Source: Rhodoferax bucti (GTDB lineage: Bacteria > Pseudomonadota > Gammaproteobacteria > Burkholderiales > Burkholderiaceae_C). Taken from it: DNA of 64,000 nucleotides. Position numbers and translations under genes: made by a program. The stretch lies in NCBI RefSeq assembly GCF_005876985.1, contig NZ_VAHD01000002.1:62001-126000 (forward strand). Direction: 5' to 3'. Below, in pieces: positions 1 through 64,000 of this stretch. Below the pieces are notes generated by a model. The model saw only the letters and a list, made by a program, of their open reading frames with translations, was not told where the DNA came from and did not search any database. How positions within the stretch are numbered: position 1 is the first letter of the stretch; every line of letters starts with the position of its first letter.

Positions 1-138
1 CTTGGTGTCGCTGGCTTTTTGGGCGGTGGCTTGCTGGTCGGCAGCCTTGCTGTCCGCAGCAGCGTCAGCGGCAAATGCCTGGCCGGCGAATACAGAGCTC
101 AAAACCAGAGTGATGGCAGCAAAAGTTGTCTTGTTCAT
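1..138 (-). CDS. Small secreted Ala/Asp-rich protein, 3' end truncated by window edge
   Basis: Forty-six codons are visible, beginning at an ATG at 138 preceded by an AGGA-type ribosome binding site. The protein opens with a clear signal peptide (MNKTTFAAITLVLSSVFAGQ, then AFA before ADAAADSK), so the product is exported. The visible mature part is rich in Ala, Asp, Lys and Gln and matches no family I recognise. It diverges from a LysR gene exactly as the DUF4148 gene at 14282-14836 diverges from a paralogous LysR gene, so a DUF4148-like or related periplasmic protein is possible. The visible part lacks the GKTREQV motif, so this is an inference from context only. Confidence 0.7.
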   Translation of the reverse strand, partial: MNKTTFAAITLVLSSVFAGQAFAADAAADSKAADQQATAQKASDTK

Positions 139-223
139 GATGAAGTTCCTTTCCAAAGTTGAAGATTCCGCTCCGGCGGGTTTCAGACCGTCTGAACAGC
201 ATCGATGGGGCGTTTAACAAAAG

Positions 224-246
224 GCGTCTCGTCGATGGGATGAACT
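224..246. repeat. Copy A of 23-nt intergenic motif shared with 14919-14941
   Basis: A 23-nt block (core TCGATGGG followed by TGAACT) matches 14919-14941 at 21 of 23 positions. Both copies lie at equivalent places in the divergent spacers between a small secreted-protein gene and a LysR gene. A short CAGAC/GTCTG inverted pair sits at 184-194 here, and a similar CAGAC/GTCTG pair precedes copy B. The block is probably a shared promoter or LysR operator region kept after duplication of the module. Confidence 0.6.
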
Positions 247-343
247 GTAAAATTTCTGAATTCAAAGATAAATAACCAAATCAGCACATGGTTATTGCTG
301 TTTTGGAAATAATTGGCCTCTTGAATCTCACCGGAGCCCTGCC

Positions 344-1282
344 ATGGACCGATTGCTATCGATGCGCGTGTTTCAAAAAGTGATTGACGAAGGCGGCTTC
401 GCCTCGGCGGCACGTGCCTTGGAAATGTCGCCCGCCGTGGTCACCCGCCTGGTGGCGGACCTGGAGGAGCACTTGGGCACGCGCTTGCTGCACCGTTCTA
501 CCCGCAAGGTGTCGCTCAGTGAGGCCGGCGAGGCCTACCTGGCCCGTGTGCGGGCCATTCTGCAAGACATTGACGAGGCCGATGCGCTGGCCAATCTGCA
601 CACCCAGGAGCTGGCGGGGGAGCTGCACCTTTTGTCCACCCCGGTGCTGGCGACCTATGTGCTGGCCCCGCTGCTGGCGGGCTTTCGCGCCCGTTATCCC
701 AAAATCGTGGTGCATGTGCAGGTGGAGTCTTTCGACGAGCCGCCGGTGGAAGCGTACGATGTGACCCTGTTTACCGCCGACGAGGCCTATGACGGCACCA
801 TCGTGGCCCGCAAGATTGCTTCAACGCGCGGTATTCTGGTGGCAACGCCGCAGTACCTGCAGCGCAAGGGCATTCCCCAGCACCCGAACGATCTAGAGTC
901 ACATGACTGCCTGGAGCTCAAAGGCGGTATCGCCCGGCACCGGCGCTGGCATTTGCGCAATGAAGACCACCCCGAAGAGACGCTGGACCTCAACCTCTCG
1001 CCGGTGCTCACCTCGAACCACATTGAAACGCTGATCAGCGCCACGCTGGATGGCGCGGGCATCACCCCCTGCACCGTGGAGTTGGTGGCGCCGTTTTTGG
1101 CCACAGGCGAGTTGGTGCGGGTGTTGGCGCCTTGGGTGGCCGGGCAGTTGCACCTGTATGCCGCGCTGCCCAGCCGGCAATACCTGCCGCGCAGGACGCG
1201 GGTGTTTCTGGACTACCTCACCGAGCAAACCGCGCTGATGCTGGCTGGCGCCAACGATGTGTGTGGCGGCTTGGCCCGCTAA
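344..1282 (+). CDS. LysR-family transcriptional regulator (copy 1 of a paralogous pair)
   Basis: 312 aa, normal for LysR regulators. A winged helix-turn-helix occupies about residues 1-60 (MRVFQKVIDEGGFASAARAL), followed by a periplasmic-binding-protein-like effector domain from about residue 90. It would bind DNA and an unidentified small molecule in the cytoplasm. The start ATG at 344 matches the start of the paralogue at 15039: both begin ATGGACCGATTG, and 47 of the first 60 residues are identical. It diverges from the small secreted-protein gene at the left edge, which is the obvious target. Its TAA overlaps the stop codon of the convergent Lrp-type gene. Confidence 0.9.
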   Translation: MDRLLSMRVFQKVIDEGGFASAARALEMSPAVVTRLVADLEEHLGTRLLHRSTRKVSLSEAGEAYLARVRAILQDIDEADALANLHTQELAGELHLLSTPVLATYVLAPLLAGFRARYPKIVVHVQVESFDEPPVEAYDVTLFTADEAYDGTIVARKIASTRGILVATPQYLQRKGIPQHPNDLESHDCLELKGGIARHRRWHLRNEDHPEETLDLNLSPVLTSNHIETLISATLDGAGITPCTVELVAPFLATGELVRVLAPWVAGQLHLYAALPSRQYLPRRTRVFLDYLTEQTALMLAGANDVCGGLAR

Positions 1283-1761
1283 GCCAGCGGCAGCTCCGCC
1301 CCGAATTTGCTGCGGTGCACGCTGAAAAAGGTTTTCACGTTGCGCACATTCGCATCCTGGGTGAAGAGGCGTTGCGTCAGGGCTTGGTAGCCCGGCATGT
1401 CTTTGGTGTGCACCACCAGTACGAAGTCCGGCCCCGGCGACACGCGGTAGCACTGTTGCACGGCGGGCTCGGTGGCCACCTTGGCCTCAAACGCCACCAG
1501 TGCATCGTGGTGTTGCTGGTCCAGGGTGATTTCGACCAAGGCCGTGAGTCCGTGGCCAATGGCGTCCGCCAGCCGCTGCGGGTGCAGGATGGCAACCTGC
1601 TTTTCAATCAGGCCCGCATCCCGCAGCCGTTTGACGCGGCGCAGGCAGGTGGGCGGTGAGGTGTGCACTTTGTCGGCCAGCTCCTGGTTGCTTTGGGCCG
1701 CGTCGATTTGCAACTGGGCGAGCAACTGCAGGTCGATAGCATCGAGCTCTATGGATTTCAT
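1279..1761 (-). CDS. Lrp/AsnC-family transcriptional regulator
   Basis: 160 aa, typical for the family. The N-terminal helix-turn-helix (residues about 4-60, with DAIDLQLLAQLQIDAAQSNQ and the SPPTCLRRVKRL recognition region) is followed by a RAM/AsnC ligand-binding domain ending in FFSVHRSKF. Family members bind amino acids and assemble into octamers around DNA. It diverges from glmS across a 135-nt AT-rich spacer carrying several TGAA/TTCA inverted repeats, so autoregulation and possibly control of glmS are likely. The effector cannot be told from the sequence. Confidence 0.9.
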   Translation of the reverse strand: MKSIELDAIDLQLLAQLQIDAAQSNQELADKVHTSPPTCLRRVKRLRDAGLIEKQVAILHPQRLADAIGHGLTALVEITLDQQHHDALVAFEAKVATEPAVQQCYRVSPGPDFVLVVHTKDMPGYQALTQRLFTQDANVRNVKTFFSVHRSKFGAELPLA

Positions 1762-1775
1762 TTATTTGAAAATAA

Positions 1776-1836
1776 TGAACTTAAATTTCATTGTGGGTAA
1801 TTGATGAAATTTTCGTTCATAAATGAATGCAATTCA
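1776..1836. promoter_or_regulatory. Candidate Lrp-type operator array between the Lrp-type gene and glmS
   Basis: TGAA-N7-TTCA occurs at 1776-1790 and again at 1805-1819, with centres 29 bp apart. A third, TGAA-N5-TTCA, lies at 1824-1836. The region is unusually AT-rich for this genome. Regularly phased, weakly palindromic AT-rich sites beside an Lrp-family gene are characteristic of Lrp/AsnC autoregulation. The assignment to this regulator is an inference. Confidence 0.45.
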
Positions 1837-1896
1837 ATGAATAATTTTTCTTCAAACCCCTACCATTCACTCCATTGATTCATAAGGAGTGCGCGT

Positions 1897-3792
<1,896 letters not shown>

Positions 3793-3800
3793 GTCACCGC

Positions 3801-4304
3801 ATGCGTTTTTTTGGAATTGCCGGTTACTCCGGCATGGGTAAAACCACCTTGCTGGAGCGCTTGATTCCGGAGCTGACGGGGCGGGGCCTCAAGGTCTCGT
3901 TGATCAAGCACAGCCACAAAAACATCGAGATCGACCGCCCCGGCAAAGACTCGTTTCGCTTGCGCGAAGCGGGTTGCTCCGAGGTGCTGTTGCTGGGCAA
4001 CGAGCGCTGGGCCTTGATGCATGAGCTGCGCGGTACCCCCGAGCCGGACTTGGACTACCTGCTGGACCGCCTGCAAGTGTGCGACCTTGTGCTGGTGGAA
4101 GGCTTCAAGGGCGGAGACTTTCCCAAGCTGGAGGTCTGGCGCGCGGGTCAAGGCAGGTCTCCGTTGTGGCCGGATTGGCCGGGTATTGTGGGCATCGCCA
4201 GTGATGGCCCGGTGGATGCAGTGGGCGTGGCGCACCTGCCGCTGCACGACGTGGTGGCTGTGGCCGACTTTGTGTTGGCGCACGCTGCGGTGCGCGCGGG
4301 CTAA
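3801..4304 (+). CDS. mobB: Molybdopterin-guanine dinucleotide biosynthesis adaptor MobB
   Basis: 167 aa P-loop GTPase-like protein. The Walker A motif GYSGMGKT is at residues 8-15, followed by the family's LIKHSHKNIEID segment and the VLVEGFKGGDFPKLEV block. MobB assists MobA in attaching GMP to molybdopterin to make the bis-MGD cofactor of molybdoenzymes. It follows glmS closely on the same strand, probably a coincidental pairing. Its TAA overlaps the stop codon of the convergent SulP gene. Confidence 0.93.
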   Translation: MRFFGIAGYSGMGKTTLLERLIPELTGRGLKVSLIKHSHKNIEIDRPGKDSFRLREAGCSEVLLLGNERWALMHELRGTPEPDLDYLLDRLQVCDLVLVEGFKGGDFPKLEVWRAGQGRSPLWPDWPGIVGIASDGPVDAVGVAHLPLHDVVAVADFVLAHAAVRAG

Positions 4305-5998
4305 ATCGCCAACGCGGCGTCCGGCGGATGCCCGTACTTTTCTTGCAGGGTCTGGAAGGCTCCGGGCACCGAATGAAACACGTGGCCGGACAGAGCCTGC
4401 CAGAGCGGGGCAAGCATCAGGCGGTCTTGCACCGGCCCTTTGACTTCGGCCAGGTGTAGGGTGATGCCGCGCTCATGCAGTTCGCGGTTCATGTCTGACA
4501 GCACTTCCATGGCCGAGGTGTCGATGCGGTTCACCGCCGTCATCACCAGCACCACATCTTCGGTGGCTGGCTGTTTGCCCAACTCCAGGCCCAGGCGCGT
4601 TTCTACCGCTTGCAGGTTGCCGAAGAAGAGGCTTTCGTCAATGCGGATGAACAAAGCGCGGGGCAGGGTCTCGGTGGTGTAGCGGTCCACGTTGCGAAAT
4701 GTTTGCGTGCCGGGCAGCCTGCCAATCACCGCAATATGCGGTGCGCTGGAGCGCCAGAGCAGCGTGGCCAGCGAGAGGCCGATGCCCACCGCAATGCCTG
4801 CCTCCAAGCCCAGCGCCAGCACGCCCAATGCCGTTCCCAACAGCGCGGTTGCATCCGCCTTGTCATAGGCCCAGGCGCGGCGCAGCGCTTTCAGGTCCAC
4901 CATGCCGATGGCGGCCACCACAATGCTGGCGGCCAACGCAGCTAGTGGCAGGCGGGCCAGCCAGTCAGCGCCTGTGAGCAACAGCAAAGCCATGCACAGG
5001 CCGGACACGATGCCGGCCAGTGGCGTTTGCGCGCCCGCCGCCACATTGATGGCAGAGCGCGAGAGCCCCCCGCCCACCGGCATGCCGCCGATGAAGGCTG
5101 CCGCCACATTGGCCGCGCCCAGCCCGATCAACTCGCGGTTCGCATCAATGCGCTCCCGCCGCTGCACGGCCAAGGCTTGCGCCATCGTGATGCACTGCAC
5201 CATGCCAATAAAAGAGAGTAGCAAGGTAGGGCCCAGCAAGGCTTGCAGCTGGCCGGCCTCCGGAATTTCAAACCGGGTGATCGCGCCATCCAAGGGGATG
5301 ACACCCACCACCGCAACCCGGTGGCGCAGGTCCAAATCCAGTACGACCACGGCCAAGGTGGCTACGGCGAGCACCACCAAGGGCGATATGCGCATGGCCA
5401 TGGGCCAGCGCCGCAGCCCCGTGCGCGTGAGCGCCAGGGCCAGCACCGCGCCTCCGCCCAACAGCATCGTGGCCGGATTGCTGTGTGCCGCCTGCTGGAG
5501 CAGGCCGTGTACAGTTTGCCAGATAGTGGTGGCGTGCACCTCCACCCCCAAGATAAAGCGCAGTTGGCTCAGCACAATCAGCACCGCCGAGCCGGATACA
5601 AAACCGCTCACTACCGGGCGGCTGAGTAGTTGGGAGAGAAAGCCCAGGCGCGCCAGCCCGCAGGCCGCCATCAGCAAGCCGGACGCCAGGCTGAGCAGGG
5701 CCGCCATGTGCAGATAAGCGGCACTTCCCGCCGTGGCCAGCGGGCTGAGTACGCTGTAGGTCATGATGGCGGTTATCGCTACCGGTCCCACGGCTTGCAC
5801 CATGCTGCTGCCCAGCCACGCGTACACCATGGCCGGCAGGATGCTCACATACAAGCCCGCTTGGGGTGGTAGACCCGCCAACAGTGCGTAGGCCAGACTT
5901 TGGGGAATGACCAGCACCGTCACCACCAAGCCGGCCAGCAGGTCATCCCGCAGATGTTGGCGCGGGTAGTGTTGTATCCAGGGGGGAATCAAAACCAT
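4301..5998 (-). CDS. SulP-family anion permease with C-terminal STAS domain
   Basis: 565 aa with start ATG at 5998 (MVLIPPWIQHYPR). A longer reading to 6049 adds only non-homologous residues. The Sulfate_transp domain shows the LLAGLVVTVLVIPQSLAYAL and PPQAGLYVSILPAMVYAWLG signatures, about 10-12 membrane segments, and a cytoplasmic STAS domain at roughly residues 440-540 (ALFIRIDESLFFGN, later RIDTSAMEVL). The family moves sulfate, bicarbonate or other anions across the inner membrane. The substrate cannot be assigned here, as no sulfate assimilation or carbonic anhydrase gene adjoins it. Confidence 0.92.
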   Translation of the reverse strand: MVLIPPWIQHYPRQHLRDDLLAGLVVTVLVIPQSLAYALLAGLPPQAGLYVSILPAMVYAWLGSSMVQAVGPVAITAIMTYSVLSPLATAGSAAYLHMAALLSLASGLLMAACGLARLGFLSQLLSRPVVSGFVSGSAVLIVLSQLRFILGVEVHATTIWQTVHGLLQQAAHSNPATMLLGGGAVLALALTRTGLRRWPMAMRISPLVVLAVATLAVVVLDLDLRHRVAVVGVIPLDGAITRFEIPEAGQLQALLGPTLLLSFIGMVQCITMAQALAVQRRERIDANRELIGLGAANVAAAFIGGMPVGGGLSRSAINVAAGAQTPLAGIVSGLCMALLLLTGADWLARLPLAALAASIVVAAIGMVDLKALRRAWAYDKADATALLGTALGVLALGLEAGIAVGIGLSLATLLWRSSAPHIAVIGRLPGTQTFRNVDRYTTETLPRALFIRIDESLFFGNLQAVETRLGLELGKQPATEDVVLVMTAVNRIDTSAMEVLSDMNRELHERGITLHLAEVKGPVQDRLMLAPLWQALSGHVFHSVPGAFQTLQEKYGHPPDAALAI

Positions 5999-6115
5999 GC
6001 GCAATGCTAACCGGCGTGCGGGGCTAGCCCCAGTCGTAACACAATGCAAGCGCGGTCAGCTCGGCATTCGGCGCTGGCGTTGTAGGTCTATCCCTTTATT
6101 TACCGGAGAAAGTTG

Positions 6116-7555
6116 ATGCGTGTTGTCGTTCCATTTGCTCTCAGCAGCCTTTTGTTGGCATCGCTTGCCCCCGTGTTGGCCCAGGAGCAGCGCAGCACCC
6201 TGGCGGATCAGCAGGAAGTTGCGGTCACGATTTACAACGAAAACCTGGCGCTGGTGAAGGATGTGCGCAAAATCCCGCTCCAAAGCGGCGCGCAGGCGCT
6301 GGCATTCCGCGACGTGAGTGCCCGCATGCGGCCCGAAACCGCCTTGCTGCGCAGCCTGACTGCACCGGGCGCTTTGCGGGTGCAGGAGCAAAACTTCGAC
6401 TTTGACTTGCTCACCCCGCAAAAAATGCTGGAGAAGTATGTAGGGCGCTCTGTGAAGGTTGTGCGCACCAACAACGCTACCGGGCAGGAAACTGTAGAGC
6501 AGGCCACGGTGCTTTCTGCCAACAACGGGGTAGTGCTGAAGATTGGCGATCGGATTGAAACCGGGGTTCCCGGGCGGCTGGTGTTTGACGACGTACCCGC
6601 CAACCTGCGCGACCGGCCTACCTTGGTGATGTCGCTCAACAACACAGGGGCAGCGCAGCAGAGTGTGGAGCTGAGCTACCTCACCGGCGGGCTGGCTTGG
6701 CGGGCCGACTACGTGGTGGAGCTCAATGCGGCGGACGACGCGTTGGATGTGTCGGGCTGGGTCACGCTCACCAATACCAGCGGTGCGGCCTACCGCAATG
6801 CCAAGCTGCAACTGGTGGCGGGCGATGTGAACCAGGTGGCGCCGGAAATGGCAGTGCGCAACCGCGCTGTGCTGATGGCCGCGCCCGCCATGGCCAAGGC
6901 GGATGTGGGCATGGCCGAAGAATCCTTGCTGGAGTACCACCTCTACACGCTGGACCGCCCCACCACGATTGCTGAAAACCAGACCAAACAAGTCGCCCTG
7001 CTGGCGGCCAGCGGTGTGCCGGCCCGCAAAGAGCTGCTGTTGCAAGGGGCGGACTATTACTACCAGGGAGCCACCGGCGACCTCGGCAAGCAATTGAAGG
7101 TAGGCGTGTTTCTGGAGTTCGACAACAAAGAGAGCGCCCGCTTGGGTATGCCCCTGCCCAAAGGCGTGGTGCGCGTCTACAAGAAAGACAGCGCGGGCAA
7201 CGCCCAGTTTGTGGGCGAGGACCGGATCGACCACACCCCCCGCAACGAGAAGGTGCGCCTCAAACTGGGCAACGCTTTTGACGTGACGGCCGACAAAAAA
7301 CAAACCGATTTCAAGCGCCTGCCCAACGTGGGCAAATACGGCTTTGTGTCGGAAAGCGCGTATGAGATCGTGCTCAAAAATGCCAAAAAAGAGGCCGTTA
7401 CCGTCACCGTGCAGGAGCCAATTCCGGGCGACTGGCAAATGCTGAACGCCAGCCAGGCACATACCAAGGCGTCTTCCAGCACCGCAAGCTGGAAGGTCAC
7501 GGTGCCGGCCGAAGGCAAGACAGTGTTGAGTTACCGGGTGCAGGTGCGTTACTGA
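6116..7555 (+). CDS. Secreted DUF4139 domain-containing protein
   Basis: 479 aa from ATG 6116, with GGAGAAAG just upstream; a TTG directly before it is less likely. A signal peptide (VVVPFALSSLLLASLAPVLA, cleavage after residue 22) indicates export. The mature protein starts with the QEVAVTIYNENLALVKDVR segment common to DUF4139 proteins, and the central part holds the DUF4139 block (SYLTGGLAWRADYVVEL, then VTLTNTSGAAY). The function of these beta-rich bacterial proteins is not established. It stands alone, and no operon partner is evident. Confidence 0.85.
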   Translation: MRVVVPFALSSLLLASLAPVLAQEQRSTLADQQEVAVTIYNENLALVKDVRKIPLQSGAQALAFRDVSARMRPETALLRSLTAPGALRVQEQNFDFDLLTPQKMLEKYVGRSVKVVRTNNATGQETVEQATVLSANNGVVLKIGDRIETGVPGRLVFDDVPANLRDRPTLVMSLNNTGAAQQSVELSYLTGGLAWRADYVVELNAADDALDVSGWVTLTNTSGAAYRNAKLQLVAGDVNQVAPEMAVRNRAVLMAAPAMAKADVGMAEESLLEYHLYTLDRPTTIAENQTKQVALLAASGVPARKELLLQGADYYYQGATGDLGKQLKVGVFLEFDNKESARLGMPLPKGVVRVYKKDSAGNAQFVGEDRIDHTPRNEKVRLKLGNAFDVTADKKQTDFKRLPNVGKYGFVSESAYEIVLKNAKKEAVTVTVQEPIPGDWQMLNASQAHTKASSSTASWKVTVPAEGKTVLSYRVQVRY

Positions 7556-7663
7556 ACGAGATGGGGTGGTGTGTTGGCACTAAATTGGTGCAGATTGGGT
7601 CGGATTGGGGTGGGGCGTAGGCGGATGCGCGGGGCTGGGGGCGAACTGAGGCAAAAACTTTTT

Positions 7664-7712
7664 TAAAGTTTTTTAGAAAAAGGCCTAAATAACCCCCTAA
7701 ATCTGCCGTTAA
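7664..7712 (+). promoter_or_regulatory. Two overlapping sigma-28 (FliA)-like promoters
   Basis: TAAAGTTT (7664-7671), 11 nt, then GCCTAAAT (7683-7690) matches the FliA layout TAAAGTTT-N11-GCCGATAA, with a perfect -35 and a partial -10. Overlapping it, TAAA (7686-7689), 15 nt, then GCCGTTAA (7705-7712) matches TAAA-N15-GCCGATAA with one -10 mismatch. The second -10 ends about 55 nt before the start of the 166-aa gene at 7767. FliA drives late flagellar and chemotaxis genes. Confidence 0.6.
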
Positions 7713-7766
7713 GAAACATACGTCAACTCCTAAAAGTCACCGGAGGGGCCGCAAGGCCTACCCAAA

Positions 7767-8267
7767 ATGCAACTGCCAACCATTGACCGAAACCCGAATA
7801 TGCGCCCCGCCGGCGCAGACGCGGTCTCGTCTGGGGCAAATAGGGTGATCCCAGTTGCTCCGGTCAACCCATCGGTGAGGGCGACCTCGTCGATCGAGTC
7901 CACGCCGGACGTGATCGACAAGGTGAATCCCGCACTCAAGCCCCAAACCAGCAATGCCGAGGCGCCCTACCAGAGCGTTGCGGACCCCATGCAAAAGGGC
8001 ACGGAGGCGGGGGCGCAAAAGGATTGGACGATTCATCGGCCAGCCAAGGAAAAGGTAGAGGACCCTCCACCCAAACCGATCTCGCAAATGCTGATGGACC
8101 ACCTGAAAACCATGTGGACCGCCAGCGCCGGTGCGGTGCAGATTGAGCAAGTGCAAAACCAGCTCACCACGCCGCCACCCCTTACGGCGGCAGATGCACC
8201 GGGAACCCTGGCCAAGCAGTCGCTGGTGTACACCCCCAGCAAGGTCAAGAAGACCGAAAACATGTAA
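7767..8267 (+). CDS. Unknown 166-aa Pro/Ala-rich protein, possibly in the flagellar regulon
   Basis: I recognise no family. The protein is hydrophilic, has no signal peptide or membrane segment, and is rich in Pro, Ala, Ser and Thr. It looks largely disordered, except for a helical patch at about residues 105-132 (PISQMLMDHLKTMWTASAGA and onward). The 211-nt upstream gap carries two sigma-28-like promoters, which is the main hint of a motility link. An AAGG ten nt upstream supports ATG 7767. queC follows 30 nt later on the same strand but is functionally unrelated. Confidence 0.7.
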   Translation: MQLPTIDRNPNMRPAGADAVSSGANRVIPVAPVNPSVRATSSIESTPDVIDKVNPALKPQTSNAEAPYQSVADPMQKGTEAGAQKDWTIHRPAKEKVEDPPPKPISQMLMDHLKTMWTASAGAVQIEQVQNQLTTPPPLTAADAPGTLAKQSLVYTPSKVKKTENM

Positions 8268-8297
8268 GCGGCCCTGTGGTGTTCTAACATCGCGGGC

Positions 8298-9035
8298 ATG
8301 CATACCTCCGCACTCGTACTTTTCTCCGGCGGGCAGGACTCCACCACCTGCTTGGCCCATGCCTTGGCGCGCTACGAGCGTGTCGAAACCATTGCCTTTG
8401 ACTACGGCCAGCGCCACCACGTGGAGCTGGATGCGCGGCTGAACGTGTTGCGCGAAATCAAGGCCCGTTTTCCTCAGTGGGCTACCAAGCTGGGCGAAGA
8501 CCATTTGCTGGATTTGGCCGTGCTGGGTGAGGTGAGCGAAACCTCGTTGACCCGCGACACCGCCTTCAAGATGGAGGCCAATGGCCTGCCCAACACCTTC
8601 GTGCCGGGGCGCAACCTGCTGTTCATGACGCTGGCCGCTGCTTTGGCCTACCGCCGTGGGCTGCAAGTGATCGTGACCGGGGTGTGCGAGACCGATTTTT
8701 CGGGCTACCCGGATTGCCGCGACGACACCATGAAGGCCTTGCAACTGGCCTTGTCACTGGGCATGGACCAGCGGTTTTTGATTGAAACCCCGCTCATGTG
8801 GATCAACAAGGCCCAAACCTGGGCGCTGGCCCACGAACTGGGTGAGCGCTCCGGCGTGCCCGGTGGCGGGGATGCGCTGGTGGACTTGGTGGTGGAGCAC
8901 ACCCACACCTGCTACCTGGGCGACCGCACCCACCGCCACGCCTGGGGCTATGGCTGCGGCACCTGCCCGGCGTGTGAGCTGCGGGCCAAAGGTTACGCGG
9001 GCTTTGTGTACAAGGTGAACAGCGCGGTGGCCTGA
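8298..9035 (+). CDS. queC: 7-cyano-7-deazaguanine synthase QueC
   Basis: 245 aa. QueC is an ATP-dependent enzyme that converts 7-carboxy-7-deazaguanine to preQ0 in queuosine synthesis. The PP-loop SGGQDST is at residues 10-16, and the zinc site is formed by four cysteines near the C-terminus (HTC, then YGCGTCPAC). The [12 protein letters not shown] substrate-site signature is also present. The last 43 nt overlap, tail to tail, the 3' end of the convergent ABC transporter gene. No other queuosine gene is in the window. Confidence 0.97.
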
Positions 9036-10816
9036 GCGCCGGGCTCACCTGCGTTGCCCGCGTCCGCATTGGGCTCCAGCACCCAGCGCTGGTTGTGGAA
9101 GGCCGCCACACCGGGGCGGTGCGCAATCGACACCAAGGCGCCGCCTTGGGCACTCACCATATCGCACAAGCGCTGGTAGAGCGTGGCCTCGGCGGCCTCG
9201 TCCAGTGCGCTGGTGGCCTCATCCGCAAACAGCCACTGGGGTTGCTTGAGTAGCACGCGGGCAATCGCCAGGCGTTGCTGCTCGCCGCCGGAGAGCTTTT
9301 GGCTCCAGGCGTCCACGGTGTCCAGCGCATTCGCCAAGTGGGGGAGCAAGGCATCGCGCAGGGCTTGCTGCAGCTCGGCATCGCTGTAACGCGTGGTGGC
9401 CTCGGGGTAGGCCAGTGCATCGCGCAAGGGGCCGTTGGGGAAGTAGGCCCGCTGCGGCAAAAACATGCTGTCGGCCGGCAAGGCTACCGCGCCATCGGCA
9501 TACGGCCAGATGCCCGCTAAGGTGCGGAACAAGGTGGATTTGCCGCTGCCCGAGGGGCCTTGCAGCAGGATACGGTCGCCGGGCTGCGCATGCAGATGGG
9601 TGTGGTCCAGCAAGGTTACACCGGTGGGCAGGGCAATGCGCAGGGGGCTGGTGTCCAAGGTGGTGGGGATTGCTCCTTTTTTGATAGCTGCTTGCGCAGA
9701 TTCTGTAAGCGCTAGAGCCCTAAAAGCCTCTTCAAAGCTGGTCAGACGATCGGTGGTGGCCCGCCAGCTGGCCAGGCTGCTGTAAGTGTCCACAAACCAG
9801 CTCAAGGAGCCCTGCACCTGCCCGAAGGCGCCCGAGATTTGGGTGAGCTGCCCGAGCTGGATGGCACCGCTGAAAAACCGCGGCGCTGCCACCACAAACG
9901 GAAACACCACGGCAGCCTGCCCGAAAAAGCTGGTGAACCAGATCAATCCCTTTTGCGCCTTGATGAGCGCGAGGTTGTTGGCCAGCACCTTGCCAAAGCG
10001 CTGCACCATTTGCTCGCGCACCACGGTCTCGCCCCGGTCCAACGCAATCGATTCACTGTACTCCCGCGCCCGCACCATGTGGTGGCGAAAGTCCGCCTCC
10101 ACCCGTTGCTGCTCAAAGTTGAGCGGGATTTGCTTGCGGCCGATGTAGTGCGTGATCACGCTTCCCACTGCGCAGTACAGCACCGCCATCCACACCATGA
10201 AGCCGGGGATGTTGTATTCCTGCCCGCGCAGGGTGAAGGCAAAGCCGCCCGAGAGCGTCCACAAAATGCCCACAAAACTGGCCAGTGTGACCACCGAATT
10301 CAGCAGTCCCATGCTCAGCGAGATGGTGTAGCTGGTGAACTGGTTGATGTCCTCCTGAATACGCTGGTCCGGGTTGTCGGGGTTGGCGCCGTGGGCGTGG
10401 CCGTTGGGGGCAAAGCGGGCCAGCTCCAGGCGGTAAAAGGCCTGGTGGGCCATCCACCTGTGCAGGTAGTGGCCGGTCATCCAGGCGCGCCAGCGCATTT
10501 CCAGCAGCTGGGTCAGGTAAAACTTGTAGACCGCAATGATGATGAAGCCGAACGCCAGGTAGGTAAAGCGGCCCAGCTGCTCCCAGAAAACGGCGGCGTT
10601 TTTGTCTTGCAGCGAGTCGTAAAACAGGCGGTTCCAGTCGTTGAACACCACCGCCATGTAGACCAGCGCCAGGTTTAGCGCCACGATGGCGGCCAGCATG
10701 CCGCGGGCCTTCCACTTGTCCTCCGACGAGAAGTAGGGCGTGGACAAGGCCACGGCCCGCAGGATGAACGCTTTGAACGCCGCCCACTTGGCGGAAACAG
10801 ATGCCACAAATGCCAT
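8993..10816 (-). CDS. SbmA/BacA-like ABC transporter, fused membrane and ATPase domains
   Basis: 607 aa from ATG 10816 ([11 protein letters not shown]). The N-terminal ABC_membrane_2 domain (SbmA/BacA/YddA type) spans about residues 30-330 with several hydrophobic segments and the [14 protein letters not shown] motif. The nucleotide-binding domain has Walker [10 protein letters not shown] near residue 420, signature LSGGEQQR, Walker B WLFADEAT and an H-loop SIAHRP. Relatives handle peptides, cobalamin or very-long-chain fatty acids, and the substrate here is unknown. Residues about 367-382, between the two domains, are encoded by a copy of the dispersed 48-nt repeat. The 3' end overlaps queC by 43 nt. 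Confidence 0.92.
9672..9718 (-). repeat. Dispersed 48-nt repeat, copy 1, inside the ABC transporter gene
   Basis: On the minus strand it reads CTCTAGCGCTTACAG, then TGCGCAAGCAGCTATC, close to the copies at 39729 and 55864. It is in frame and encodes the linker between the membrane and ATPase domains (about residues 367-382, ending [10 protein letters not shown]). Confidence 0.75.
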
Positions 10817-10912
10817 GCAAAAACTCTCGGTAGGGAATTGGGGCAAGCGCCGCGCTGTGCGCTGCGCCCGGTGCTGCGGGGATATTAGCGCCCGCAGCAA
10901 GCTGCCTGTGCT

Positions 10913-11161
10913 TTACAGGCTTTGAAACCCGCTCTGGTGTGTGTCTGCCGGCGAGTGTTCATGTCCATCGGCTTCGGCACGCAAGGGTGCCGGGCAGGTA
11001 GCCCGCACCAACTCCGCCGTGCGGTGGTAGCCCTCTTTGGCGAGCCGGCGCCACGCTTCTGCATTGGCGGAAAGTGTGTGGTGGCCGGGTTGCAGTGCGC
11101 GCTGCGCAGGTGCGCTGCGCGGTGCGGCGGACGGTGGCAAACGGGGTTCTGCATAGGACAT
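10913..11161 (-). CDS. Possible small hypothetical protein, 82 aa
   Basis: This is the only plausible gene in 10817-11253. It is cytoplasmic-looking with no signal peptide, and its centre (LSANAEAWRRLAKEGYHRTA) reads as an amphipathic helix. It lies on the same strand as the 5'-nucleotidase upstream and the ABC transporter downstream. No convincing ribosome binding site precedes ATG 11161, and I recognise no family. The rest of 10817-11253 shows nothing clear beyond a small CAGGAT/ATCCTG-type hairpin near 11168. Confidence 0.4.
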   Translation of the reverse strand: MSYAEPRLPPSAAPRSAPAQRALQPGHHTLSANAEAWRRLAKEGYHRTAELVRATCPAPLRAEADGHEHSPADTHQSGFQSL

Positions 11162-11253
11162 GACAAGCAGGATAGTCCTGCCCCCTCTCTGTGTCAGCCG
11201 GTTTTACATAGGTTTACCAGTTCGATTTTGGCGTTTACATGTTGGACACGTTC

Positions 11254-12147
11254 TCAGTTGCGCACGCCGCTGGCCACGTGCCCGCTGGGTACATGACGGG
11301 CAGCTGATTCGATGTGGCCGGTCTGGTCGTCGAAGAAAAAGTCCGGCTCGAACTCGCGCAGGAATTCGCCTTTGTCCAGCCCGCCAAGGAACATGGCCTC
11401 GTCCACCTCGATGTTCCAGTTCATCAGGGTCAGAATGGCGCGCTCGTGGGCCGGAGCGCTGCGGGCCGTGACCAGCGCGGTGCGGATGCGGATGTGCGGA
11501 ATCTGCGCCTGCTGCAAGCGGTGCAGCGCCACCAGCAGGGGTTTGAACGGGCCGTCGGGCAGAGGCTGGGCCACCTTGTCCATTTCATGCTTCTGGAATG
11601 CGGTGAGCCCGCCGCTCTGGTAGACCTGCTCGGCTTCGTCGCTGAAGAGCACCGCATCGCCGTCGAACGCAATGCGGACTTCGGTGGGGTGCGCATCGCT
11701 GGCGTGGGCGCTGTGGGGGTAGACCTGTGCCGCCGGCACACCGGCCTCCAAGGCCGCCCGCACATCGCTCAAGTGGGTGCTCAAAAACAGGTTGGCGTGC
11801 AGCGGCTTGAGGTAGCGCCACGGCGCCTCGCCGCGCGTGAAGTTGCCGCGCTGGATGGCCAGGCCGTAGTGCTGCGCCGAGCGGAACACCCGCATGCCGC
11901 TTACCGGGTCGTTGCGCGAGAGGATGACCACTTCCACCCGCTGTGACTCGGGTTCGTTGAACGCCAGCAGCTTCTTGACCAGCGAAAACGCCACACCAGG
12001 CTTGGCCGGCACGTGCAGTCGCTCGCGCTGGAGCTGCATGTAAGCGTGGTCGTCGCTCTGCTCGAAGACCTGGTTTTCTTCTTCAAAATCAAACAGGGCG
12101 CGGCTGGAGATGGCGACCACCAGCTTGCCGTCAAGGGTCAGTCCCAT
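11254..12147 (-). CDS. Cytosolic 5'-nucleotidase I-like protein (5-nucleotidase family)
   Basis: 297 aa, matching the bacterial members of the cytosolic 5'-nucleotidase I family (Pfam 5-nucleotidase). Recognisable blocks are LVVAISSRALFDFEEEN at the N-terminus, VVILSRNDPVSGMRVF, RIAFDGDAVLFSDEAEQVYQ (HAD-like DGDAV motif) and LTLMNWNIEVDEAMFLGGL. Members dephosphorylate nucleoside monophosphates in the cytoplasm. It lies 9 nt downstream of the SPFH lipoprotein gene, and both follow gspF, so the three are probably cotranscribed. The functional logic of that grouping is not obvious. Confidence 0.88.
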   Translation of the reverse strand: MGLTLDGKLVVAISSRALFDFEEENQVFEQSDDHAYMQLQRERLHVPAKPGVAFSLVKKLLAFNEPESQRVEVVILSRNDPVSGMRVFRSAQHYGLAIQRGNFTRGEAPWRYLKPLHANLFLSTHLSDVRAALEAGVPAAQVYPHSAHASDAHPTEVRIAFDGDAVLFSDEAEQVYQSGGLTAFQKHEMDKVAQPLPDGPFKPLLVALHRLQQAQIPHIRIRTALVTARSAPAHERAILTLMNWNIEVDEAMFLGGLDKGEFLREFEPDFFFDDQTGHIESAARHVPSGHVASGVRN

Positions 12148-12156
12148 GGGAAATCC

Positions 12157-12969
12157 TCACTTAGCGTTCACGATGCCCTTGAAGTCGTAGGGCACCACAA
12201 TGGTTTGTACTTTGCCGCTGGCTACGCCTTCGGCAATTTTGAGGTTGGCCATGGCATTCATGTAGCCGATGGCGCCTGCGTTGGCATTCAGGGCGGCAAT
12301 GCGCTCGGCCTCTTTTTTGGCCGTTTGTACTTCCACCTCTTTGGTTTTGAGTTCGTTTTGCGCCCGCACCAACTCGTTGGCGCTTTGCACGATGACATCG
12401 GCCGGGGTAATGGCCCGCACCTGCACTTGTGAGACGGTGATTTTGTCGCCCAGCTTTTCGTCCGTCAGGGTTTTGATGATGCTCTCGCGGATCTGCTGCT
12501 CCATCACCGGCCGGTTGTCGGCCATCTTGAGGGACTCATAACCGCGGGCTACCTTGTAGGCCGCATTGCGCGCGCTCAGGGCCACGTAGTTTTGCATCAA
12601 CAAAATGTCACCACCCTTTTCGGAGATGCCATGGAAGGTGCGGTTTTTGGTGGTCCACAGTTCCGACACGGCTGAGGGGTTCACGTTGTAAACCACCGTC
12701 ATGTCGAAGTCTTTGACGGTGGAGTTGTCCGAGGCCAGGGGCGTCATGTTGTCTACACCGACTGCCACATCCTGAATTTTGAAGGTGAGTATTTCGCCGA
12801 TGACGGTTTGGTTGAACGAGCCGGGCAGGCGCTCGGTGGGGTCCACGGTTTTGTCGAAGTTGACGCGCAACCCTACCTCGCCCGACTCGATGCGGGTGCA
12901 GCCGGTCAGGGTGAGTGTGCACGCGCCGGCCACGAGAGCCAGGGGAAGAACCAGAGAACGTAGTTGCAC
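12157..12969 (-). CDS. SPFH/prohibitin-family lipoprotein
   Basis: 270 aa. The N-terminus is a lipoprotein signal with lipobox LTGC (Cys24). An SPFH/Band 7 domain follows at about residues 28-200 (SGEVGLRVNFDKTVDPTERL and AYKVARGYESLK), then a charged helical segment rich in Lys, Glu and Ala (residues about 200-235). SPFH proteins form membrane-associated ring or cage assemblies, often with proteases. A lipid-anchored prohibitin-like protein would act on the periplasmic side. It sits 13 nt downstream of gspF and is likely cotranscribed with it. Confidence 0.88.
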   Translation of the reverse strand: MQLRSLVLPLALVAGACTLTLTGCTRIESGEVGLRVNFDKTVDPTERLPGSFNQTVIGEILTFKIQDVAVGVDNMTPLASDNSTVKDFDMTVVYNVNPSAVSELWTTKNRTFHGISEKGGDILLMQNYVALSARNAAYKVARGYESLKMADNRPVMEQQIRESIIKTLTDEKLGDKITVSQVQVRAITPADVIVQSANELVRAQNELKTKEVEVQTAKKEAERIAALNANAGAIGYMNAMANLKIAEGVASGKVQTIVVPYDFKGIVNAK

Positions 12970-12982
12970 AAAGCCTCCTTTT

Positions 12983-14203
12983 TTATTTCACCAGTTGATT
13001 CAGTTGGACGATGGGCATTAATACCGCCAGCACGATCAGCATCACCACCAGACCCATGACTACGATGAGCAGCGGCTCCAGAAGCGTGGCGAGCTGCAGG
13101 GCGCGGCGTTGCACCTCGGTGCGCAGTTGCAGGGCAGCGCGGTCCAGCATGTGGGGCAGGCGGCCGGTTTGTTCGCCCAGGCGGGCAAACATGCTCAAGA
13201 GGGCGGGAAAGCGTTGCTTGCGCGCCAGCGCACTGGCCAGTGGCGCACCTTCACGCACTAGGGCCAGGGCCTCTAGCGCGTCGTCGCGCATGGCGCGGTT
13301 GCCCAGCGTTTCAGCGGCAGCTTGCAGGGCCTTCAAGATGGGCACACCCGCTGCCGCCAACATGGCCAGCGTGCTGGCAAAGCGGGCTGCGTTGTAGCTG
13401 CGGGCCAGGCGGCCCAGCACGGGCAAGCGCAACCAGGCGGCATCCACTTTGGTGCGAAAAGTGCCGCTAGCCCATGCCACACGTGCGCAAGAAGCTCCTG
13501 AAATAATAGCAACCAACGCCAGCCAGCCATAACTGCGCACTGCGCCACTCACCGCCAGCATGGCGCGGGTGAGCAGCGGCAAGGCCTGTTTCGAGCCCGC
13601 AAATACATTGGCAATTTGCGGCACCACATAGGCCAGCAAAAACAGCACAATAGCCAGCGCCACGATGCTCACGATCGCCGGGTACAAGGCAGCCCCCAGC
13701 AGCTTGGCCGAGAGGTCTTGCTGCTCTTCCAGGTCGTCCGCCAGGCGCTCCAGCACCAGTCCTAATTGACCGCTTTGTTCGCCAGCGCTGACCACGGCGA
13801 TATAGATGGGGGTGAATTCCCGGGGGTGTTGTGCCAGTGCCGCGCCCAGGGACGCGCCGGCGTTGACTTCTGCGCGCACGGTAGCCACCACATCGCGCTG
13901 GGCCGTTTTTTCTGCCTCGTCCGCCAAGGCGCTCAGGGCGCGCTCCAGCGGCAGCCCGGCGCTGACTAAGCCTGCGAGCTGCCGGGTCCAGACGGCGCGC
14001 TGGTTGGGTTTGAACGCCCGCCGGCCCCATGCGCTGTGGGCGGTGGCGTTGTCCGCAGTGTTTCCAGCCAGTGCTTGCACCTGCATGGGCACCAGTTGCT
14101 GCCCCCGCAGCAGCGTGCGGGCCGACTTGGCCGTGTCCGCCTCCAGAACGCCGGAGCGTGTCTTGCCATCGGCATCAAGGGCTTGGTAGGAAAAAGCGGG
14201 CAT
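12983..14203 (-). CDS. gspF: Type II secretion inner-membrane platform protein GspF
   Basis: 406 aa. It has the N-terminal MPAFSYQALDADGKTRSGVLE segment and two T2SSF domains (about residues 70-195 and 275-395) with paired membrane segments (ALYPAIVSIVALAIVLFLLA and LLEPLLIVVMGLVVMLIVLA). GspF forms the inner-membrane core with GspE, GspL and GspM. In most T2SS operons gspF directly follows gspE, but here the two are separated by a LysR/DUF4148 cassette of about 1.8 kb. A dispersed repeat copy encodes residues about 231-247, in or beside a membrane segment. gspF needs its own promoter or read-through past the terminator at 14234. Confidence 0.96.
   Translation of the reverse strand: MPAFSYQALDADGKTRSGVLEADTAKSARTLLRGQQLVPMQVQALAGNTADNATAHSAWGRRAFKPNQRAVWTRQLAGLVSAGLPLERALSALADEAEKTAQRDVVATVRAEVNAGASLGAALAQHPREFTPIYIAVVSAGEQSGQLGLVLERLADDLEEQQDLSAKLLGAALYPAIVSIVALAIVLFLLAYVVPQIANVFAGSKQALPLLTRAMLAVSGAVRSYGWLALVAIISGASCARVAWASGTFRTKVDAAWLRLPVLGRLARSYNAARFASTLAMLAAAGVPILKALQAAAETLGNRAMRDDALEALALVREGAPLASALARKQRFPALLSMFARLGEQTGRLPHMLDRAALQLRTEVQRRALQLATLLEPLLIVVMGLVVMLIVLAVLMPIVQLNQLVK
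13465..13512 (+). repeat. Dispersed 48-nt repeat, copy 2, inside gspF
   Basis: It reads CGCTAGCCCATGCC, then GTGCGCAAGAAGCTCCTG, then ATAGC, a diverged copy most like the one in pgi (36435-36482). In the gspF frame (minus strand) it encodes LVAIISGASCARVAWAS, at a predicted membrane segment. Confidence 0.6.
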
Positions 14204-14233
14204 GGCCCAATGGTAGCGGGGCCGGATTGAAAA

Positions 14234-14264
14234 AAGCCCTCCGGCCTGGACGGCGGGAGGGCTT
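14234..14264 (-). terminator. Rho-independent terminator after the DUF4148 gene
   Basis: On the minus strand, AAGCCCTCC pairs with GGAGGGCTT across a short GC-rich loop and is followed by a T run. It lies 18 nt past the DUF4148 stop codon and 31 nt before the gspF start, so it should limit transcription entering gspF from the inserted cassette. Confidence 0.75.
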
Positions 14265-14281
14265 AAAGGCTGCGTGGATGA

Positions 14282-14758
14282 TTAGTTCACGCGTGTCACA
14301 GGGTACAGGTTGGGGTAGAGCTGGTTGAGTTTGCGTCCATTGGCGGAGTTGAACTCATCGCCCGCATCCTTGGACGCAACGATGTCGCCAGTGCGCTGGG
14401 CTTCGGCCAGCTCTGCGCGCACTTGCTCACGGGTCTTGCCAGCCACCACGGGTTTGGCAGGGTAAGCAGCGGGGTAGATTTCATTCATTTTGCGGCCGTT
14501 GGCAGCGCCGAATTCGTCGCCAGCATCTTTCGGCGCCACGATGTCGCCAGTGCGCTGGGCTTCGGCCAGCTCTGCGCGGACTTGCTCGCGGGTCTTGCCT
14601 GCCACCACGGGTTTGGCGGGGTAAGCAGCGGGGTAGATTTCGTTCATCTTGCGGCCGTTGGTAGCGCCGAATTCGTCGCCGGCATCCTTGGGGGCAGCGA
14701 TGTCGCCAGTGCGTTGGGCTTCAGCCAGTTCAGCGCGTACTTGCTCGCGGGTTTTGCC
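14282..14758 (-). repeat. Three tandem 159-bp coding repeats in the DUF4148 gene
   Basis: Units lie at 14600-14758, 14441-14599 and 14282-14440. The first two are nearly identical at DNA level, and the third diverges towards its 3' end (DEFNSANGRKLNQLYPNLYP). The last unit is one codon shorter and carries the stop. Confidence 0.9.
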
Positions 14759-14836
14759 AATGTTGTCAGCAGCTTGGGCGTGGCCGGTCACCAAAGCGGC
14801 AACAGCGAGAGCGATAGAAGCGGTAGCGTATTTCAT
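14282..14836 (-). CDS. Secreted DUF4148 protein with three tandem 53-residue repeats
   Basis: 184 aa. Residues 1-23 form a signal peptide (ATASIALAVAALVTGHAQA). The mature protein is three near-identical copies of one unit starting GKTREQVRAELAEAQRTGDI and ending in an IYP-AAYPAKPVVA segment (residues 27-79, 80-132, 133-184). DUF4148 proteins in Burkholderiales usually carry one such unit; their role is unknown. The DNA repeat is 159 bp long. The gene diverges from a LysR regulator and ends at a strong terminator. Together they form a cassette between gspE and gspF. Confidence 0.88.
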   Translation of the reverse strand: MKYATASIALAVAALVTGHAQAADNIGKTREQVRAELAEAQRTGDIAAPKDAGDEFGATNGRKMNEIYPAAYPAKPVVAGKTREQVRAELAEAQRTGDIVAPKDAGDEFGAANGRKMNEIYPAAYPAKPVVAGKTREQVRAELAEAQRTGDIVASKDAGDEFNSANGRKLNQLYPNLYPVTRVN

Positions 14837-14918
14837 GATTCACATCCTTCATTCAAAGTTGATTCCGATCGACAGACACTGCGTCTGTCGTTACCGGTAT
14901 CGAGGGGGCGTATCCAGT

Positions 14919-14941
14919 GCGTCTCATCGATGGGTTGAACT
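14919..14941. repeat. Copy B of 23-nt intergenic motif shared with 224-246
   Basis: It matches 224-246 at 21 of 23 positions and lies in the matching divergent spacer, here between the DUF4148 gene and LysR copy 2. A GACAGAC/GTCTGTC inverted repeat lies nearby, around 14871-14889. A further stretch just before each LysR start also corresponds (GAAATAAT, then CTTGAAT). Confidence 0.6.
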
Positions 14942-15038
14942 TTAGAGATCGAAGGCCATCTGAGAAATACCTCCACAGACAGTGGACCATTACGCGGTTT
15001 GAAATAATCGCACCCTTGAATAGTTTAAAAAGAGTCCC

Positions 15039-15971
15039 ATGGACCGATTGATGTCAATGCGGGTTTTCCAGAAGGTCGTGGACGAGGGCGGTTTCGCCGC
15101 CGCGGCCCGCGCACTGGATATGTCTTCCGCTGCCGTGACCCGCCAGATTGCGGATTTAGAGGACTTTTTGGGTGCCCGCCTGCTGCACCGCACCACCCGC
15201 AAGGTGTCCCTGAGCCCTGCCGGAGAAACTTACTTGGGTCGTGTGCGCACCATCCTGCAAGACATCGACGAAGCGCACGACCTTACCAGCTCGCAAACCC
15301 AAGAGCTCTCGGGCGAGTTGCGCCTGTTGTCGCCCCCGGCCTTGGCCTCGCATGTGATTGCGCCCATCATTGCGGGCTTCAGCGCCCGGTATCCCGACAT
15401 TTCACTGCACATGGATGTGGATACCTACACCATCCCCCCGGTGGAGGACTATGACATCACCATGCTGCCCACCGAGGGTCATTACGACGGCAATGTGATT
15501 GCGCGGCGTGTGTCGTCCACCCAGTCGATTTTGGTGGCGTCACCCGACTACCTGAAGCGCATGGGCACGCCCACCACGCCGGATGAGCTCATTCGCCACC
15601 ATGTGCTGCGGCTCAAGTCCCCGACGGCCAGTTTCGACCAGTGGCGCCTGCTCAATACCGAGATGAATGACGCGGCCACCCTGTTTCCGGTGAAGCCCAA
15701 GCTCTGGGCCAACCATGGCGATACGCTGTTGCGTGCTGCGGTGGATGGCGCGGGCATCACCTCGGCTGCCGTGACGCTGGTGGCGCCGTTGTTGACGGAT
15801 GGGTCCCTGGTGCGGGTTTTGTCGCCGTGGATAGGGGGCCATCTGGCGTTGTATGCCGCGCTGCCCAGCCGCAAATTCATGCCGGAGCGTACGCGGGTGT
15901 TTTTGGAATACCTCACCGAGCAAAGCCGCGCCCGTGCGGAGGCGGTGATCAAGGCCTGCACCCGCTGCTGA
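15039..15971 (+). CDS. LysR-family transcriptional regulator (copy 2 of a paralogous pair)
   Basis: 310 aa. It has a helix-turn-helix at residues 1-60 and a LysR substrate-binding domain from about residue 90, with the same DGAGIT, ALYAALPSR and RTRVFL-YLTEQ blocks as the paralogue at 344-1282. It diverges from the triple-repeat DUF4148 gene, its likely target. Its direction is opposite to gspE, whose stop lies 14 nt beyond its own. Its position between gspE and gspF suggests that the LysR/DUF4148 pair was inserted as a cassette. Confidence 0.92.
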   Translation: MDRLMSMRVFQKVVDEGGFAAAARALDMSSAAVTRQIADLEDFLGARLLHRTTRKVSLSPAGETYLGRVRTILQDIDEAHDLTSSQTQELSGELRLLSPPALASHVIAPIIAGFSARYPDISLHMDVDTYTIPPVEDYDITMLPTEGHYDGNVIARRVSSTQSILVASPDYLKRMGTPTTPDELIRHHVLRLKSPTASFDQWRLLNTEMNDAATLFPVKPKLWANHGDTLLRAAVDGAGITSAAVTLVAPLLTDGSLVRVLSPWIGGHLALYAALPSRKFMPERTRVFLEYLTEQSRARAEAVIKACTRC

Positions 15972-15985
15972 GTGCGGGGCGCGGG

Positions 15986-17374
15986 TCAGTCCCGCACTAC
16001 CCGGATCAGCTCTTCGCGGCTGGTGACGCCGCTGCACACCAAGTGCTCACCATCGTCCCGCAGCGGCACCATGCCTTGTTGCAAGGCGGCGGTGCGAATG
16101 TCTGCCTCCGAGGCGTTGTGGTGAATCAGCTCAGCGATGGCTTCATCGGCCACCAGCAATTCAAAAATACCGGTGCGCCCCAGGTAGCCAGTGTGGCCGC
16201 ACTGCTCGCATCCCTTGCCTGCGCAGGCTTTGCAGAGTTTGCGTACCAGGCGTTGGGCCAGCACACCGCGCAGCGATGAGCTGAGCAAAAACGGCTCCAC
16301 GCCCATGTCGATCAGGCGAGTGACGGCGCTGGCGGCGTCATTGGTGTGCAGGGTGGCCAGCACCAGATGGCCGGTGAGCGAGGCCTGGATGGCGATTTGT
16401 GCGGTCTCGTAATCGCGGATTTCCCCAATCATGATCACGTCCGGGTCCTGGCGCAGGATGGCACGCAGGGCCTTGGCAAAGGTGAGGTCGATCTTGGGGT
16501 TCACCTGCGTCTGGCCGACGCCGGGCAGCTCGTACTCGATGGGGTCTTCCACCGTCAGGATGTTCTGGCGCCCCGCATCCAGCCGGCCCAGCGAGGCGTA
16601 CAGCGTGGTGGACTTGCCGGAGCCCGTGGGCCCGGTCACCAGAATGATGCCGTGGGGCTGGGCAATCAGCCCTTCAAACCGGCGCAGCACATCGCCTTGC
16701 ATGCCCACCGCTTCCAGGCTGCGCTGGTCTTGGCTCTTGTCCAGCAGACGCAGCACCGCGCGCTCACCGTGGGCGCTGGGCAGGGTGCTGACCCGAACAT
16801 CCACCGCGCGGGTGCCGATGCGCAAGGAAATGCGCCCGTCTTGCGGCAAGCGTTTTTCCGAAATGTCGAGGTCTGCCATGATTTTGAGGCGCGAGATCAA
16901 TGCCGCATGCAAGGCACGCGGCGCCTGCACCACATCACGTAAGCTGCCATCGACCCGGAAGCGCACGGACGAATGGCGCTCATAGGGTTCGATATGGATG
17001 TCGCTCGCCCCATCGCGCGCGGCCTGTGTCAGCAGCGCATTGAGCATGCGGATGATGGGCGCGTCATCAGCGGTCTCCAGCAGGTCTTCCACCGCTGGCA
17101 GCTCTTGCATCATGCGGCCCAGGTCGGCCTCGCCCTGTACCTCATTCATCACCGTGGCGGCGCTCGATTCACCTTGCGCATAGGCTGCGCTGATGCGCTG
17201 AATCAGCTCCCCGGCGTCCTGGGTTTGCAAGGTGTCGATGCGGTATTTGCGCATCACCTCCGAAATGGCCGAAGGCGGTGTGGCGCTGTGCACCCACAGG
17301 CATAGCGCGTTGTGCGCTTCTTCCAGCAGCAACTGCTGGGTGCGCGCAAAGGCGTAGGGCAGCGGGTAGCGCAT
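15986..17374 (-). CDS. gspE: Type II secretion traffic ATPase GspE
   Basis: 462 aa from ATG 17374 (MRYPLPYAFARTQQ); the longer reading to 17470 overlaps the upstream gene. It powers pseudopilus assembly from the cytoplasmic face. The GspE N2 region is followed by the ATPase core, with Walker A GPTGSGKST, the Asp and His boxes (ILTVEDPIEYELPGVGQTQV, LATLHTNDAASAVTRL) and Walker B DVIMIGEIRD. A zinc tetracysteine motif (CKAC-x4-CEQC) lies near the C-terminus. It is 8 nt downstream of the unknown 492-aa gene. Confidence 0.96.
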   Translation of the reverse strand: MRYPLPYAFARTQQLLLEEAHNALCLWVHSATPPSAISEVMRKYRIDTLQTQDAGELIQRISAAYAQGESSAATVMNEVQGEADLGRMMQELPAVEDLLETADDAPIIRMLNALLTQAARDGASDIHIEPYERHSSVRFRVDGSLRDVVQAPRALHAALISRLKIMADLDISEKRLPQDGRISLRIGTRAVDVRVSTLPSAHGERAVLRLLDKSQDQRSLEAVGMQGDVLRRFEGLIAQPHGIILVTGPTGSGKSTTLYASLGRLDAGRQNILTVEDPIEYELPGVGQTQVNPKIDLTFAKALRAILRQDPDVIMIGEIRDYETAQIAIQASLTGHLVLATLHTNDAASAVTRLIDMGVEPFLLSSSLRGVLAQRLVRKLCKACAGKGCEQCGHTGYLGRTGIFELLVADEAIAELIHHNASEADIRTAALQQGMVPLRDDGEHLVCSGVTSREELIRVVRD

Positions 17375-17382
17375 GGACCTCG

Positions 17383-18861
17383 TCAATCTGCAAACGTGGG
17401 GTACGGCGCAAATTGACTCGCCTTGCCGCTCACATATTGGGTCATTGCCTCTTTGCTGCTTTCCATCCACTGCCGGATGGCCGTCAGGTATTGGTCGTCC
17501 GGTAGGTTTTTGGTCGGCTGGGCTGCATAAAAGGCAAAGGTCAGTCTGCGTCCCTCATTTGCTCCTACCCGCAACTCAATCCAGGTGTGGGCATCCGGAA
17601 GTTCGTTGGCAGACGGTATCAAGGCTGCTAGATTGGCCTTGTCCCAGGTGGTTCCGGTGCTGGTGGAGTTCAGTACCCGTTCGCGCAGGCTCCGGGTGAA
17701 GGTGTTAGCAAAACCGCAGCGCGCAACGGGCGACTCCGGCGTGGTTCCGTAGGCCTCCACGATGCGGGCCGTTTTGTGCTCACAAGGAAGGGTGGACTGG
17801 TAGTAATAGTACGGTTTGCTGTCGTAGGACAACCAAGCGATCGCCATGCTGGCTTTGGGGTCCGTATTGCGCAAAGTGAGAAACACACGGCTCGATTTGG
17901 TCGGACCATCCGGTGGGGTTTCCCGACGACTGGCTACGCGCCATTCGCCCTGCGGCAAGGGCATGGGTAATGCCTGGTCGTCGATCGGGATGGCGCCTGA
18001 GATTATCCGGCCCGGTAACGCCGCTTGGATCGCGGTCACTGGGGTCAGCATGTCCGCACTGCCCTGTCCGCTGGTCGCCGTGTCGCGGGTCGGGAAAGGG
18101 GGAATGGTGGTGGACTTGTTCTGGAGTGCCGCTTGAATGGCATGTCCTGTCGAGTTCACCCAGCTCTGGGCTGCTTTGTCGAAGGCGTCTCCAGCCCCGA
18201 TGCCAGATGGTGTCCGCGCATGCAACTGATAACTCACTTTGCGCCCCCTGTCTGCACTGAAGGTCATGGTGACAAATAGACTGCTATTGCCCAGTGTGGC
18301 CTCATACGGGAGGAAGCCAGCATAGACGCCCCGGGTCTCCGGAGCCTGCGCCAGCGCGTCCAGCATGGATTTGCTTCCCCGCATCAGGTAGACCCCACGG
18401 GCACAACCGTAGGTCAAGCCGTTGGAGAGAGTTCCGAAGTCATTTTTAAACGGCGCGCCAGCCGAGCCGATCAGATTGCATGCCGGGCTCAACCACGTTA
18501 TCGGGACAGAGTTCGGTGTGAATGTGACGACTAGCATCTCCAGAGGGTTTCCGGCGTCTGTGCCTAGGAGACCTAGCGCAATCTCAGGCACTTCGCTGGG
18601 AGATTCCGAGTTGCCTCCCCGCAGTTTCACCGACGAAATCTCTCTGCTGACCACTTTCCAGTTACCGGGAGGAAGCGGAAGTGGTGCCGCGAAGATGCTG
18701 AACAGGATGCCCTTGGAGACCTCCGTACCTACGTCGAGCTTGTCATACGCCGTCTGACTGCGGGCCACGACGGTATGCAGGCAAACCGCCATGCCTGCGG
18801 CGATCGTGAGGGCCTTTCCCAATGATGGCCCTCGTCGTGAAAGGCGTGTGTTTGTTTTCAT
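17383..18861 (-). CDS. Unknown secreted protein with internal duplication, embedded in the T2SS operon
   Basis: 492 aa. A signal peptide or anchor lies at about residues 15-35 (KALTIAAGMAVCLHTVVARS). Two related modules follow. The first has PLPLPPGNWKVVSRE at 60-74 and GRKVSYQLHA ending in SWVNST at 207-238. The second has PMPLPQGEWRVASRRE at 299-314 and GRRLTFAFYA ending in QWMESS at 437-469. Each module carries paired cysteines. I recognise no named family. It sits between gspD (34 nt) and gspE (8 nt) on the same strand, so it is cotranscribed with the secretion genes and may be an accessory factor or a dedicated substrate. Confidence 0.85.
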   Translation of the reverse strand: MKTNTRLSRRGPSLGKALTIAAGMAVCLHTVVARSQTAYDKLDVGTEVSKGILFSIFAAPLPLPPGNWKVVSREISSVKLRGGNSESPSEVPEIALGLLGTDAGNPLEMLVVTFTPNSVPITWLSPACNLIGSAGAPFKNDFGTLSNGLTYGCARGVYLMRGSKSMLDALAQAPETRGVYAGFLPYEATLGNSSLFVTMTFSADRGRKVSYQLHARTPSGIGAGDAFDKAAQSWVNSTGHAIQAALQNKSTTIPPFPTRDTATSGQGSADMLTPVTAIQAALPGRIISGAIPIDDQALPMPLPQGEWRVASRRETPPDGPTKSSRVFLTLRNTDPKASMAIAWLSYDSKPYYYYQSTLPCEHKTARIVEAYGTTPESPVARCGFANTFTRSLRERVLNSTSTGTTWDKANLAALIPSANELPDAHTWIELRVGANEGRRLTFAFYAAQPTKNLPDDQYLTAIRQWMESSKEAMTQYVSGKASQFAPYPTFAD

Positions 18862-18895
18862 ATGTTGTCTCCCTGTGTATTTGTTGCAGAGCCCT

Positions 18896-21004
18896 TCAAG
18901 GTTTGGCAGGCAGACCTGGCAACACCGGCGCCTCGTTCACCGGCATGGTGCTGCTGGGCTCCGGCTGGGCATTTTGTTGGGTGCTGCGCATTTGTTCGTA
19001 GCGCTCGTTGGAGAGGGCTTGCGTGGCGGTGGCATCGCGCACCACCACCGGGCGCAAAAACACCATCAGGTTGGTCTTTTTGCGGCTGCGGGATTCGCTT
19101 TTGAACAGATTGCCGAACCAGGGCACATCGGCCAGGCCGGGCACTTTTTCCTGGTTGCCTGCGTACTCGTCCTGTAGCAGTCCACCGAGCACCACGACGG
19201 CGCCGTCTTCCACCAGCACGTTGGATTCGATGGTGCGCTTGTTGGTGGTCGGGCCATTGGCTGCGCTCGCGGTGGAGGCCAGCACGCTGGACACCTCCTG
19301 GTAAATCGCCAGCTTGATGGTGCCGTTTTCGCTGATCTGGGGCTTGACCTTGAGTGTGAGGCCTACGTCTTTGCGCTCAATGGTCTGGAAGGGGTTCACG
19401 CTGCCGGTGCTCGCCCCGGTGTTGGTGAACTGGCCGGTCACAAAAGGCACGTTCTGGCCGATGACGATCTTGGCCTCTTCGTTGTCCAGCGTCAGCAAGT
19501 TGGGGGTGGAGAGCACATTGCCGCTGCCGGTGGACTCCAGAAAGCGTGCCAGAAAGCCCAGCACGTAGACGCCGTTGGTGCGGTTGGCCACGCCCAGGTT
19601 GAGCCCCTTGGCCGGCGACACCGTGCCCGAGGCGCCCGCTGTGGCCAGGCTGATGATGTTGCTGCCGCCACTGCCGAAGTTGGTGCCCAGCACGCCCACG
19701 GCGCTGTCGCCCGCATTGCCCAGCGCGCCTTGCCACTGGATGCCGAACTCGGCGGCCTTGTCGGCGCTCACCTCGGCAATCAGGCTTTCTACAAACACCT
19801 GGGCGCGGCGTGCGTCCAGCTTGTCGATGACGGCGCGCAGCTGCCGGTACTGTGGCTCGCTGGCGGTGATGATGAGGGAGTTGGTGGCCGGGTCGGCCTG
19901 GATCTGGCCGCCGGTGCTGGGGGTGGCAACCGCGCCCAGATTGCTGCCGCCCGTACCCGTGCTGCTGGTGTTACCCCCCGCAGGTGCAGCGGGGGCGGCA
20001 CTGGCGGTCAGGGCGCTGCCCGCGCCGGTGGCGCTCATGGCAGCGCGCAAGGTGGTGGCCAGTTGGGTGGCGTTGGCGTTTTTCAGGTAGACCACGTAAA
20101 TATTGCCGGCCGCGCCGTTGCTGCCGGCCGTGGGCTGGTCCAGCCGCTCAATCAGGCTACGTGCCAGCGCCAGCCGGGCCTGGTTGGCCGCCCGCACGAT
20201 GAGCGCGTTGCTGCGCGGTTCGGGCACCACGGTGGTTTTGAAGCTGGCATCCGCCGCCGCCCCGGTGGCACCGCCGCCCGAGCTTTCCATCAAGCGCAGC
20301 ACCAGCGGCGCCAGGTCGGTAGCGCTGGCGTTTTTGAGCGTGATGACTTCCACATCGGTGGCATTGGGCACATCGAGTGCTGCCACGATGCGGGATAGGC
20401 GCCGCAGGTTGTCGGCGTAGTCGGTGATCACCAGCGAATTGGTCGCCGGGTTCACGTTGATCGGGTTGTTGGGGTTGATCAGCGGGCGCAGCACGGCCAC
20501 CAGGTTGTTGGCGTTTTCAAACTGCAGCTTGATGATTTGCGTCACCAGCTGGTTGCCCGGTGCGTTGGCGGTGCCGCTGTCGGTGGAGGTCACGCTGCCG
20601 CCCAGCAACTTGGCATCGGCCTCGGGCACCACCTTGTCCAGGCCATCGGTTTGCACCACGGTGTAGCCCATGGTGCGCAGCACAGCCAGAAAGTGGTTGT
20701 AGGCCCGGGCGGGGGACATGGGGCTGTCGGACACCAGCGTCATGGTGCCTTTGACGCGCGGGTCCACCACCACATTGCGCCCCGTCAGCGTGGCCATGGT
20801 GCGGGCCACGGCTTCCACCTCGGCGTTGCTGAAGTTGAGGGTGATGGGCTCGCCCCGCTTGGCGGCGGGCGTGTTGGGGCTGGTTTGTGCCAGCGCTTGT
20901 GTGCCAAATAGGCCGATAGTGCCCGTCCACAGTGCGCCAGCAGCTATCAAATGCATAGCGATGGTGGTGGCGCGCAAGCGAGTGGACCGGTGGTGGTGTG
21001 GCAT
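18896..21004 (-). CDS. gspD: Type II secretion outer-membrane secretin GspD
   Basis: 702 aa. After the signal peptide the N0 domain starts at LNFSNAEVEAVARTMATLTG. N1-N3 domains follow (NATDVEVITLKNASA and IYVVYLKNANATQLATTLRA), with a Gly/Ser/Thr-rich linker near residues 330-370, then the secretin domain (VFVESLIAEVSADKAAEFGI, LSTPNLLTLDNEEAKIVIGQ). It multimerises into the outer-membrane channel. The h-region of the signal peptide (residues about 15-32) coincides with a copy of the dispersed repeat. It follows gspN after 3 nt. Confidence 0.97.
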   Translation of the reverse strand: MPHHHRSTRLRATTIAMHLIAAGALWTGTIGLFGTQALAQTSPNTPAAKRGEPITLNFSNAEVEAVARTMATLTGRNVVVDPRVKGTMTLVSDSPMSPARAYNHFLAVLRTMGYTVVQTDGLDKVVPEADAKLLGGSVTSTDSGTANAPGNQLVTQIIKLQFENANNLVAVLRPLINPNNPINVNPATNSLVITDYADNLRRLSRIVAALDVPNATDVEVITLKNASATDLAPLVLRLMESSGGGATGAAADASFKTTVVPEPRSNALIVRAANQARLALARSLIERLDQPTAGSNGAAGNIYVVYLKNANATQLATTLRAAMSATGAGSALTASAAPAAPAGGNTSSTGTGGSNLGAVATPSTGGQIQADPATNSLIITASEPQYRQLRAVIDKLDARRAQVFVESLIAEVSADKAAEFGIQWQGALGNAGDSAVGVLGTNFGSGGSNIISLATAGASGTVSPAKGLNLGVANRTNGVYVLGFLARFLESTGSGNVLSTPNLLTLDNEEAKIVIGQNVPFVTGQFTNTGASTGSVNPFQTIERKDVGLTLKVKPQISENGTIKLAIYQEVSSVLASTASAANGPTTNKRTIESNVLVEDGAVVVLGGLLQDEYAGNQEKVPGLADVPWFGNLFKSESRSRKKTNLMVFLRPVVVRDATATQALSNERYEQMRSTQQNAQPEPSSTMPVNEAPVLPGLPAKP
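20910..20960 (+). repeat. Dispersed 48-nt repeat, copy 3, in the gspD signal-peptide region
   Basis: It reads GGCCGATAGTGCCCGTC, then GTGCGCCAGCAGCTATCAAA, then CATAGCG, matching the 47651 and 52851 copies. On the coding (minus) strand it encodes LIAAGALWTGTIGLF, the hydrophobic core of the GspD signal peptide. Confidence 0.7.
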
Positions 21005-21007
21005 TCC

Positions 21008-21838
21008 TTAACCCAGGTGAATCAGAGACCGTGCGCCTTGGCGCTGCCCGATGATATTCAGCAAATTGGAGAGTGCGTCTTCCCGGCCCTCGGCGGCACG
21101 GGCTTCTCCGTCAAAAACAACACCTTGGGCGCTGATGGCGCCCGTGCCGCGCAGTTGCAAGGCGCCTTGCAGGGTGCTCAATTCCAGGGTGGGCCGGTCT
21201 GCGCCCAGCGCCACCAGCCGGTAGCTGCCCACCGGCCGCAGGGTAGACAGGCTGGTGGACAGGTCGTGCGCCTCCAGTTGCACACGACCCTGCATGTGCA
21301 CGCCGGCGGGGGAGGCGTGCAACGCCAGCCCCTGGGTGCTCAGCTGCAGGCGGCCCTGGGGTTGCAGGGTGTTCCATGGCGTGCCCAGTCCGGTGAGCCA
21401 GGCGGCGGGCAGGCGCAGGGCCCGGGTGTCGGGCAGGTCGTCCGCCTGCAGCTGCAGTTGGCGCAGGTCGGTGTTGATGTGCCACTGCCAGGGCGCGCTC
21501 AGGCAGCAGTCGGCCTGCCAAAGCACACGCAAGCCGGGCAGGGCGCCGTGCCACGCGGGGCGGAGTTGCCATTGCAGGGTGCCGGGCAGCGCCGTGCGGT
21601 CTTGGGTGTCGCTGTGCAGCAGCAGTTGAGCCCGGCCATTCCACACCGTGCCCTCAGCGTTGTGCAGCTGCAGCGGGGCACCGGCCCAGACAAGCGCGTC
21701 TGCCAACCAGCGCGCTGGGGCCCACACCGCGATGCAAGCCAGCATGCCCAGCACGACTCCGGCACACGCCCAGCGCCACGGGGCTTGTTTGCCTGCGGCA
21801 GGCGGGCGGGCAGACGCGGCGCGCACGGCGGAGGCCAT
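21008..21838 (-). CDS. gspN: Type II secretion protein GspN
   Basis: 276 aa from ATG 21838; GTG codons at 21841 and 21847 are alternatives, the latter overlapping the gspM stop. One N-terminal membrane anchor (RWACAGVVLGMLACIAVWAP) precedes a periplasmic beta-rich domain typical of T2SSN, with WPARWLADAL-like and LHNAEGTVWNGRA segments. GspN is a bitopic inner-membrane protein found in a subset of T2SSs, with a poorly defined role. The position between gspM and gspD supports the call. Confidence 0.88.
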   Translation of the reverse strand: MASAVRAASARPPAAGKQAPWRWACAGVVLGMLACIAVWAPARWLADALVWAGAPLQLHNAEGTVWNGRAQLLLHSDTQDRTALPGTLQWQLRPAWHGALPGLRVLWQADCCLSAPWQWHINTDLRQLQLQADDLPDTRALRLPAAWLTGLGTPWNTLQPQGRLQLSTQGLALHASPAGVHMQGRVQLEAHDLSTSLSTLRPVGSYRLVALGADRPTLELSTLQGALQLRGTGAISAQGVVFDGEARAAEGREDALSNLLNIIGQRQGARSLIHLG

Positions 21839-21843
21839 CACGC

Positions 21844-22350
21844 TCACGGCCCCGGCAGGGTGAATTGCACGGTGCCGCTCCAGGCGCCAGCTTCTTGCTG
21901 CAACTTGGCTTGGCCGGGTACCAGGCGGGCTTCGCTGCGGGTGCGGGCCAGCCAGCGCGCCAGGGCGTCGGCGTCTACTTTGCGCAGGGTGACGGTGGCC
22001 TGGCGGTCTGCCAGCACTAGGTGGGCCTGCGTGCCCAGGGTGTTGACGGCGGCCTGCAGGGCTGCTGGCGCTGTGCGCGGGTCTGCCACCGGTTGTGCGC
22101 GCAGGGCTTGTGCCTGCGCTTGCAGGGCTTGCATGGTTTGCAGCTGCGCGTCCAGGGCGCTGCGCTGCGCCGGGTAGGCGCGCACGGTGCGCCAGGCCGG
22201 CGCGAGGGCCACGGTCCAGAGCAGGGCGGCGCTCACCAGCAGGGCGGCTGCCCGCAGCAGATGCTGCTCCCGGGGCGGGCGCTGGGCCCACCAGGCCGAC
22301 AAGGTATTTGGGGCGGGGGCGGCGGCAGATCGCATGCGGGGCGTGCTCAT
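21844..22350 (-). CDS. gspM: Type II secretion inner-membrane protein GspM
   Basis: 168 aa, the usual size for GspM. A short cytoplasmic tail with WWAQRPPREQHLLRAAALLV, one membrane segment at about residues 33-50, a coiled-coil-like stretch rich in Gln and Ala, and a small ferredoxin-like periplasmic domain (TLGTQAHLVLADRQATVTLR and onward). GspM stabilises GspL. Its ATG overlaps the gspL stop (ATGA), so the two are translationally coupled. Confidence 0.92.
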   Translation of the reverse strand: MSTPRMRSAAAPAPNTLSAWWAQRPPREQHLLRAAALLVSAALLWTVALAPAWRTVRAYPAQRSALDAQLQTMQALQAQAQALRAQPVADPRTAPAALQAAVNTLGTQAHLVLADRQATVTLRKVDADALARWLARTRSEARLVPGQAKLQQEAGAWSGTVQFTLPGP

Positions 22351-23567
22351 GGGCTGATGACCCAGGTGTTGCCGTCTTGCCGCGCTCGGTAGCCACGGGC
22401 TTGCAGGCCGCTGCGCAGGCTCTCGGGGGGCTCGGCGCCGGCACCGGGTGGTGGAGTCAGACGCAACTCGCCTGCTACAAATTCAATAGCTGTTGGCGCA
22501 TATTCAACGGGCGCTAGCGTGCCAAAAGCCTCTAGCAGTCGCTCCAGGTCGCGGTTTTGGAGCTGGCCGCTGTGTTGGCCGAGTGCGGCCACCGCGCGTT
22601 CCATTTGCCGTGGTGCATCCACCACCACCGTGGTGGCCGGAAAGGTGCTCAACAGCACACCCTGTAGGGCGGCACGCTGGGTGGCCAGGGTCTCGCGGGC
22701 TTGCCAGGCTTGGGCATTGAGCCCCAGCAGTTGCACGCCGCACAGCACTGCCACAGCCCAACGCGCGGGGCGCCAGGCGGGCGCATCCCATGCCGAGCGT
22801 GCGGCGTCGAGCAGCTTGTGGCCCAGGGCATTGCGGTGGGCGAATTCGCCCTGCGCCAGGTTCCAGGGGCTGTTGGCGGCGTCCAGCAGGCGCTGCCCGC
22901 GGTTGTGGACTTGGGCCTCGCGGTGCAACAGCTGCTCGGCCCGGGCGGCGCAGCCCGGCTCGGCCCACAAAGAGGCGTCGGCAGGCAGGCCGGGGGGCTG
23001 CTGCGTCTGCCCGTGGGGCAGGGGGCGGCCATGCACGCCGTAGGCATCGGCCCACACCACGGTGCAGGCCTCGGCCTCCCCAGTGAACCAGAGGGCGGTG
23101 GGGCTGCCTTCGGGCAAGGGCGCCCATTCCGGAGCGATGCGTTGAACGCGGTGGCCGGTGTGGGTGAGGGTCTGCAGGGTTTGGTGCAGCCAGGTTTTAT
23201 CGCAAACCGATACCCACAGCGGGCCCGCGCCGGCAGCGTCTGGCGTCAGGGCGAAATGCAGGCGGGCGGGGTCGTCGAGCAGGTGGTCTTCCAGCAGCCC
23301 TTCCAGAGCGGCGCGCAGGCGGGTGGCGTTGCGGGCTTCTCCATGGCGCCCCAGCAGGCCGGGGGGCAGCTGTACCCGGTGCCAGGACAGCGCCGCTGCG
23401 GGTAGCAGCACGACGGTGCTGGCACCCGACACGGCCGCTGGTGGTGTGCTGCTGCGTTGGCAGTGCTGCGGTGTGTCGCTGAGCACGCTGTCCCACGCTG
23501 CTCCTGTGCCCGCAGCGCCATCGACCGAGGTGTGGGGGGCGGGGGGCATCACAAGGTGCAGGCGCAT
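22347..23567 (-). CDS. gspL: Type II secretion protein GspL
   Basis: 406 aa. The N-terminal actin-like cytoplasmic domain (VVLLPAAALSWHRVQLPPG, and LEDHLLDDPARLHFAL) recruits GspE. A membrane segment near residues 265-285 leads to a ferredoxin-like periplasmic domain. Residues about 350-366 (LAPVEYAPTAIEFVAG) are encoded by a copy of the dispersed repeat and closely resemble a peptide in PGI from the same window. It overlaps gspM by 4 nt. Confidence 0.92.
   Translation of the reverse strand: MRLHLVMPPAPHTSVDGAAGTGAAWDSVLSDTPQHCQRSSTPPAAVSGASTVVLLPAAALSWHRVQLPPGLLGRHGEARNATRLRAALEGLLEDHLLDDPARLHFALTPDAAGAGPLWVSVCDKTWLHQTLQTLTHTGHRVQRIAPEWAPLPEGSPTALWFTGEAEACTVVWADAYGVHGRPLPHGQTQQPPGLPADASLWAEPGCAARAEQLLHREAQVHNRGQRLLDAANSPWNLAQGEFAHRNALGHKLLDAARSAWDAPAWRPARWAVAVLCGVQLLGLNAQAWQARETLATQRAALQGVLLSTFPATTVVVDAPRQMERAVAALGQHSGQLQNRDLERLLEAFGTLAPVEYAPTAIEFVAGELRLTPPPGAGAEPPESLRSGLQARGYRARQDGNTWVISP
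22471..22519 (-). repeat. Dispersed 48-nt repeat, copy 4, inside gspL
   Basis: On the coding strand it reads GCTAGCGCCCGTTGAATATG, then CGCCAACAGCTATTGAAT, then TTGTAGCAGG. It is in frame and encodes LAPVEYAPTAIEFVAG. The pgi copy in the same orientation encodes VAPVQYAGAAPEFIA. Confidence 0.8.
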
Positions 23568-23574
23568 GGTGCTT

Positions 23575-24564
23575 TCATTGTACGGAGGCGTTAGTTGGTA
23601 TCGCGTGCGTGGGCGCCTCGCGTGTTTTCCAGAGGGGTTTGACGTTCAAACCATCCCGCTGCAGGACGGTGCGCTCCTGGGTGATCAGGCTGCCCAGCCG
23701 CAAGCGCGCCCGGACTTCGAAATACCGCGAGTTGACGCTGTGCAGCGCGTCGTTCAGCACGAGTTCGCTCTTGCCGGCGGCCTGGGCCACCTCGGCGAGG
23801 TTGCGGAAGTGGCTTCTGGCCCGAGCCTCCAACAGGCGCTGGGCGCCGGCGGCGTCCAGGTCCGCTACGATGGCCTGCAAGACCGGGGCGCTGGCCGTGT
23901 TGAGGTTGACCGGGGTGCGCTCCGGCAACACCACGGCATACGGTGCCAAGGCCGCCACGGTGTGCGCAGACAGCCCCAGCCAGGTCAGCTGGCTCAGTGT
24001 GCGGGCTTGCAGCGGAGTGGCTGTCGCGCCCTGAGCACCGGTGCGGGTGGCTTGGCTCGCCCGCAGCCCGGCCACAAGCACCAGCAGCTCGCTTTGCGGC
24101 AGCTGCAGCGCTTCAAACAGGCGGGCAAAGGCGCGCAGCGTGGGGCCGTGGGTTTGCTGGTCGAGTAGCAGGTTGCTGACGTTGAGGCGGCCCTGCAAGT
24201 CGCTGATGCCACCCGAGAGGTAGGCGGACTGCAGCAGCTCGGAGTCCGGCAAGTCCTCGGTGCTGTTGCCGTTGTTCAAAAAGCTGCTGAGCTTGGCCTC
24301 TTGCAGGGGGACGGCCCAGGGCTCGGCCAGGTGGTCTACCGAGCCGGAGCGGGCGTCTTCGCGCAGGATGAGGCGGGCCCAGTCGGTGCCGCCCTGGAGC
24401 AACCAATTGGCTTGCACCCGTGCGCGCTCGGCGGTTTCCAGGTCGAGCGCGCGCCGTTGCTGCCACAAGGCTGCGGCGCTCAGGGTGGCGACCAAGGCCA
24501 TCAGCAGCATGGCGGTGAGGATGGCAGCGCCCCGGTGGGTAGTGCGGGCTGGCCGCCGGCTCAT
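23575..24564 (-). CDS. gspK: Type II secretion minor pseudopilin GspK
   Basis: 329 aa from ATG 24564, which overlaps the gspJ stop (ATGA). The N-terminus is a class III signal peptide with a hydrophobic helix (AAILTAMLLMALVATLSAAA). The large GspK-specific domain follows, with NWLLQGGTDWARLIL, the SGGISDLQGRLNVSNLL block and PVNLNTASAPVLQAIV. GspK caps the pseudopilus tip with GspI and GspJ. Confidence 0.95.
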   Translation of the reverse strand: MSRRPARTTHRGAAILTAMLLMALVATLSAAALWQQRRALDLETAERARVQANWLLQGGTDWARLILREDARSGSVDHLAEPWAVPLQEAKLSSFLNNGNSTEDLPDSELLQSAYLSGGISDLQGRLNVSNLLLDQQTHGPTLRAFARLFEALQLPQSELLVLVAGLRASQATRTGAQGATATPLQARTLSQLTWLGLSAHTVAALAPYAVVLPERTPVNLNTASAPVLQAIVADLDAAGAQRLLEARARSHFRNLAEVAQAAGKSELVLNDALHSVNSRYFEVRARLRLGSLITQERTVLQRDGLNVKPLWKTREAPTHAIPTNASVQ

Positions 24565-25223
24565 TGCCCCGCTCCGGTCAGGGCGCCCGAGGCCCAGTCG
24601 CGCACCAGGCTGCCTGCGAGCGGGTGGCTGGCGGGCAGGGTGAGCACCAGGCGCACGCCATCGGGAGCGGTGGCCATGTCCGGGGTGCCGGTGCTGGAGA
24701 GCGGGTTGCTCCAGGCGCCCCCGCGGTAGAAAAACAGCTGCCATTGCTCCAGCCCAGTAATGGCGACCTCTCGCGCCCGCAGCTCGGGGCTCTCGGTGCC
24801 CTGGGCCCATGCAGAGGCGGCGGCCCAGGCGGCTTGCCATGCCTCTATTGATTGCACCGGCGCCGACTGCCAGCGCAGCCACTGGGGTGTGCCCTGGCGG
24901 GTGGCGCGGGTCCAGGCCACGACGGTGACGCCCTCCGTGGGCGGCGCAGCGCGGCGGGTGATGCGCAGGCTGCGGCCATCCCACTCCATTGCGCGGGTGG
25001 CAGGGAGTTCTTGCACGGCGTCCAGGTCGGTGGTCCATTGGTTCAGGCCGGCTTCGGTGGTGAGCACGGCGTCGCTCACGCTCTGGTTGACCTCTTGGGC
25101 TTGCTGCATGCCAGCCAGCGCGCGCCAGCCCATGGTGGCCATGAGTGCCATCACCGCCAGCGCGACCAGCAGCTCGATCAGGGTGAAGCCGCGCTGTGTG
25201 GCGGAGGGGCGAGCGGCCGTCAT
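24561..25223 (-). CDS. gspJ: Type II secretion minor pseudopilin GspJ
   Basis: 220 aa. The prepilin peptidase site is RG/FTLIELLVALAVMALMA at the N-terminus, followed by the GspJ domain (MGWRALAGMQQAQEVNQ, then WTTDLDAVQELP). Start and stop both overlap neighbours in ATGA arrangements with gspI and gspK, so the four minor pseudopilin genes are tightly coupled. Confidence 0.95.
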   Translation of the reverse strand: MTAARPSATQRGFTLIELLVALAVMALMATMGWRALAGMQQAQEVNQSVSDAVLTTEAGLNQWTTDLDAVQELPATRAMEWDGRSLRITRRAAPPTEGVTVVAWTRATRQGTPQWLRWQSAPVQSIEAWQAAWAAASAWAQGTESPELRAREVAITGLEQWQLFFYRGGAWSNPLSSTGTPDMATAPDGVRLVLTLPASHPLAGSLVRDWASGALTGAGQ

Positions 25224-25600
25224 CAGTAGCGCCCCACCACGGTGCTGAGTTGCAGCAAAGGGCTGCCTTCCTCGGCGACGCGCGCTTCTACCCGCCGGAA
25301 GTTGGGGTTGGGCGTGGCCTGCACCAGTAGGCGCAGCTCCAGCGTCCGGCCGGCCTGGGAGCAGTCGCGGGTGTTGTCACCCACGTCGGGCAACTGGCGG
25401 GTCAGGCGCACTTGCACCAAGGCGTTTTCAGCGCACAGCTGGGCCAGCACCCGGCTGCTTTGCCGTTCGGTGCTGCGGGTGAGGGTGGCGCTGGCGCGCA
25501 GGCCTGCGATCAGGGTGACTGCCACAATGGCCAAGGCCACGAGCACCTCGATCAGGGTGAAGCCACCGGGCGTCCGCAGCTTGGCGCGCCGGCGTGTCAT
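25223..25600 (-). CDS. gspI: Type II secretion minor pseudopilin GspI
   Basis: 125 aa from ATG 25600, overlapping the gspH stop by 4 nt. The prepilin motif is GG/FTLIEVLVALAIVAVTL, followed by a GspI domain with the family's QLCAENALVQVRL segment. It forms the pseudopilus tip with GspJ and GspK. Confidence 0.94.
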   Translation of the reverse strand: MTRRRAKLRTPGGFTLIEVLVALAIVAVTLIAGLRASATLTRSTERQSSRVLAQLCAENALVQVRLTRQLPDVGDNTRDCSQAGRTLELRLLVQATPNPNFRRVEARVAEEGSPLLQLSTVVGRY

Positions 25601-26067
25601 GGGGTGGTGTACACGGCAAACGCGCGCAAGCCATCGGTGCGGAGCCACAGGCTGCGTTCGGGGGCGTCGCGGCTCCAGAGCCGCACCTGCTGCGGGCCAA
25701 TCACCGGCTCGGGCCCCAAGGGGACGGGCGCAGGGCTACTGGCTTGGGTGGCGGCATCGTCCCATTGGCCGGGCTGGGTTTGGGGGCCGGTGCTGAACTC
25801 AAACCCCGTGGCGGTTGCTCGCCAGAAGGTGCTCACGCCCGTAGCTCGGGATTGGGCGCGGGCCGATTCCAGCAGGGCGACTAAACGCAAGGCTTCGCGG
25901 TCCAGCTGGCTTTGGCGGCTGTCGCGCAAGGCCAGGGCCACCGCGGCAGAGGCGATACCGGCAATCGCCACCACGATCATCAACTCCAGCAGCGTGAAGC
26001 CCCAGGCACGCCGGTGGCGGCGTGGCACGGGGCGGATGGGCGGTTTACCAGTTGCCGATATCGGCAT
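25597..26067 (-). CDS. gspH: Type II secretion minor pseudopilin GspH
   Basis: 156 aa if started at ATG 26067, overlapping the gspG end by 23 nt. GTG at 26028 would give a shorter leader (VPRRHRRAWGF). The prepilin motif is WG/FTLLELMIVVAIAGIAS. The rest has LVALLESARAQSRATG and a FDUxxG-type GspH fold ending near LRTDGLRAFAVYTTP. GspH links the major pseudopilin fibre to the tip. Confidence 0.9.
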   Translation of the reverse strand: MPISATGKPPIRPVPRRHRRAWGFTLLELMIVVAIAGIASAAVALALRDSRQSQLDREALRLVALLESARAQSRATGVSTFWRATATGFEFSTGPQTQPGQWDDAATQASSPAPVPLGPEPVIGPQQVRLWSRDAPERSLWLRTDGLRAFAVYTTP

Positions 26068-26497
26068 CTTTGCCTTCACCGCCCGCTTGGCCGTCTGCTC
26101 CGAAGGACAGCACATCCACCTCGCCCCGCAAACCGGGGTTCATATAGAGGTAAGGCCGGTTCCAGGGGTCAGCGGGCAGTTTGTCGATATAGGGGCGCCA
26201 GTTGGCGGGCACCGGGTTCGCGGTGGGTTTGCTCACCAGGGCCTGCAGGCCTTGCTCGGCGGTGGGGAAGCGCTGGTTGTCCAGCTTGTAGAGCTTGAGC
26301 GCCTGGGTGAGGTTGGCGATGTCGGTTTTGGCGGCGGTGACCCGGGCGTCGTCCGCGCGGTCCAGCACATTGGGCACGATGAGTGCGGCCAGCACCCCGA
26401 TGATGACCAGCACCACCATCAACTCAATCAGGGTGAACCCCCGCTGGAGCGGGCGTGCGAGGCGGCGGGGCATAGAGGCGTGCAATCGGAGGGGCAT
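26045..26497 (-). CDS. gspG: Type II secretion major pseudopilin GspG
   Basis: 150 aa. The prepilin motif is RG/FTLIELMVVLVIIGVLAAL. The diagnostic GspG C-terminal region is present (NQRFPTAEQGLQALV, LPADPWNRPYLYMNPG, then SFGADGQAGGEGKDADIGNW with the calcium-binding loop). It starts the gspGHIJKLMND operon, and gspC diverges after 29 nt. ATG 26473 is an alternative start. Confidence 0.96.
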   Translation of the reverse strand: MPLRLHASMPRRLARPLQRGFTLIELMVVLVIIGVLAALIVPNVLDRADDARVTAAKTDIANLTQALKLYKLDNQRFPTAEQGLQALVSKPTANPVPANWRPYIDKLPADPWNRPYLYMNPGLRGEVDVLSFGADGQAGGEGKDADIGNW

Positions 26498-26526
26498 GGG
26501 AGGAAGTCGCTGGAGTCTGGCCTTCC

Positions 26527-27021
26527 ATGATAATGCGCCGCATGCCCCTTACCGCGTCGCCCTGGCCCCCTCGTCTTGCCGCCTTGCTGTTGTCTGCAGC
26601 AGCGGCCGGGAGCGCGGCGTATTGGGCCCTGCATTGGCGGGTGGCGTCAGAGTTGCCGGTTTCTGCCGGCCCCGTAGCCGCTGCGGGCGCGGAGGTGGAT
26701 ACGACCGCAGTCGCCCGGGCCCTGGGGGCCTCTGGGGCATTCGCCCCGGCGACCGGCGCCACGGCACCCGCTGGTGACGTGGAGGCCGCACGCTTTGTGC
26801 TCTCCGGCGTGGTGGCCGATGCGTCTGCCCCGGGTCGTGCCTTGATTGCCGTGGATGGCAAACCGGCCAAACCGGTCGCCGTGGGTGCGGTGGTGGCTGA
26901 AGGCTGGACGCTGCATCGGGTGGAAGCGCGCCGTGCTGTGCTCCGCCGCAATGGCGCGGAGCTGGAGTTGCAGTTGCCTCCGCTTCCCCAACCTGTGTCT
27001 ATGGGTAAAAAAGGGCTCTAG
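26527..27021 (+). CDS. gspC: Type II secretion protein GspC (N-terminal/HR domain)
   Basis: 164 aa. One N-terminal membrane anchor (LAALLLSAAAAGSAAYWALH) is followed by the homology-region domain (FVLSGVVADASAPGRALIAV, GKPAKPVAVGAVVAEGWTL), which contacts the N0 domain of GspD. It lacks a C-terminal PDZ or coiled-coil domain, as in the short betaproteobacterial form. ATGs at 26533 and 26542 are alternative starts. Its TAG stop lies within a dispersed repeat copy. Confidence 0.85.
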   Translation: MIMRRMPLTASPWPPRLAALLLSAAAAGSAAYWALHWRVASELPVSAGPVAAAGAEVDTTAVARALGASGAFAPATGATAPAGDVEAARFVLSGVVADASAPGRALIAVDGKPAKPVAVGAVVAEGWTLHRVEARRAVLRRNGAELELQLPPLPQPVSMGKKGL

Positions 27022-27048
27022 CGCCCGCCAGCCCTGCGCGGACAGCTA

Positions 27049-27060
<12 letters not shown>
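27013..27060 (+). repeat. Dispersed 48-nt repeat, copy 5, spanning the gspC and ilvA 3' ends
   Basis: It reads GGGCTCTAGCGCCCGCCAG, then CTGCGCGGACAGCTATC, then TTTTTGCAG. It supplies the TAG stop of gspC on the plus strand and the TGA stop and last codons of ilvA on the minus strand. Confidence 0.7.
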
Positions 27061-28731
<1,671 letters not shown>

Positions 28732-28733
28732 GA

Positions 28734-28793
28734 CGCTCCGCGCGGAGCGATTTGTGGCATTGTAGCGACTTCATAAATTGCCCCGCGCGGGGC
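28734..28793. other. Two GC-rich perfect palindromes between ilvA and the OsmC-family gene
   Basis: CGCTCCGCGCGGAGCG is at 28734-28749 and GCCCCGCGCGGGGC at 28780-28793. Both sit in the 78-nt divergent spacer and could be regulator sites or transcript hairpins. Nothing assigns a regulator. Confidence 0.4.
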
Positions 28794-28809
28794 TTGCAAA
28801 GGACAAACC

Positions 28810-29259
28810 ATGGAATGCACAGTCAGCTGGACTGGTGGCCTCAATACCCGCTCCGGTATGGGCTTTGTGGCCGAAACCGGCAGCGGCCATACGTTGATGA
28901 TGGACGGCGCACCGGATGCTGCTAAGCCTGAAAACGGCGGCCAAAACCTGGCGCCTCGGCCTTTGGAAACCGTGTTGGCTGGCACCGGCGGATGCACCGC
29001 TTATGACGTGGTGTTGATTTTGAAGCGTGGTCGCCACGATGTGCAGGGCTGCACCGTCAAACTCACTGCCGAGCGGGCCGACGCCGATCCCAAGGTGTTT
29101 ACCAAAATTCACATGCAGTTCACCGTGACCGGCAAAGGCATTCCCCCTAGCGCCGTGGAGCGGGCGATTGCCATGAGCCACGACAAATACTGCTCTGCCA
29201 GCATCATGCTGGGCAAGACAGCGGAAATCACCACCGGCTTCGACCTCGTCGAAGCCTGA
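28810..29259 (+). CDS. OsmC/Ohr-family protein (YhfA-like)
   Basis: 149 aa. The fold is recognisable from VSWTGGLNTRSGMGFVAETG, the first conserved cysteine in ETVLAGTGGCTAYDVVLIL, and the second in SHDKYCSASIMLGKTAEI. OsmC-family proteins use paired cysteines to reduce hydroperoxides; the YhfA-type subgroup is poorly characterised. It is divergent from ilvA and convergent with coq7, with no operon partner. Confidence 0.9.
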   Translation: MECTVSWTGGLNTRSGMGFVAETGSGHTLMMDGAPDAAKPENGGQNLAPRPLETVLAGTGGCTAYDVVLILKRGRHDVQGCTVKLTAERADADPKVFTKIHMQFTVTGKGIPPSAVERAIAMSHDKYCSASIMLGKTAEITTGFDLVEA

Positions 29260-29264
29260 ACTGT

Positions 29265-29882
29265 TTAGATGCGCTCCGCCACGGTCGTCATGACTTTGGC
29301 GGCTGCGCGCATCAATTCCTTGACGGGTTGGGGGAGTTCTGCGGCGCCAGCCGCAAGTGCTTCGTCCGCATGCCGGATTTCGTCGATCTGCATTTGCGAC
29401 ACGATGGCGCGGGATTCGTGATCTCCTTCCGGTAGCAGCGAGAGATGACTTTCCAGATGAGCGCCCACTTGCCGTTCTGTTTCCACCACAAAGCCCAGGC
29501 TCAGGGCATCTCCCATGCGTCCGGCCAGCAGACCCAAGCCGAACGCGCCTGCGTACCACAGAGGGTTCAATAAAGAAGGACGCGAACCCAAGGCTTCCAG
29601 CCGTTGAGCTGTCCAGGCCAGGTGATCGGTTTCTTCGATGCACGCTTGGGTGAAGTGAGCACGTAACGCCTTGTTCGGGGTCGCCAACGCTTGCGCTGTA
29701 TATAAAGCTTGTGCGCAGACTTCTCCTACGTGGTTCACCCGCATCAATCCCGCCGCTTTTTTCTTTTCGGCGTCGTTCAGCACGGTGTCCCCCTCCGGTA
29801 CGGTGGGACAGGCCTGCGAGGCGCGCGGGGTGGCGAACAGGGTTCGCAAGGCAGTATCAGCGGCGTTAAAGAGTGAATCCAT
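29265..29882 (-). CDS. coq7: 2-polyprenyl-3-methyl-6-methoxy-1,4-benzoquinone monooxygenase (Coq7)
   Basis: 205 aa, typical for bacterial Coq7/COQ7 hydroxylases of ubiquinone synthesis. The di-iron ligands are visible in two helical pairs: [14 protein letters not shown] with [10 protein letters not shown], and [16 protein letters not shown] with [12 protein letters not shown]. It acts at the inner membrane (hydrophobic [19 protein letters not shown]). It is encoded alone. Confidence 0.95.
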
Positions 29883-30135
29883 ACAAATGCTTCGGGTTTG
29901 GCGTCAAATCAGCTCAGAAGTCTATCGGGAGTGTGAAATAGTGCACTTGACGTGGATTAAACGCGCTGTTGCACGTCCACAACGGTAACCCGTAGGAACC
30001 CTGATTTTTCTCCCGTTTCCTTTGCCAAAGTGTCACCGCTCTGGTGCAATAGCTCCAACTTCCTGAACAAGGAGGTTGGCCCGGGGTTCCGAACAATCGG
30101 TCCGGAGCTCTATGTTTAACCTTGGAGTATTTCTA

Positions 30136-31140
30136 ATGAAAAAGACTTTGATCGCTTTGGCCGTTCTGGCTGCTTCCGGCGCTTCTTTCGCACAAGTTAC
30201 CGTTACTGGTGCTGTTGCTTCTGGCTACCGTGCTGCTACCGCTGTTTCTACAACGGCTGGTGTTAGCACATCTTCTGATAGCTCTGGTCTGGGCGTGGAT
30301 ACTGCTGAATTGTTCTTCAAGGCTTCTGAAGATTTGGGCGGTGGTTTGAAGGCTGACGCAGTGTTGAGCTTTGACACAGTGACTCGTGCTGGCGTTGCTG
30401 GTGGCGACACATCTTTGACATTGTCTAACGCTTCTTGGGGTGCTTTCGCTCTGAAGTCTGTCAAGGGTGCTGACTACCTGTCCGGCGGTATCGCCAACGT
30501 GGGTGGTGTTGGTTTTGACGGGAAAATCTTCAGCGCTAAGACATACTCTGACAGCGTTAGCTACACTTCGCCTTCCTTCAGCGGTTTCACCGTTGGTTTG
30601 TCCCACGCTGAAAACAGTGTGAACAGCGTCACGACCGGTCAAGGCTTGGGCGTAGGTGCTGCTGGTACTCCCACAGGCCGTGATTCTCAACGTAACTCTG
30701 GCATTTCTGCTGCTTACGCTGCAGGTCCTTTGGCTGCTAACTTGGGTTACACAGCTTACGATCAAAAGGGTGTTGAAGCTACTGACGCAGCTAACAGCGA
30801 TAACAAAGTGTACGCATCCGTTGCTTACGATCTGGGCGTTGCCAAGATCGGTGCTGGAGTGGAAAACCGCAAGCTGACAAAGGGAACACGTGTTGATTCC
30901 TTGGTTGGTGTTGCTTTCCCTGTCACCAGCGCCTTGACATTGAACGCTTCTTTCGCAAACCGTCAAGTGAACGACAACTCTGCCACTACTGACGGCACAA
31001 AGACCGGCTACGGTCTGGCCGCAGCTTATGCTTTGAGCAAGCGTACTAGCTTGGTTGCCAACTACCGCAACTGGACCAACACCGTTGGTGACAATGCTAA
31101 GGCTACAGAAACCAACTTCTTGGTTGCTCACTCCTTCTAA
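30136..31140 (+). CDS. Gram-negative porin (OmpC/Omp32-like), tandem copy 1
   Basis: 334 aa from ATG 30136, with GGAG eight nt upstream. A signal peptide (KKTLIALAVLAASGASFA) precedes a 16-strand-type porin barrel beginning QVTVTGAVASGYR and ending in the outer-membrane signature NFLVAHSF with terminal Phe. Typical porin blocks are SEDLGGGLKADAVLSFDTV, AYALSKRTSLVANYRNW. Codons are strongly biased towards GCT, GGT and AAC, unlike neighbouring genes, which indicates high expression. A second porin gene follows in tandem. The 253-nt gap before it probably holds the promoter, but I cannot place it with confidence. Confidence 0.93.
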   Translation: MKKTLIALAVLAASGASFAQVTVTGAVASGYRAATAVSTTAGVSTSSDSSGLGVDTAELFFKASEDLGGGLKADAVLSFDTVTRAGVAGGDTSLTLSNASWGAFALKSVKGADYLSGGIANVGGVGFDGKIFSAKTYSDSVSYTSPSFSGFTVGLSHAENSVNSVTTGQGLGVGAAGTPTGRDSQRNSGISAAYAAGPLAANLGYTAYDQKGVEATDAANSDNKVYASVAYDLGVAKIGAGVENRKLTKGTRVDSLVGVAFPVTSALTLNASFANRQVNDNSATTDGTKTGYGLAAAYALSKRTSLVANYRNWTNTVGDNAKATETNFLVAHSF

Positions 31141-31146
31141 ATTCTT

Positions 31147-31162
31147 GCTGGCTTAAGCCAGC
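31147..31162 (+). other. Perfect small hairpin 7 nt after porin 1
   Basis: GCTGGC-TTAA-GCCAGC, followed by TTGAT. The same hairpin with loop ATCA occurs at 32565-32580 after porin 2, which suggests that the 3' UTR was duplicated with the gene. Confidence 0.6.
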
Positions 31163-31176
31163 TTGATTGAGAAATC

Positions 31177-31208
31177 AAAAAACCGCCTCCATGTGAGGCG
31201 GTTTTTTT
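31177..31208 (+). terminator. Rho-independent terminator of porin 1
   Basis: AAAAAACCGCCTC, a 4-nt loop, then GAGGCGG and a run of seven T. It would terminate in both directions, but only porin 1 reads into it. Confidence 0.9.
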
Positions 31209-31342
31209 ATGGTTGTTTTGATTTCATATAGAGAAATATTTGACTTGCTTGGTGCTAATACAACAAATATTCAAAATCGAACGGTCGCTCTATATTTTTG
31301 ACGCCGAGTTGCATGACGGGCGTGTGAATTTTTGTTTCAATA

Positions 31343-31372
31343 GAACTTACTTCTAAATAAAGAAGTAAGTTC
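31343..31372. promoter_or_regulatory. Perfect 12-bp inverted repeat upstream of porin 2
   Basis: GAACTTACTTCT, spacer AAATAA, AGAAGTAAGTTC. It lies 61 nt before the ATG of porin 2 in AT-rich DNA and is absent before porin 1. It may be an operator for a dimeric regulator or a 5' UTR hairpin. Confidence 0.6.
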
Positions 31373-31433
31373 AGACGGTAGGTTTTAAAAGTCCGCCGCT
31401 GATTCTTTAACTCACATTGAAGAGACAAGTCTT

Positions 31434-32558
31434 ATGAAAAAAACACTCATCGCATTGGCAGCCTTGGCCGCTGGTAGTGCTTCTTTTGCTCAGATCAGCA
31501 TCACTGGCTCAATCATTACGGGCTACAAGGCATCCAGCGTTTCGGCTGCTGCAGGCTCTGGGCTTGCTCTATTAAAGAATGGTGCTCTTGCCTCAGTCGC
31601 CGACACCTTTGTTGGTGGCAGCGGTGGTAACCCAACTGGAGATGCATCTGGTTTGGGTGTTGACACTTCTACTCTCACATTTGCCGCTTCTGAAGATTTG
31701 GGTGGCGGCATGAAAGTGGATGCCTCTATGAACTTTGATACTGTCACACGTAAAGAAGTGGTGGGTGGCGATACTTCGCTCAAGCTGACAACTGGCATTG
31801 GTCGTTTCACTTTGCAAACCTACAAACCTGTTGATTATTTGTCTGGTGGCATTTCGGGTGTAGGTGGTGCTGGCCTAGACGATCGCGTTTTTTCTGCCCG
31901 TACAAGCAAAGATTCTGCAGGCTTTGACACGAAATTTGGTCCAGTCGTTTTGAGCTACGCGCACTTTGAAGCCGGTCCTTCGAAGAAGTCTCCTACCAAT
32001 CTTTTGGGTTTGGGTGTTGGTGCGGCTGGTGACGCATCAGCGGGCGGACAGCGTATCAATAGCTATGCTTTGACGTACCTCGGTGGAGAGTTGGTTGCAA
32101 ATTTGAACTATCTCCAGTACGACGGTCGTGGTGATACAGACTCTACCTACAAGGATGTGATTCGTACCTCCGCTTCTTACAATGCCGGTTTTGCCAAGTT
32201 TGGTGCAGGTTACTCCCGTACTACAACGTTGGGCGGAGCCACAGTGACAGATTCTTTGGTTGCCGCCTCTGTACCCGCTGGAAACTGGACGTTCGGCGCT
32301 AACTATGGTATCGGCAATGTTGAAGGATCTACGATTGCATTCAATGCCGTAGCTGCAGCAAAAAATGCTGCTACTGCAAGCGCCTTGGGCATTCAAGCTA
32401 CAGATTTGGATGGTTCCCGTAACGGCTACAGCTTGACAGCTGCTTATGCGTTGAGCAAGCGTACTAGCGTGACAGCTTCGTATGTGAATTGGTTGTCGAG
32501 CCCGTTTGCGGCAAACCGGAACACAGAAGCTACTCTGTTCTTGGCCCACTCCTTCTAA
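31434..32558 (+). CDS. Gram-negative porin, tandem copy 2
   Basis: 374 aa. The signal peptide (KKTLIALAALAAGSASFA) and barrel organisation are as in copy 1, with shared blocks SEDLGGGMKVDASMNFDTV, PVDYLSGGISGVGGAGLDDR and AYALSKRTSVTASYVNW, ending FLAHSF. It has extra loop sequence near residues 35-65 (LLKNGALASVADTFVGGSGG) and 290-310, likely surface loops. Its separate 293-nt leader with an inverted repeat suggests regulation independent of copy 1. The substrate is unknown. Confidence 0.93.
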   Translation: MKKTLIALAALAAGSASFAQISITGSIITGYKASSVSAAAGSGLALLKNGALASVADTFVGGSGGNPTGDASGLGVDTSTLTFAASEDLGGGMKVDASMNFDTVTRKEVVGGDTSLKLTTGIGRFTLQTYKPVDYLSGGISGVGGAGLDDRVFSARTSKDSAGFDTKFGPVVLSYAHFEAGPSKKSPTNLLGLGVGAAGDASAGGQRINSYALTYLGGELVANLNYLQYDGRGDTDSTYKDVIRTSASYNAGFAKFGAGYSRTTTLGGATVTDSLVAASVPAGNWTFGANYGIGNVEGSTIAFNAVAAAKNAATASALGIQATDLDGSRNGYSLTAAYALSKRTSVTASYVNWLSSPFAANRNTEATLFLAHSF

Positions 32559-32564
32559 TTCACT

Positions 32565-32580
32565 GCTGGCATCAGCCAGC
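32565..32580 (+). other. Perfect small hairpin after porin 2, homologous to 31147-31162
   Basis: GCTGGC-ATCA-GCCAGC followed by TTGAT, 6 nt beyond the stop. Only the loop differs from the porin 1 copy. Confidence 0.6.
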
Positions 32581-32593
32581 TTGATGCAGAAAC

Positions 32594-32626
32594 AAAAAAG
32601 CCCGCTGACAGTCAGCGGGCTTTTTT
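32594..32626. terminator. Bidirectional terminator between porin 2 and hexR
   Basis: AAAAAAGCCCGCTGA, loop CAG, TCAGCGGGCTTTTTT. A runs on one side and T runs on the other allow it to end both the porin 2 transcript and the convergent hexR transcript. Confidence 0.92.
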
Positions 32627-32641
32627 ATGTGAAAACCCAGT

Positions 32642-33490
32642 TCAAGCGTAGCGCTTATTCCGCAAGTTGTGCTTCATCTCACTCAACAACGGTTGCAACT
32701 TGCCGCCGCCAATGCGCAGTGCAACGCAGGTAGCTAGGATGTCGATGATCATCAGGTGCAGCAGGCGCGACACCATGGGGCTGTAGCGGTCAAAGCCTTC
32801 GGGGTGGTCGGCGCTCAGGTGGATGTGGCCGGCGCTTGCCAAGGGCGAGCCGCTGGCGGTGATGACGATGGTCGTAGCGCCGTTCTTGCGGGCGATGTCG
32901 CAGGCATCCATCAGGTCGCGGGTGCGGCCGGAGTTGCTGATGACCACCACGCAATCGCCTTGCCCCAGGATGGAGGCGCTCATGACTTGCATGTGGCCAT
33001 CGCTGTAGGCAGTGGTGTTGATACCCAAGCGGAAGAACTTGTGTTGTGCGTCTTGCGCAACGATGCCGGAATTGCCTACCCCAAAGAATTGGATTTGTTT
33101 GCCCGCGCTATAGGCGTCGACCAATGCCACCACCGCTTTTTCAATCGCCATGGTAGATGCATCGTTGCGGTAGCGCAAAAACGCGGCCACAGTGTTGTCG
33201 ATGACCTTGACCATCACATCGCCGGTCTTGTCGTCCGCATCGACGCTGCGGTGAATAAAGGGCACGCCTTCGTTCACCGTGCCAGCGAGCTTGAGTTTGA
33301 AGTCAGACAAACCGTCGTAGCCCACGCTACGGCAAAAGCGCACAACAGTGGGTTTGCTCACGTGTGCGCGGTCAGCCAACTCGCTCACGGGCAGCTTGGC
33401 GAAAGCGCGGGGGTCCGCCAAGCACAGTTTGCCCACCCGCTGTTCGGCGGGAGCCAGTGAGGGCAGGGAGGCTTTGATTCGATCCAACAT
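32642..33490 (-). CDS. hexR: RpiR/HexR-family regulator of glucose-6-phosphate and Entner-Doudoroff genes
   Basis: 282 aa. An RpiR-type N-terminal helix-turn-helix (SELADRAHVSKPTVVRFCRS, residues about 35-58) is followed by a SIS sugar-phosphate-binding domain (FFGVGNSGIVAQDAQHKF, VVISNSGRTRDL). HexR proteins repress zwf, edd and related genes and are released by 2-keto-3-deoxy-6-phosphogluconate. Placement directly downstream of zwf and beside tal and pgi supports this name. A 12-bp perfect inverted repeat lies just upstream. Confidence 0.88.
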   Translation of the reverse strand: MLDRIKASLPSLAPAEQRVGKLCLADPRAFAKLPVSELADRAHVSKPTVVRFCRSVGYDGLSDFKLKLAGTVNEGVPFIHRSVDADDKTGDVMVKVIDNTVAAFLRYRNDASTMAIEKAVVALVDAYSAGKQIQFFGVGNSGIVAQDAQHKFFRLGINTTAYSDGHMQVMSASILGQGDCVVVISNSGRTRDLMDACDIARKNGATTIVITASGSPLASAGHIHLSADHPEGFDRYSPMVSRLLHLMIIDILATCVALRIGGGKLQPLLSEMKHNLRNKRYA

Positions 33491-33506
33491 GGTCGGTTTT
33501 CCAAGT

Positions 33507-33537
33507 TGACATTACTGCAGAAGCCGCAGTAATGTCA
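33507..33537. promoter_or_regulatory. Candidate HexR operator between zwf and hexR
   Basis: TGACATTACTGC, spacer AGAAGCC, GCAGTAATGTCA: a perfect 12-bp inverted repeat, 17 nt before the hexR start and 8 nt past the zwf stop. Its place suggests autoregulation of hexR. It contains ATTAC/GTAAT half-sites, as do known gammaproteobacterial HexR sites, but the match is only partial. Confidence 0.55.
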
Positions 33538-33545
33538 TCAGTACA

Positions 33546-35012
<1,467 letters not shown>

Positions 35013-35034
35013 AAGAGGAGTGGTACGTTTAAGA

Positions 35035-35064
35035 GTTACATGAAAGCTGACGTTGTAATGTAAC
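35035..35064. promoter_or_regulatory. Inverted GTTACA/TGTAAC pair in the zwf-tal spacer
   Basis: GTTACA (35035-35040) and TGTAAC (35059-35064) are separated by 18 nt within the 141-nt divergent spacer. This may be a HexR or other regulator site coordinating zwf and tal. The spacing is wide and the case is weak. Confidence 0.3.
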
Positions 35065-35153
35065 TTTGTTTCATTGATAATTCAAGGGGACAAATCGCAA
35101 CTCTTTGCGCGTTTTCCCTTAGTTTTAACCCCTGGCCTTGCGGCCCGTGACCC

Positions 35154-36101
35154 ATGAACCAACTCGACGCACTCAAACAATTCACCACCGTGGTTGCCGA
35201 CACTGGCGACTTCAAGCAGCTCGACGCTTTCAAGCCCCAGGACGCGACCACCAATCCCTCGCTGATTTTGAAGGCCGTGCAAAAGGCCGACTACGCGCCG
35301 CTGGTGAAAGACACAGTGAACCAGTTTCGTGGCCGCCCCATGGACGAAATTGTGGACCGCTTGCTGGTGCGTTTTGGCTGCGAAATTCTGTCCATCATCC
35401 CGGGCCGCGTGTCCACCGAAGTGGATGCCCGCTTGAGCTTTGACACGGCGGCCACTGTGGCCCGTGGCGAGCGCCTGATTGAGCTGTACCAAGCGCAAGG
35501 CATTCACTCTGACCGCGTGTTGATCAAGGTCGCTTCTACCTGGGAAGGCATCAAAGCCGCCGAGCAGCTGGAGCGCAAGGGCATCCACACCAACCTGACC
35601 TTGTTGTTCGCGTTCTGCCAAGCCGTGGCCTGCGGCCAAGCCAAGGTGCAACTGATTTCCCCCTTCGTCGGCCGTATTTACGACTGGTACAAAAAGAACG
35701 CCGGCGCGGCTTGGGTGGAAGCCGACAACGCCGAGTTGAACGATCCTGGCGTGAAATCCGTGGCGCAGATCTACAACTACTACAAGAAGTTCGGCATCGC
35801 CACCGAGGTGATGGGTGCGAGCTTCCGGAACGTGGGCCAGATCACCGCGTTGGCAGGCTGCGACCTGCTGACCATCAGCCCCGATTTGCTGGCCCAGATG
35901 GCGGCAACGGACACGCCTGTTGTCCAGCACCTGAAAGCCGATGCTGCGAAGGCTGCCGACATCGAACACGTCAGTTACGACGAAGCCGGTTTCCGTTTGG
36001 CACTGAACAACGATGCCATGGCGACCGAGAAGCTGGCCGAAGGCATTCGCGCGTTCTGCGTGGACGCTGTCAAGCTCGAACAATTGTTGTTGGCTGCTTA
36101 A
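35154..36101 (+). CDS. tal: Transaldolase
   Basis: 315 aa, the E. coli TalB size class. It transfers dihydroxyacetone units in the non-oxidative pentose phosphate pathway. The family start [19 protein letters not shown] is followed by [12 protein letters not shown], the Schiff-base lysine in [17 protein letters not shown], and [12 protein letters not shown]. It is the first gene of a tal-pgi operon (21 nt spacer) that diverges from zwf. Confidence 0.97.
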
Positions 36102-36122
36102 GCGAAAGAGGATTCGGCGACC

Positions 36123-37691
36123 ATGGCACGTACCCGTTGTGACCGCACGCCCGCCTGGGCCCAACTGCAAGCTGCATACCAAGCGACTGGTCAAGCGCTC
36201 GACGTGCGCGAGGCCTTTCAGGCCGATGCGCAGCGTTTCAGCCGCTTCAGCCAGGAGGCGCCTTATGTGTTTGCGGACTTGTCCAAAAACCGTATTGACG
36301 CCGCGACCGAGGGCCTGCTGCTGGACCTGGCGCGCCAGAGCGGTCTGTTGGAGCACCGCGATGCCATGTTCGCCGGCCAGAAGATCAACCACACCGAGCA
36401 GCGCGAGGTGTGGCACGTTTTGTTGCGAAATCCGCCTGTAGCGCCCGTGCAATATGCGGGAGCAGCTCCTGAATTCATAGCGTCAGAGCAGGCCAAGGTG
36501 CACACCACCTTGGACGCGATGCTGGCCTACGCCGAAACCTTGCGCGCAGACAAAGTCATTACCGATGTGGTGAACATCGGCATCGGCGGCTCCGACCTCG
36601 GTCCGCAAATGGCGGTGCTGGCCTTGGACGCATTCGCAGACAGTGGCAAGCGCCTGCACTTTGTGAGCAATGTGGACGGCCACGAGCTGGCCGCCAAGCT
36701 GCCGCACTTGAAGCCGGAAAGCACCGTCTTCCTGATTGCCAGCAAGACCTTCACCACCATCGAGACCATGACGAACGCGGCCTCCGCCAAGGCCTGGTTT
36801 CTGACGCAGGGTGGCACCGACATTGCCCGCCACTTCGCAGCCCTCACGACCAACGTGGCGGCGGCGAATGCATTCGGTATCACCACCACCTTCGGCTTTT
36901 GGGACTGGGTGGGGGGCCGCTATTCCATGTGGTCAGCCATCGGCCTGCCCATCGCGATTGCGGTTGGAGCCCAGGGCTTCCGTGAGCTGCTTGCGGGTGC
37001 GCACGCGATGGACGAGCACTTCCGCACCGCGCCGCTGGAAAGCAACCTGCCGGTGCGGCTGGGCCTGCTGGACGTGTGGTACCGCAACTTCCACCACTTC
37101 ACCAGCCGCAGCATCGCGCCTTATCACAGCGCTTTGCGCCGCCTGCCGGCCTACTTGCAGCAGCTGGAGATGGAAAGCAATGGCAAGCGTGTGGATGCGA
37201 GCGGCGAAGCCTTGCCTTTTGACACCTGCCCGGTGCTCTGGGGCGAGCCCGGCACCAACGGCCAGCACGCCTACTTTCAGATGCTGCACCAGGGCACCGA
37301 CGTGGTGCCGGTGGAGTTTATTGCGGTCAAAAAGGCGCGCCATGACCTGAAGGGCCACCACCCCATGCTGCTGGCCAATGTGCTGGCGCAGGCGCAGGCG
37401 CTGATGCAAGGAAAGAGTGATGTTGGCGGCCACAAGCATTTCACGGGCAACCGCCCCAGCACTTTCCTGTTGCTGGACGATTTGACGCCCGCTTCGCTGG
37501 GCGCGCTGATTGCGCTGCAGGAGCACCGCGTGTTTGTCAGTGGCAGCTTGTGGGGCATCAATAGCTTTGACCAGTGGGGCGTGGAGCTGGGCAAGGTGTT
37601 GGCCAAGGACATTGAGCCGCGCTTGGCGTCGGGCGATGTGTCCGGGTTGGATGGCTCGACGGCGGGGCTGTTGGCGCGTTTGCGGAGCTGA
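36123..37691 (+). CDS. pgi: Glucose-6-phosphate isomerase with repeat-derived loop
   Basis: 522 aa. PGI interconverts glucose-6-phosphate and fructose-6-phosphate. Family signatures are VVNIGIGGSDLGPQMAVLAL, SKTFTTIETMTNAASA, GRYSMWSAIGLPIAIAVG, and the C-terminal GSLWGINSFDQWGVELGK with the catalytic Lys. Residues 105-120 (VAPVQYAGAAPEFIA region) are encoded precisely by a 48-nt dispersed repeat copy at a surface-loop position where E. coli PGI has an unrelated sequence. Reading frame and all catalytic motifs are intact, so the enzyme should be active. Confidence 0.96.
   Translation: MARTRCDRTPAWAQLQAAYQATGQALDVREAFQADAQRFSRFSQEAPYVFADLSKNRIDAATEGLLLDLARQSGLLEHRDAMFAGQKINHTEQREVWHVLLRNPPVAPVQYAGAAPEFIASEQAKVHTTLDAMLAYAETLRADKVITDVVNIGIGGSDLGPQMAVLALDAFADSGKRLHFVSNVDGHELAAKLPHLKPESTVFLIASKTFTTIETMTNAASAKAWFLTQGGTDIARHFAALTTNVAAANAFGITTTFGFWDWVGGRYSMWSAIGLPIAIAVGAQGFRELLAGAHAMDEHFRTAPLESNLPVRLGLLDVWYRNFHHFTSRSIAPYHSALRRLPAYLQQLEMESNGKRVDASGEALPFDTCPVLWGEPGTNGQHAYFQMLHQGTDVVPVEFIAVKKARHDLKGHHPMLLANVLAQAQALMQGKSDVGGHKHFTGNRPSTFLLLDDLTPASLGALIALQEHRVFVSGSLWGINSFDQWGVELGKVLAKDIEPRLASGDVSGLDGSTAGLLARLRS
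36435..36482 (+). repeat. Dispersed 48-nt repeat, copy 6, in frame in pgi
   Basis: CCTGTAGCGCCCGTGCAATA, then TGCGGGAGCAGCTCCTGAA, then TTCATAGCG. It starts exactly at a codon boundary and spans 16 codons. The encoded peptide resembles the one in GspL. Confidence 0.8.
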
Positions 37692-37721
37692 GTTGCTTGC
37701 TTGTGCGTAGCTTGGCACTCG

Positions 37722-37802
37722 CACAGCATGCAGGGGCACAGTGGCGGGCTCATGCTGCCACATGCGCAGAAATCGCCCGCCACCGCGCCCCTGCATGCTG
37801 TG
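37722..37802. repeat. Near-perfect 28-bp inverted repeat between pgi and the AlkX-like gene
   Basis: The left arm 37722-37749 (starts CACAGCATGCAGGGGC) and the right arm 37775-37802 (ends GCCCCTGCATGCTGTG) match at 26 of 28 positions around a 25-nt loop. There is no T run, so it is not a standard terminator. It may be a palindromic mobile repeat or a strong transcript hairpin ending the tal-pgi message. Confidence 0.75.
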
Positions 37803-37833
37803 GGGCGTTGGCTTGCGTTGGGCGTATGTACCT

Positions 37834-39090
37834 ATGAGTACTGCTCTCTCCCTTACGCAAGCCCGTAATCTGCACCTTGCCGCGCAGGGCCTCTTGCAAG
37901 CGCCCATTCGCAGGGCACAAGCAAGTGACATTGCGGCCTGCATTGGGCGCATGGCGCTGTTGCAGATCGACACCATCCATGTGGTCTCGCGCAGCCCGTA
38001 TTTGGTGTTGCATGCGCGGCTGGGGGACTATCCGCGCGAGTGGCTGGAGGACACCCTGGCCAGTGCGCAGATTTTTGAAACTTGGGCGCACGAAGCCTGT
38101 TTTGCACCGGTGGACGATCTGCACATTCACCGTGCGTACAACCGGCAGGCTCGCCAGCACTGGGGCGTGGCCAATGCACGCACGCTGGCTGCAACCCAAC
38201 GCCCGCATCTAGACAAGCTGCTGGATCACATACGCACCCACGGTCCGGTGAAATCATCCGACTTTGAGCGGCCCGAGGGCAAGGGCGGTGCGTGGTGGGG
38301 TTGGAAGGACGAAAAGCGCTGGCTGGAGGCGCTGTTCGGCTTGGGCGAACTGATGATTACGCGGCGCGAGAACTTTCACCGCGTGTACGACCTGAGCGAG
38401 CGCGTGGCGCCCCAGCTCTTGCAACCCTCGCCAGTGCCGGACGCCGCCGCCCTCGATGTGGCGCTGATTGAGAAGGCGGTCACGGCGTTGGGCATCACCC
38501 AGGCCCGCTGGATTCACGATTACTTCCGCACCAAGCCCCGCCTCAAGGATGCGGACTTGGAGCCGTTGGTGGCGGCCGGCACCTTGCTGCGTGTGGCCGT
38601 CGACGGATGGGATGCGCCGGGCTATGTGCACGCCACCCACGCACCACAACTCAAGAAGGCGCTGGCGGGCCAGCTGCAGGCGACCCACACCGCCTTGCTG
38701 TCCCCCTTCGACCCCGTGGTGTGGGACCGCGAACGGGCCTCTGCGTTTTTTGATTTTGACTACCGGCTGGAGTGCTACACGCCCGAAGAGAAGCGTGTGT
38801 ATGGCTACTTTGTGCTGCCCATTCTGTGCCGTGGCGAGCTCATCGGCCGGCTGGATGCCAAGGCGCATCGTGCAGAGGGCGTGCTGGAGGTGCGTGCCTT
38901 GTATGCCCAAGCCGGGCAGGTATGGTCGGAGGCACAGATCCTCGATGTGGCGAATGCCATCCAGCGCAGCGCTGATTGGCACGGTACACCTCGGGTGCGC
39001 ATCAGCCACACGCAGCCCGCCAAGCTGGCAGCCGCCTTGCGGCGGGCGCTCAAACATTTGAAATTGAAACTTGAAAGACCTGAAATATGA
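37834..39090 (+). CDS. AlkX/YcaQ-like winged-helix DNA glycosylase (HTH_42)
   Basis: 418 aa from ATG 37834 (MSTALSLTQARNLHLAAQGL); upstream reading would run into the palindrome. The HTH_42 (former DUF1006) family, which includes E. coli YcaQ/AlkX, removes alkylated bases and unhooks interstrand crosslinks. The QxD catalytic motif typical of the AlkX branch is in LLQIDTIHVVSRSPYLVLHA. Later blocks FETWAHEACFAP and SPFDPVVWDRERASAFFDFD support the family. The downstream HAD gene overlaps its stop (ATGA). Confidence 0.88.
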   Translation: MSTALSLTQARNLHLAAQGLLQAPIRRAQASDIAACIGRMALLQIDTIHVVSRSPYLVLHARLGDYPREWLEDTLASAQIFETWAHEACFAPVDDLHIHRAYNRQARQHWGVANARTLAATQRPHLDKLLDHIRTHGPVKSSDFERPEGKGGAWWGWKDEKRWLEALFGLGELMITRRENFHRVYDLSERVAPQLLQPSPVPDAAALDVALIEKAVTALGITQARWIHDYFRTKPRLKDADLEPLVAAGTLLRVAVDGWDAPGYVHATHAPQLKKALAGQLQATHTALLSPFDPVVWDRERASAFFDFDYRLECYTPEEKRVYGYFVLPILCRGELIGRLDAKAHRAEGVLEVRALYAQAGQVWSEAQILDVANAIQRSADWHGTPRVRISHTQPAKLAAALRRALKHLKLKLERPEI

Positions 39091-39737
39091 ATGTGGTGTT
39101 TGACTTTGGCGCGGTGCTGTTCACCTGGCGCCCGGTGGATTTGATGATGGAGTGCTTTCCGCAGCGTGCGGCCACACGCGCCGAGGCGGGGCATTTGGCG
39201 CACGAAGTATTCGGCCATGCCGAATGGCAGGCGTTTGACCGCGGCACCATCGCCATGCCTGACTTGATTGCACAGATCGCGCAGCGTGTGGGGCTGGATG
39301 CCACAGTGCTGGGCGCGTTGGTGGAGAGCATTGGCGAGCGGCTCACGCCCATGCCGGAGTCCGTGGCCTTGTTTCGGCGTTTGGTAGCCGTGCGTGCGCT
39401 GCGGGCGAACCAAGGGGCCGAACCCTTGAAGCTTTACTACCTCTCCAACATGCCGGTGCCCTATGCCCGCAGCCTGGAGCGCATGAACGCGTTTTTGCAG
39501 GAGTTTGATGGAGGCGTCTTTTCAGGCGATGAGTTGCTCATCAAACCCGAGCCCGCCATCTACCAGCGCCTCCAAGCCCGCTACGCCCTGGAGCCCGCCA
39601 AGACGGTGTTTCTGGACGACCTGCTCCCCAACATCCAGGCCGCACAGGCCGAAGGCTGGTACGGCATCCACTTCCACAGCGCCCAGCAAGCTACGCAGGA
39701 GCTGCAAGCGCTTGGTTTAAGCGAAATCGGCCTCTAG
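39087..39737 (+). CDS. HAD-superfamily hydrolase (YihX-like)
   Basis: 216 aa. Motif I is VVFDFGAVLFTW: a nucleophile Asp followed by Gly instead of the second Asp, as in YihX-type sugar phosphatases. Motif II is YYLSNMPVPYARS, motif III Lys in GDELLIKPEPAIY, and motif IV VFLDDLLPNIQAAQAEG. It is translationally coupled to the AlkX-like gene. The substrate is unknown. The TAG stop is contributed by a dispersed repeat copy. Confidence 0.88.
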   Translation: MNVVFDFGAVLFTWRPVDLMMECFPQRAATRAEAGHLAHEVFGHAEWQAFDRGTIAMPDLIAQIAQRVGLDATVLGALVESIGERLTPMPESVALFRRLVAVRALRANQGAEPLKLYYLSNMPVPYARSLERMNAFLQEFDGGVFSGDELLIKPEPAIYQRLQARYALEPAKTVFLDDLLPNIQAAQAEGWYGIHFHSAQQATQELQALGLSEIGL

Positions 39738-39777
39738 CGCTTATGGGGCGTGCGTAAGCAGCTATTAAAAGCATAGC
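39729..39777 (+). repeat. Dispersed 48-nt repeat, copy 7, at the 3' end of the HAD gene
   Basis: GGCCTCTAGCGCTTATGG, then CGTGCGTAAGCAGCTATT, then AAAAGCATAGC. Its TAG ends the HAD gene. It is close in sequence to copy 11 (55864-55913). Confidence 0.85.
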
Positions 39778-39788
39778 AAAAAAGGCGT

Positions 39789-39826
39789 AAAAAAGCCCCG
39801 CAAGGCAAAACCGAGCGGGGCTTTTT
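39789..39826. terminator. Bidirectional terminator between the HAD gene and groEL
   Basis: AAAAAGCCCCGC, a 13-nt loop, then GCGGGGCTTTTT. It can end both the HAD transcript and the groESL transcript from the other side. Confidence 0.88.
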
Positions 39827-39872
39827 ATTGGGTTTTTGCCGCAGCGCGAACGAACGCAACTACGACGCAGCA

Positions 39873-39952
39873 TGAGGGTGCAGGGCAAGGCGCAAACGCG
39901 CTGACAGTACCTCTGGTACGGCAAGCGTTTGCAACGCCGCCATGCGCCCTCA
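39873..39952. repeat. Composite palindromic element downstream of groEL
   Basis: Arms 39873-39899 (starts TGAGGGTGCAGGG) and 39925-39952 (ends CATGCGCCCTCA) form an imperfect inverted repeat of about 27 bp, with GCAAACGC/GCGTTTGC innermost. Within the loop is a second perfect hairpin, GTACC-TCT-GGTAC (39907-39919). The element lies in the groEL 3' region, 12 nt past the stop. It looks like a dispersed REP-type element, but no second copy is in this window. Confidence 0.6.
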
Positions 39953-39964
39953 GGCCAGGAGAGC

Positions 39965-41620
<1,656 letters not shown>

Positions 41621-41641
41621 CTAAGATTTAAGTAAAAAGGA

Positions 41642-41689
41642 CTGCTAGCGCGCATCAGATATGCGCAACCAGCTATGAATTCAGTAGCG
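41642..41689 (+). repeat. Dispersed 48-nt repeat, copy 8, between groES and groEL
   Basis: CTGCTAGCGCGCATCAGATA, then TGCGCAACCAGCTATGAAT, then TCAGTAGCG. It fills most of the intercistronic spacer of the groESL operon, where it could affect message processing or the GroES:GroEL ratio. Confidence 0.8.
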
Positions 41690-41696
41690 GATCAGC

Positions 41697-41987
41697 TTAG
41701 GCTTCGACAACTGCGAACAGGTCGTCTTCCTTCATGACCAACAGCTCATCGCCGTCGACCTTGACGGTCTGGCCGGAGTACTTGCCGAACAACACGCGGT
41801 CGCCGACTTTCACGGTCAGGGCCTTGGTTTCGCCCTTGTCATTGGTCTTGCCGGGGCCGACAGCCAACACTTCGCCTTGATCTGGCTTTTCAGCAGCGGC
41901 GTCAGGGATGTAGATGCCGGACGCGGTGCGGGTTTCGTTTTCAACGCGCTTCACAATCACGCGGTCTGCCAATGGGCGCAGTTTCAT
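41697..41987 (-). CDS. groES: Co-chaperonin GroES (Hsp10)
   Basis: 96 aa from ATG 41987 ([20 protein letters not shown]) with TAGGAGAT upstream. The mobile loop [15 protein letters not shown] and the C-terminal DDLFAVVEA are standard. It forms the lid of the GroEL chamber. It is the first gene of the groES-groEL operon under CIRCE control. Confidence 0.98.
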
Positions 41988-42075
41988 GAGAAATCTCCTA
42001 AATAGGGAAACAAGGGTTGCACAGGGCGCGGCAAGCAACTGCCAACGCCTTTGAACTAACGTGGGGTGAGTGTTG

Positions 42076-42102
42076 TTAGCACTCGACCCCAACGAGTGCT
42101 AA
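42076..42102. promoter_or_regulatory. CIRCE operator (HrcA binding site)
   Basis: TTAGCACTC at 42076-42084, 9 nt, GAGTGCTAA at 42094-42102: a perfect match to the CIRCE consensus. It overlaps the start region just downstream of the -10 box of the groESL promoter. It implies HrcA repression of groESL; hrcA itself is not in this window. Confidence 0.97.
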
Positions 42103-42129
42103 TCATAAGGGTAAATCTCCGGGTTTCAA
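42102..42129 (-). promoter_or_regulatory. Sigma-70 promoter of groES-groEL
   Basis: On the minus strand TTGAAA (complement of 42124-42129), a 16-nt spacer, then TATGAT (complement of 42102-42107). The CIRCE element begins at the -10 box, fitting repression by HrcA. Confidence 0.75.
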
Positions 42130-42141
42130 GGGCAGGCTGGC

Positions 42142-44076
42142 TTAAAACCCCACTGCCGGCTGCATTTGCGCCGGATGCAGGTAGCGCCAGCGGCCTACCC
42201 AACAGGCCAGCAGCAGTGCAACCAAGCCACATGCCGTGACCAAGGCCATGGAGTTCTGCCAGGTGCCGTTGTAGGCGCCGAACATGCTGGCCTTCACGGC
42301 CCGCACCACCCACGTCATGGGCAACCAGGGGCTGAGGACCTCGTACAAGCCGCCGCTCAACTCCACCGGCAGTACGCCGCCCGAGGCGGAGAGTTGCACC
42401 GCCAGGAAGACCATGGCAAACACTTTGCCCGCATCGCCCAGCGCACGGGTGAGGAACACCACAATCATCAGGAACGATATCCCCGCCACCAGCAGACACA
42501 GGGCAAATGCCAGCACATCGTGAATGTGCACATGCAGCCCCCAGGCGACCGTGAGTCCCAGCAAGCCGGCTTGCAGTAGCACGACGGCCACGGGCATGGC
42601 GATCTTGCCTAGCAACTTGGCCGGGGCCGAGAAGCGCTTGGCATGGCGTGGCAGCACTCGGATGTGGATCAAAAATGCCGCCACCCCCGCGCCCAGCCAC
42701 AACGCTGCCGGAATCACATTGGGGGCAAAGCCGCTGCCGCTGTTGGCGACTACGGCATCCACTTCAATCATGGGTTTGACCGAGTTGGCCAGGCCTTCGG
42801 GGCTGCCTTCGGGGGTGTCTATGGACGCGGGCAAAGACTGCGCAAGCAAATCCATGCCTGCCGCCAAGGCCTGGCTGCCAGCTTTGAGTTTTTGGAGTCC
42901 GTCCGAGAGGTCATTGGTACCGTGGCTGAGCTGGGTGCTGCCGTTGGCCAGCTCATCGAGCTGGTTGTCCTCGGGGAGCTTGGTCACGGCTTGGCGGATG
43001 GCGCCCGTCATGGTGCGCACGCCGGTGGTCAGCGTGCCAACGCCAGCACTCAGGCGGGCCGCACCATCGGCGAGTTTTTTTTGTCCGTCTGCGGCACTGC
43101 GTATGCCGTCATCCAGCTGGTTCACGCCGTTGGCGAGCTGGCCCACGCCTTCTTTGACCCGGGTGGGGAGTAAGAGGCTGTCGTCGGCCTCGGTCTTGAA
43201 GCCCATGGCGCCATCCAGCAGCTTCTGGCTGCCACCTTGCAACTCGTCCATGCCTTTGTTGAGGTCTACGTGGCCGGCGGCCAGTGTTTCGGCACCGGTT
43301 TTGAGGCGGTTCAGCTCCGAGTTAGGGGGGCGTCGGGCATCGAGAGTGCGCAGGCCATTGCCCAGCTGCTTGAACCCATCGGTCACCTGGCCCACGCCCG
43401 CGTTGACCTTCACGCTGCCGTTGGACAGCGTTTTGCCTGCCGTGGCCGCTTGCTGCGCACCATTGCTCAGCTCCTGTGCTCCCTGGCGCAAGTGGGCCAC
43501 GCCGGCACGCAGTTCATCCACACTGCGCTGGGAGCCGGCAGCGTTGGTGAGCACCAGGGCCCAGCGCCGCTCGTTGAGGCTCTCATTCACTTCATGGCCC
43601 AGCTCATTGGCAAACTGTTTGGCGATGGCGGCGGTTTGGTAGTTGTTGCCCTCGGAGGTGTAGATCACCAGCTTGCCACCACCGGGCTGGGCGCCGGGGA
43701 TGGCGTTGGAGCTGAAGTCTTTGGGAATGATGAGCGCAAACGCGAGCTTGCCCTGGCGCACATGCAGGCGGGCCTCCTCACTGTCCTCGTAGTGCAGGTA
43801 GCCGAAGCGGGCACTTTGCCCGAGCTTGAACACCACTTGCGAGCCGATGTTGAACACATGCTCCTTGTAGGTCACGCCCTCGTCCATGTTGACCACCGCC
43901 ACCGGCAGGGCCTGGGTGCGCGCCGCGGGGTCCCACACGCTGGTGAGGTAAATCGCGGCGTACACCGAGGGCAGCACCGCCACCACCAGCACCGCCAGCA
44001 GCATCTTGGGGTAGCGCCAGAGCACCAGCAGCTCTTGCCGGGCGACATAGGCGGTTTCGGAGAGAAAGGTTCTCAT
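42142..44076 (-). CDS. YhgE/Pip-family membrane protein (ABC-2 permease-like)
   Basis: 644 aa from ATG 44076, overlapping the MscS gene stop (ATGA). One N-terminal membrane segment (YPKMLLAVLVVAVLPSVYAA) and about five C-terminal segments flank a long extracytoplasmic region (about residues 190-430). That region is full of heptad-like NGxxQLxxG and LSxGxxxLxxG repeats, the coiled-coil hallmark of YhgE/Pip proteins. Relatives include the phage infection protein and the ESX/type VII-associated EsaA, but the role in Gram-negatives is unclear. It is the last gene of the 42-56 kb cluster. Confidence 0.9.
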   Translation of the reverse strand: MRTFLSETAYVARQELLVLWRYPKMLLAVLVVAVLPSVYAAIYLTSVWDPAARTQALPVAVVNMDEGVTYKEHVFNIGSQVVFKLGQSARFGYLHYEDSEEARLHVRQGKLAFALIIPKDFSSNAIPGAQPGGGKLVIYTSEGNNYQTAAIAKQFANELGHEVNESLNERRWALVLTNAAGSQRSVDELRAGVAHLRQGAQELSNGAQQAATAGKTLSNGSVKVNAGVGQVTDGFKQLGNGLRTLDARRPPNSELNRLKTGAETLAAGHVDLNKGMDELQGGSQKLLDGAMGFKTEADDSLLLPTRVKEGVGQLANGVNQLDDGIRSAADGQKKLADGAARLSAGVGTLTTGVRTMTGAIRQAVTKLPEDNQLDELANGSTQLSHGTNDLSDGLQKLKAGSQALAAGMDLLAQSLPASIDTPEGSPEGLANSVKPMIEVDAVVANSGSGFAPNVIPAALWLGAGVAAFLIHIRVLPRHAKRFSAPAKLLGKIAMPVAVVLLQAGLLGLTVAWGLHVHIHDVLAFALCLLVAGISFLMIVVFLTRALGDAGKVFAMVFLAVQLSASGGVLPVELSGGLYEVLSPWLPMTWVVRAVKASMFGAYNGTWQNSMALVTACGLVALLLACWVGRWRYLHPAQMQPAVGF

Positions 44077-45740
44077 GCGCTGGTCCGTTGCGGCGCGTCT
44101 GCCGGCGGGGACGCTGGCTCCGGGGCCCACTGGGCCGGTGGCACGGTTTTGGGCGTGGCCGGGTCGGCAATGTATTGCGGCGACATGATCTGCACCCCGA
44201 AGGTGTTGAACACATCTTGAATATTGGCGTGCAGCGCGCTCAGCACTTGGGCGCGCGGGCGGGGCTCCTCCGGCACCGCCTGGCACACCAGGCGGTACAC
44301 CGGGTACCAGTCAGACAGCGCGGTCTGAAACACCTGCGGCGCCGGGTGGGTGAGAATGCCCTCGGTGCGCAGGGCCGCATCAATCAGCATGGCGTGCACT
44401 TGGCGCCATGGCGTGTCGTAGCCGATGGTGACGGTGGTGTCCACCACATAGCCTGCGCCCTGCACCGCACGGGAATAGTTTTTGGTGGTGCCCGCGAGAA
44501 TACTGGTGTTGGAAATAGTGAGCTCTTCCCCCAAGCCGGTGCGTATGCGGGTGGCAAACATGCCCATTTCGGTGACGGTGCCCTCTTGGCTGGCGAGCTG
44601 CACATATTCGCCTTTGCGGTACACGCGGCCGTAGGTCAGTATCAAACCGCTGGCCGCTTGGCCCACCAGGTTGGAGGCGCCCAGCGAAATCATCAGGCCC
44701 ACCAACACCGACAGGCCCTTGAAGGCTTCGGTGCCCGCACCCGGCAGGTAGGGGTAGGCCATGGCCAGGGCAAACAGCCACACCAGCACCTTGGCAATGC
44801 GGCGGGTTGGCACCGCCACATCGGCGTCCAGCCACGCCAGGGTGTGCTCGCCTTCGAGCACCCGCTCAAAAAAGTTGTCCAAGCCCCGGGTGAGCAGGCG
44901 CGCCAGGTAAAAAATGACGCAGGCGGTGAACAGGCCCGGCACCGCACCCACAATGGCATTGCCCGCACCCAAGGCAAAGTCCAGCAGGTAGCCGTTCAGC
45001 GCCTCGCTCCAGACCCGGGTAAACGGAAAGCGCCCCAGCACAAAGCTCAGCCACTGGTAGGCCACCAGAAATAGCATGAGCCGCAGCACCAGCGTGATGG
45101 CGCCACGCACCATCGCCACCACCCGGTTGCGGTTGACCAGGGTGATGCCGCCCACCTGCAGTTTGGTGGCGTGCTCGGCCGACAACTGCAGCAGCTTGCG
45201 ACCCACGGCGGTGTGCAGGCGTTGCAGGCCCCACCACAGGGCCAGGGCGATGACCGAGGCCGCTGCACTCCAGCCGAGTGCTTTCAAAATGGCATCCAGA
45301 TTCCGGCTTTCTTTGCTCTGGGCGATGGCGCTTTCCAGCGCGCGCTGGGCTTTGGCGGCGGCCATATCCAGGGTTTCTTGCTGGGTGGCATCGACCTCTG
45401 CGGGGGTGACGACAAAGGTGGTGGCACCGTCAATCTGCACCAGCACGCCCATGCTGTCGGCCTTGCGGCTGACTTGGTGCGGGCCATCCATATCGAGCTG
45501 GTCTTTGAGCCGGACCAGTGCACGGCCGGCGCGGTCGGGGGCGGAGACACCGCCCAGTTCGCCCCGGAAGGTGATGAGCGGGCGGTTGTAAAAGCGCAGG
45601 GTGCTCGTCGGCGCAGCACTAGGCGCTGCCGCCGTGGCGGGTGCCGGGAAAGTGGCCGGGTAAGGGGCGGCGGCCTGCGCCCAGGCAGACATAGACAGGC
45701 CCTGCAGCACCGCGAAGCAAATAGCCAGTACAAATTTCAT
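44073..45740 (-). CDS. Mechanosensitive ion channel of the MscS family with signal peptide
   Basis: 555 aa from ATG 45740. A signal peptide (FVLAICFAVLQGLSMSAWAQ) and a periplasmic domain of about 140 residues precede four or more membrane segments. The MscS core has the pore-helix-type GLSVLVGLMISLGASNLVGQ, the beta domain VYRKGEYVQLASQEGTVTEM and a C-terminal cytoplasmic domain. Such channels release solutes on osmotic downshift. It is translationally coupled to the YhgE/Pip gene. Confidence 0.92.
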   Translation of the reverse strand: MKFVLAICFAVLQGLSMSAWAQAAAPYPATFPAPATAAAPSAAPTSTLRFYNRPLITFRGELGGVSAPDRAGRALVRLKDQLDMDGPHQVSRKADSMGVLVQIDGATTFVVTPAEVDATQQETLDMAAAKAQRALESAIAQSKESRNLDAILKALGWSAAASVIALALWWGLQRLHTAVGRKLLQLSAEHATKLQVGGITLVNRNRVVAMVRGAITLVLRLMLFLVAYQWLSFVLGRFPFTRVWSEALNGYLLDFALGAGNAIVGAVPGLFTACVIFYLARLLTRGLDNFFERVLEGEHTLAWLDADVAVPTRRIAKVLVWLFALAMAYPYLPGAGTEAFKGLSVLVGLMISLGASNLVGQAASGLILTYGRVYRKGEYVQLASQEGTVTEMGMFATRIRTGLGEELTISNTSILAGTTKNYSRAVQGAGYVVDTTVTIGYDTPWRQVHAMLIDAALRTEGILTHPAPQVFQTALSDWYPVYRLVCQAVPEEPRPRAQVLSALHANIQDVFNTFGVQIMSPQYIADPATPKTVPPAQWAPEPASPPADAPQRTSA

Positions 45741-45814
45741 GGGATGGGTGTGAGCAAAGTCACAGCCACTATACCCACAGCTGGACCGCAAGTGGTGGGT
45801 CCGGTGGGTGTGCT

Positions 45815-46936
45815 TTACGAGGTAACTTGCATGTAACGCGCTACATGCCGGCGGTCGGTCCAGTCTTTGAGCCAGCGCAGGCTGCGGCCGGTGGCGCTGT
45901 AGCTGCCCCAACCGGCGACGGCCTGCTGGCCCCCGCCGAACACAAAATGCAGCGCCTGCGAGGTGTCGCGCGCTGCATGCAGGCTGCCACCGGTGGTGGC
46001 TGCGGGCAGGTTGCGGGCGAGTGCATCGCTGTCGTCTGCGACGGAAAACACCTGTGCATGGCTGGTGCTGCGTTGGTAGGTGTCCATGGCGATACGGCCT
46101 TGGGCATCCAGCGCCAGCCCGCTGTTGGCCAGCCAGGCGGGCGACTGCGACTCCAGCGCGATCAAAGGCACATCGCAGGCCAGTTGCGCGCCGCAACCCA
46201 GGTGCACAGCGTCTGCACGGATGCCCACCGCCACGTCTTGCAGCACGGTAATGCGCTGGGCTTTCATTGCCGCCACCAGCCGGGCAGGCACCGGGCTGGC
46301 CAAGTCCAGCGCACCGGGGGGTACCACCAGCGTTACTGCGCTGGACGGCAGGCGCTGGCGCACGGCCAAGGCGAGTTCGAGGGCGGCCGTGTGGTCCCCA
46401 ATCACCGTCACGCGCAGTGCTTTGGGGGCTGCCAATTCGCAGACCCGGGGCCAGAGTTGGGCAAAGGTTTCCAGCGGATGCACAAACAGGCCGAACTCAC
46501 GGGCGCCGGGCATGTCGCGCTCGATCTGCTCGCGGTTTTGCACCGGCCCGGTGTTGATGGAGAGCCAGTCGTAATGCTGGCTGCTGCCGTCATCCAGTTG
46601 CAGGGTTTGGCTGGTGGCGTCCAGCGCCTTGACGCTGCGCTGCAGCCAGCGGATACCGGCGCGCCGCACCAGCGGCTCGAGGGGAATGGCGCACTCCTCC
46701 TGGGTGTAGCGGCCCGCCACATAGCCAGGCAGCATGCCGGGGTACAGGGTGCGCGGAAACGGCGCCACCAGGATGATGCGCATCTCCGCCAAGGGCTTGG
46801 CGGCCAGGGTCGCCAGCAGTTGCAAATTGGCCATGCCCCCGCCCAGCAGCACCAGTTGGCGGGGCTGATAACCGCGCGCTTCTGCGGTGGATGGGGTGTC
46901 CACGTCCTGCTTGATATGGGCGGCCAGGGCATTCAT
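45815..46936 (-). CDS. NDH2-like FAD-dependent oxidoreductase, paralogue of the SelD-fused flavin domain
   Basis: 373 aa. The N-terminal dinucleotide-binding fold has LVLLGGGMANLQLL, where the usual third Gly of the Rossmann motif is replaced. The LYPGMLPGYVAGRYTQEECA segment matches PYSGMLPGYVAGHYAYDD in the neighbouring SelD fusion, so the two are clear paralogues. Later blocks ending HFVFGGGQQAVAGWGSYSAT and WLKDWTDRRHVARYM also parallel the fusion's LALISTGDKFAV and WRWKDWIDRRFMQSF. A membrane-associated quinone or NAD(P)H-linked redox role is plausible. It starts 4 nt after the DUF3047 gene. Confidence 0.82.
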   Translation of the reverse strand: MNALAAHIKQDVDTPSTAEARGYQPRQLVLLGGGMANLQLLATLAAKPLAEMRIILVAPFPRTLYPGMLPGYVAGRYTQEECAIPLEPLVRRAGIRWLQRSVKALDATSQTLQLDDGSSQHYDWLSINTGPVQNREQIERDMPGAREFGLFVHPLETFAQLWPRVCELAAPKALRVTVIGDHTAALELALAVRQRLPSSAVTLVVPPGALDLASPVPARLVAAMKAQRITVLQDVAVGIRADAVHLGCGAQLACDVPLIALESQSPAWLANSGLALDAQGRIAMDTYQRSTSHAQVFSVADDSDALARNLPAATTGGSLHAARDTSQALHFVFGGGQQAVAGWGSYSATGRSLRWLKDWTDRRHVARYMQVTS

Positions 46937-46940
46937 GTGG

Positions 46941-47714
46941 CTATTGTTTCATGAGCTGGAGTTGCCTGACAAATCCGAGGCTGGTGCCGCTGGTGTTGTC
47001 GGCATCCGCCCCGGCGACGATGGCCAGCAGCGGCGGCACGGTCGTGGTTTCCCGGCCGAAAGCCGCCAGAAAGTCGGCATGCAAATCGCGCCGGTGGCCC
47101 AACCAGCGGCCCAGTGGATCGCTGCCGGTGTTGAGGATGTGCAAGCGCACCCGTGCGGTGTAGGCATTGTTCAGCACCGTGCCGGTGGGCAGAGTCTGGT
47201 CCCATACGTAGCAGAGGGTGGCGCCGGGCAGGGCTTCGCCGCTGATGCGCCGCGCCAGGCGCAGCAGGTTGCGCTCTACAAACGGAATCTGCTCCAAGGG
47301 CAAATCAAACAGCGCACAAATTTTGAGGGCCGCATCGTCGCCTTCTTTGCGGGTCAGGTCGGCATTGGCCAAGGCGTGGTCCAGCCGCCACTGCCATTGC
47401 AGGTAGCGGGGCGTGCTCGCCGGAGGCAGGGCATGGCTCAGCGCGCCGTAACTGCGATCGCTGCGCAGCCGCAGCACCCACTCCCCGTCCAGGGATTGGA
47501 TGTCGGGCGCGAGCAGGGGCACCTTGCCGCCGGGCAAGCCGATGACGCGCCAGGGCGGCAGCGGTGCGCCCTCGGTGGTGCCGGCCCAGGGTTGGAGTAC
47601 AGGGGCTTCAGCTTGTGCGTTTGCACCTCCACCAAGGCTCAAAATAAGGTAAAAAAGGCCGATAGCGCCTGTGCGGATTGCGCGACTAGCTATGGATTTG
47701 GTAGCGCTGTGCAT
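46941..47714 (-). CDS. DUF3047 domain-containing secreted protein
   Basis: 257 aa from ATG 47714, only 1 nt after the selD stop. The signal peptide (residues about 1-33, IRTGAIGLFYLILSLGGGAN) is largely encoded by a dispersed repeat copy. The DUF3047 fold is recognisable from YLQWQWRLDHALANADLTRK, EGDDAALKICALFDLP, YVWDQTLPTGTVLNNAYTAR and the closing TSLGFVRQL. Function is unknown; it is presumably periplasmic. The tight packing between selD and the second flavoprotein argues for a shared pathway. Confidence 0.85.
   Translation of the reverse strand: MHSATKSIASRAIRTGAIGLFYLILSLGGGANAQAEAPVLQPWAGTTEGAPLPPWRVIGLPGGKVPLLAPDIQSLDGEWVLRLRSDRSYGALSHALPPASTPRYLQWQWRLDHALANADLTRKEGDDAALKICALFDLPLEQIPFVERNLLRLARRISGEALPGATLCYVWDQTLPTGTVLNNAYTARVRLHILNTGSDPLGRWLGHRRDLHADFLAAFGRETTTVPPLLAIVAGADADNTSGTSLGFVRQLQLMKQ
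47651..47706 (+). repeat. Dispersed 48-nt repeat, copy 9, encoding the DUF3047 signal peptide
   Basis: AAGGCCGATAGCGCCTGTGC, then GATTGCGCGACTAGCTATGG, then TTTGGTAGCG. On the coding strand it gives KSIASRAIRTGAIGLF, comparable with LIAAGALWTGTIGLF in GspD, which is encoded by copy 3 in the same orientation. Confidence 0.75.
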
Positions 47715-47715
47715 A

Positions 47716-50022
47716 TCAAGCGGCAATGCGGACGGGCGCTTCTCCGGCCGGCAGCGCTGCGACCCGGCCGACAGCGCAGGCGTGGGTGTAGCCCTGCGCA
47801 TGCAGCGCCTCCAGGCAGGCCAGCGCGTCTGTGGCCGGTACGCTGGCCAGCAGGCCACCGGCGGTTTGCGGGTCTACCAGCAGCGGCCAGCGTGGATGCG
47901 CCATGGCCTCGGCGGCGTTCTGCACCACATGCTGCTGGCGTGCATTCGCGCCGTGCAGAGAGCTGAGTAAGCCTTGCTGCACACATTCCTGCGCTCCGTC
48001 CAGCAGGGGCAGGGCAGCAGCATCCAGCAAGACTTGCACGCCACTGGGGCGGGCCATTTCTACCGTGTGGCCGATGAGGCCGAAGCCCGTCAGGTCGGTG
48101 CAGGCAGTGGCGCCAAAGCGGCGCAGGGTCTGCGCGGCCGCCTGATTGCTCTGCACCATGCTTTGCAGCGCGGCTTGCACCCAGCGGCCTTTAGCGGCTG
48201 CACGACCATGCGCGGCAAACAGGGCGCCGGTGCCCAGCGGCTTGGTGAGCAGCAGCACATCGCCGGGCTGCATGCCGCCCTTGCGCAGCACGCCGGTCAT
48301 CCGGCCTTGGGCGTCCACGTCCACCAGGCCGTTCACCGCAAAGCCCAGCGCCAGCTCGGTACCTTCTCCACTGTGCCCGCCGATCAGGGTGCAGCCGGCC
48401 GCATTGAGCACGTCGACGGCGCCTTGCATCATCTGGCGCAGGGTGGCTTCCACCTGCCGGTCCACGCCGGGGGGCACGGTGGCGATGGCGGTGGCCGTGT
48501 GGGGCTGCGCGCCCATGGCAAACAGGTCGCCCAGCGCGTGGTTGGCAGCAATGCGCCCGAACACATAAGGGTCGTCCACAAACGCACGGAAGAAATCTAC
48601 GCTATGCACCAGCGCTTTGCCGGGCGGCACGCGCACCACGGCAGCGTCGTCCGGGCTGTCCAGGCCGAGTAGTACATCGGGGTTGGGCTGTACCCACAGG
48701 TTTTGCAGTGCACGCGAGAGCACGCTGGCCCCTACCTTGGCGCCACAGCCGCCGCAGCGCATGGCGACTGCGGCCTGGGCCTGCTGGGCTTCATCGGCGC
48801 TGAGTTGGATCGATGGGTTGCCGGATGCTGCGGCTGGCGTCATGCCTGAGAGGCCCGCCAAACCATCCACACCCTGCACGCTAAAGCTCTGCATAAAGCG
48901 GCGGTCTATCCAGTCTTTCCAGCGCCAAACCCAGGCGCCAGCAAAGCCGAGCGCGCCACGCGAGGCCACAGCGAACTTGTCACCGGTGCTGATCAGCGCC
49001 AGCCAGTGGCGCTGCGGGCGGTAGGGTTGCAGGGGCAGGCCCCGCACCGCACGCTGCAGGTTGATGGCCAGCGGCATGCCCATGCGCACGGCAAACACAC
49101 CGGCTTTCTCCAGCGCAAAGTTTTCCATGGCGGCCACGTCGCCCGCCGCAAACACACGCGGGTCGGTGATGCTTTGCAAAGTGTCGTGCAAGCGAATGCA
49201 GCGGTTGTCTGTCAGGGCCAAGCCAGTGCTTTGCAGCCAGGTGCCGCCACCGGCTTGGGTAACCCAGAGCACCTCGTCGGCGTCAAACCATTCGTCTTGC
49301 CCGCTGCGCAAACGGCCTGCCTGCACTTCCGCTACGGGCGTTTGCAAGTGCACCTGTACGCCGCGCTCTGCTAGCACTTTGGCAAAGCGCCTCTGTACGC
49401 CCGCGTTGTGGGTGGGCAGCAAGCCATCCGAAGTAAACAAGTGGAACTGCGGTGCCAAGTCTGCCCGCCCGGCGGCTTGTGTCTCGGCACTCAGCCGGTA
49501 CTGCATAGCCAGGCACAACTCCACACCGCCCGCGCCACCGCCCACGATAGCGATCGTCAGCGGCCGCTTAGAGAGCGCCACCTTGTCGAGCAATTGCAAC
49601 CATCGCTGGTTGAAACCGGTAATGGGTTTGACCGGCACTGCGTATTCAGTGGCGCCCATTGCGCGCATCTGCGGCGTGGAGCCGGTGTTGATGGAGACCA
49701 CGTCGTAGTCAATGTCGGGCCGGCCGCGCAGTTGCACTGTGCGTGCCTCACGGTCCAGACCCATCACCTCTGCTTGGATGAACCGCGCACCGGTGGCGGC
49801 GCATAAGCGGCAGAGGTCGATGTGCACATCGTCATAAGCGTAGTGCCCCGCCACATAGCCGGGCAGCATGCCGGAGTAGGGCGTGTGCGCGTCGGTGCAA
49901 ATGAGGGTGATGCGCACGCCGGGCAGCGGGTGCATGGCGAAATAGCGCAGCGCCACCACATGGCTGTGGCCGCCACCCACCAACACAATGTCTCGAACGA
50001 TGGGGGTGGCAGGTGTTTGCAT
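47716..50022 (-). CDS. selD: NDH2-like flavoprotein fused to selenide, water dikinase
   Basis: 768 aa from ATG 50022. Residues 1 to about 390 are an FAD/NAD(P) oxidoreductase domain (IVLVGGGHSHVVAL, IVGGGAGGVELCLAMQYRL, FAAGDVAAM). Residues about 420-768 are SelD, which makes selenophosphate from selenide and ATP. The SelD active site RCGGCGAKVGASVL keeps the Cys and Lys equivalent to E. coli Cys17 and Lys20, with Ala in place of Cys19. GLDSPDDAAVV, GRIAANHALGDLFAMG and LIGGHSGEGTELALGFA are also present. Such fusions are known. Neither selA nor selB is in this window. Confidence 0.94.
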   Translation of the reverse strand: MQTPATPIVRDIVLVGGGHSHVVALRYFAMHPLPGVRITLICTDAHTPYSGMLPGYVAGHYAYDDVHIDLCRLCAATGARFIQAEVMGLDREARTVQLRGRPDIDYDVVSINTGSTPQMRAMGATEYAVPVKPITGFNQRWLQLLDKVALSKRPLTIAIVGGGAGGVELCLAMQYRLSAETQAAGRADLAPQFHLFTSDGLLPTHNAGVQRRFAKVLAERGVQVHLQTPVAEVQAGRLRSGQDEWFDADEVLWVTQAGGGTWLQSTGLALTDNRCIRLHDTLQSITDPRVFAAGDVAAMENFALEKAGVFAVRMGMPLAINLQRAVRGLPLQPYRPQRHWLALISTGDKFAVASRGALGFAGAWVWRWKDWIDRRFMQSFSVQGVDGLAGLSGMTPAAASGNPSIQLSADEAQQAQAAVAMRCGGCGAKVGASVLSRALQNLWVQPNPDVLLGLDSPDDAAVVRVPPGKALVHSVDFFRAFVDDPYVFGRIAANHALGDLFAMGAQPHTATAIATVPPGVDRQVEATLRQMMQGAVDVLNAAGCTLIGGHSGEGTELALGFAVNGLVDVDAQGRMTGVLRKGGMQPGDVLLLTKPLGTGALFAAHGRAAAKGRWVQAALQSMVQSNQAAAQTLRRFGATACTDLTGFGLIGHTVEMARPSGVQVLLDAAALPLLDGAQECVQQGLLSSLHGANARQQHVVQNAAEAMAHPRWPLLVDPQTAGGLLASVPATDALACLEALHAQGYTHACAVGRVAALPAGEAPVRIAA

Positions 50023-50079
50023 ATCTTTGAATTGTGCCGCTACACGCACAGTGGCGAAACGTGGGGGTACGGTTTGCGG

Positions 50080-50151
50080 CGCCGGGCCGCCCCAAGCGCA
50101 AACGCGCCCCCTCGGGGGGCAGCGACCCGCAAAGCGGCGGAGCGTGGGGGC
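50080..50151. repeat. GC-rich intergenic repeat with GCCCCC/GGGGGC hairpin
   Basis: The 135-nt gap between the TVP38 fusion gene and selD contains GCGCCGGGCCGCCCCAAGCG, the hairpin GCCCCC-TCG-GGGGGC (50106-50120), and AGCGGCGGAGCGTGGGGGC. The overall layout is that of an intergenic repeat I recall from Comamonadaceae genomes. Only one copy is in this window. Confidence 0.5.
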
Positions 50152-50157
50152 AAGTTT

Positions 50158-52407
50158 CTAGCCGCGCTTCCAGTCGTGGAACTTGCGCACCCATTCCAGC
50201 AGCTTGTGCGGCTGGTGCGCGAGCTTCCATTCGCCGGCGGCGTATTTGTTGGCTTCGGCCAGTGTGGGGTAGGTGTGGATCGTGCCCAGAATCTCGTTGA
50301 GACCCAGCCCGTGTTTCATGGCCAGCACGTACTCAGCCAGCAGGTCACCTGCGTGTGTGCCGACGATGGTCACGCCCAGAATCTTGTCTTTGCCCGGCAC
50401 GGTTAGCACCTTCACAAAGCCGTGGGTCTCGCTGTCCGGCCCTTCATCACATATGGCGCGGTCCAGGTCGTCAATGCTGTACTTGGTCACCTCGTAGGCA
50501 AGGCCTTGCTCTTGGGCGTCCTGCTCGTTGAGGCCCACGCGCGCTACCTCGGGGTCGATAAACGTGGCCCAGGGGATGACCGAGTAGTCGGCCTTGAATT
50601 TCTTGAAGTCACCGAACAGCGCGTTCACCGCTGCATACCAGGCCTGGTGTGCCGCCGTGTGGGTGAATTGGTAGGGCCCGGCCACATCGCCCGCCGCAAA
50701 AATGTTGGGGTAGATGGTCTGCAGGTACTCGTTGGTTTGCACCGTCTTGTGGGTGGGGATGCCCAGCTCCTCCAAACCGTAGCCGCTAAGGCGCGCAGTG
50801 CGGCCCACGGCGCACAGCAGTTGGTCGAATGCAATGCGTTTTTCTACGCCAGCGTGTTCCACGATGAGTACGCCGCCTGTGGGCACGGAGCCCTGCGCCA
50901 TGCCTTCGACAGGTTCAGGCTGAGCGGAGGGGCGAGGGTGCTTCTCAACGCGCAGTGCCTTGTGGCTGGTGAGCAGGTCCACGCCATCGGCGCGTAGCGA
51001 AGCGGCGGCGAGCTCCGACACTTCCATGTCTTCCCGCGCCATGATGCGCGGCGCCATTTCCACCTGGGTCACGGCAGAGCCCAGGCGTGCAAAACTTTGC
51101 GCCAGCTCACAGCCAATCGGCCCGCCGCCAAGCACGACCAGACGCTTTGGCACTTCGTCCAGCTTGGCGAATTCGTCCCATAGCGTGTCACTGGTCACAT
51201 AGCCCACTTCTTCAAGTCCCGGTAGCGGTGGCACGAAGGGCCGTGCGCCAGTGGCGATGACGATGCTGCGGGTGGTCAGGGTTTGTGTGCCCCCGTCGTT
51301 GAGCGCAATTTCCACTGTCCAGGGGTTGATGATCTTGGCGTAACCCTGCAGCACCTCCACGCCCAGGCCGGTGTAGCGCTCCACACTGTCGTGGGGCTCA
51401 ATGGCGGCGATCACATCGTGAATGCGCTGCATCACTGCCTTGAATGAAAAGAGGCTCTGGCGCTCGTCGGATGTGCGCAGGGTGCTATGCAAACCATAGC
51501 GCTCCGCATGCTGCATCTGGTGAGCGAGCTTGGCGCTTTTGATCAGGGCCTTGCTGGGTACGCAGCCGTAGTTGAGGCAGTCGCCGCCCATTTTGTGGGC
51601 CTCTACCAGTGTGACCTTGGCCTTGACCGCCGCGGCAATGTAGGCCGACACCAGCCCGCCCGCGCCCCCGCCGATGACGATGAGGTTGCGGTCAAAGGTC
51701 TTGGGGCGCACCGCGTTCCAGCGGGCGTAGACCTTGCGTTGTTGGATGAAGCTCATCAGCGCCTTGGCGAGCAATGGAAACACACCGAGCAGCACAAATG
51801 CCCCGAGCAATTGCGGGCTGGCCACGTCTTGGAGGGATTGCAGCTCTGCCAAGCGGGTGCCCGCATTCACGTACACCGCCGTGCCGGCCAACATGCCAAG
51901 CTGGCTCACCCAGTAAAAGGTGCGGGTGCGCATGGTGGTCAGGCCCATGGCGAGGTTGATCACAAAAAACGGCACCACCGGAATCAGCCGTAGGCTGAAC
52001 AGGTAGAGCGCACCGTCCCGCGCCACGCCTTGGTTGATATCGTTCAGCCGCGTGCCGAAGCGGGCTTGCACCACATCACGCAGCACAAAGCGCGCTGCCA
52101 GAAACGACACCGTCGCCCCCAGGCTGGACGCAAACGACACCAGCAGCAAGCCCCACCCGAAACCGAAGACGCCACCACCCGCCAAAGTCAGCAGGGCGGC
52201 ACCGGGGAGCGACAGCGAGGTCACCGCCAGGTACACCGCAAAGAAGGCGGCGCGCAGCTCCCATGGGTGGGTGGCGTACTGTGCCGCGAGCGTGGATTGG
52301 CTGCCCCGCAGGGCCTCCAGGCTCAGGAAGCGGCCCAGGTCTAGCGCCACAAAGGCAGCAATCGCCAGCGCAATCAGGGCGAGCACCAGCAGTTTGGACG
52401 CTTTCAT
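50158..52407 (-). CDS. Fusion of TVP38/TMEM64 membrane domain and flavoprotein disulfide reductase
   Basis: 749 aa from ATG 52407 (MKASKLLVLALIALAIAAFV). Residues 1 to about 230 are a TVP38/TMEM64 (SNARE-associated) membrane domain with FGFGWGLLLVSFASSLGATV. Residues about 240-749 are a class I pyridine nucleotide-disulfide oxidoreductase with redox pair GGDCLNYGCVPSKAL, two dinucleotide folds and the dimerisation domain with the HTYPTLAEA motif. It lacks the MerA heavy-metal domain and the C-terminal vicinal cysteines, so mercury reduction is unlikely. A short dispersed repeat is inserted in frame near residues 494-502 (SAQPEPVEG). Confidence 0.93.
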   Translation of the reverse strand: MKASKLLVLALIALAIAAFVALDLGRFLSLEALRGSQSTLAAQYATHPWELRAAFFAVYLAVTSLSLPGAALLTLAGGGVFGFGWGLLLVSFASSLGATVSFLAARFVLRDVVQARFGTRLNDINQGVARDGALYLFSLRLIPVVPFFVINLAMGLTTMRTRTFYWVSQLGMLAGTAVYVNAGTRLAELQSLQDVASPQLLGAFVLLGVFPLLAKALMSFIQQRKVYARWNAVRPKTFDRNLIVIGGGAGGLVSAYIAAAVKAKVTLVEAHKMGGDCLNYGCVPSKALIKSAKLAHQMQHAERYGLHSTLRTSDERQSLFSFKAVMQRIHDVIAAIEPHDSVERYTGLGVEVLQGYAKIINPWTVEIALNDGGTQTLTTRSIVIATGARPFVPPLPGLEEVGYVTSDTLWDEFAKLDEVPKRLVVLGGGPIGCELAQSFARLGSAVTQVEMAPRIMAREDMEVSELAAASLRADGVDLLTSHKALRVEKHPRPSAQPEPVEGMAQGSVPTGGVLIVEHAGVEKRIAFDQLLCAVGRTARLSGYGLEELGIPTHKTVQTNEYLQTIYPNIFAAGDVAGPYQFTHTAAHQAWYAAVNALFGDFKKFKADYSVIPWATFIDPEVARVGLNEQDAQEQGLAYEVTKYSIDDLDRAICDEGPDSETHGFVKVLTVPGKDKILGVTIVGTHAGDLLAEYVLAMKHGLGLNEILGTIHTYPTLAEANKYAAGEWKLAHQPHKLLEWVRKFHDWKRG
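50903..50927 (-). repeat. TTCGACAGG-type dispersed repeat inside the oxidoreductase gene
   Basis: The plus strand reads CCTTCGACAGGTTCAGG, then CTGAGCGG. This resembles the CTTCGACAGGCTCAGG palindromic repeat found between and within genes in many proteobacteria. It is in frame and encodes SAQPEPVEG on the coding strand. Confidence 0.65.
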
Positions 52408-52417
52408 GCAGGGCCTT

Positions 52418-53023
52418 TCAGGAAAACGCGCGCCAACCCCACCAGATGCGAGTGGCAGTGGTGATGGCACACAGGGCGGCAAAGGTGTAGGCCAGCATAT
52501 CGAAATGCGCAGGCCACAGGCACATGGCCACAAAGAAGGCCAGCGTTTCGGTGGCCTCGGTCAGCCCGCCCAGAAAGTAGAACGACTTGTCGGGGTAGGC
52601 CAGGTTGTCCATGCCGCGCTTGGCGGCCAGGGCGGCAAAGGCCAGAAAGCTGCTGCCGGTGCCGATGAAGGCGGCCAGCAGCGCGGCAGCGGGCAGGGCG
52701 TTGGCGGCCGGCGCAGCGACCGCAAAGGCCAGCGGAATGCTGGCGTAGAACACAAAGTCGAGCGAAATATCCAGAAAACCGCCCGCGTCGGTGGGCTGGG
52801 TCTCTCGCGCTACCGCACCGTCCAAGCCGTCCAGCAATCTGGAGGCTAACAAGGCGATAGCGCCCGCAGAATATGCGCCAGTAGCTATCAAAATCGCAGC
52901 AAGCATGCCGACGGCGAAACCTGCCAAGGTGACCGTGTTGGCGCCCACGCCGGCGCGCACCAGCAGGCGTGCCATGGCGTGCAGGGGCGGGCGCAAGAGG
53001 GGGGTGGCAAAGCGGTCGAGCAT
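52418..53023 (-). CDS. CDP-alcohol phosphatidyltransferase family protein (YnjF-like)
   Basis: 201 aa with about six membrane segments. The catalytic signature D-x2-DG-x2-AR-x8-G-x3-D-x3-D is complete (DGLDGAVAR, then GGFLDISLD). It would join a CDP-activated lipid to an alcohol in the inner membrane; the actual product is unknown. E. coli ynjF has the same relation to ynjBCD as seen here. A dispersed repeat copy encodes part of a membrane segment (LIATGAYSAGAIALLAS). It is followed 10 nt later by the TVP38 fusion gene. Confidence 0.92.
   Translation of the reverse strand: MLDRFATPLLRPPLHAMARLLVRAGVGANTVTLAGFAVGMLAAILIATGAYSAGAIALLASRLLDGLDGAVARETQPTDAGGFLDISLDFVFYASIPLAFAVAAPAANALPAAALLAAFIGTGSSFLAFAALAAKRGMDNLAYPDKSFYFLGGLTEATETLAFFVAMCLWPAHFDMLAYTFAALCAITTATRIWWGWRAFS
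52851..52900 (+). repeat. Dispersed 48-nt repeat, copy 10, in the CDP-alcohol phosphotransferase gene
   Basis: AAGGCGATAGCGCCCGCAG, then AATATGCGCCAGTAGCTATC, then AAAATCGCAGC. It encodes residues about 42-58, part of a membrane helix, in frame on the minus strand. Confidence 0.8.
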
Positions 53024-53080
53024 GGGCGGGGAGTCTACGTGGCGGAGGCTTACCCGTCAGTCGCGCGGGGGCGCAAGTTC

Positions 53081-53710
53081 TTACACCCCAGCCAGGCGGG
53101 TGAGGTGGGTGGCGTTCGCTACATCCGCCGCGTCGTGGGTCACCAGCAGCGCGGGGATGCTCCTGCTGCGCACCAGCCCGAACACCAGGGCGCGCATGCG
53201 CTCGCGCAGGGCGGTATCGAGTTTGGAGAAGGGTTCGTCCAGCAGCAGGGCGCGCGGCCAGGCCAAGAGCGCGCGGGCCAGTGCCACCCGCGCCCGCTGG
53301 CCGCCCGAGAGGCGGGCGGGGTTGGCGTGCGCCAAGTCGCGCATTTCTACATCCGCCAGCGCTTGCTGCACGGCGGCTTCCCGCCCGGCGGCAGGGCCTG
53401 CAGGCACGGCGAATAGCAGGTTCTCAAACACCGTCATGTGAGCAAAGAGCAGGTCGTCCTGAAACAGAATGCCCACCCGGCGCGCCTGCACGGGCAGGGT
53501 GTCGAGGCACTGGCCGTTGAGGTGCACGCTGCCATGCCAGTGCATGCCGTCTTCCAGCGTGCCGCACACGGCCGCGAGCACGCTGCTTTTGCCGCAGCCG
53601 CTGGGGCCCATCAGGGTGTGCACGGTGCCGGGGGCCACTTCCAGATGCAGGTCGCGCAGCAGCACACCGGCGGGGCTGGCGAGTTGGCTTATGTGAATCT
53701 GTAAGCTCAT
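53081..53710 (-). CDS. ABC transporter ATP-binding protein (YnjD-like)
   Basis: 209 aa from ATG 53710, overlapping the Rieske stop by 4 nt. Walker A is GPSGCGKSS, Q-loop GILFQDDLLFAHMTV, signature LSGGQRARVALARALL, Walker B ALLLDEPFSKLD, and H-loop VTHDAADV. The size and motifs match YnjD and other short importer ATPases. It pairs with the permease upstream. No substrate-binding protein gene is present in the cluster. Confidence 0.92.
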   Translation of the reverse strand: MSLQIHISQLASPAGVLLRDLHLEVAPGTVHTLMGPSGCGKSSVLAAVCGTLEDGMHWHGSVHLNGQCLDTLPVQARRVGILFQDDLLFAHMTVFENLLFAVPAGPAAGREAAVQQALADVEMRDLAHANPARLSGGQRARVALARALLAWPRALLLDEPFSKLDTALRERMRALVFGLVRSRSIPALLVTHDAADVANATHLTRLAGV

Positions 53711-54135
53711 GGCGCAATGCGGATCGTGCCGTCCGCGTCGATGCTCACAGGAATTGCGAGCAGCGATTCGCCCTCGCAGTCGCCAGCGGTGCACAGGCCG
53801 TCGCTCCAGCGGTAGTGGGCGTAATGCACGTTGCAGGTGATGCGCCCGTGGGGCTGGTAAAGCAGCAGGTCTTGCCGCGCGACCAGCGGTACGCCGAAGT
53901 GGGCGCAGCGGTTCACATAGGCTTTGACTTCGTGCCCGCTGCGCAACAGCAGGTAGCGGAATGCGGTGGCTGGGCCGGTGGCGTTGGGGTTGGTTATCTC
54001 CAGCATCGTGGCGCTGCCGTCCGCCAGCGCGCCGAATTGCCCCAGCACTGTGCCGGGCGCCGGGGCGTGCGGTACCTCGGACCAGTGGCGGGGCTCATTT
54101 GGGGTGGGAGGAGTGCTGGCGGTGTTAAGCGTCAT
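53707..54135 (-). CDS. Rieske [2Fe-2S] domain protein
   Basis: 142 aa. The cluster ligands are CAH (NRCAHFGVPL) and CNVH (ITCNVHYAHYRW) about 22 residues apart, with a conserved GDCEGESL segment after them. There is no signal peptide, so this is probably a cytoplasmic ferredoxin-like electron carrier. It overlaps both neighbours (11 nt with the permease, 4 nt with the ATPase), an unusual place for a Rieske protein and a sign of coupled translation. Confidence 0.9.
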   Translation of the reverse strand: MTLNTASTPPTPNEPRHWSEVPHAPAPGTVLGQFGALADGSATMLEITNPNATGPATAFRYLLLRSGHEVKAYVNRCAHFGVPLVARQDLLLYQPHGRITCNVHYAHYRWSDGLCTAGDCEGESLLAIPVSIDADGTIRIAP

Positions 54136-55843
54136 GGTCGGATTGTGCCGATACGGAGGTGTGGGCGGGCCAGCGCCGCGCTTGTCCGGCCCAGGCGGCC
54201 AGGCCGAACACCAGCACCGGCAGCATCCACTGCAGCCAGGAAAAGGCAGCGGTCAGCGAGCGCTGCCCGCCCGCGGCCAAGGTCACAGCCTCGGTGGTGA
54301 TGGTTTGAAACCGGCCCGCGCCCACATACAAGGTCGGCAAGTACTGCGCCACGCTGACCGCAAAGCCCACCGCCAAGGCGGCTGCCAGCGGTGCGCGCAG
54401 CAACGGCCATTTCACCCGCAGCAAAAACACCGTGTGCGGCTGACCCAGGGTGGCGCTCACCTGCTGCAAGCGCCGGTCAAAACCGAGGTAAGGCCCTTGC
54501 AGCGCGATCAGCACATAGGGCACGCAGGCCAGGGTGTGGGCCAGCCACAGGCCGGTGGCCGTGGTGTCCAAGCCCCAGGCGATGCTCAGGCGGTGCAGGC
54601 CCACCACCCATAACACGCTGGGGAGCACCAAGGGCAACATCCAGAGCGCCGAGCTGCGCTGCTGCCAGCGTGGTGGCGCCCACTCCAGCCATGCCACCAC
54701 CCACACCAGCGCGGCGCAGGCGCTACTCAGCCCCAGCCACACGGTGGTCCAGAGGCTGTCGTGGCTGCCCGCGACACTGGCCCAAGCGGCGTGGGTGAAT
54801 GCCGTCGGCAGCAGGTCGGGAAAAGGCCACGGCCCGGTGACGCTGCCGATGAGCAGGGCCAACATCACAGCGGCATAAACCGCCAGAAGCGTTGCCGCCA
54901 AACATGGCGTGCGCGGGGCTTGCCGGGTTGCTTGGTGGCGTGGGGTGCCGTGGGCCAGGTCATTGCCCCGCGTCCAGCGCCCGCGCCACATGCGCCAGCG
55001 GAGTGCGGCCCAGAGCGCGCCCGCACAGGCCGCCAGCACCAGCGTCAGCACCCATGCGGCAGCGGCGCCTTGGGCATTGGTGGCGGGGTCGGCGTCCTGC
55101 AGCCATTGCCAGGCCAGCATGGCCAGCGTGGGCGGCGCGGTGGGGCCGATGACTAGCGCCACATCCACTACTGTGAGGCTGTAAGCCAGCACCGCCAAGA
55201 GCGGCGCGCGCAGGCGGGGCAATAGCTGGGGCCAGCCCACGCGCCACCAGGCTTGGGCGGCGCTGTAGCCCAAGATGTGGGTCAGGCGCAGCTCCTGGTG
55301 CAGGCGGCGGGCTACATCGGGGCGCTGCAGGTGGGCCAGTGCGGCCCACAGCAAAAACGGCACTTCCTTGAGCACCAGCACCGCCATCAGCCCCAGACCC
55401 CACGGGTCTTGCGTGGTGGGCCAGGGCGGCGGCGTGGTCAGTCCGGTGGCCCAGGGCGAGAGCAGGCGTAGCACCCAGCCGCTGGGCGCCAGCAGCGCCA
55501 CCAGCCCGATGGCAAAGGCCGCATGCGGCACGGCCAACAGCGGTGCCAGCCAGCGGGTGAGGCGTTGTGTGGCGTGGGTGTGCAGGCGCCCCGCAGTGGC
55601 GGCGAGCACGGCCGCTGTGGCGCCCACGGCCAGAGCGGTGGATGCCAGCCCGGTCCAGAGCGTCAGCGCGAGGGCTTGCAGCAGGTGAGGCTCTTGTGCC
55701 AAGGCCTGCCAAGCACCAGCATCCAGCCCGGCGGCCAGCGCGCCCCACAGGCTCCACAGCAGCGGCAAAGCCACCACGGCCATGAGCGCAAGCGCGAGGG
55801 CATGGCGGGCAGTGGGGCGCAGTTGGGGGCGGCGGACTTGCAT
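54125..55843 (-). CDS. ABC transporter permease, duplicated type (YnjC-like)
   Basis: 572 aa from ATG 55843 (MQVRRPQLRPTARHALALAL). It has about twelve membrane segments in two homologous halves, each with a BPD-type EAA loop (HILGYSAAQAWWRVGWPQLL in the first, SATLGQPHTVFLLRVKWPLL in the second). This is the YnjC or ThiP/FbpB architecture. With the YnjD-like ATPase it would form an importer for an unidentified solute. It is the promoter-proximal gene of the minus-strand cluster. Confidence 0.9.
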   Translation of the reverse strand: MQVRRPQLRPTARHALALALMAVVALPLLWSLWGALAAGLDAGAWQALAQEPHLLQALALTLWTGLASTALAVGATAAVLAATAGRLHTHATQRLTRWLAPLLAVPHAAFAIGLVALLAPSGWVLRLLSPWATGLTTPPPWPTTQDPWGLGLMAVLVLKEVPFLLWAALAHLQRPDVARRLHQELRLTHILGYSAAQAWWRVGWPQLLPRLRAPLLAVLAYSLTVVDVALVIGPTAPPTLAMLAWQWLQDADPATNAQGAAAAWVLTLVLAACAGALWAALRWRMWRGRWTRGNDLAHGTPRHQATRQAPRTPCLAATLLAVYAAVMLALLIGSVTGPWPFPDLLPTAFTHAAWASVAGSHDSLWTTVWLGLSSACAALVWVVAWLEWAPPRWQQRSSALWMLPLVLPSVLWVVGLHRLSIAWGLDTTATGLWLAHTLACVPYVLIALQGPYLGFDRRLQQVSATLGQPHTVFLLRVKWPLLRAPLAAALAVGFAVSVAQYLPTLYVGAGRFQTITTEAVTLAAGGQRSLTAAFSWLQWMLPVLVFGLAAWAGQARRWPAHTSVSAQSDHDA

Positions 55844-55863
55844 GCCGGAATCATAATGAAATC

Positions 55864-55913
55864 GGCCTCTAGCGCTTGCGGAATATGCGCAAGCAGCTAT
55901 TAAAAACATAGCG
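55864..55913 (+). repeat. Dispersed 48-nt repeat, copy 11, between the araC-type and permease genes
   Basis: GGCCTCTAGCGCTTGCGGAA, then TATGCGCAAGCAGCTATTAA, then AAACATAGCG. This is the best-formed copy. It fills the 81-nt spacer and contains internal complementary parts (GCGCTTGC with GCGCAAGC). Confidence 0.85.
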
Positions 55914-55924
55914 AATCAACCTGC

Positions 55925-56788
55925 CTACACCGCTGCGCCTCGGTAGCTGGCGCGGAAGGCGCGCGGCGTCATGCCCTTGCGCTCCAGAAACTGCCGGTTG
56001 AAGTGCGCCAGCGTGCCGTAGCCTACGTCGCTGGCAATCACTTGAATGGGGAGCGAGGTGGCGATCAGCAACTGACAAGCTTGGCCGATGCGCAGCTGGG
56101 CCACGTAGTCCAGCACCGTCATGCCGGTGTGGCGCTTGAAGAAGCGGTGAAAGGCGCCCACCGACATCGCCACCTCCTCGGCCAGGGCCGGGGCTGACAC
56201 CGTGTCTGCCGGCTGGGCATGCAGGCGGTGCAATATCTTGCCCATGCGTGCCCCCACCTTGTCGCCTGCCGGCGTGTAGGCGTGGGTGGCCAGCGGCCGG
56301 GCTGCCGTGTCTTTGGCCAGCAGCGCCAGGATATGCAGCAGCGTAGGCAGGCGCAGCGCCGGGTCTTGCGCCTGCAGCGAAAGGATCAGCGGCTCGACCT
56401 GCGCACGTGCCACGTCTGAGAACTTGAGCCCGCGCCCGGCCTGGGCAGACAAGCTTTGCAGTGCCGCCAGCTCGGGCCAGCCGGCCAGGGCACGCTCCAG
56501 CCAGTCGGTGCTGAACCACATCACCACGGCCAGCATGGGCTGGTGGGCATCGGGGCGCTCGGTAGCGGCCCAGGTGTGCGGCTGGTTGGGGCCGGTGAGC
56601 ACCAGGTCGCCGGATACAAAGTCTTCCAAGCTGTCTCCCACATAGCGCTGGCCCTGGGCGTTCAGCGTCAGGGTTAGCTCGAACTCGGGGTGGTAGTGCC
56701 ACAGAAACGGCAGCTCCGGCAACTCGCGCCACAGCAGGCTCCACGACTCGCCCACGGGCACGGTGACTTGTTCAAACTGGGGTTTCAT
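55925..56788 (-). CDS. AraC-family regulator with N-terminal cupin domain
   Basis: 287 aa. A cupin-like N-terminal sensor (LWHYHPEFELTLTLNAQGQR, VLTGPNQPHTWAA) is followed by two helix-turn-helix motifs at about residues 195-285 (LAEEVAMSVGAFHRFFKRHT, IQVIASDVGYGTLAHFNRQF). It diverges from the PhyH-type dioxygenase gene across 126 nt, its most likely target. Confidence 0.92.
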   Translation of the reverse strand: MKPQFEQVTVPVGESWSLLWRELPELPFLWHYHPEFELTLTLNAQGQRYVGDSLEDFVSGDLVLTGPNQPHTWAATERPDAHQPMLAVVMWFSTDWLERALAGWPELAALQSLSAQAGRGLKFSDVARAQVEPLILSLQAQDPALRLPTLLHILALLAKDTAARPLATHAYTPAGDKVGARMGKILHRLHAQPADTVSAPALAEEVAMSVGAFHRFFKRHTGMTVLDYVAQLRIGQACQLLIATSLPIQVIASDVGYGTLAHFNRQFLERKGMTPRAFRASYRGAAV

Positions 56789-56914
56789 GACATTGGGTAG
56801 GTTTTATTGGTCAGAATCGTATCAGTATGCAGCAGTTCGCAGGTACCGCTCGGGCATGTCTGTTTTCACAATTTCCAGGTCAACACCACTTTCAAAGACA
56901 CGCAGGACACCGCC

Positions 56915-57874
56915 ATGAACGACCGCTACCGCTACGGCGACCAACGCCCCGGCAACCCCACCCTCTCGTACACCGCCCATGTGCAGTTGCGCGACATCCG
57001 GAAGCACATGCCTTTGCGCGTGTTGTCGGAGGCCGACTTTGCCCACTGGCAAACCTATGGCTATGTGGTGATCAAGCAAGCCATCTCGCCAGAGCAGGTG
57101 AAGGCCAGCACCGATTTTTTATGGGAGTTTCAAGACTGGAACCCGAACGATCCTGCCACTTGGAACCGCGCCGAACTGCGCGGTCACGAGATGAAGGAGC
57201 TCAACGGCTCCGGCATGGTGGAAACCTACCAGCACCAGACCCTGTGGAACAACCGCCAGACCCCGCGTGTGTACGACGCGTTTGTGGACATCTGGGACCG
57301 CGAAGATTTGTGGGTGAGCATCGACCGCGCCAACCTCAACACGCCCAACCGCGGTGCGCGCCAGTTCAGCGGCTTCATTCACTGGGATGCGGATACCACG
57401 CTGGACCCGCTGCCGGTGAACGTGCAGGGCGTGCTTGCCCTGTCGGACACCAGCCCGGAGAGCGGTGGTTTTCAGTGCATTCCCGAGCTGTTCAAGCACT
57501 TTGCGGAGTGGCGCCAAACGGCCCCTGCAGACCGCAACCCCTGGCGCCCTGATGTAGAGAGCCTGCCTTGGCCGGTGCAATTTATCCACCTGCAGGCGGG
57601 CGATTTGCTGATCTTTAACAGCTTGCTGGCCCACGGTATTCGCCCCAACACCAGCGAGCATTTGGTGCGCATGGCGCAGTACATCGCTTTCACGCCGGCC
57701 AACCAGTCCGATACGGCGTTGCGGGAGGCGAGGGTGCGCTCATGGCGCGAGCGGGAAGCCCCGAAAGGCTATGCCTTTCCGGGGGACCCGCGCGAGTGGG
57801 AGAAGTTGAAATACCCTACCGCCCGGCTCACCCCCTTGGGTGAGCGCATTTTGGGCTTGGCCGACTGGGCCTGA
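56915..57874 (+). CDS. Phytanoyl-CoA dioxygenase (PhyH)-family Fe(II)/2-oxoglutarate oxygenase
   Basis: 319 aa from ATG 56915. The metal-binding HxD is in FSGFIHWDADTTLD and the distal His with the 2-oxoglutarate Arg in LLAHGIRPNTSEHLVRMAQY. VIKQAISPEQVKASTDFL near the N-terminus fits the family. The substrate is unknown; bacterial members hydroxylate amino acids, ectoine, phosphonates or lipids. The divergent AraC regulator probably controls it in response to the substrate. Confidence 0.9.
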   Translation: MNDRYRYGDQRPGNPTLSYTAHVQLRDIRKHMPLRVLSEADFAHWQTYGYVVIKQAISPEQVKASTDFLWEFQDWNPNDPATWNRAELRGHEMKELNGSGMVETYQHQTLWNNRQTPRVYDAFVDIWDREDLWVSIDRANLNTPNRGARQFSGFIHWDADTTLDPLPVNVQGVLALSDTSPESGGFQCIPELFKHFAEWRQTAPADRNPWRPDVESLPWPVQFIHLQAGDLLIFNSLLAHGIRPNTSEHLVRMAQYIAFTPANQSDTALREARVRSWREREAPKGYAFPGDPREWEKLKYPTARLTPLGERILGLADWA

Positions 57875-57902
57875 GGGGGCGCCGCGTTGCGCGGCGCGTG
57901 GC

Positions 57903-58832
57903 TTAGCTGGCTTGCTGAATGCCTGCCAGCACCCAGCCGCCGCTGCCTTGCAGGGGCTTGGTCAGGTGCCAGATTTCGTCGAAGGTTTCGTCGTCCACAC
58001 CCGCGCCGAAGCGGATGAAGCCGGTGAACTTCACGCTGACCAGGTAGCGGTTGTTGTCTTCCACCACTTCCAGCACGGCGGCGTCCAGGCGCACCACATC
58101 GCTGTTTTGCGTGGCGGTGCCGCGCTCGGCAAAGTCCAGCTTCAACTCGGCAAACATCTCGGGGGTGCTGAACTCACGGATGTCATCCAAGTTGCCCGCG
58201 TCGTAAGCCGCTTGCAGGCGGATGAAGTTGACCTTGGCGTTGCGCTCGAAGCCTGCACGGTCAAAGTCTGCCGGAATCGACGGGCTTGGGCTGCTGCCAG
58301 CACCCAGGTCTGCACCGATCAGCGAGCCGCCGGATGGCGTGGAGCGGGCTGCGGCTGCAGGCATGGATACCTTGTAAGCCGGGGTTTGGGGCGGCACCGG
58401 GCCACCGCCAATGGTGGCGGGCATCAAGCCGCCGCTTTGCTGCATGCCACCTTGGCGTGCCAGGGCCCGCTTGCGCATGATGAAGCCGATGACGGCCAGC
58501 ACCGCAAACACCACCAAGCCCATCATCATCATGGAAGCCAGTTCATCTCCGAAGCCCAGGTGCGATGCCAGTGCGGCAATGCCCAGGCCAGCAGCCAGTC
58601 CGGCGAGCGGGCCCATCCAGGAACGCTTGGGAGCCGCTGCTGCAGCGCCTGCACCCGCAGCGGGCGCCGCATTGGTGGCCGTGGGCGCGGCAGGCGATTT
58701 GTCTTGCACCGCCTGGCGTTGGGTGCCCATGGATTTACCCGAGCCCAGTCGCTTGGCGGCCTCGGCGTCTAGGGACATGGTGGCAATGCCGAGTGAAAAC
58801 ACCACGGCCAAAACGGAAAGAAGTCTCTTCAT
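57903..58832 (-). CDS. Tim44-like domain protein with signal peptide
   Basis: 309 aa. A signal peptide (RLLSVLAVVFSLGIATMSLD), an Ala/Pro-rich linker, two hydrophobic segments (LAGLAAGLGIAALASHLGFG and MMMMGLVVFAVLAVIGFIMR) and a C-terminal Tim44-like domain (about residues 185-305: NFIRLQAAYDAGNLDDIREF, WHLTKPLQGSGGWVLAGIQQ). Bacterial members are inner-membrane proteins of uncertain function. Encoded alone. Confidence 0.9.
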   Translation of the reverse strand: MKRLLSVLAVVFSLGIATMSLDAEAAKRLGSGKSMGTQRQAVQDKSPAAPTATNAAPAAGAGAAAAAPKRSWMGPLAGLAAGLGIAALASHLGFGDELASMMMMGLVVFAVLAVIGFIMRKRALARQGGMQQSGGLMPATIGGGPVPPQTPAYKVSMPAAAARSTPSGGSLIGADLGAGSSPSPSIPADFDRAGFERNAKVNFIRLQAAYDAGNLDDIREFSTPEMFAELKLDFAERGTATQNSDVVRLDAAVLEVVEDNNRYLVSVKFTGFIRFGAGVDDETFDEIWHLTKPLQGSGGWVLAGIQQAS

Positions 58833-58951
58833 GTTGATCTCCAGAAAAAGAAAGACAGATGGAGACTACCGGTGAAGTGAATTCTGAAAAACAAGCGTTT
58901 GGATGAAGAACGTTCTTAAAAAAACTGAGTGTTTGCCCGGTTTGTGGGCAC

Positions 58952-59836
58952 TTATTTCACGCCTTGCAACACCCGCAACACCAGGGGGTGGTGGACTTTG
59001 CGCTCGGTGCCCACCGCATAGAAGTGCTCGCTCACCCCCTCACACGCAGCCAGCCGCTTGACGCCGTAGTTCGCCAGCAGGTCGTCCTCCGCCCACTCGG
59101 CTGCCGGGAAGATGCCCATACCACTGGCACCGAAGGTGTTGAGCAAGGCACTGTCTTCAAACTCGCCCACGATGCGGGGGCGGATGCCGTGCTGCTCAAA
59201 CCAATGGTCCAGCCGGCCCCGCACCGCCGTGTGGGTGGTGGGCAGCAGCACCGGCTGCTCGGCCAGGCACTGAGGAAATTTTTTGCCCGCTGCCTTGATC
59301 AGCGCGGGCGTGGCGTACCACGCCATGGGCGAGTGCCCCATGGCGTGGCTGTAGAGCTTGATGTTGGGATTGGCAGGCGCCGGCCGGTCAGAGAACACCA
59401 CATCCAGCCGGTGCAGGGCCAGGTCGCCGAGCAAATCGTCCAGCTCGTCTTCGTGGCAGATCAGGCGCAGGTTGGGCTCGGTGATCACCGGTTGCAGCAG
59501 CCGCCGCACCACCAATTTGGGCAGGCCATCGGAAATGCCTACCGCCAACCGGGCCGCCGGCGTGCTGGCGGCGTCACGCACCAAGGTCGGCAGGTTTTCG
59601 CCGATCTGAAAGATCTGGTCAGCCAGCCGCATGGCGGTGGTGCCCGCCTCGGTCAACACCAAGCCACGCCCCGCCGGCTTGAGCAGTGCGTAGCCCAAAG
59701 AGCGCTCCAGCTCGCGCACCTGGGCGCTCACGGTTTGCACCGCCATGTCCAGCTTGTCCGCCGCGCGGGACATGCCGCCCTCCTTGGCCACGACCCAAAA
59801 GTAATACAGGTGCTTGTAGTTGAACGGAGTGCTCAT
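58952..59836 (-). CDS. nhaR: LysR-family regulator of the NhaR type
   Basis: 294 aa. The N-terminus NYKHLYYFWVVAKEGGMSRA and the substrate domain with GISDGLPKLVVRRLLQP and VFSDRPAPANPNIKLYSHAM are diagnostic of NhaR-like regulators, which respond to sodium in enterobacteria. No nhaA lies nearby, so the regulon here may differ. It diverges from the small membrane protein at 59939. Confidence 0.85.
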   Translation of the reverse strand: MSTPFNYKHLYYFWVVAKEGGMSRAADKLDMAVQTVSAQVRELERSLGYALLKPAGRGLVLTEAGTTAMRLADQIFQIGENLPTLVRDAASTPAARLAVGISDGLPKLVVRRLLQPVITEPNLRLICHEDELDDLLGDLALHRLDVVFSDRPAPANPNIKLYSHAMGHSPMAWYATPALIKAAGKKFPQCLAEQPVLLPTTHTAVRGRLDHWFEQHGIRPRIVGEFEDSALLNTFGASGMGIFPAAEWAEDDLLANYGVKRLAACEGVSEHFYAVGTERKVHHPLVLRVLQGVK

Positions 59837-59938
59837 GGTGAGAATTATTGGGAATGTATAGAAGAAATTATCTGCTTTTTAAGGAATGAGTGTGGCCTTA
59901 ACGTAGCGCCAGTTTTGCAACCCCCTAAAGGATTCCCG

Positions 59939-60106
59939 ATGGACACGACCGTATTGACGATGGAGTGGATTGGCCTGGCCCTCTCCGTGCCGGTGCTTTA
60001 TGCCGCTTGGTTTGAGTACACCCAGCGGAACATGCGCGATGCCAAGTTGCTGGCGGGTGTTGGCGCTGGCGGGTTGCTCTTGTCTGCCGCTGTTTTTTCC
60101 CTGTAA
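59939..60106 (+). CDS. Small membrane protein, 55 aa
   Basis: MDTTVLTMEWIGLALSVPVL opens the protein, with AAAGGA just upstream as a ribosome binding site. Two hydrophobic segments (about residues 10-27 and 37-55) flank a charged turn (EYTQRNMRDAK). It lies 18 nt before the zf-TFIIB gene and diverges from the NhaR-type regulator, suggesting an operon under that regulator. No family is recognised. Confidence 0.7.
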   Translation: MDTTVLTMEWIGLALSVPVLYAAWFEYTQRNMRDAKLLAGVGAGGLLLSAAVFSL

Positions 60107-60124
60107 CCCGAAAAGGAAACCCCG

Positions 60125-60400
60125 ATGAAATGCCCCCATTGCACCGACTCCACCCTGGTCATGACTGAGCGCCAGGGAGTTGAGATTGACTATTGCCCGA
60201 GCTGCCGCGGCATCTGGCTGGACCGTGGCGAGCTCGACAAATTGCTGGACAAGGCCGGCGCTACGTCAGCCCCCGCAACCACAACTCTGCGTGCAGCGCA
60301 GGCACCCCGGCACCGGGACTTTGAAGATTCGGATTTTCATGAGCACAAGCGCTACCCGCAGAGCCGCAAGAAGTCATGGCTGCACGAGATTTTTGACTGA
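60125..60400 (+). CDS. zf-TFIIB zinc-ribbon protein
   Basis: 91 aa. The N-terminal zinc ribbon has KCPHC and DYCPSCRGIWLDRGELDKLL (two CxxC pairs). The C-terminal half is charged and His-rich (APRHRDFEDSDFHEHKRYPQ). Function of these small proteins is unknown. Cotranscribed with the 55-aa membrane protein. Confidence 0.9.
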   Translation: MKCPHCTDSTLVMTERQGVEIDYCPSCRGIWLDRGELDKLLDKAGATSAPATTTLRAAQAPRHRDFEDSDFHEHKRYPQSRKKSWLHEIFD

Positions 60401-60403
60401 TAA

Positions 60404-60421
60404 GGTGCCCGCGAGGGCACC
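60404..60421. other. Hairpin between the zf-TFIIB gene and the chemoreceptor gene
   Basis: GGTGCCC-GCGA-GGGCACC in the 29-nt convergent spacer. It has no T run, so it may be a weak terminator or an RNA-stabilising stem. Confidence 0.5.
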
Positions 60422-60429
60422 GTGGGTGA

Positions 60430-62055
60430 TCAGGCCACCACGAAGCGGCCTATCTCCTGGGTGAGCTTGTTGGCCTGGTCGTTGAGCGCGCTCGCGGCAG
60501 CGCTGGTTTCCTCCACCAGTGCGGCGTTTTGCTGGGTGTGAGCGTCCAGCTGCTGAATGGCGTGCACCACTTCTTTGACCCCGGTGGCTTGCTGGCCGGA
60601 GGCCGCGGCGATGTCGTCCAGGTAGCGGTTGATGGTTTGCGCGTTGCTCACCATTTCCTCCATGGTGTTGCCTGCGCTTTGCACCACCTGGGTGCCAAGT
60701 TCGACACGTTCCACGCTGGCAGAGATCAGGGACTTGATTTCACGGGCGGCCTCCGCGCTGCGTCCCGCCAGAGAGCGCACTTCAGACGCCACCACCGCAA
60801 AGCCACGGCCGGATTCGCCGGCGCGCGCCGCTTCGACGGCGGCGTTGAGCGCGAGGATGTTGGTTTGAAAGGCAATACCGTCGATGGTGCCAATGATGTC
60901 GTGGATGCGGGCGGAAGAGGTCTGAATGTCCCGCATGGTGGTAACCACTTCGGCAATGATCTGGCCGCCCTTGGCTGCCACCTGGAAGTTTTCTTGCGCC
61001 ACACCGGCTGCCGCGTGGGTGCGATCTGCGGTTTCTGCTACCTGGGAACCGATCTGCTGCACCGACGCGGCTTGCTGGCCCAGGTTGGATGCTGCGGACT
61101 CCGTGCGCGATGACAAGTCTAGGCTGGCGCGTGACACTTCGGCACTGGTCATGGCCAACTCGCGCGCCGAGTGGCGCACCCGGCGTATCAGTTCGTACAT
61201 GGAGTCATATACCTGGCCCAGGCCTGTGATCAACATGGCCGGCTCATCGGCACCCCATGGCTTGTTGGGCTTGTTGCGCAAGTCACCGGCACTCAGCTCA
61301 TTGAGGTGCTGTGTCACTACCGCCAAGCCGCCTTTGTTGACCTTGTAAAAAGCAATGAACACATAGCCTGCAATCAGCAAAGCGATGGCCACTACCGTGC
61401 CGGCTTTCCACAAGCGGGCAGCCTGCTCGGCACGCAAGTCGTCCACATAAATGCCCGAGCCGATCACCCACCCCCAAGGTTCAAAGCCTTGCACATACGA
61501 GATTTTGTCCACCGGTTTTTCCAGGCCGGGCTTGGGCCACTGGTAGGGCACAAAGCCTTTGCCCTCGGTGCGCACCTTGTCCACAAAGCCCCGGAACAGC
61601 GCAAAGCCGTTGGGGTCTTTGGCGTCGCTCACATTTTTGCCGTCCAGCTCGGGCTTGATCGGGTGCATGACCACCACGGGCGTCATGTCGTTGATCCAAA
61701 AGTATTCGTTTTTGTCGTAACGCAGTTTGGAAATGGCTTGCTTGGCCATGTCCTGGGCCTGCTCCCGGGTGAGCTTGCCAGAGGTCTCCTGGCTGTACGC
61801 CCACTGGAGCACGCCGTGTGCCACCTCGACATGCTGGCGGGTAGCCGTATGGCGGTCGCTCATGGCACTGTCCGCCTGGCTTATCAATAACCACATTACC
61901 AAGCCCACCAAGGGCACCAGAAAGGCCACGCTGATCAGCAGCGCTTTGGAGGTGAACCCCAGGTTGCGCATGAGTACCACCCCCGGTGCCCACAGCCCGT
62001 GGGCTTGCAAGGGGCCGTGGATGGTGGTGGAGGCGGAGCTGGGGAGTGTTTGCAT
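60430..62055 (-). CDS. Methyl-accepting chemotaxis protein with single Cache domain
   Basis: 541 aa from ATG 62055; ATG 61971 (MRNLGFTSKALLISVAFLVP) has a better leader and ribosome binding site and may be the true start. A membrane segment, an sCache_2 periplasmic domain (about residues 75-190: AISKLRYDKNEYFWINDMTP, WGWVIGSGIYVDDL), a second membrane segment, a HAMP-like region and the MCP signalling domain (IIGTIDGIAFQTNILALNAA, AARAGESGRGFAVVASEVRS). No pentapeptide methylation tail is seen. A LacI-type palindrome lies upstream. Confidence 0.93.
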   Translation of the reverse strand: MQTLPSSASTTIHGPLQAHGLWAPGVVLMRNLGFTSKALLISVAFLVPLVGLVMWLLISQADSAMSDRHTATRQHVEVAHGVLQWAYSQETSGKLTREQAQDMAKQAISKLRYDKNEYFWINDMTPVVVMHPIKPELDGKNVSDAKDPNGFALFRGFVDKVRTEGKGFVPYQWPKPGLEKPVDKISYVQGFEPWGWVIGSGIYVDDLRAEQAARLWKAGTVVAIALLIAGYVFIAFYKVNKGGLAVVTQHLNELSAGDLRNKPNKPWGADEPAMLITGLGQVYDSMYELIRRVRHSARELAMTSAEVSRASLDLSSRTESAASNLGQQAASVQQIGSQVAETADRTHAAAGVAQENFQVAAKGGQIIAEVVTTMRDIQTSSARIHDIIGTIDGIAFQTNILALNAAVEAARAGESGRGFAVVASEVRSLAGRSAEAAREIKSLISASVERVELGTQVVQSAGNTMEEMVSNAQTINRYLDDIAAASGQQATGVKEVVHAIQQLDAHTQQNAALVEETSAAASALNDQANKLTQEIGRFVVA

Positions 62056-62126
62056 CACGGGGGCGTTTCTGTAGCGATGGGGATGGGCTTGAAAGGGAAA
62101 TTATTTTTTAAATTTGTTTCAAAAAA

Positions 62127-62138
62127 GAAAGCGCTTTC
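62127..62138. promoter_or_regulatory. LacI-type palindrome upstream of the chemoreceptor gene
   Basis: GAAAGCGCTTTC, a perfect 12-bp palindrome with central CG, in AT-rich DNA 72 nt upstream of ATG 62055. This is the shape of LacI/GalR-family operators. No LacI-type regulator is encoded in the window. Confidence 0.45.
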
Positions 62139-62188
62139 ATATTAACGGTATTTAATTTAAATATGCGGAAAATGACTCAGGATTTGCC

Positions 62189-63118
62189 CTAGTCGGGTGC
62201 CCGGTACACCAACACCTTGAGCGCCCGCTCCGGCTCCACATCCGCAAACGCTGCGGGGTTGGGCAAGCGCTGCACGAACTCCAGTGCCGGTGCCTGCTCT
62301 TGCATGTGCTGTTTCAGGAACGCCGTGCCCAGCTCCGGCGCGTTTAGACACACCAGCGCATGGCCGCCGGGCGCCAGCAGCTCGGGCAGGCGGCGCACCA
62401 GGCGGGCGTAGTCCTTGGTCGCCACAAAGCTGCCTTTTTGGTAGCTGGGCGGGTCCAGCACCACCAGGTCATAGGGCCCGCTGCGGGTGATCTTGCCCCA
62501 GGTCTTGAAGATGTCGTGCCCCAGAAAACTCACACCGCTCTCGATGCCATTGAGCCGGTGGTTTTGCTGGCCGGTGGCGAGCGCGCCTTGGCTCATGTCC
62601 ACATTCACCACATGCCGCGCACCGGCCTGTAAGGCCACGACCGAGAACGAGCAGGTGTAAGCAAACAGGTTGAGCACGCGAAAGGCATAGGTCTTGGGGT
62701 GGGCCGCCACATAGTCGCGCACCCAGCGGCGGCCTTCGGCCATATCGAGAAACAGGCCATGGTTTTGGCCCCGCAGCACATGCACTTTGTACTGGGTGCC
62801 GGCCTCGGTCACCACATGGGGCTCGGGCACCGCGCCCGTCATGAGCCGCGTGTCAGCAAGGCCTTCGGCCCGGCACTGGAAGACCCAGTTGAGTGCCTGC
62901 CCGGTGGCGAGCGTGCTCCAGCGCGCAGACATTGCGGCGCTGATGGTGCTCAAGTCGTCCTCCCCCACCGGTTTGAAGCTGGTGAGCACCAGCACTGGCG
63001 GATACCAGTCCAGCGACCACTGCTCGCAGCCGGGGTACAGGCCACCGCGTCCGTGGAAAAGGCGACAGGCGTCGGAGGGGATTTCCATCGTGGCGATGGC
63101 GGAGAGCAGGGCTTGCAC
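62189..63118 (-). CDS. Class I SAM-dependent methyltransferase (RlmI-like, SAM_MT43)
   Basis: 309 aa if started at GTG 63118. TTG 63124 and ATG 63088 are alternatives, and a reading to 63202 enters the promoter region. The methyltransferase core has VLNLFAYTCSFSVVALQAGA, NVDMSQGALATGQQNHRLNG, and motif IV DLVVLDPPSYQKGSFVA. It resembles the catalytic half of 23S rRNA m5C methyltransferase RlmI, without an obvious PUA domain, so RNA is a plausible substrate. It diverges from katG. Confidence 0.85.
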   Translation of the reverse strand: MQALLSAIATMEIPSDACRLFHGRGGLYPGCEQWSLDWYPPVLVLTSFKPVGEDDLSTISAAMSARWSTLATGQALNWVFQCRAEGLADTRLMTGAVPEPHVVTEAGTQYKVHVLRGQNHGLFLDMAEGRRWVRDYVAAHPKTYAFRVLNLFAYTCSFSVVALQAGARHVVNVDMSQGALATGQQNHRLNGIESGVSFLGHDIFKTWGKITRSGPYDLVVLDPPSYQKGSFVATKDYARLVRRLPELLAPGGHALVCLNAPELGTAFLKQHMQEQAPALEFVQRLPNPAAFADVEPERALKVLVYRAPD

Positions 63119-63180
63119 AGTCAAGGGTCTTTGTTGGAGAACTAGGCTGGGAGTGTATGCAGCGCCGGAGGCACAAAAAA

Positions 63181-63199
63181 CACTATGACCCACATAGTG
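63181..63199. promoter_or_regulatory. Inverted repeat in the katG promoter region
   Basis: CACTATG-ACCCA-CATAGTG, a perfect 7-bp inverted repeat, 78 nt before the katG ATG. ATAG/CTAT elements are the core of OxyR sites, but the full four-element OxyR layout is not clear. Confidence 0.4.
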
Positions 63200-63234
63200 C
63201 AATTGAATTTGCTTGATTAATAGTCAAAAACTAA

Positions 63235-64000
<766 letters not shown>

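Follow-up and report, generated by a model that had tools for sequence, protein, structure and literature searches.

Short dispersed repeats of Rhodoferax bucti and other Comamonadaceae as predicted sites of a chromosome-wide DNA-binding protein

Introduction

What is a short sequence that recurs every few kilobases, within genes as well as between them, and how did it come to be there? The question is raised by a 64,000-nt stretch of the Rhodoferax bucti genome (hereafter the window), in which an earlier note had described at least 11 dispersed copies of such a sequence, in both orientations, and had proposed a kinship with the Rickettsia palindromic elements, which likewise occur as in-frame copies in protein genes. 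Short dispersed repeats of bacteria are usually read as mobile debris.

A study of 2017 had already reported parts of the motif but gave no explanation for them. The passages of that study (PMC5217627) considered here describe spaced pentamer pairs, among them GCTTAT-N5-AAGCG in Acidovorax ebreus (114 copies) and ATAGCT-N22-CAAAAG in Polaromonas naphthalenivorans (125 copies), with the most pairs in Rhodoferax ferrireducens (140). Like the present element, these pairs are largely intergenic and often lie between convergent genes. The A. ebreus pair occurs exactly in Comamonadaceae relatives of the element (e.g. G111:C1:1757190), and the spacing of the Polaromonas pair would fit only if its dialect has CTTTTG at columns 10-15; those passages, however, stop at pentamer pairs and describe neither a full element nor constraint or mechanism. 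The BRE repeats of Bordetella and other Betaproteobacteria, as described in the part of PMC3110155 considered, resemble the element as a repeat of Comamonadaceae and relatives with some genic copies, but at about 90 bp, in tandem arrays of at most 29 copies per genome and with a GC content of 69%, that description sets them apart from an element of 57-68 bp with no close neighbours.

Results

The family and its copies

All 11 copies were found in place and fitted, gap-free, to one 57-column profile, which also recovered a twelfth. The copies are as follows, placed by profile and gene calls unless another basis is given.

9670..9726, minus strand: in an SbmA/BacA-like ABC transporter gene (8993-10816, minus strand)
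13456..13512, plus strand: in gspF (12983-14203, minus strand); length-neutral in 30/30 orthologues examined
20905..20961, plus strand: at the start of gspD (18896-20977, minus strand)
22472..22528, minus strand: in gspL (22347-23567, minus strand)
27007..27063, plus strand: where two genes converge; overlaps the end of a threonine dehydratase-like gene (27049-28695, minus strand)
36427..36483, plus strand: in pgi (36123-37691, plus strand), in a linker of variable length; profile and homologue comparison
39723..39779, plus strand: at the stop codon of a HAD-like gene (39087-39737, plus strand), convergent with groEL
41634..41690, plus strand: between groES and groEL
47651..47707, plus strand: between two minus-strand genes
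51446..51502, plus strand: the twelfth copy, absent from the earlier note, in a VTT/FAD oxidoreductase gene (50158-52407, minus strand), with about 2 residues added; profile
52846..52902, plus strand: in a CDP-alcohol phosphatidyltransferase-like gene (52418-53023, minus strand)
55858..55914, plus strand: between two minus-strand genes; the top profile score in the window

Seven of the copies had been said to lie in coding sequence with the frame intact. In-frame genic copies do occur, but by a simple gene caller six of those 11, together with the twelfth, are wholly intragenic. With elements below 36 bits excluded, as also in the covariation and A-tract/information analyses, convergent gaps hold 13 of 67 copies and divergent gaps only 3.

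The family is real and numbers hundreds of copies. In 464 kb, made up of the window and 400 kb of contig C1, 73 places scored at least 16 bits with the profile, against none in the reversed sequence, while a loose expression matched the window 8 times, against a mean of 0.025 and a maximum of 1 in 40 order-2 Markov sequences. Across the 3.67-Mb genome, a strict pattern (TAGCGC-N11-GCGC-N4-AGCT-N10-TAGC, at most 2 mismatches) returned 253 + 225 = 478 copies and its backward control 0; where 150 of 4133 candidates were scored against the profile, 150/150 matched. The earlier note is borne out in describing a dispersed family, in both orientations and in frame inside genes, that is prominent in this genome, which belongs to the Comamonadaceae. 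Its figure of about one copy per 6 kb also holds, as mean spacings in two stretches of this genome were 6.2 and 6.7 kb.

In three stretches the smallest distances between neighbouring copies were 445, 768 and 445 bp, with no tandem or inverted close pairs, and the most similar pair among 68 copies shared 84% identity. Hundreds of copies are present in many Comamonadaceae genera, in lineage dialects with fixed spacing; close sister lineages are without the family. Phage contigs also carry copies, and low-GC islands are poor in them.

Architecture of the element

The element is about 57-68 bp long, holds about 60-65 bits of information, and consists of a core module, TGCGC-N4-AGCTAY-N2-A-tract-N2-RTAGC, and, at a fixed distance, an upstream module formed by an A-tract and GGCCTCTAGCGC. 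Joined half-site pairs kept their spacing without shift in 66 of 67 cases; counts of single half-sites also take in echoes of the palindrome and complete copies whose 5' half is weak. The A-tracts are kept without TpA steps: 121 of 126 copies read only A/T at columns 46-48 and have one TpA step, against a shuffling expectation of 29%. Columns 51-54 read (A/G)(T/G)AG, and no covarying hairpin adjoins them.

Two dyads, GCTAT...ATAGC and GCGC...GCGC, are conserved. Covariation across ten dyad registers (i+j = 46 to 55), the 39-43/51-55 dyad and all column pairs gave no standout gain over independence, and none of 7 weak Rfam matches in the window (E up to 1) overlapped a copy. Orientation agreed with that of the nearest gene in 65 of 135 copies, and no convincing strand polarity along the replicon was seen in three stretches or among the 150 best copies of genome G007. 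The latter showed 62 orientation switches against 74.6 expected (P 0.019), so that neighbours agree slightly more often; this excess was absent from the three stretches.

Constraint on the DNA

The constraint measurements compare two species only, for which 74 copies were taken; 14 were unmapped, and 56 of the 60 mappable copies occupy matching positions in the same orientation. In 29 intergenic pairs, change per site was 0.090 in high-information columns and 0.338 in low-information columns, with about 0.20 in the flanks, where 0.9-1.4 gap openings occurred per 60 nt. Change fell with column information when the profile was built from other copies only (Spearman rho -0.78, p = 1.3e-12).

Within genes, fourfold-degenerate sites changed in 6 of 113 cases under conserved columns versus 578 of 2086 in flanking codons (p = 4.6e-9), and those ending in A or T in 2 of 63 versus 152 of 259. 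By orientation, changes numbered 2/72 in copies opposite to the gene and 4/41 in copies along it. Given the shared positions and the held fourfold sites, the DNA itself is constrained: selection acts on it, rather than on protein or RNA, and independently of transcription and coding.

Origin of genic copies

Comparison at gspF drew on 30 of 41 genomes, as the other 11 gave no gspF locus. All 30 orthologues aligned without gaps, and the site was recognisable in 11/11 repeat-rich and 0/19 repeat-poor genomes; the element was therefore not inserted in gspF. Copies in icmF and in the N-terminal part of an acyl-CoA synthetase add 0 residues, and that in pepN about 1. At garD, 2 of 11 genomes examined show a net gain of 54 nt together with the element, and three further coding copies sit in loops 11-12 residues longer than those of homologues; both observations favour the Rickettsia comparison. 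The earlier note had counted the same sequence at the same place in other genera against its reading, and at pgi this was found in part.

Two genomes, G008 and G322, are nested among the repeat-rich ones, with G013, G324, G325 and G009 as repeat-rich sisters; rich and poor genomes of one genus also pair elsewhere, as in G408/G509 and G409/G510. Their sites are eroded, and G322 retains 19 profile matches.

Discussion

The exact spacing, shared positions and DNA-level constraint of this family, together with its tracking between lineages, were observed directly. From these sequence comparisons we consider it about an even chance that the copies are binding sites for a protein that recognises a specific DNA sequence and has a role along the whole core chromosome, which would most likely be to organise it. 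A putative protein would recognise each two-module site of roughly 57-68 bp across the core chromosome, and selection on the DNA would hold each site in place, in genes or between them, whichever way the site points relative to the gene. Certain sites would have been born in place with length unchanged, as at gspF, at least one would have come by insertion, as at garD, and sites would erode where the system is lost. One candidate binder is a RAYT-like protein, encoded in this genome at C1:16109-16768, that lacks its presumed catalytic tyrosine.

Several observations sit less easily with binding sites. The 60-65 bits are far above the need for addressing about 500 sites, an excess which fits copied DNA or a drive rather than plain selection; the net insertion at garD, the copies on phage contigs, the 14/74 unmapped copies and the 19 matches kept in G322 belong here as well.

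Insertion of a peptide-adding element of the Rickettsia type would account for in-frame copies and the 54-nt gain at garD. We nevertheless give it very little chance, since the gspF, icmF and N-terminal acyl-CoA-synthetase copies add 0 residues, additions are of about 1 residue in pepN and about 2 in the FAD oxidoreductase, the DNA rather than the peptide is kept, and both orientations occur. The proposed kinship is further weakened by the exact spacing, the constrained letters and the lack of a hairpin with compensatory stem changes; taken as a whole, the earlier interpretation is partly supported. An RNA-level element (a terminator, attenuator or small-RNA module) might be read from the dyads and the excess in convergent over divergent gaps, but occurrence in either orientation and within genes, the lack of covariation in the registers tested and the lack of an overlapping Rfam match (E up to 1) make it very unlikely. 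A DNA uptake signal, whose sites would accumulate in place through uptake and recombination of DNA carrying them, agrees with the in-place origin, the genic and intergenic sites and the scarcity in low-GC islands. The element resembles the DUS of Neisseriaceae and the USS of Pasteurellaceae in its in-place origin in genes, core-genome distribution and dialects of fixed spacing, and the USS in its A-tracts. Known uptake sequences are, however, much shorter; the element is about five times longer than the DUS and, at one site per 6 kb, far sparser, with no link to ComEC. ComEC (PF03772) was found in 35 of 41 genomes; it was not found in repeat-rich G012, G319, G325 (99% complete) and G329 or repeat-poor G011 and G335, and is present in most repeat-poor genomes. 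As its distribution does not follow the repeats, it was rejected as a partner of the element. We regard uptake as improbable. In its favour, according to the passages of PMC4212676 on transformation, Acidovorax and Verminephrobacter are naturally transformable, tested Acidovorax strains not with the DNA of other Acidovorax species, and no uptake sequence is named in those passages.

A REP-like family that a RAYT (Y1 transposase) spread in the past, and that is static today, deserves fuller consideration, and we hold it to be unlikely rather than remote. The element is short and present in hundreds of copies, as REPs are, and a RAYT-like gene occurs in 39 of 41 genus genomes. An element-like sequence (score > -15) directly follows its stop codon at 13/16 repeat-rich and 0/21 repeat-poor loci, a count for which the motif used missed two G003 loci and one G008 locus, and the second RAYT-like gene of G015 is flanked on both sides by full elements (scores 51 and 52). 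The presumed catalytic tyrosine, placed here after E. coli TnpAREP (whose entry 4er8 gave only a weak alignment), is F in this genome, G007 and G328, with the HUH histidines kept; the garD insertion also fits such spread. However, the RAYT-like gene is just as common in repeat-poor genomes, so that its presence does not track the repeats, and a search of repeat-rich G330 did not find it; an element lies near the 3' end of 43 of 416 genes, which makes one such gene a 10% event. REPs carry a conserved GTAG/GGAG tetranucleotide beside a hairpin; here columns 51-54 read (A/G)(T/G)AG, with no covarying hairpin at their side. REPs also form close pairs (BIMEs, REPINs), whereas this family has no tandem or inverted pairs or clusters. 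At least three coding copies are length-neutral, the closest pair of 68 is 84% identical, and selfish copies have no need of the copy-by-copy constraint seen at fourfold sites. As a RAYT-derived protein may still bind the element, REP-like spread and binding sites could prove to be one explanation.

The pattern argues for a putative protein that binds along the whole chromosome and not for repeats that have recently jumped. Inside genes, synonymous sites keep the conserved letters, and single copies therefore matter to the cell. We tentatively suggest, as a possibility that may well be wrong, that these are chromosomal sites of a new type. Each of the about 500 copies would be a two-module nucleoprotein target of about 65 bp and 60 bits, written into genes length-neutrally and kept while a lineage-variable partner lasts; once that partner is gone, the sites would disappear one at a time. 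The partner may be a RAYT turned DNA-binding protein. The natural losses among close sister lineages (G008, G322) offer a way of finding it. Should a protein emerge, a DNA system spanning the chromosome of Comamonadaceae would open to experiment, and if it is the RAYT-like protein, a transposase would here have become a chromosomal protein.

Anatomy of the element

All 11 copies of the dispersed element claimed for the window by the earlier note are present, together with a twelfth at 51446-51502, and all of them align without gaps to one 57-column profile. A search with this profile of the window and 400 kb of contig C1 from the same genome (G000) located 73 places scoring at least 16 bits, 72 of them at least 25 bits, while the reversed sequence returned none. 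That the family is a major feature of the genome is borne out by 478 genome-wide copies of a strict pattern (TAGCGC-N11-GCGC-N4-AGCT-N10-TAGC, up to 2 mismatches); read backwards, the pattern found no match across the whole genome.

The boundaries lie slightly outside the profile, at about columns -9 to +60, and the information amounts to ~60 bits over 57 columns or ~65 bits over 70. RNA-type covariation was looked for among the copies and none was found; the strong column correlations are between neighbouring columns. Columns 2-4 read AAA or TTT. Columns 46-48 hold A/T runs that lack TpA steps: of 121 rows with A or T throughout, one contains such a step, against an expectation of 29% from shuffled columns. 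Such steps are similarly avoided in columns 2-5 (8/98 vs 42%) and 45-48 (3/86 vs 39%), an A-tract signature read in DNA. Spacing is strict: of 67 half-site pairs, 66 show zero shift. In three stretches a solitary 3' half was counted 11, 10 and 13 times, some of these being palindrome echoes or full copies whose 5' half is weak, whereas the solitary 5' half is nearly absent (0, 2 and 0) and controls gave 0; the 3' half is thus probably the core.

Genomic setting

Among 67 copies of at least 36 bits, placed relative to genes from our own gene caller, 27 lie inside genes (12 along the gene, 15 against it), 21 of these using one stop-free phase. Convergent, same-direction and divergent gaps hold 13, 24 and 3 copies, against a background of 22, 130 and 47 such gaps of at least 50 bp. 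Clustering was not seen, the smallest distances in three stretches being 445, 768 and 445 bp. The long element-free stretches of G000 include C2:201694-242397 (40.7 kb) and C1:309319-343024 (33.7 kb); their GC of 0.54, against 0.61 overall, is as expected of islands, which they probably are.

The groES-groEL gap carries the element in Rhodoferax-like, Polaromonas and Acidovorax loci, with other spacers in its place elsewhere, and is a hot spot for small repeats. Various Comamonadaceae (L088, L092, L093, L096, L112, L113, L118, L139) have differing, unrelated repeat-like spacers there, several sharing GCGGGACAGACCG...CTGTCC. Other repeats in the window include a 159-nt unit in three tandem copies (14288-14764), of which the later two share 80% and 74% identity with the first, and, directly after pgi, a strong inverted repeat with 37-nt arms 7 nt apart (37722-37802).

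Shared positions and constraint

When 464 kb of G000 were compared with the syntenic 400 kb of a second species (G007), 56 of 60 mappable copies were common to both, all in the same orientation. The four called absent comprise the garD copy and three low-scoring copies whose ungapped counterparts fall just under threshold. In the reverse direction 54 copies were shared, 2 absent and 12 unmapped.

Across 29 intergenic pairs, substitution rate drops as column information rises (r = -0.78; 0.090 vs 0.338 substitutions per site in high- and low-information columns), and the flanks show ~20% divergence, a gap being opened roughly once every 60 nt. A profile built from other copies only gave a Spearman rho of -0.78 (p = 1.3e-12), and the constraint persists when only the 37 pairs differing at no more than 9 positions are taken (0.036 vs 0.162). 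In 27 coding pairs, fourfold-degenerate sites changed at 6 of 113 positions under informative columns (5/109 with the first profile), 21 of 70 under uninformative columns and 578 of 2086 in flanking codons. Since A- or T-ending fourfold sites are fastest in the flanks (152/259) and slowest under the element (2/63), this test is conservative. The copies are static and constrained, and are best read as sites for a DNA-binding protein.

Insertion or origin in place

The earlier note likened the family to small repeats that insert within protein genes. At gspF this fails: the alignment across the element site has 0 gaps in 30 genus orthologues, with site scores of 29 to 61 in 11 genomes with many copies (repeat-rich) and -57 to -16 in 19 with few (repeat-poor). 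On a gspF tree built without the site's columns, the repeat-rich genomes need three changes, against 9.1 on shuffled labels, the branch uniting them having support of just 81/75; G008 and G322, which nest among them, have lost the site letters and kept the protein segment. The pgi linker is mostly 69 nt with a recognisable site and mostly 48-69 nt without. Insertion is nonetheless upheld at garD, where G000 and G325 (scores 48 and 35) have 54 nt extra with the element relative to nine other genomes, one clear gain of the element as a unit. Both routes to new copies, in place and by insertion, therefore exist, and insertion alone is not enough to explain the family.

Table. Added residues at coding copies, judged against homologues of known structure
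gspF: 0
FAD oxidoreductase: about 2
icmF: 0
acyl-CoA synthetase (copies): 0 and 12
N-carbamoylase-like: 11
DapF: 11
PepN: about 1
GarD: about 17

Distribution

A pgi search, with bacterium OS-4 and Rhodoferax as nearest records, places the window within Comamonadaceae. In a scan of 300 genomes, 291 from other families of the order held 0-5 strict-pattern matches. Within the family, 41 of 200 genomes have at least 20 copies (maximum 635) and the remainder at most 15; within the genus, 16 of 41 have 58-478 and 25 at most 7, copy number differing sharply even between sister species. In other genera the spacing is identical and the middle different (e.g. GCGCTTAT...AAGCGC), variants whose sequences resemble dialects.

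The strict pattern also occurs in 19 IMG/VR contigs, all 19 of which score as elements. Genes that contain or adjoin the copies include those for portal, tail-tube, polyvalent and antirepressor proteins and for filamentous-phage replication, so phages of repeat-carrying hosts also bear element sites. Two contigs (L202, L209) have in-frame copies within giant polyvalent phage proteins of 2805 and 2238 aa that carry LPD domains.

In the literature searched, outside which most subscription papers lie, we found no description of the element as a unit. Matching spaced motifs appear in PMC5217627, put forward there as potentially novel, and PMC3110155 concerns BRE, a different repeat.

A candidate binder

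According to PMC4212676, Acidovorax and Verminephrobacter naturally transform, with signs of sequence preference. ComEC was considered as a partner and rejected, as its presence does not track the repeats. An IS200-like Y1 gene (11185-11547) shares contig C74 of the otherwise repeat-poor G322 with two elements (7961, 12015); this could be contamination.

A RAYT-like gene, with a Y1 transposase fold and a retained HUH motif, occurs in 39 of 41 genus genomes; in most genomes of the genus a conserved motif near GATATGTCCCCAATTTAATT marks its 3' side.

C1:16109-16768 (L031): RAYT-like Y1 gene of G000; orthologues L181-L200 and L275-L294

An element-like stretch directly follows its stop codon in 13 of 16 repeat-rich loci and 0 of 21 repeat-poor ones (p = 1.6e-7, the loci of related genomes not being independent); as background, an element lies close to the 3' end of 43 of 416 G000 genes. 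In G015, a second Y1 gene has elements on both flanks. The protein is 63% identical (136/215) between G000 and G007, and its presumed catalytic tyrosine reads F in G000, G007 and G328, S in G018 and A in G014, the last two repeat-poor. On these grounds the RAYT-like protein is a candidate binder of the element and no more.
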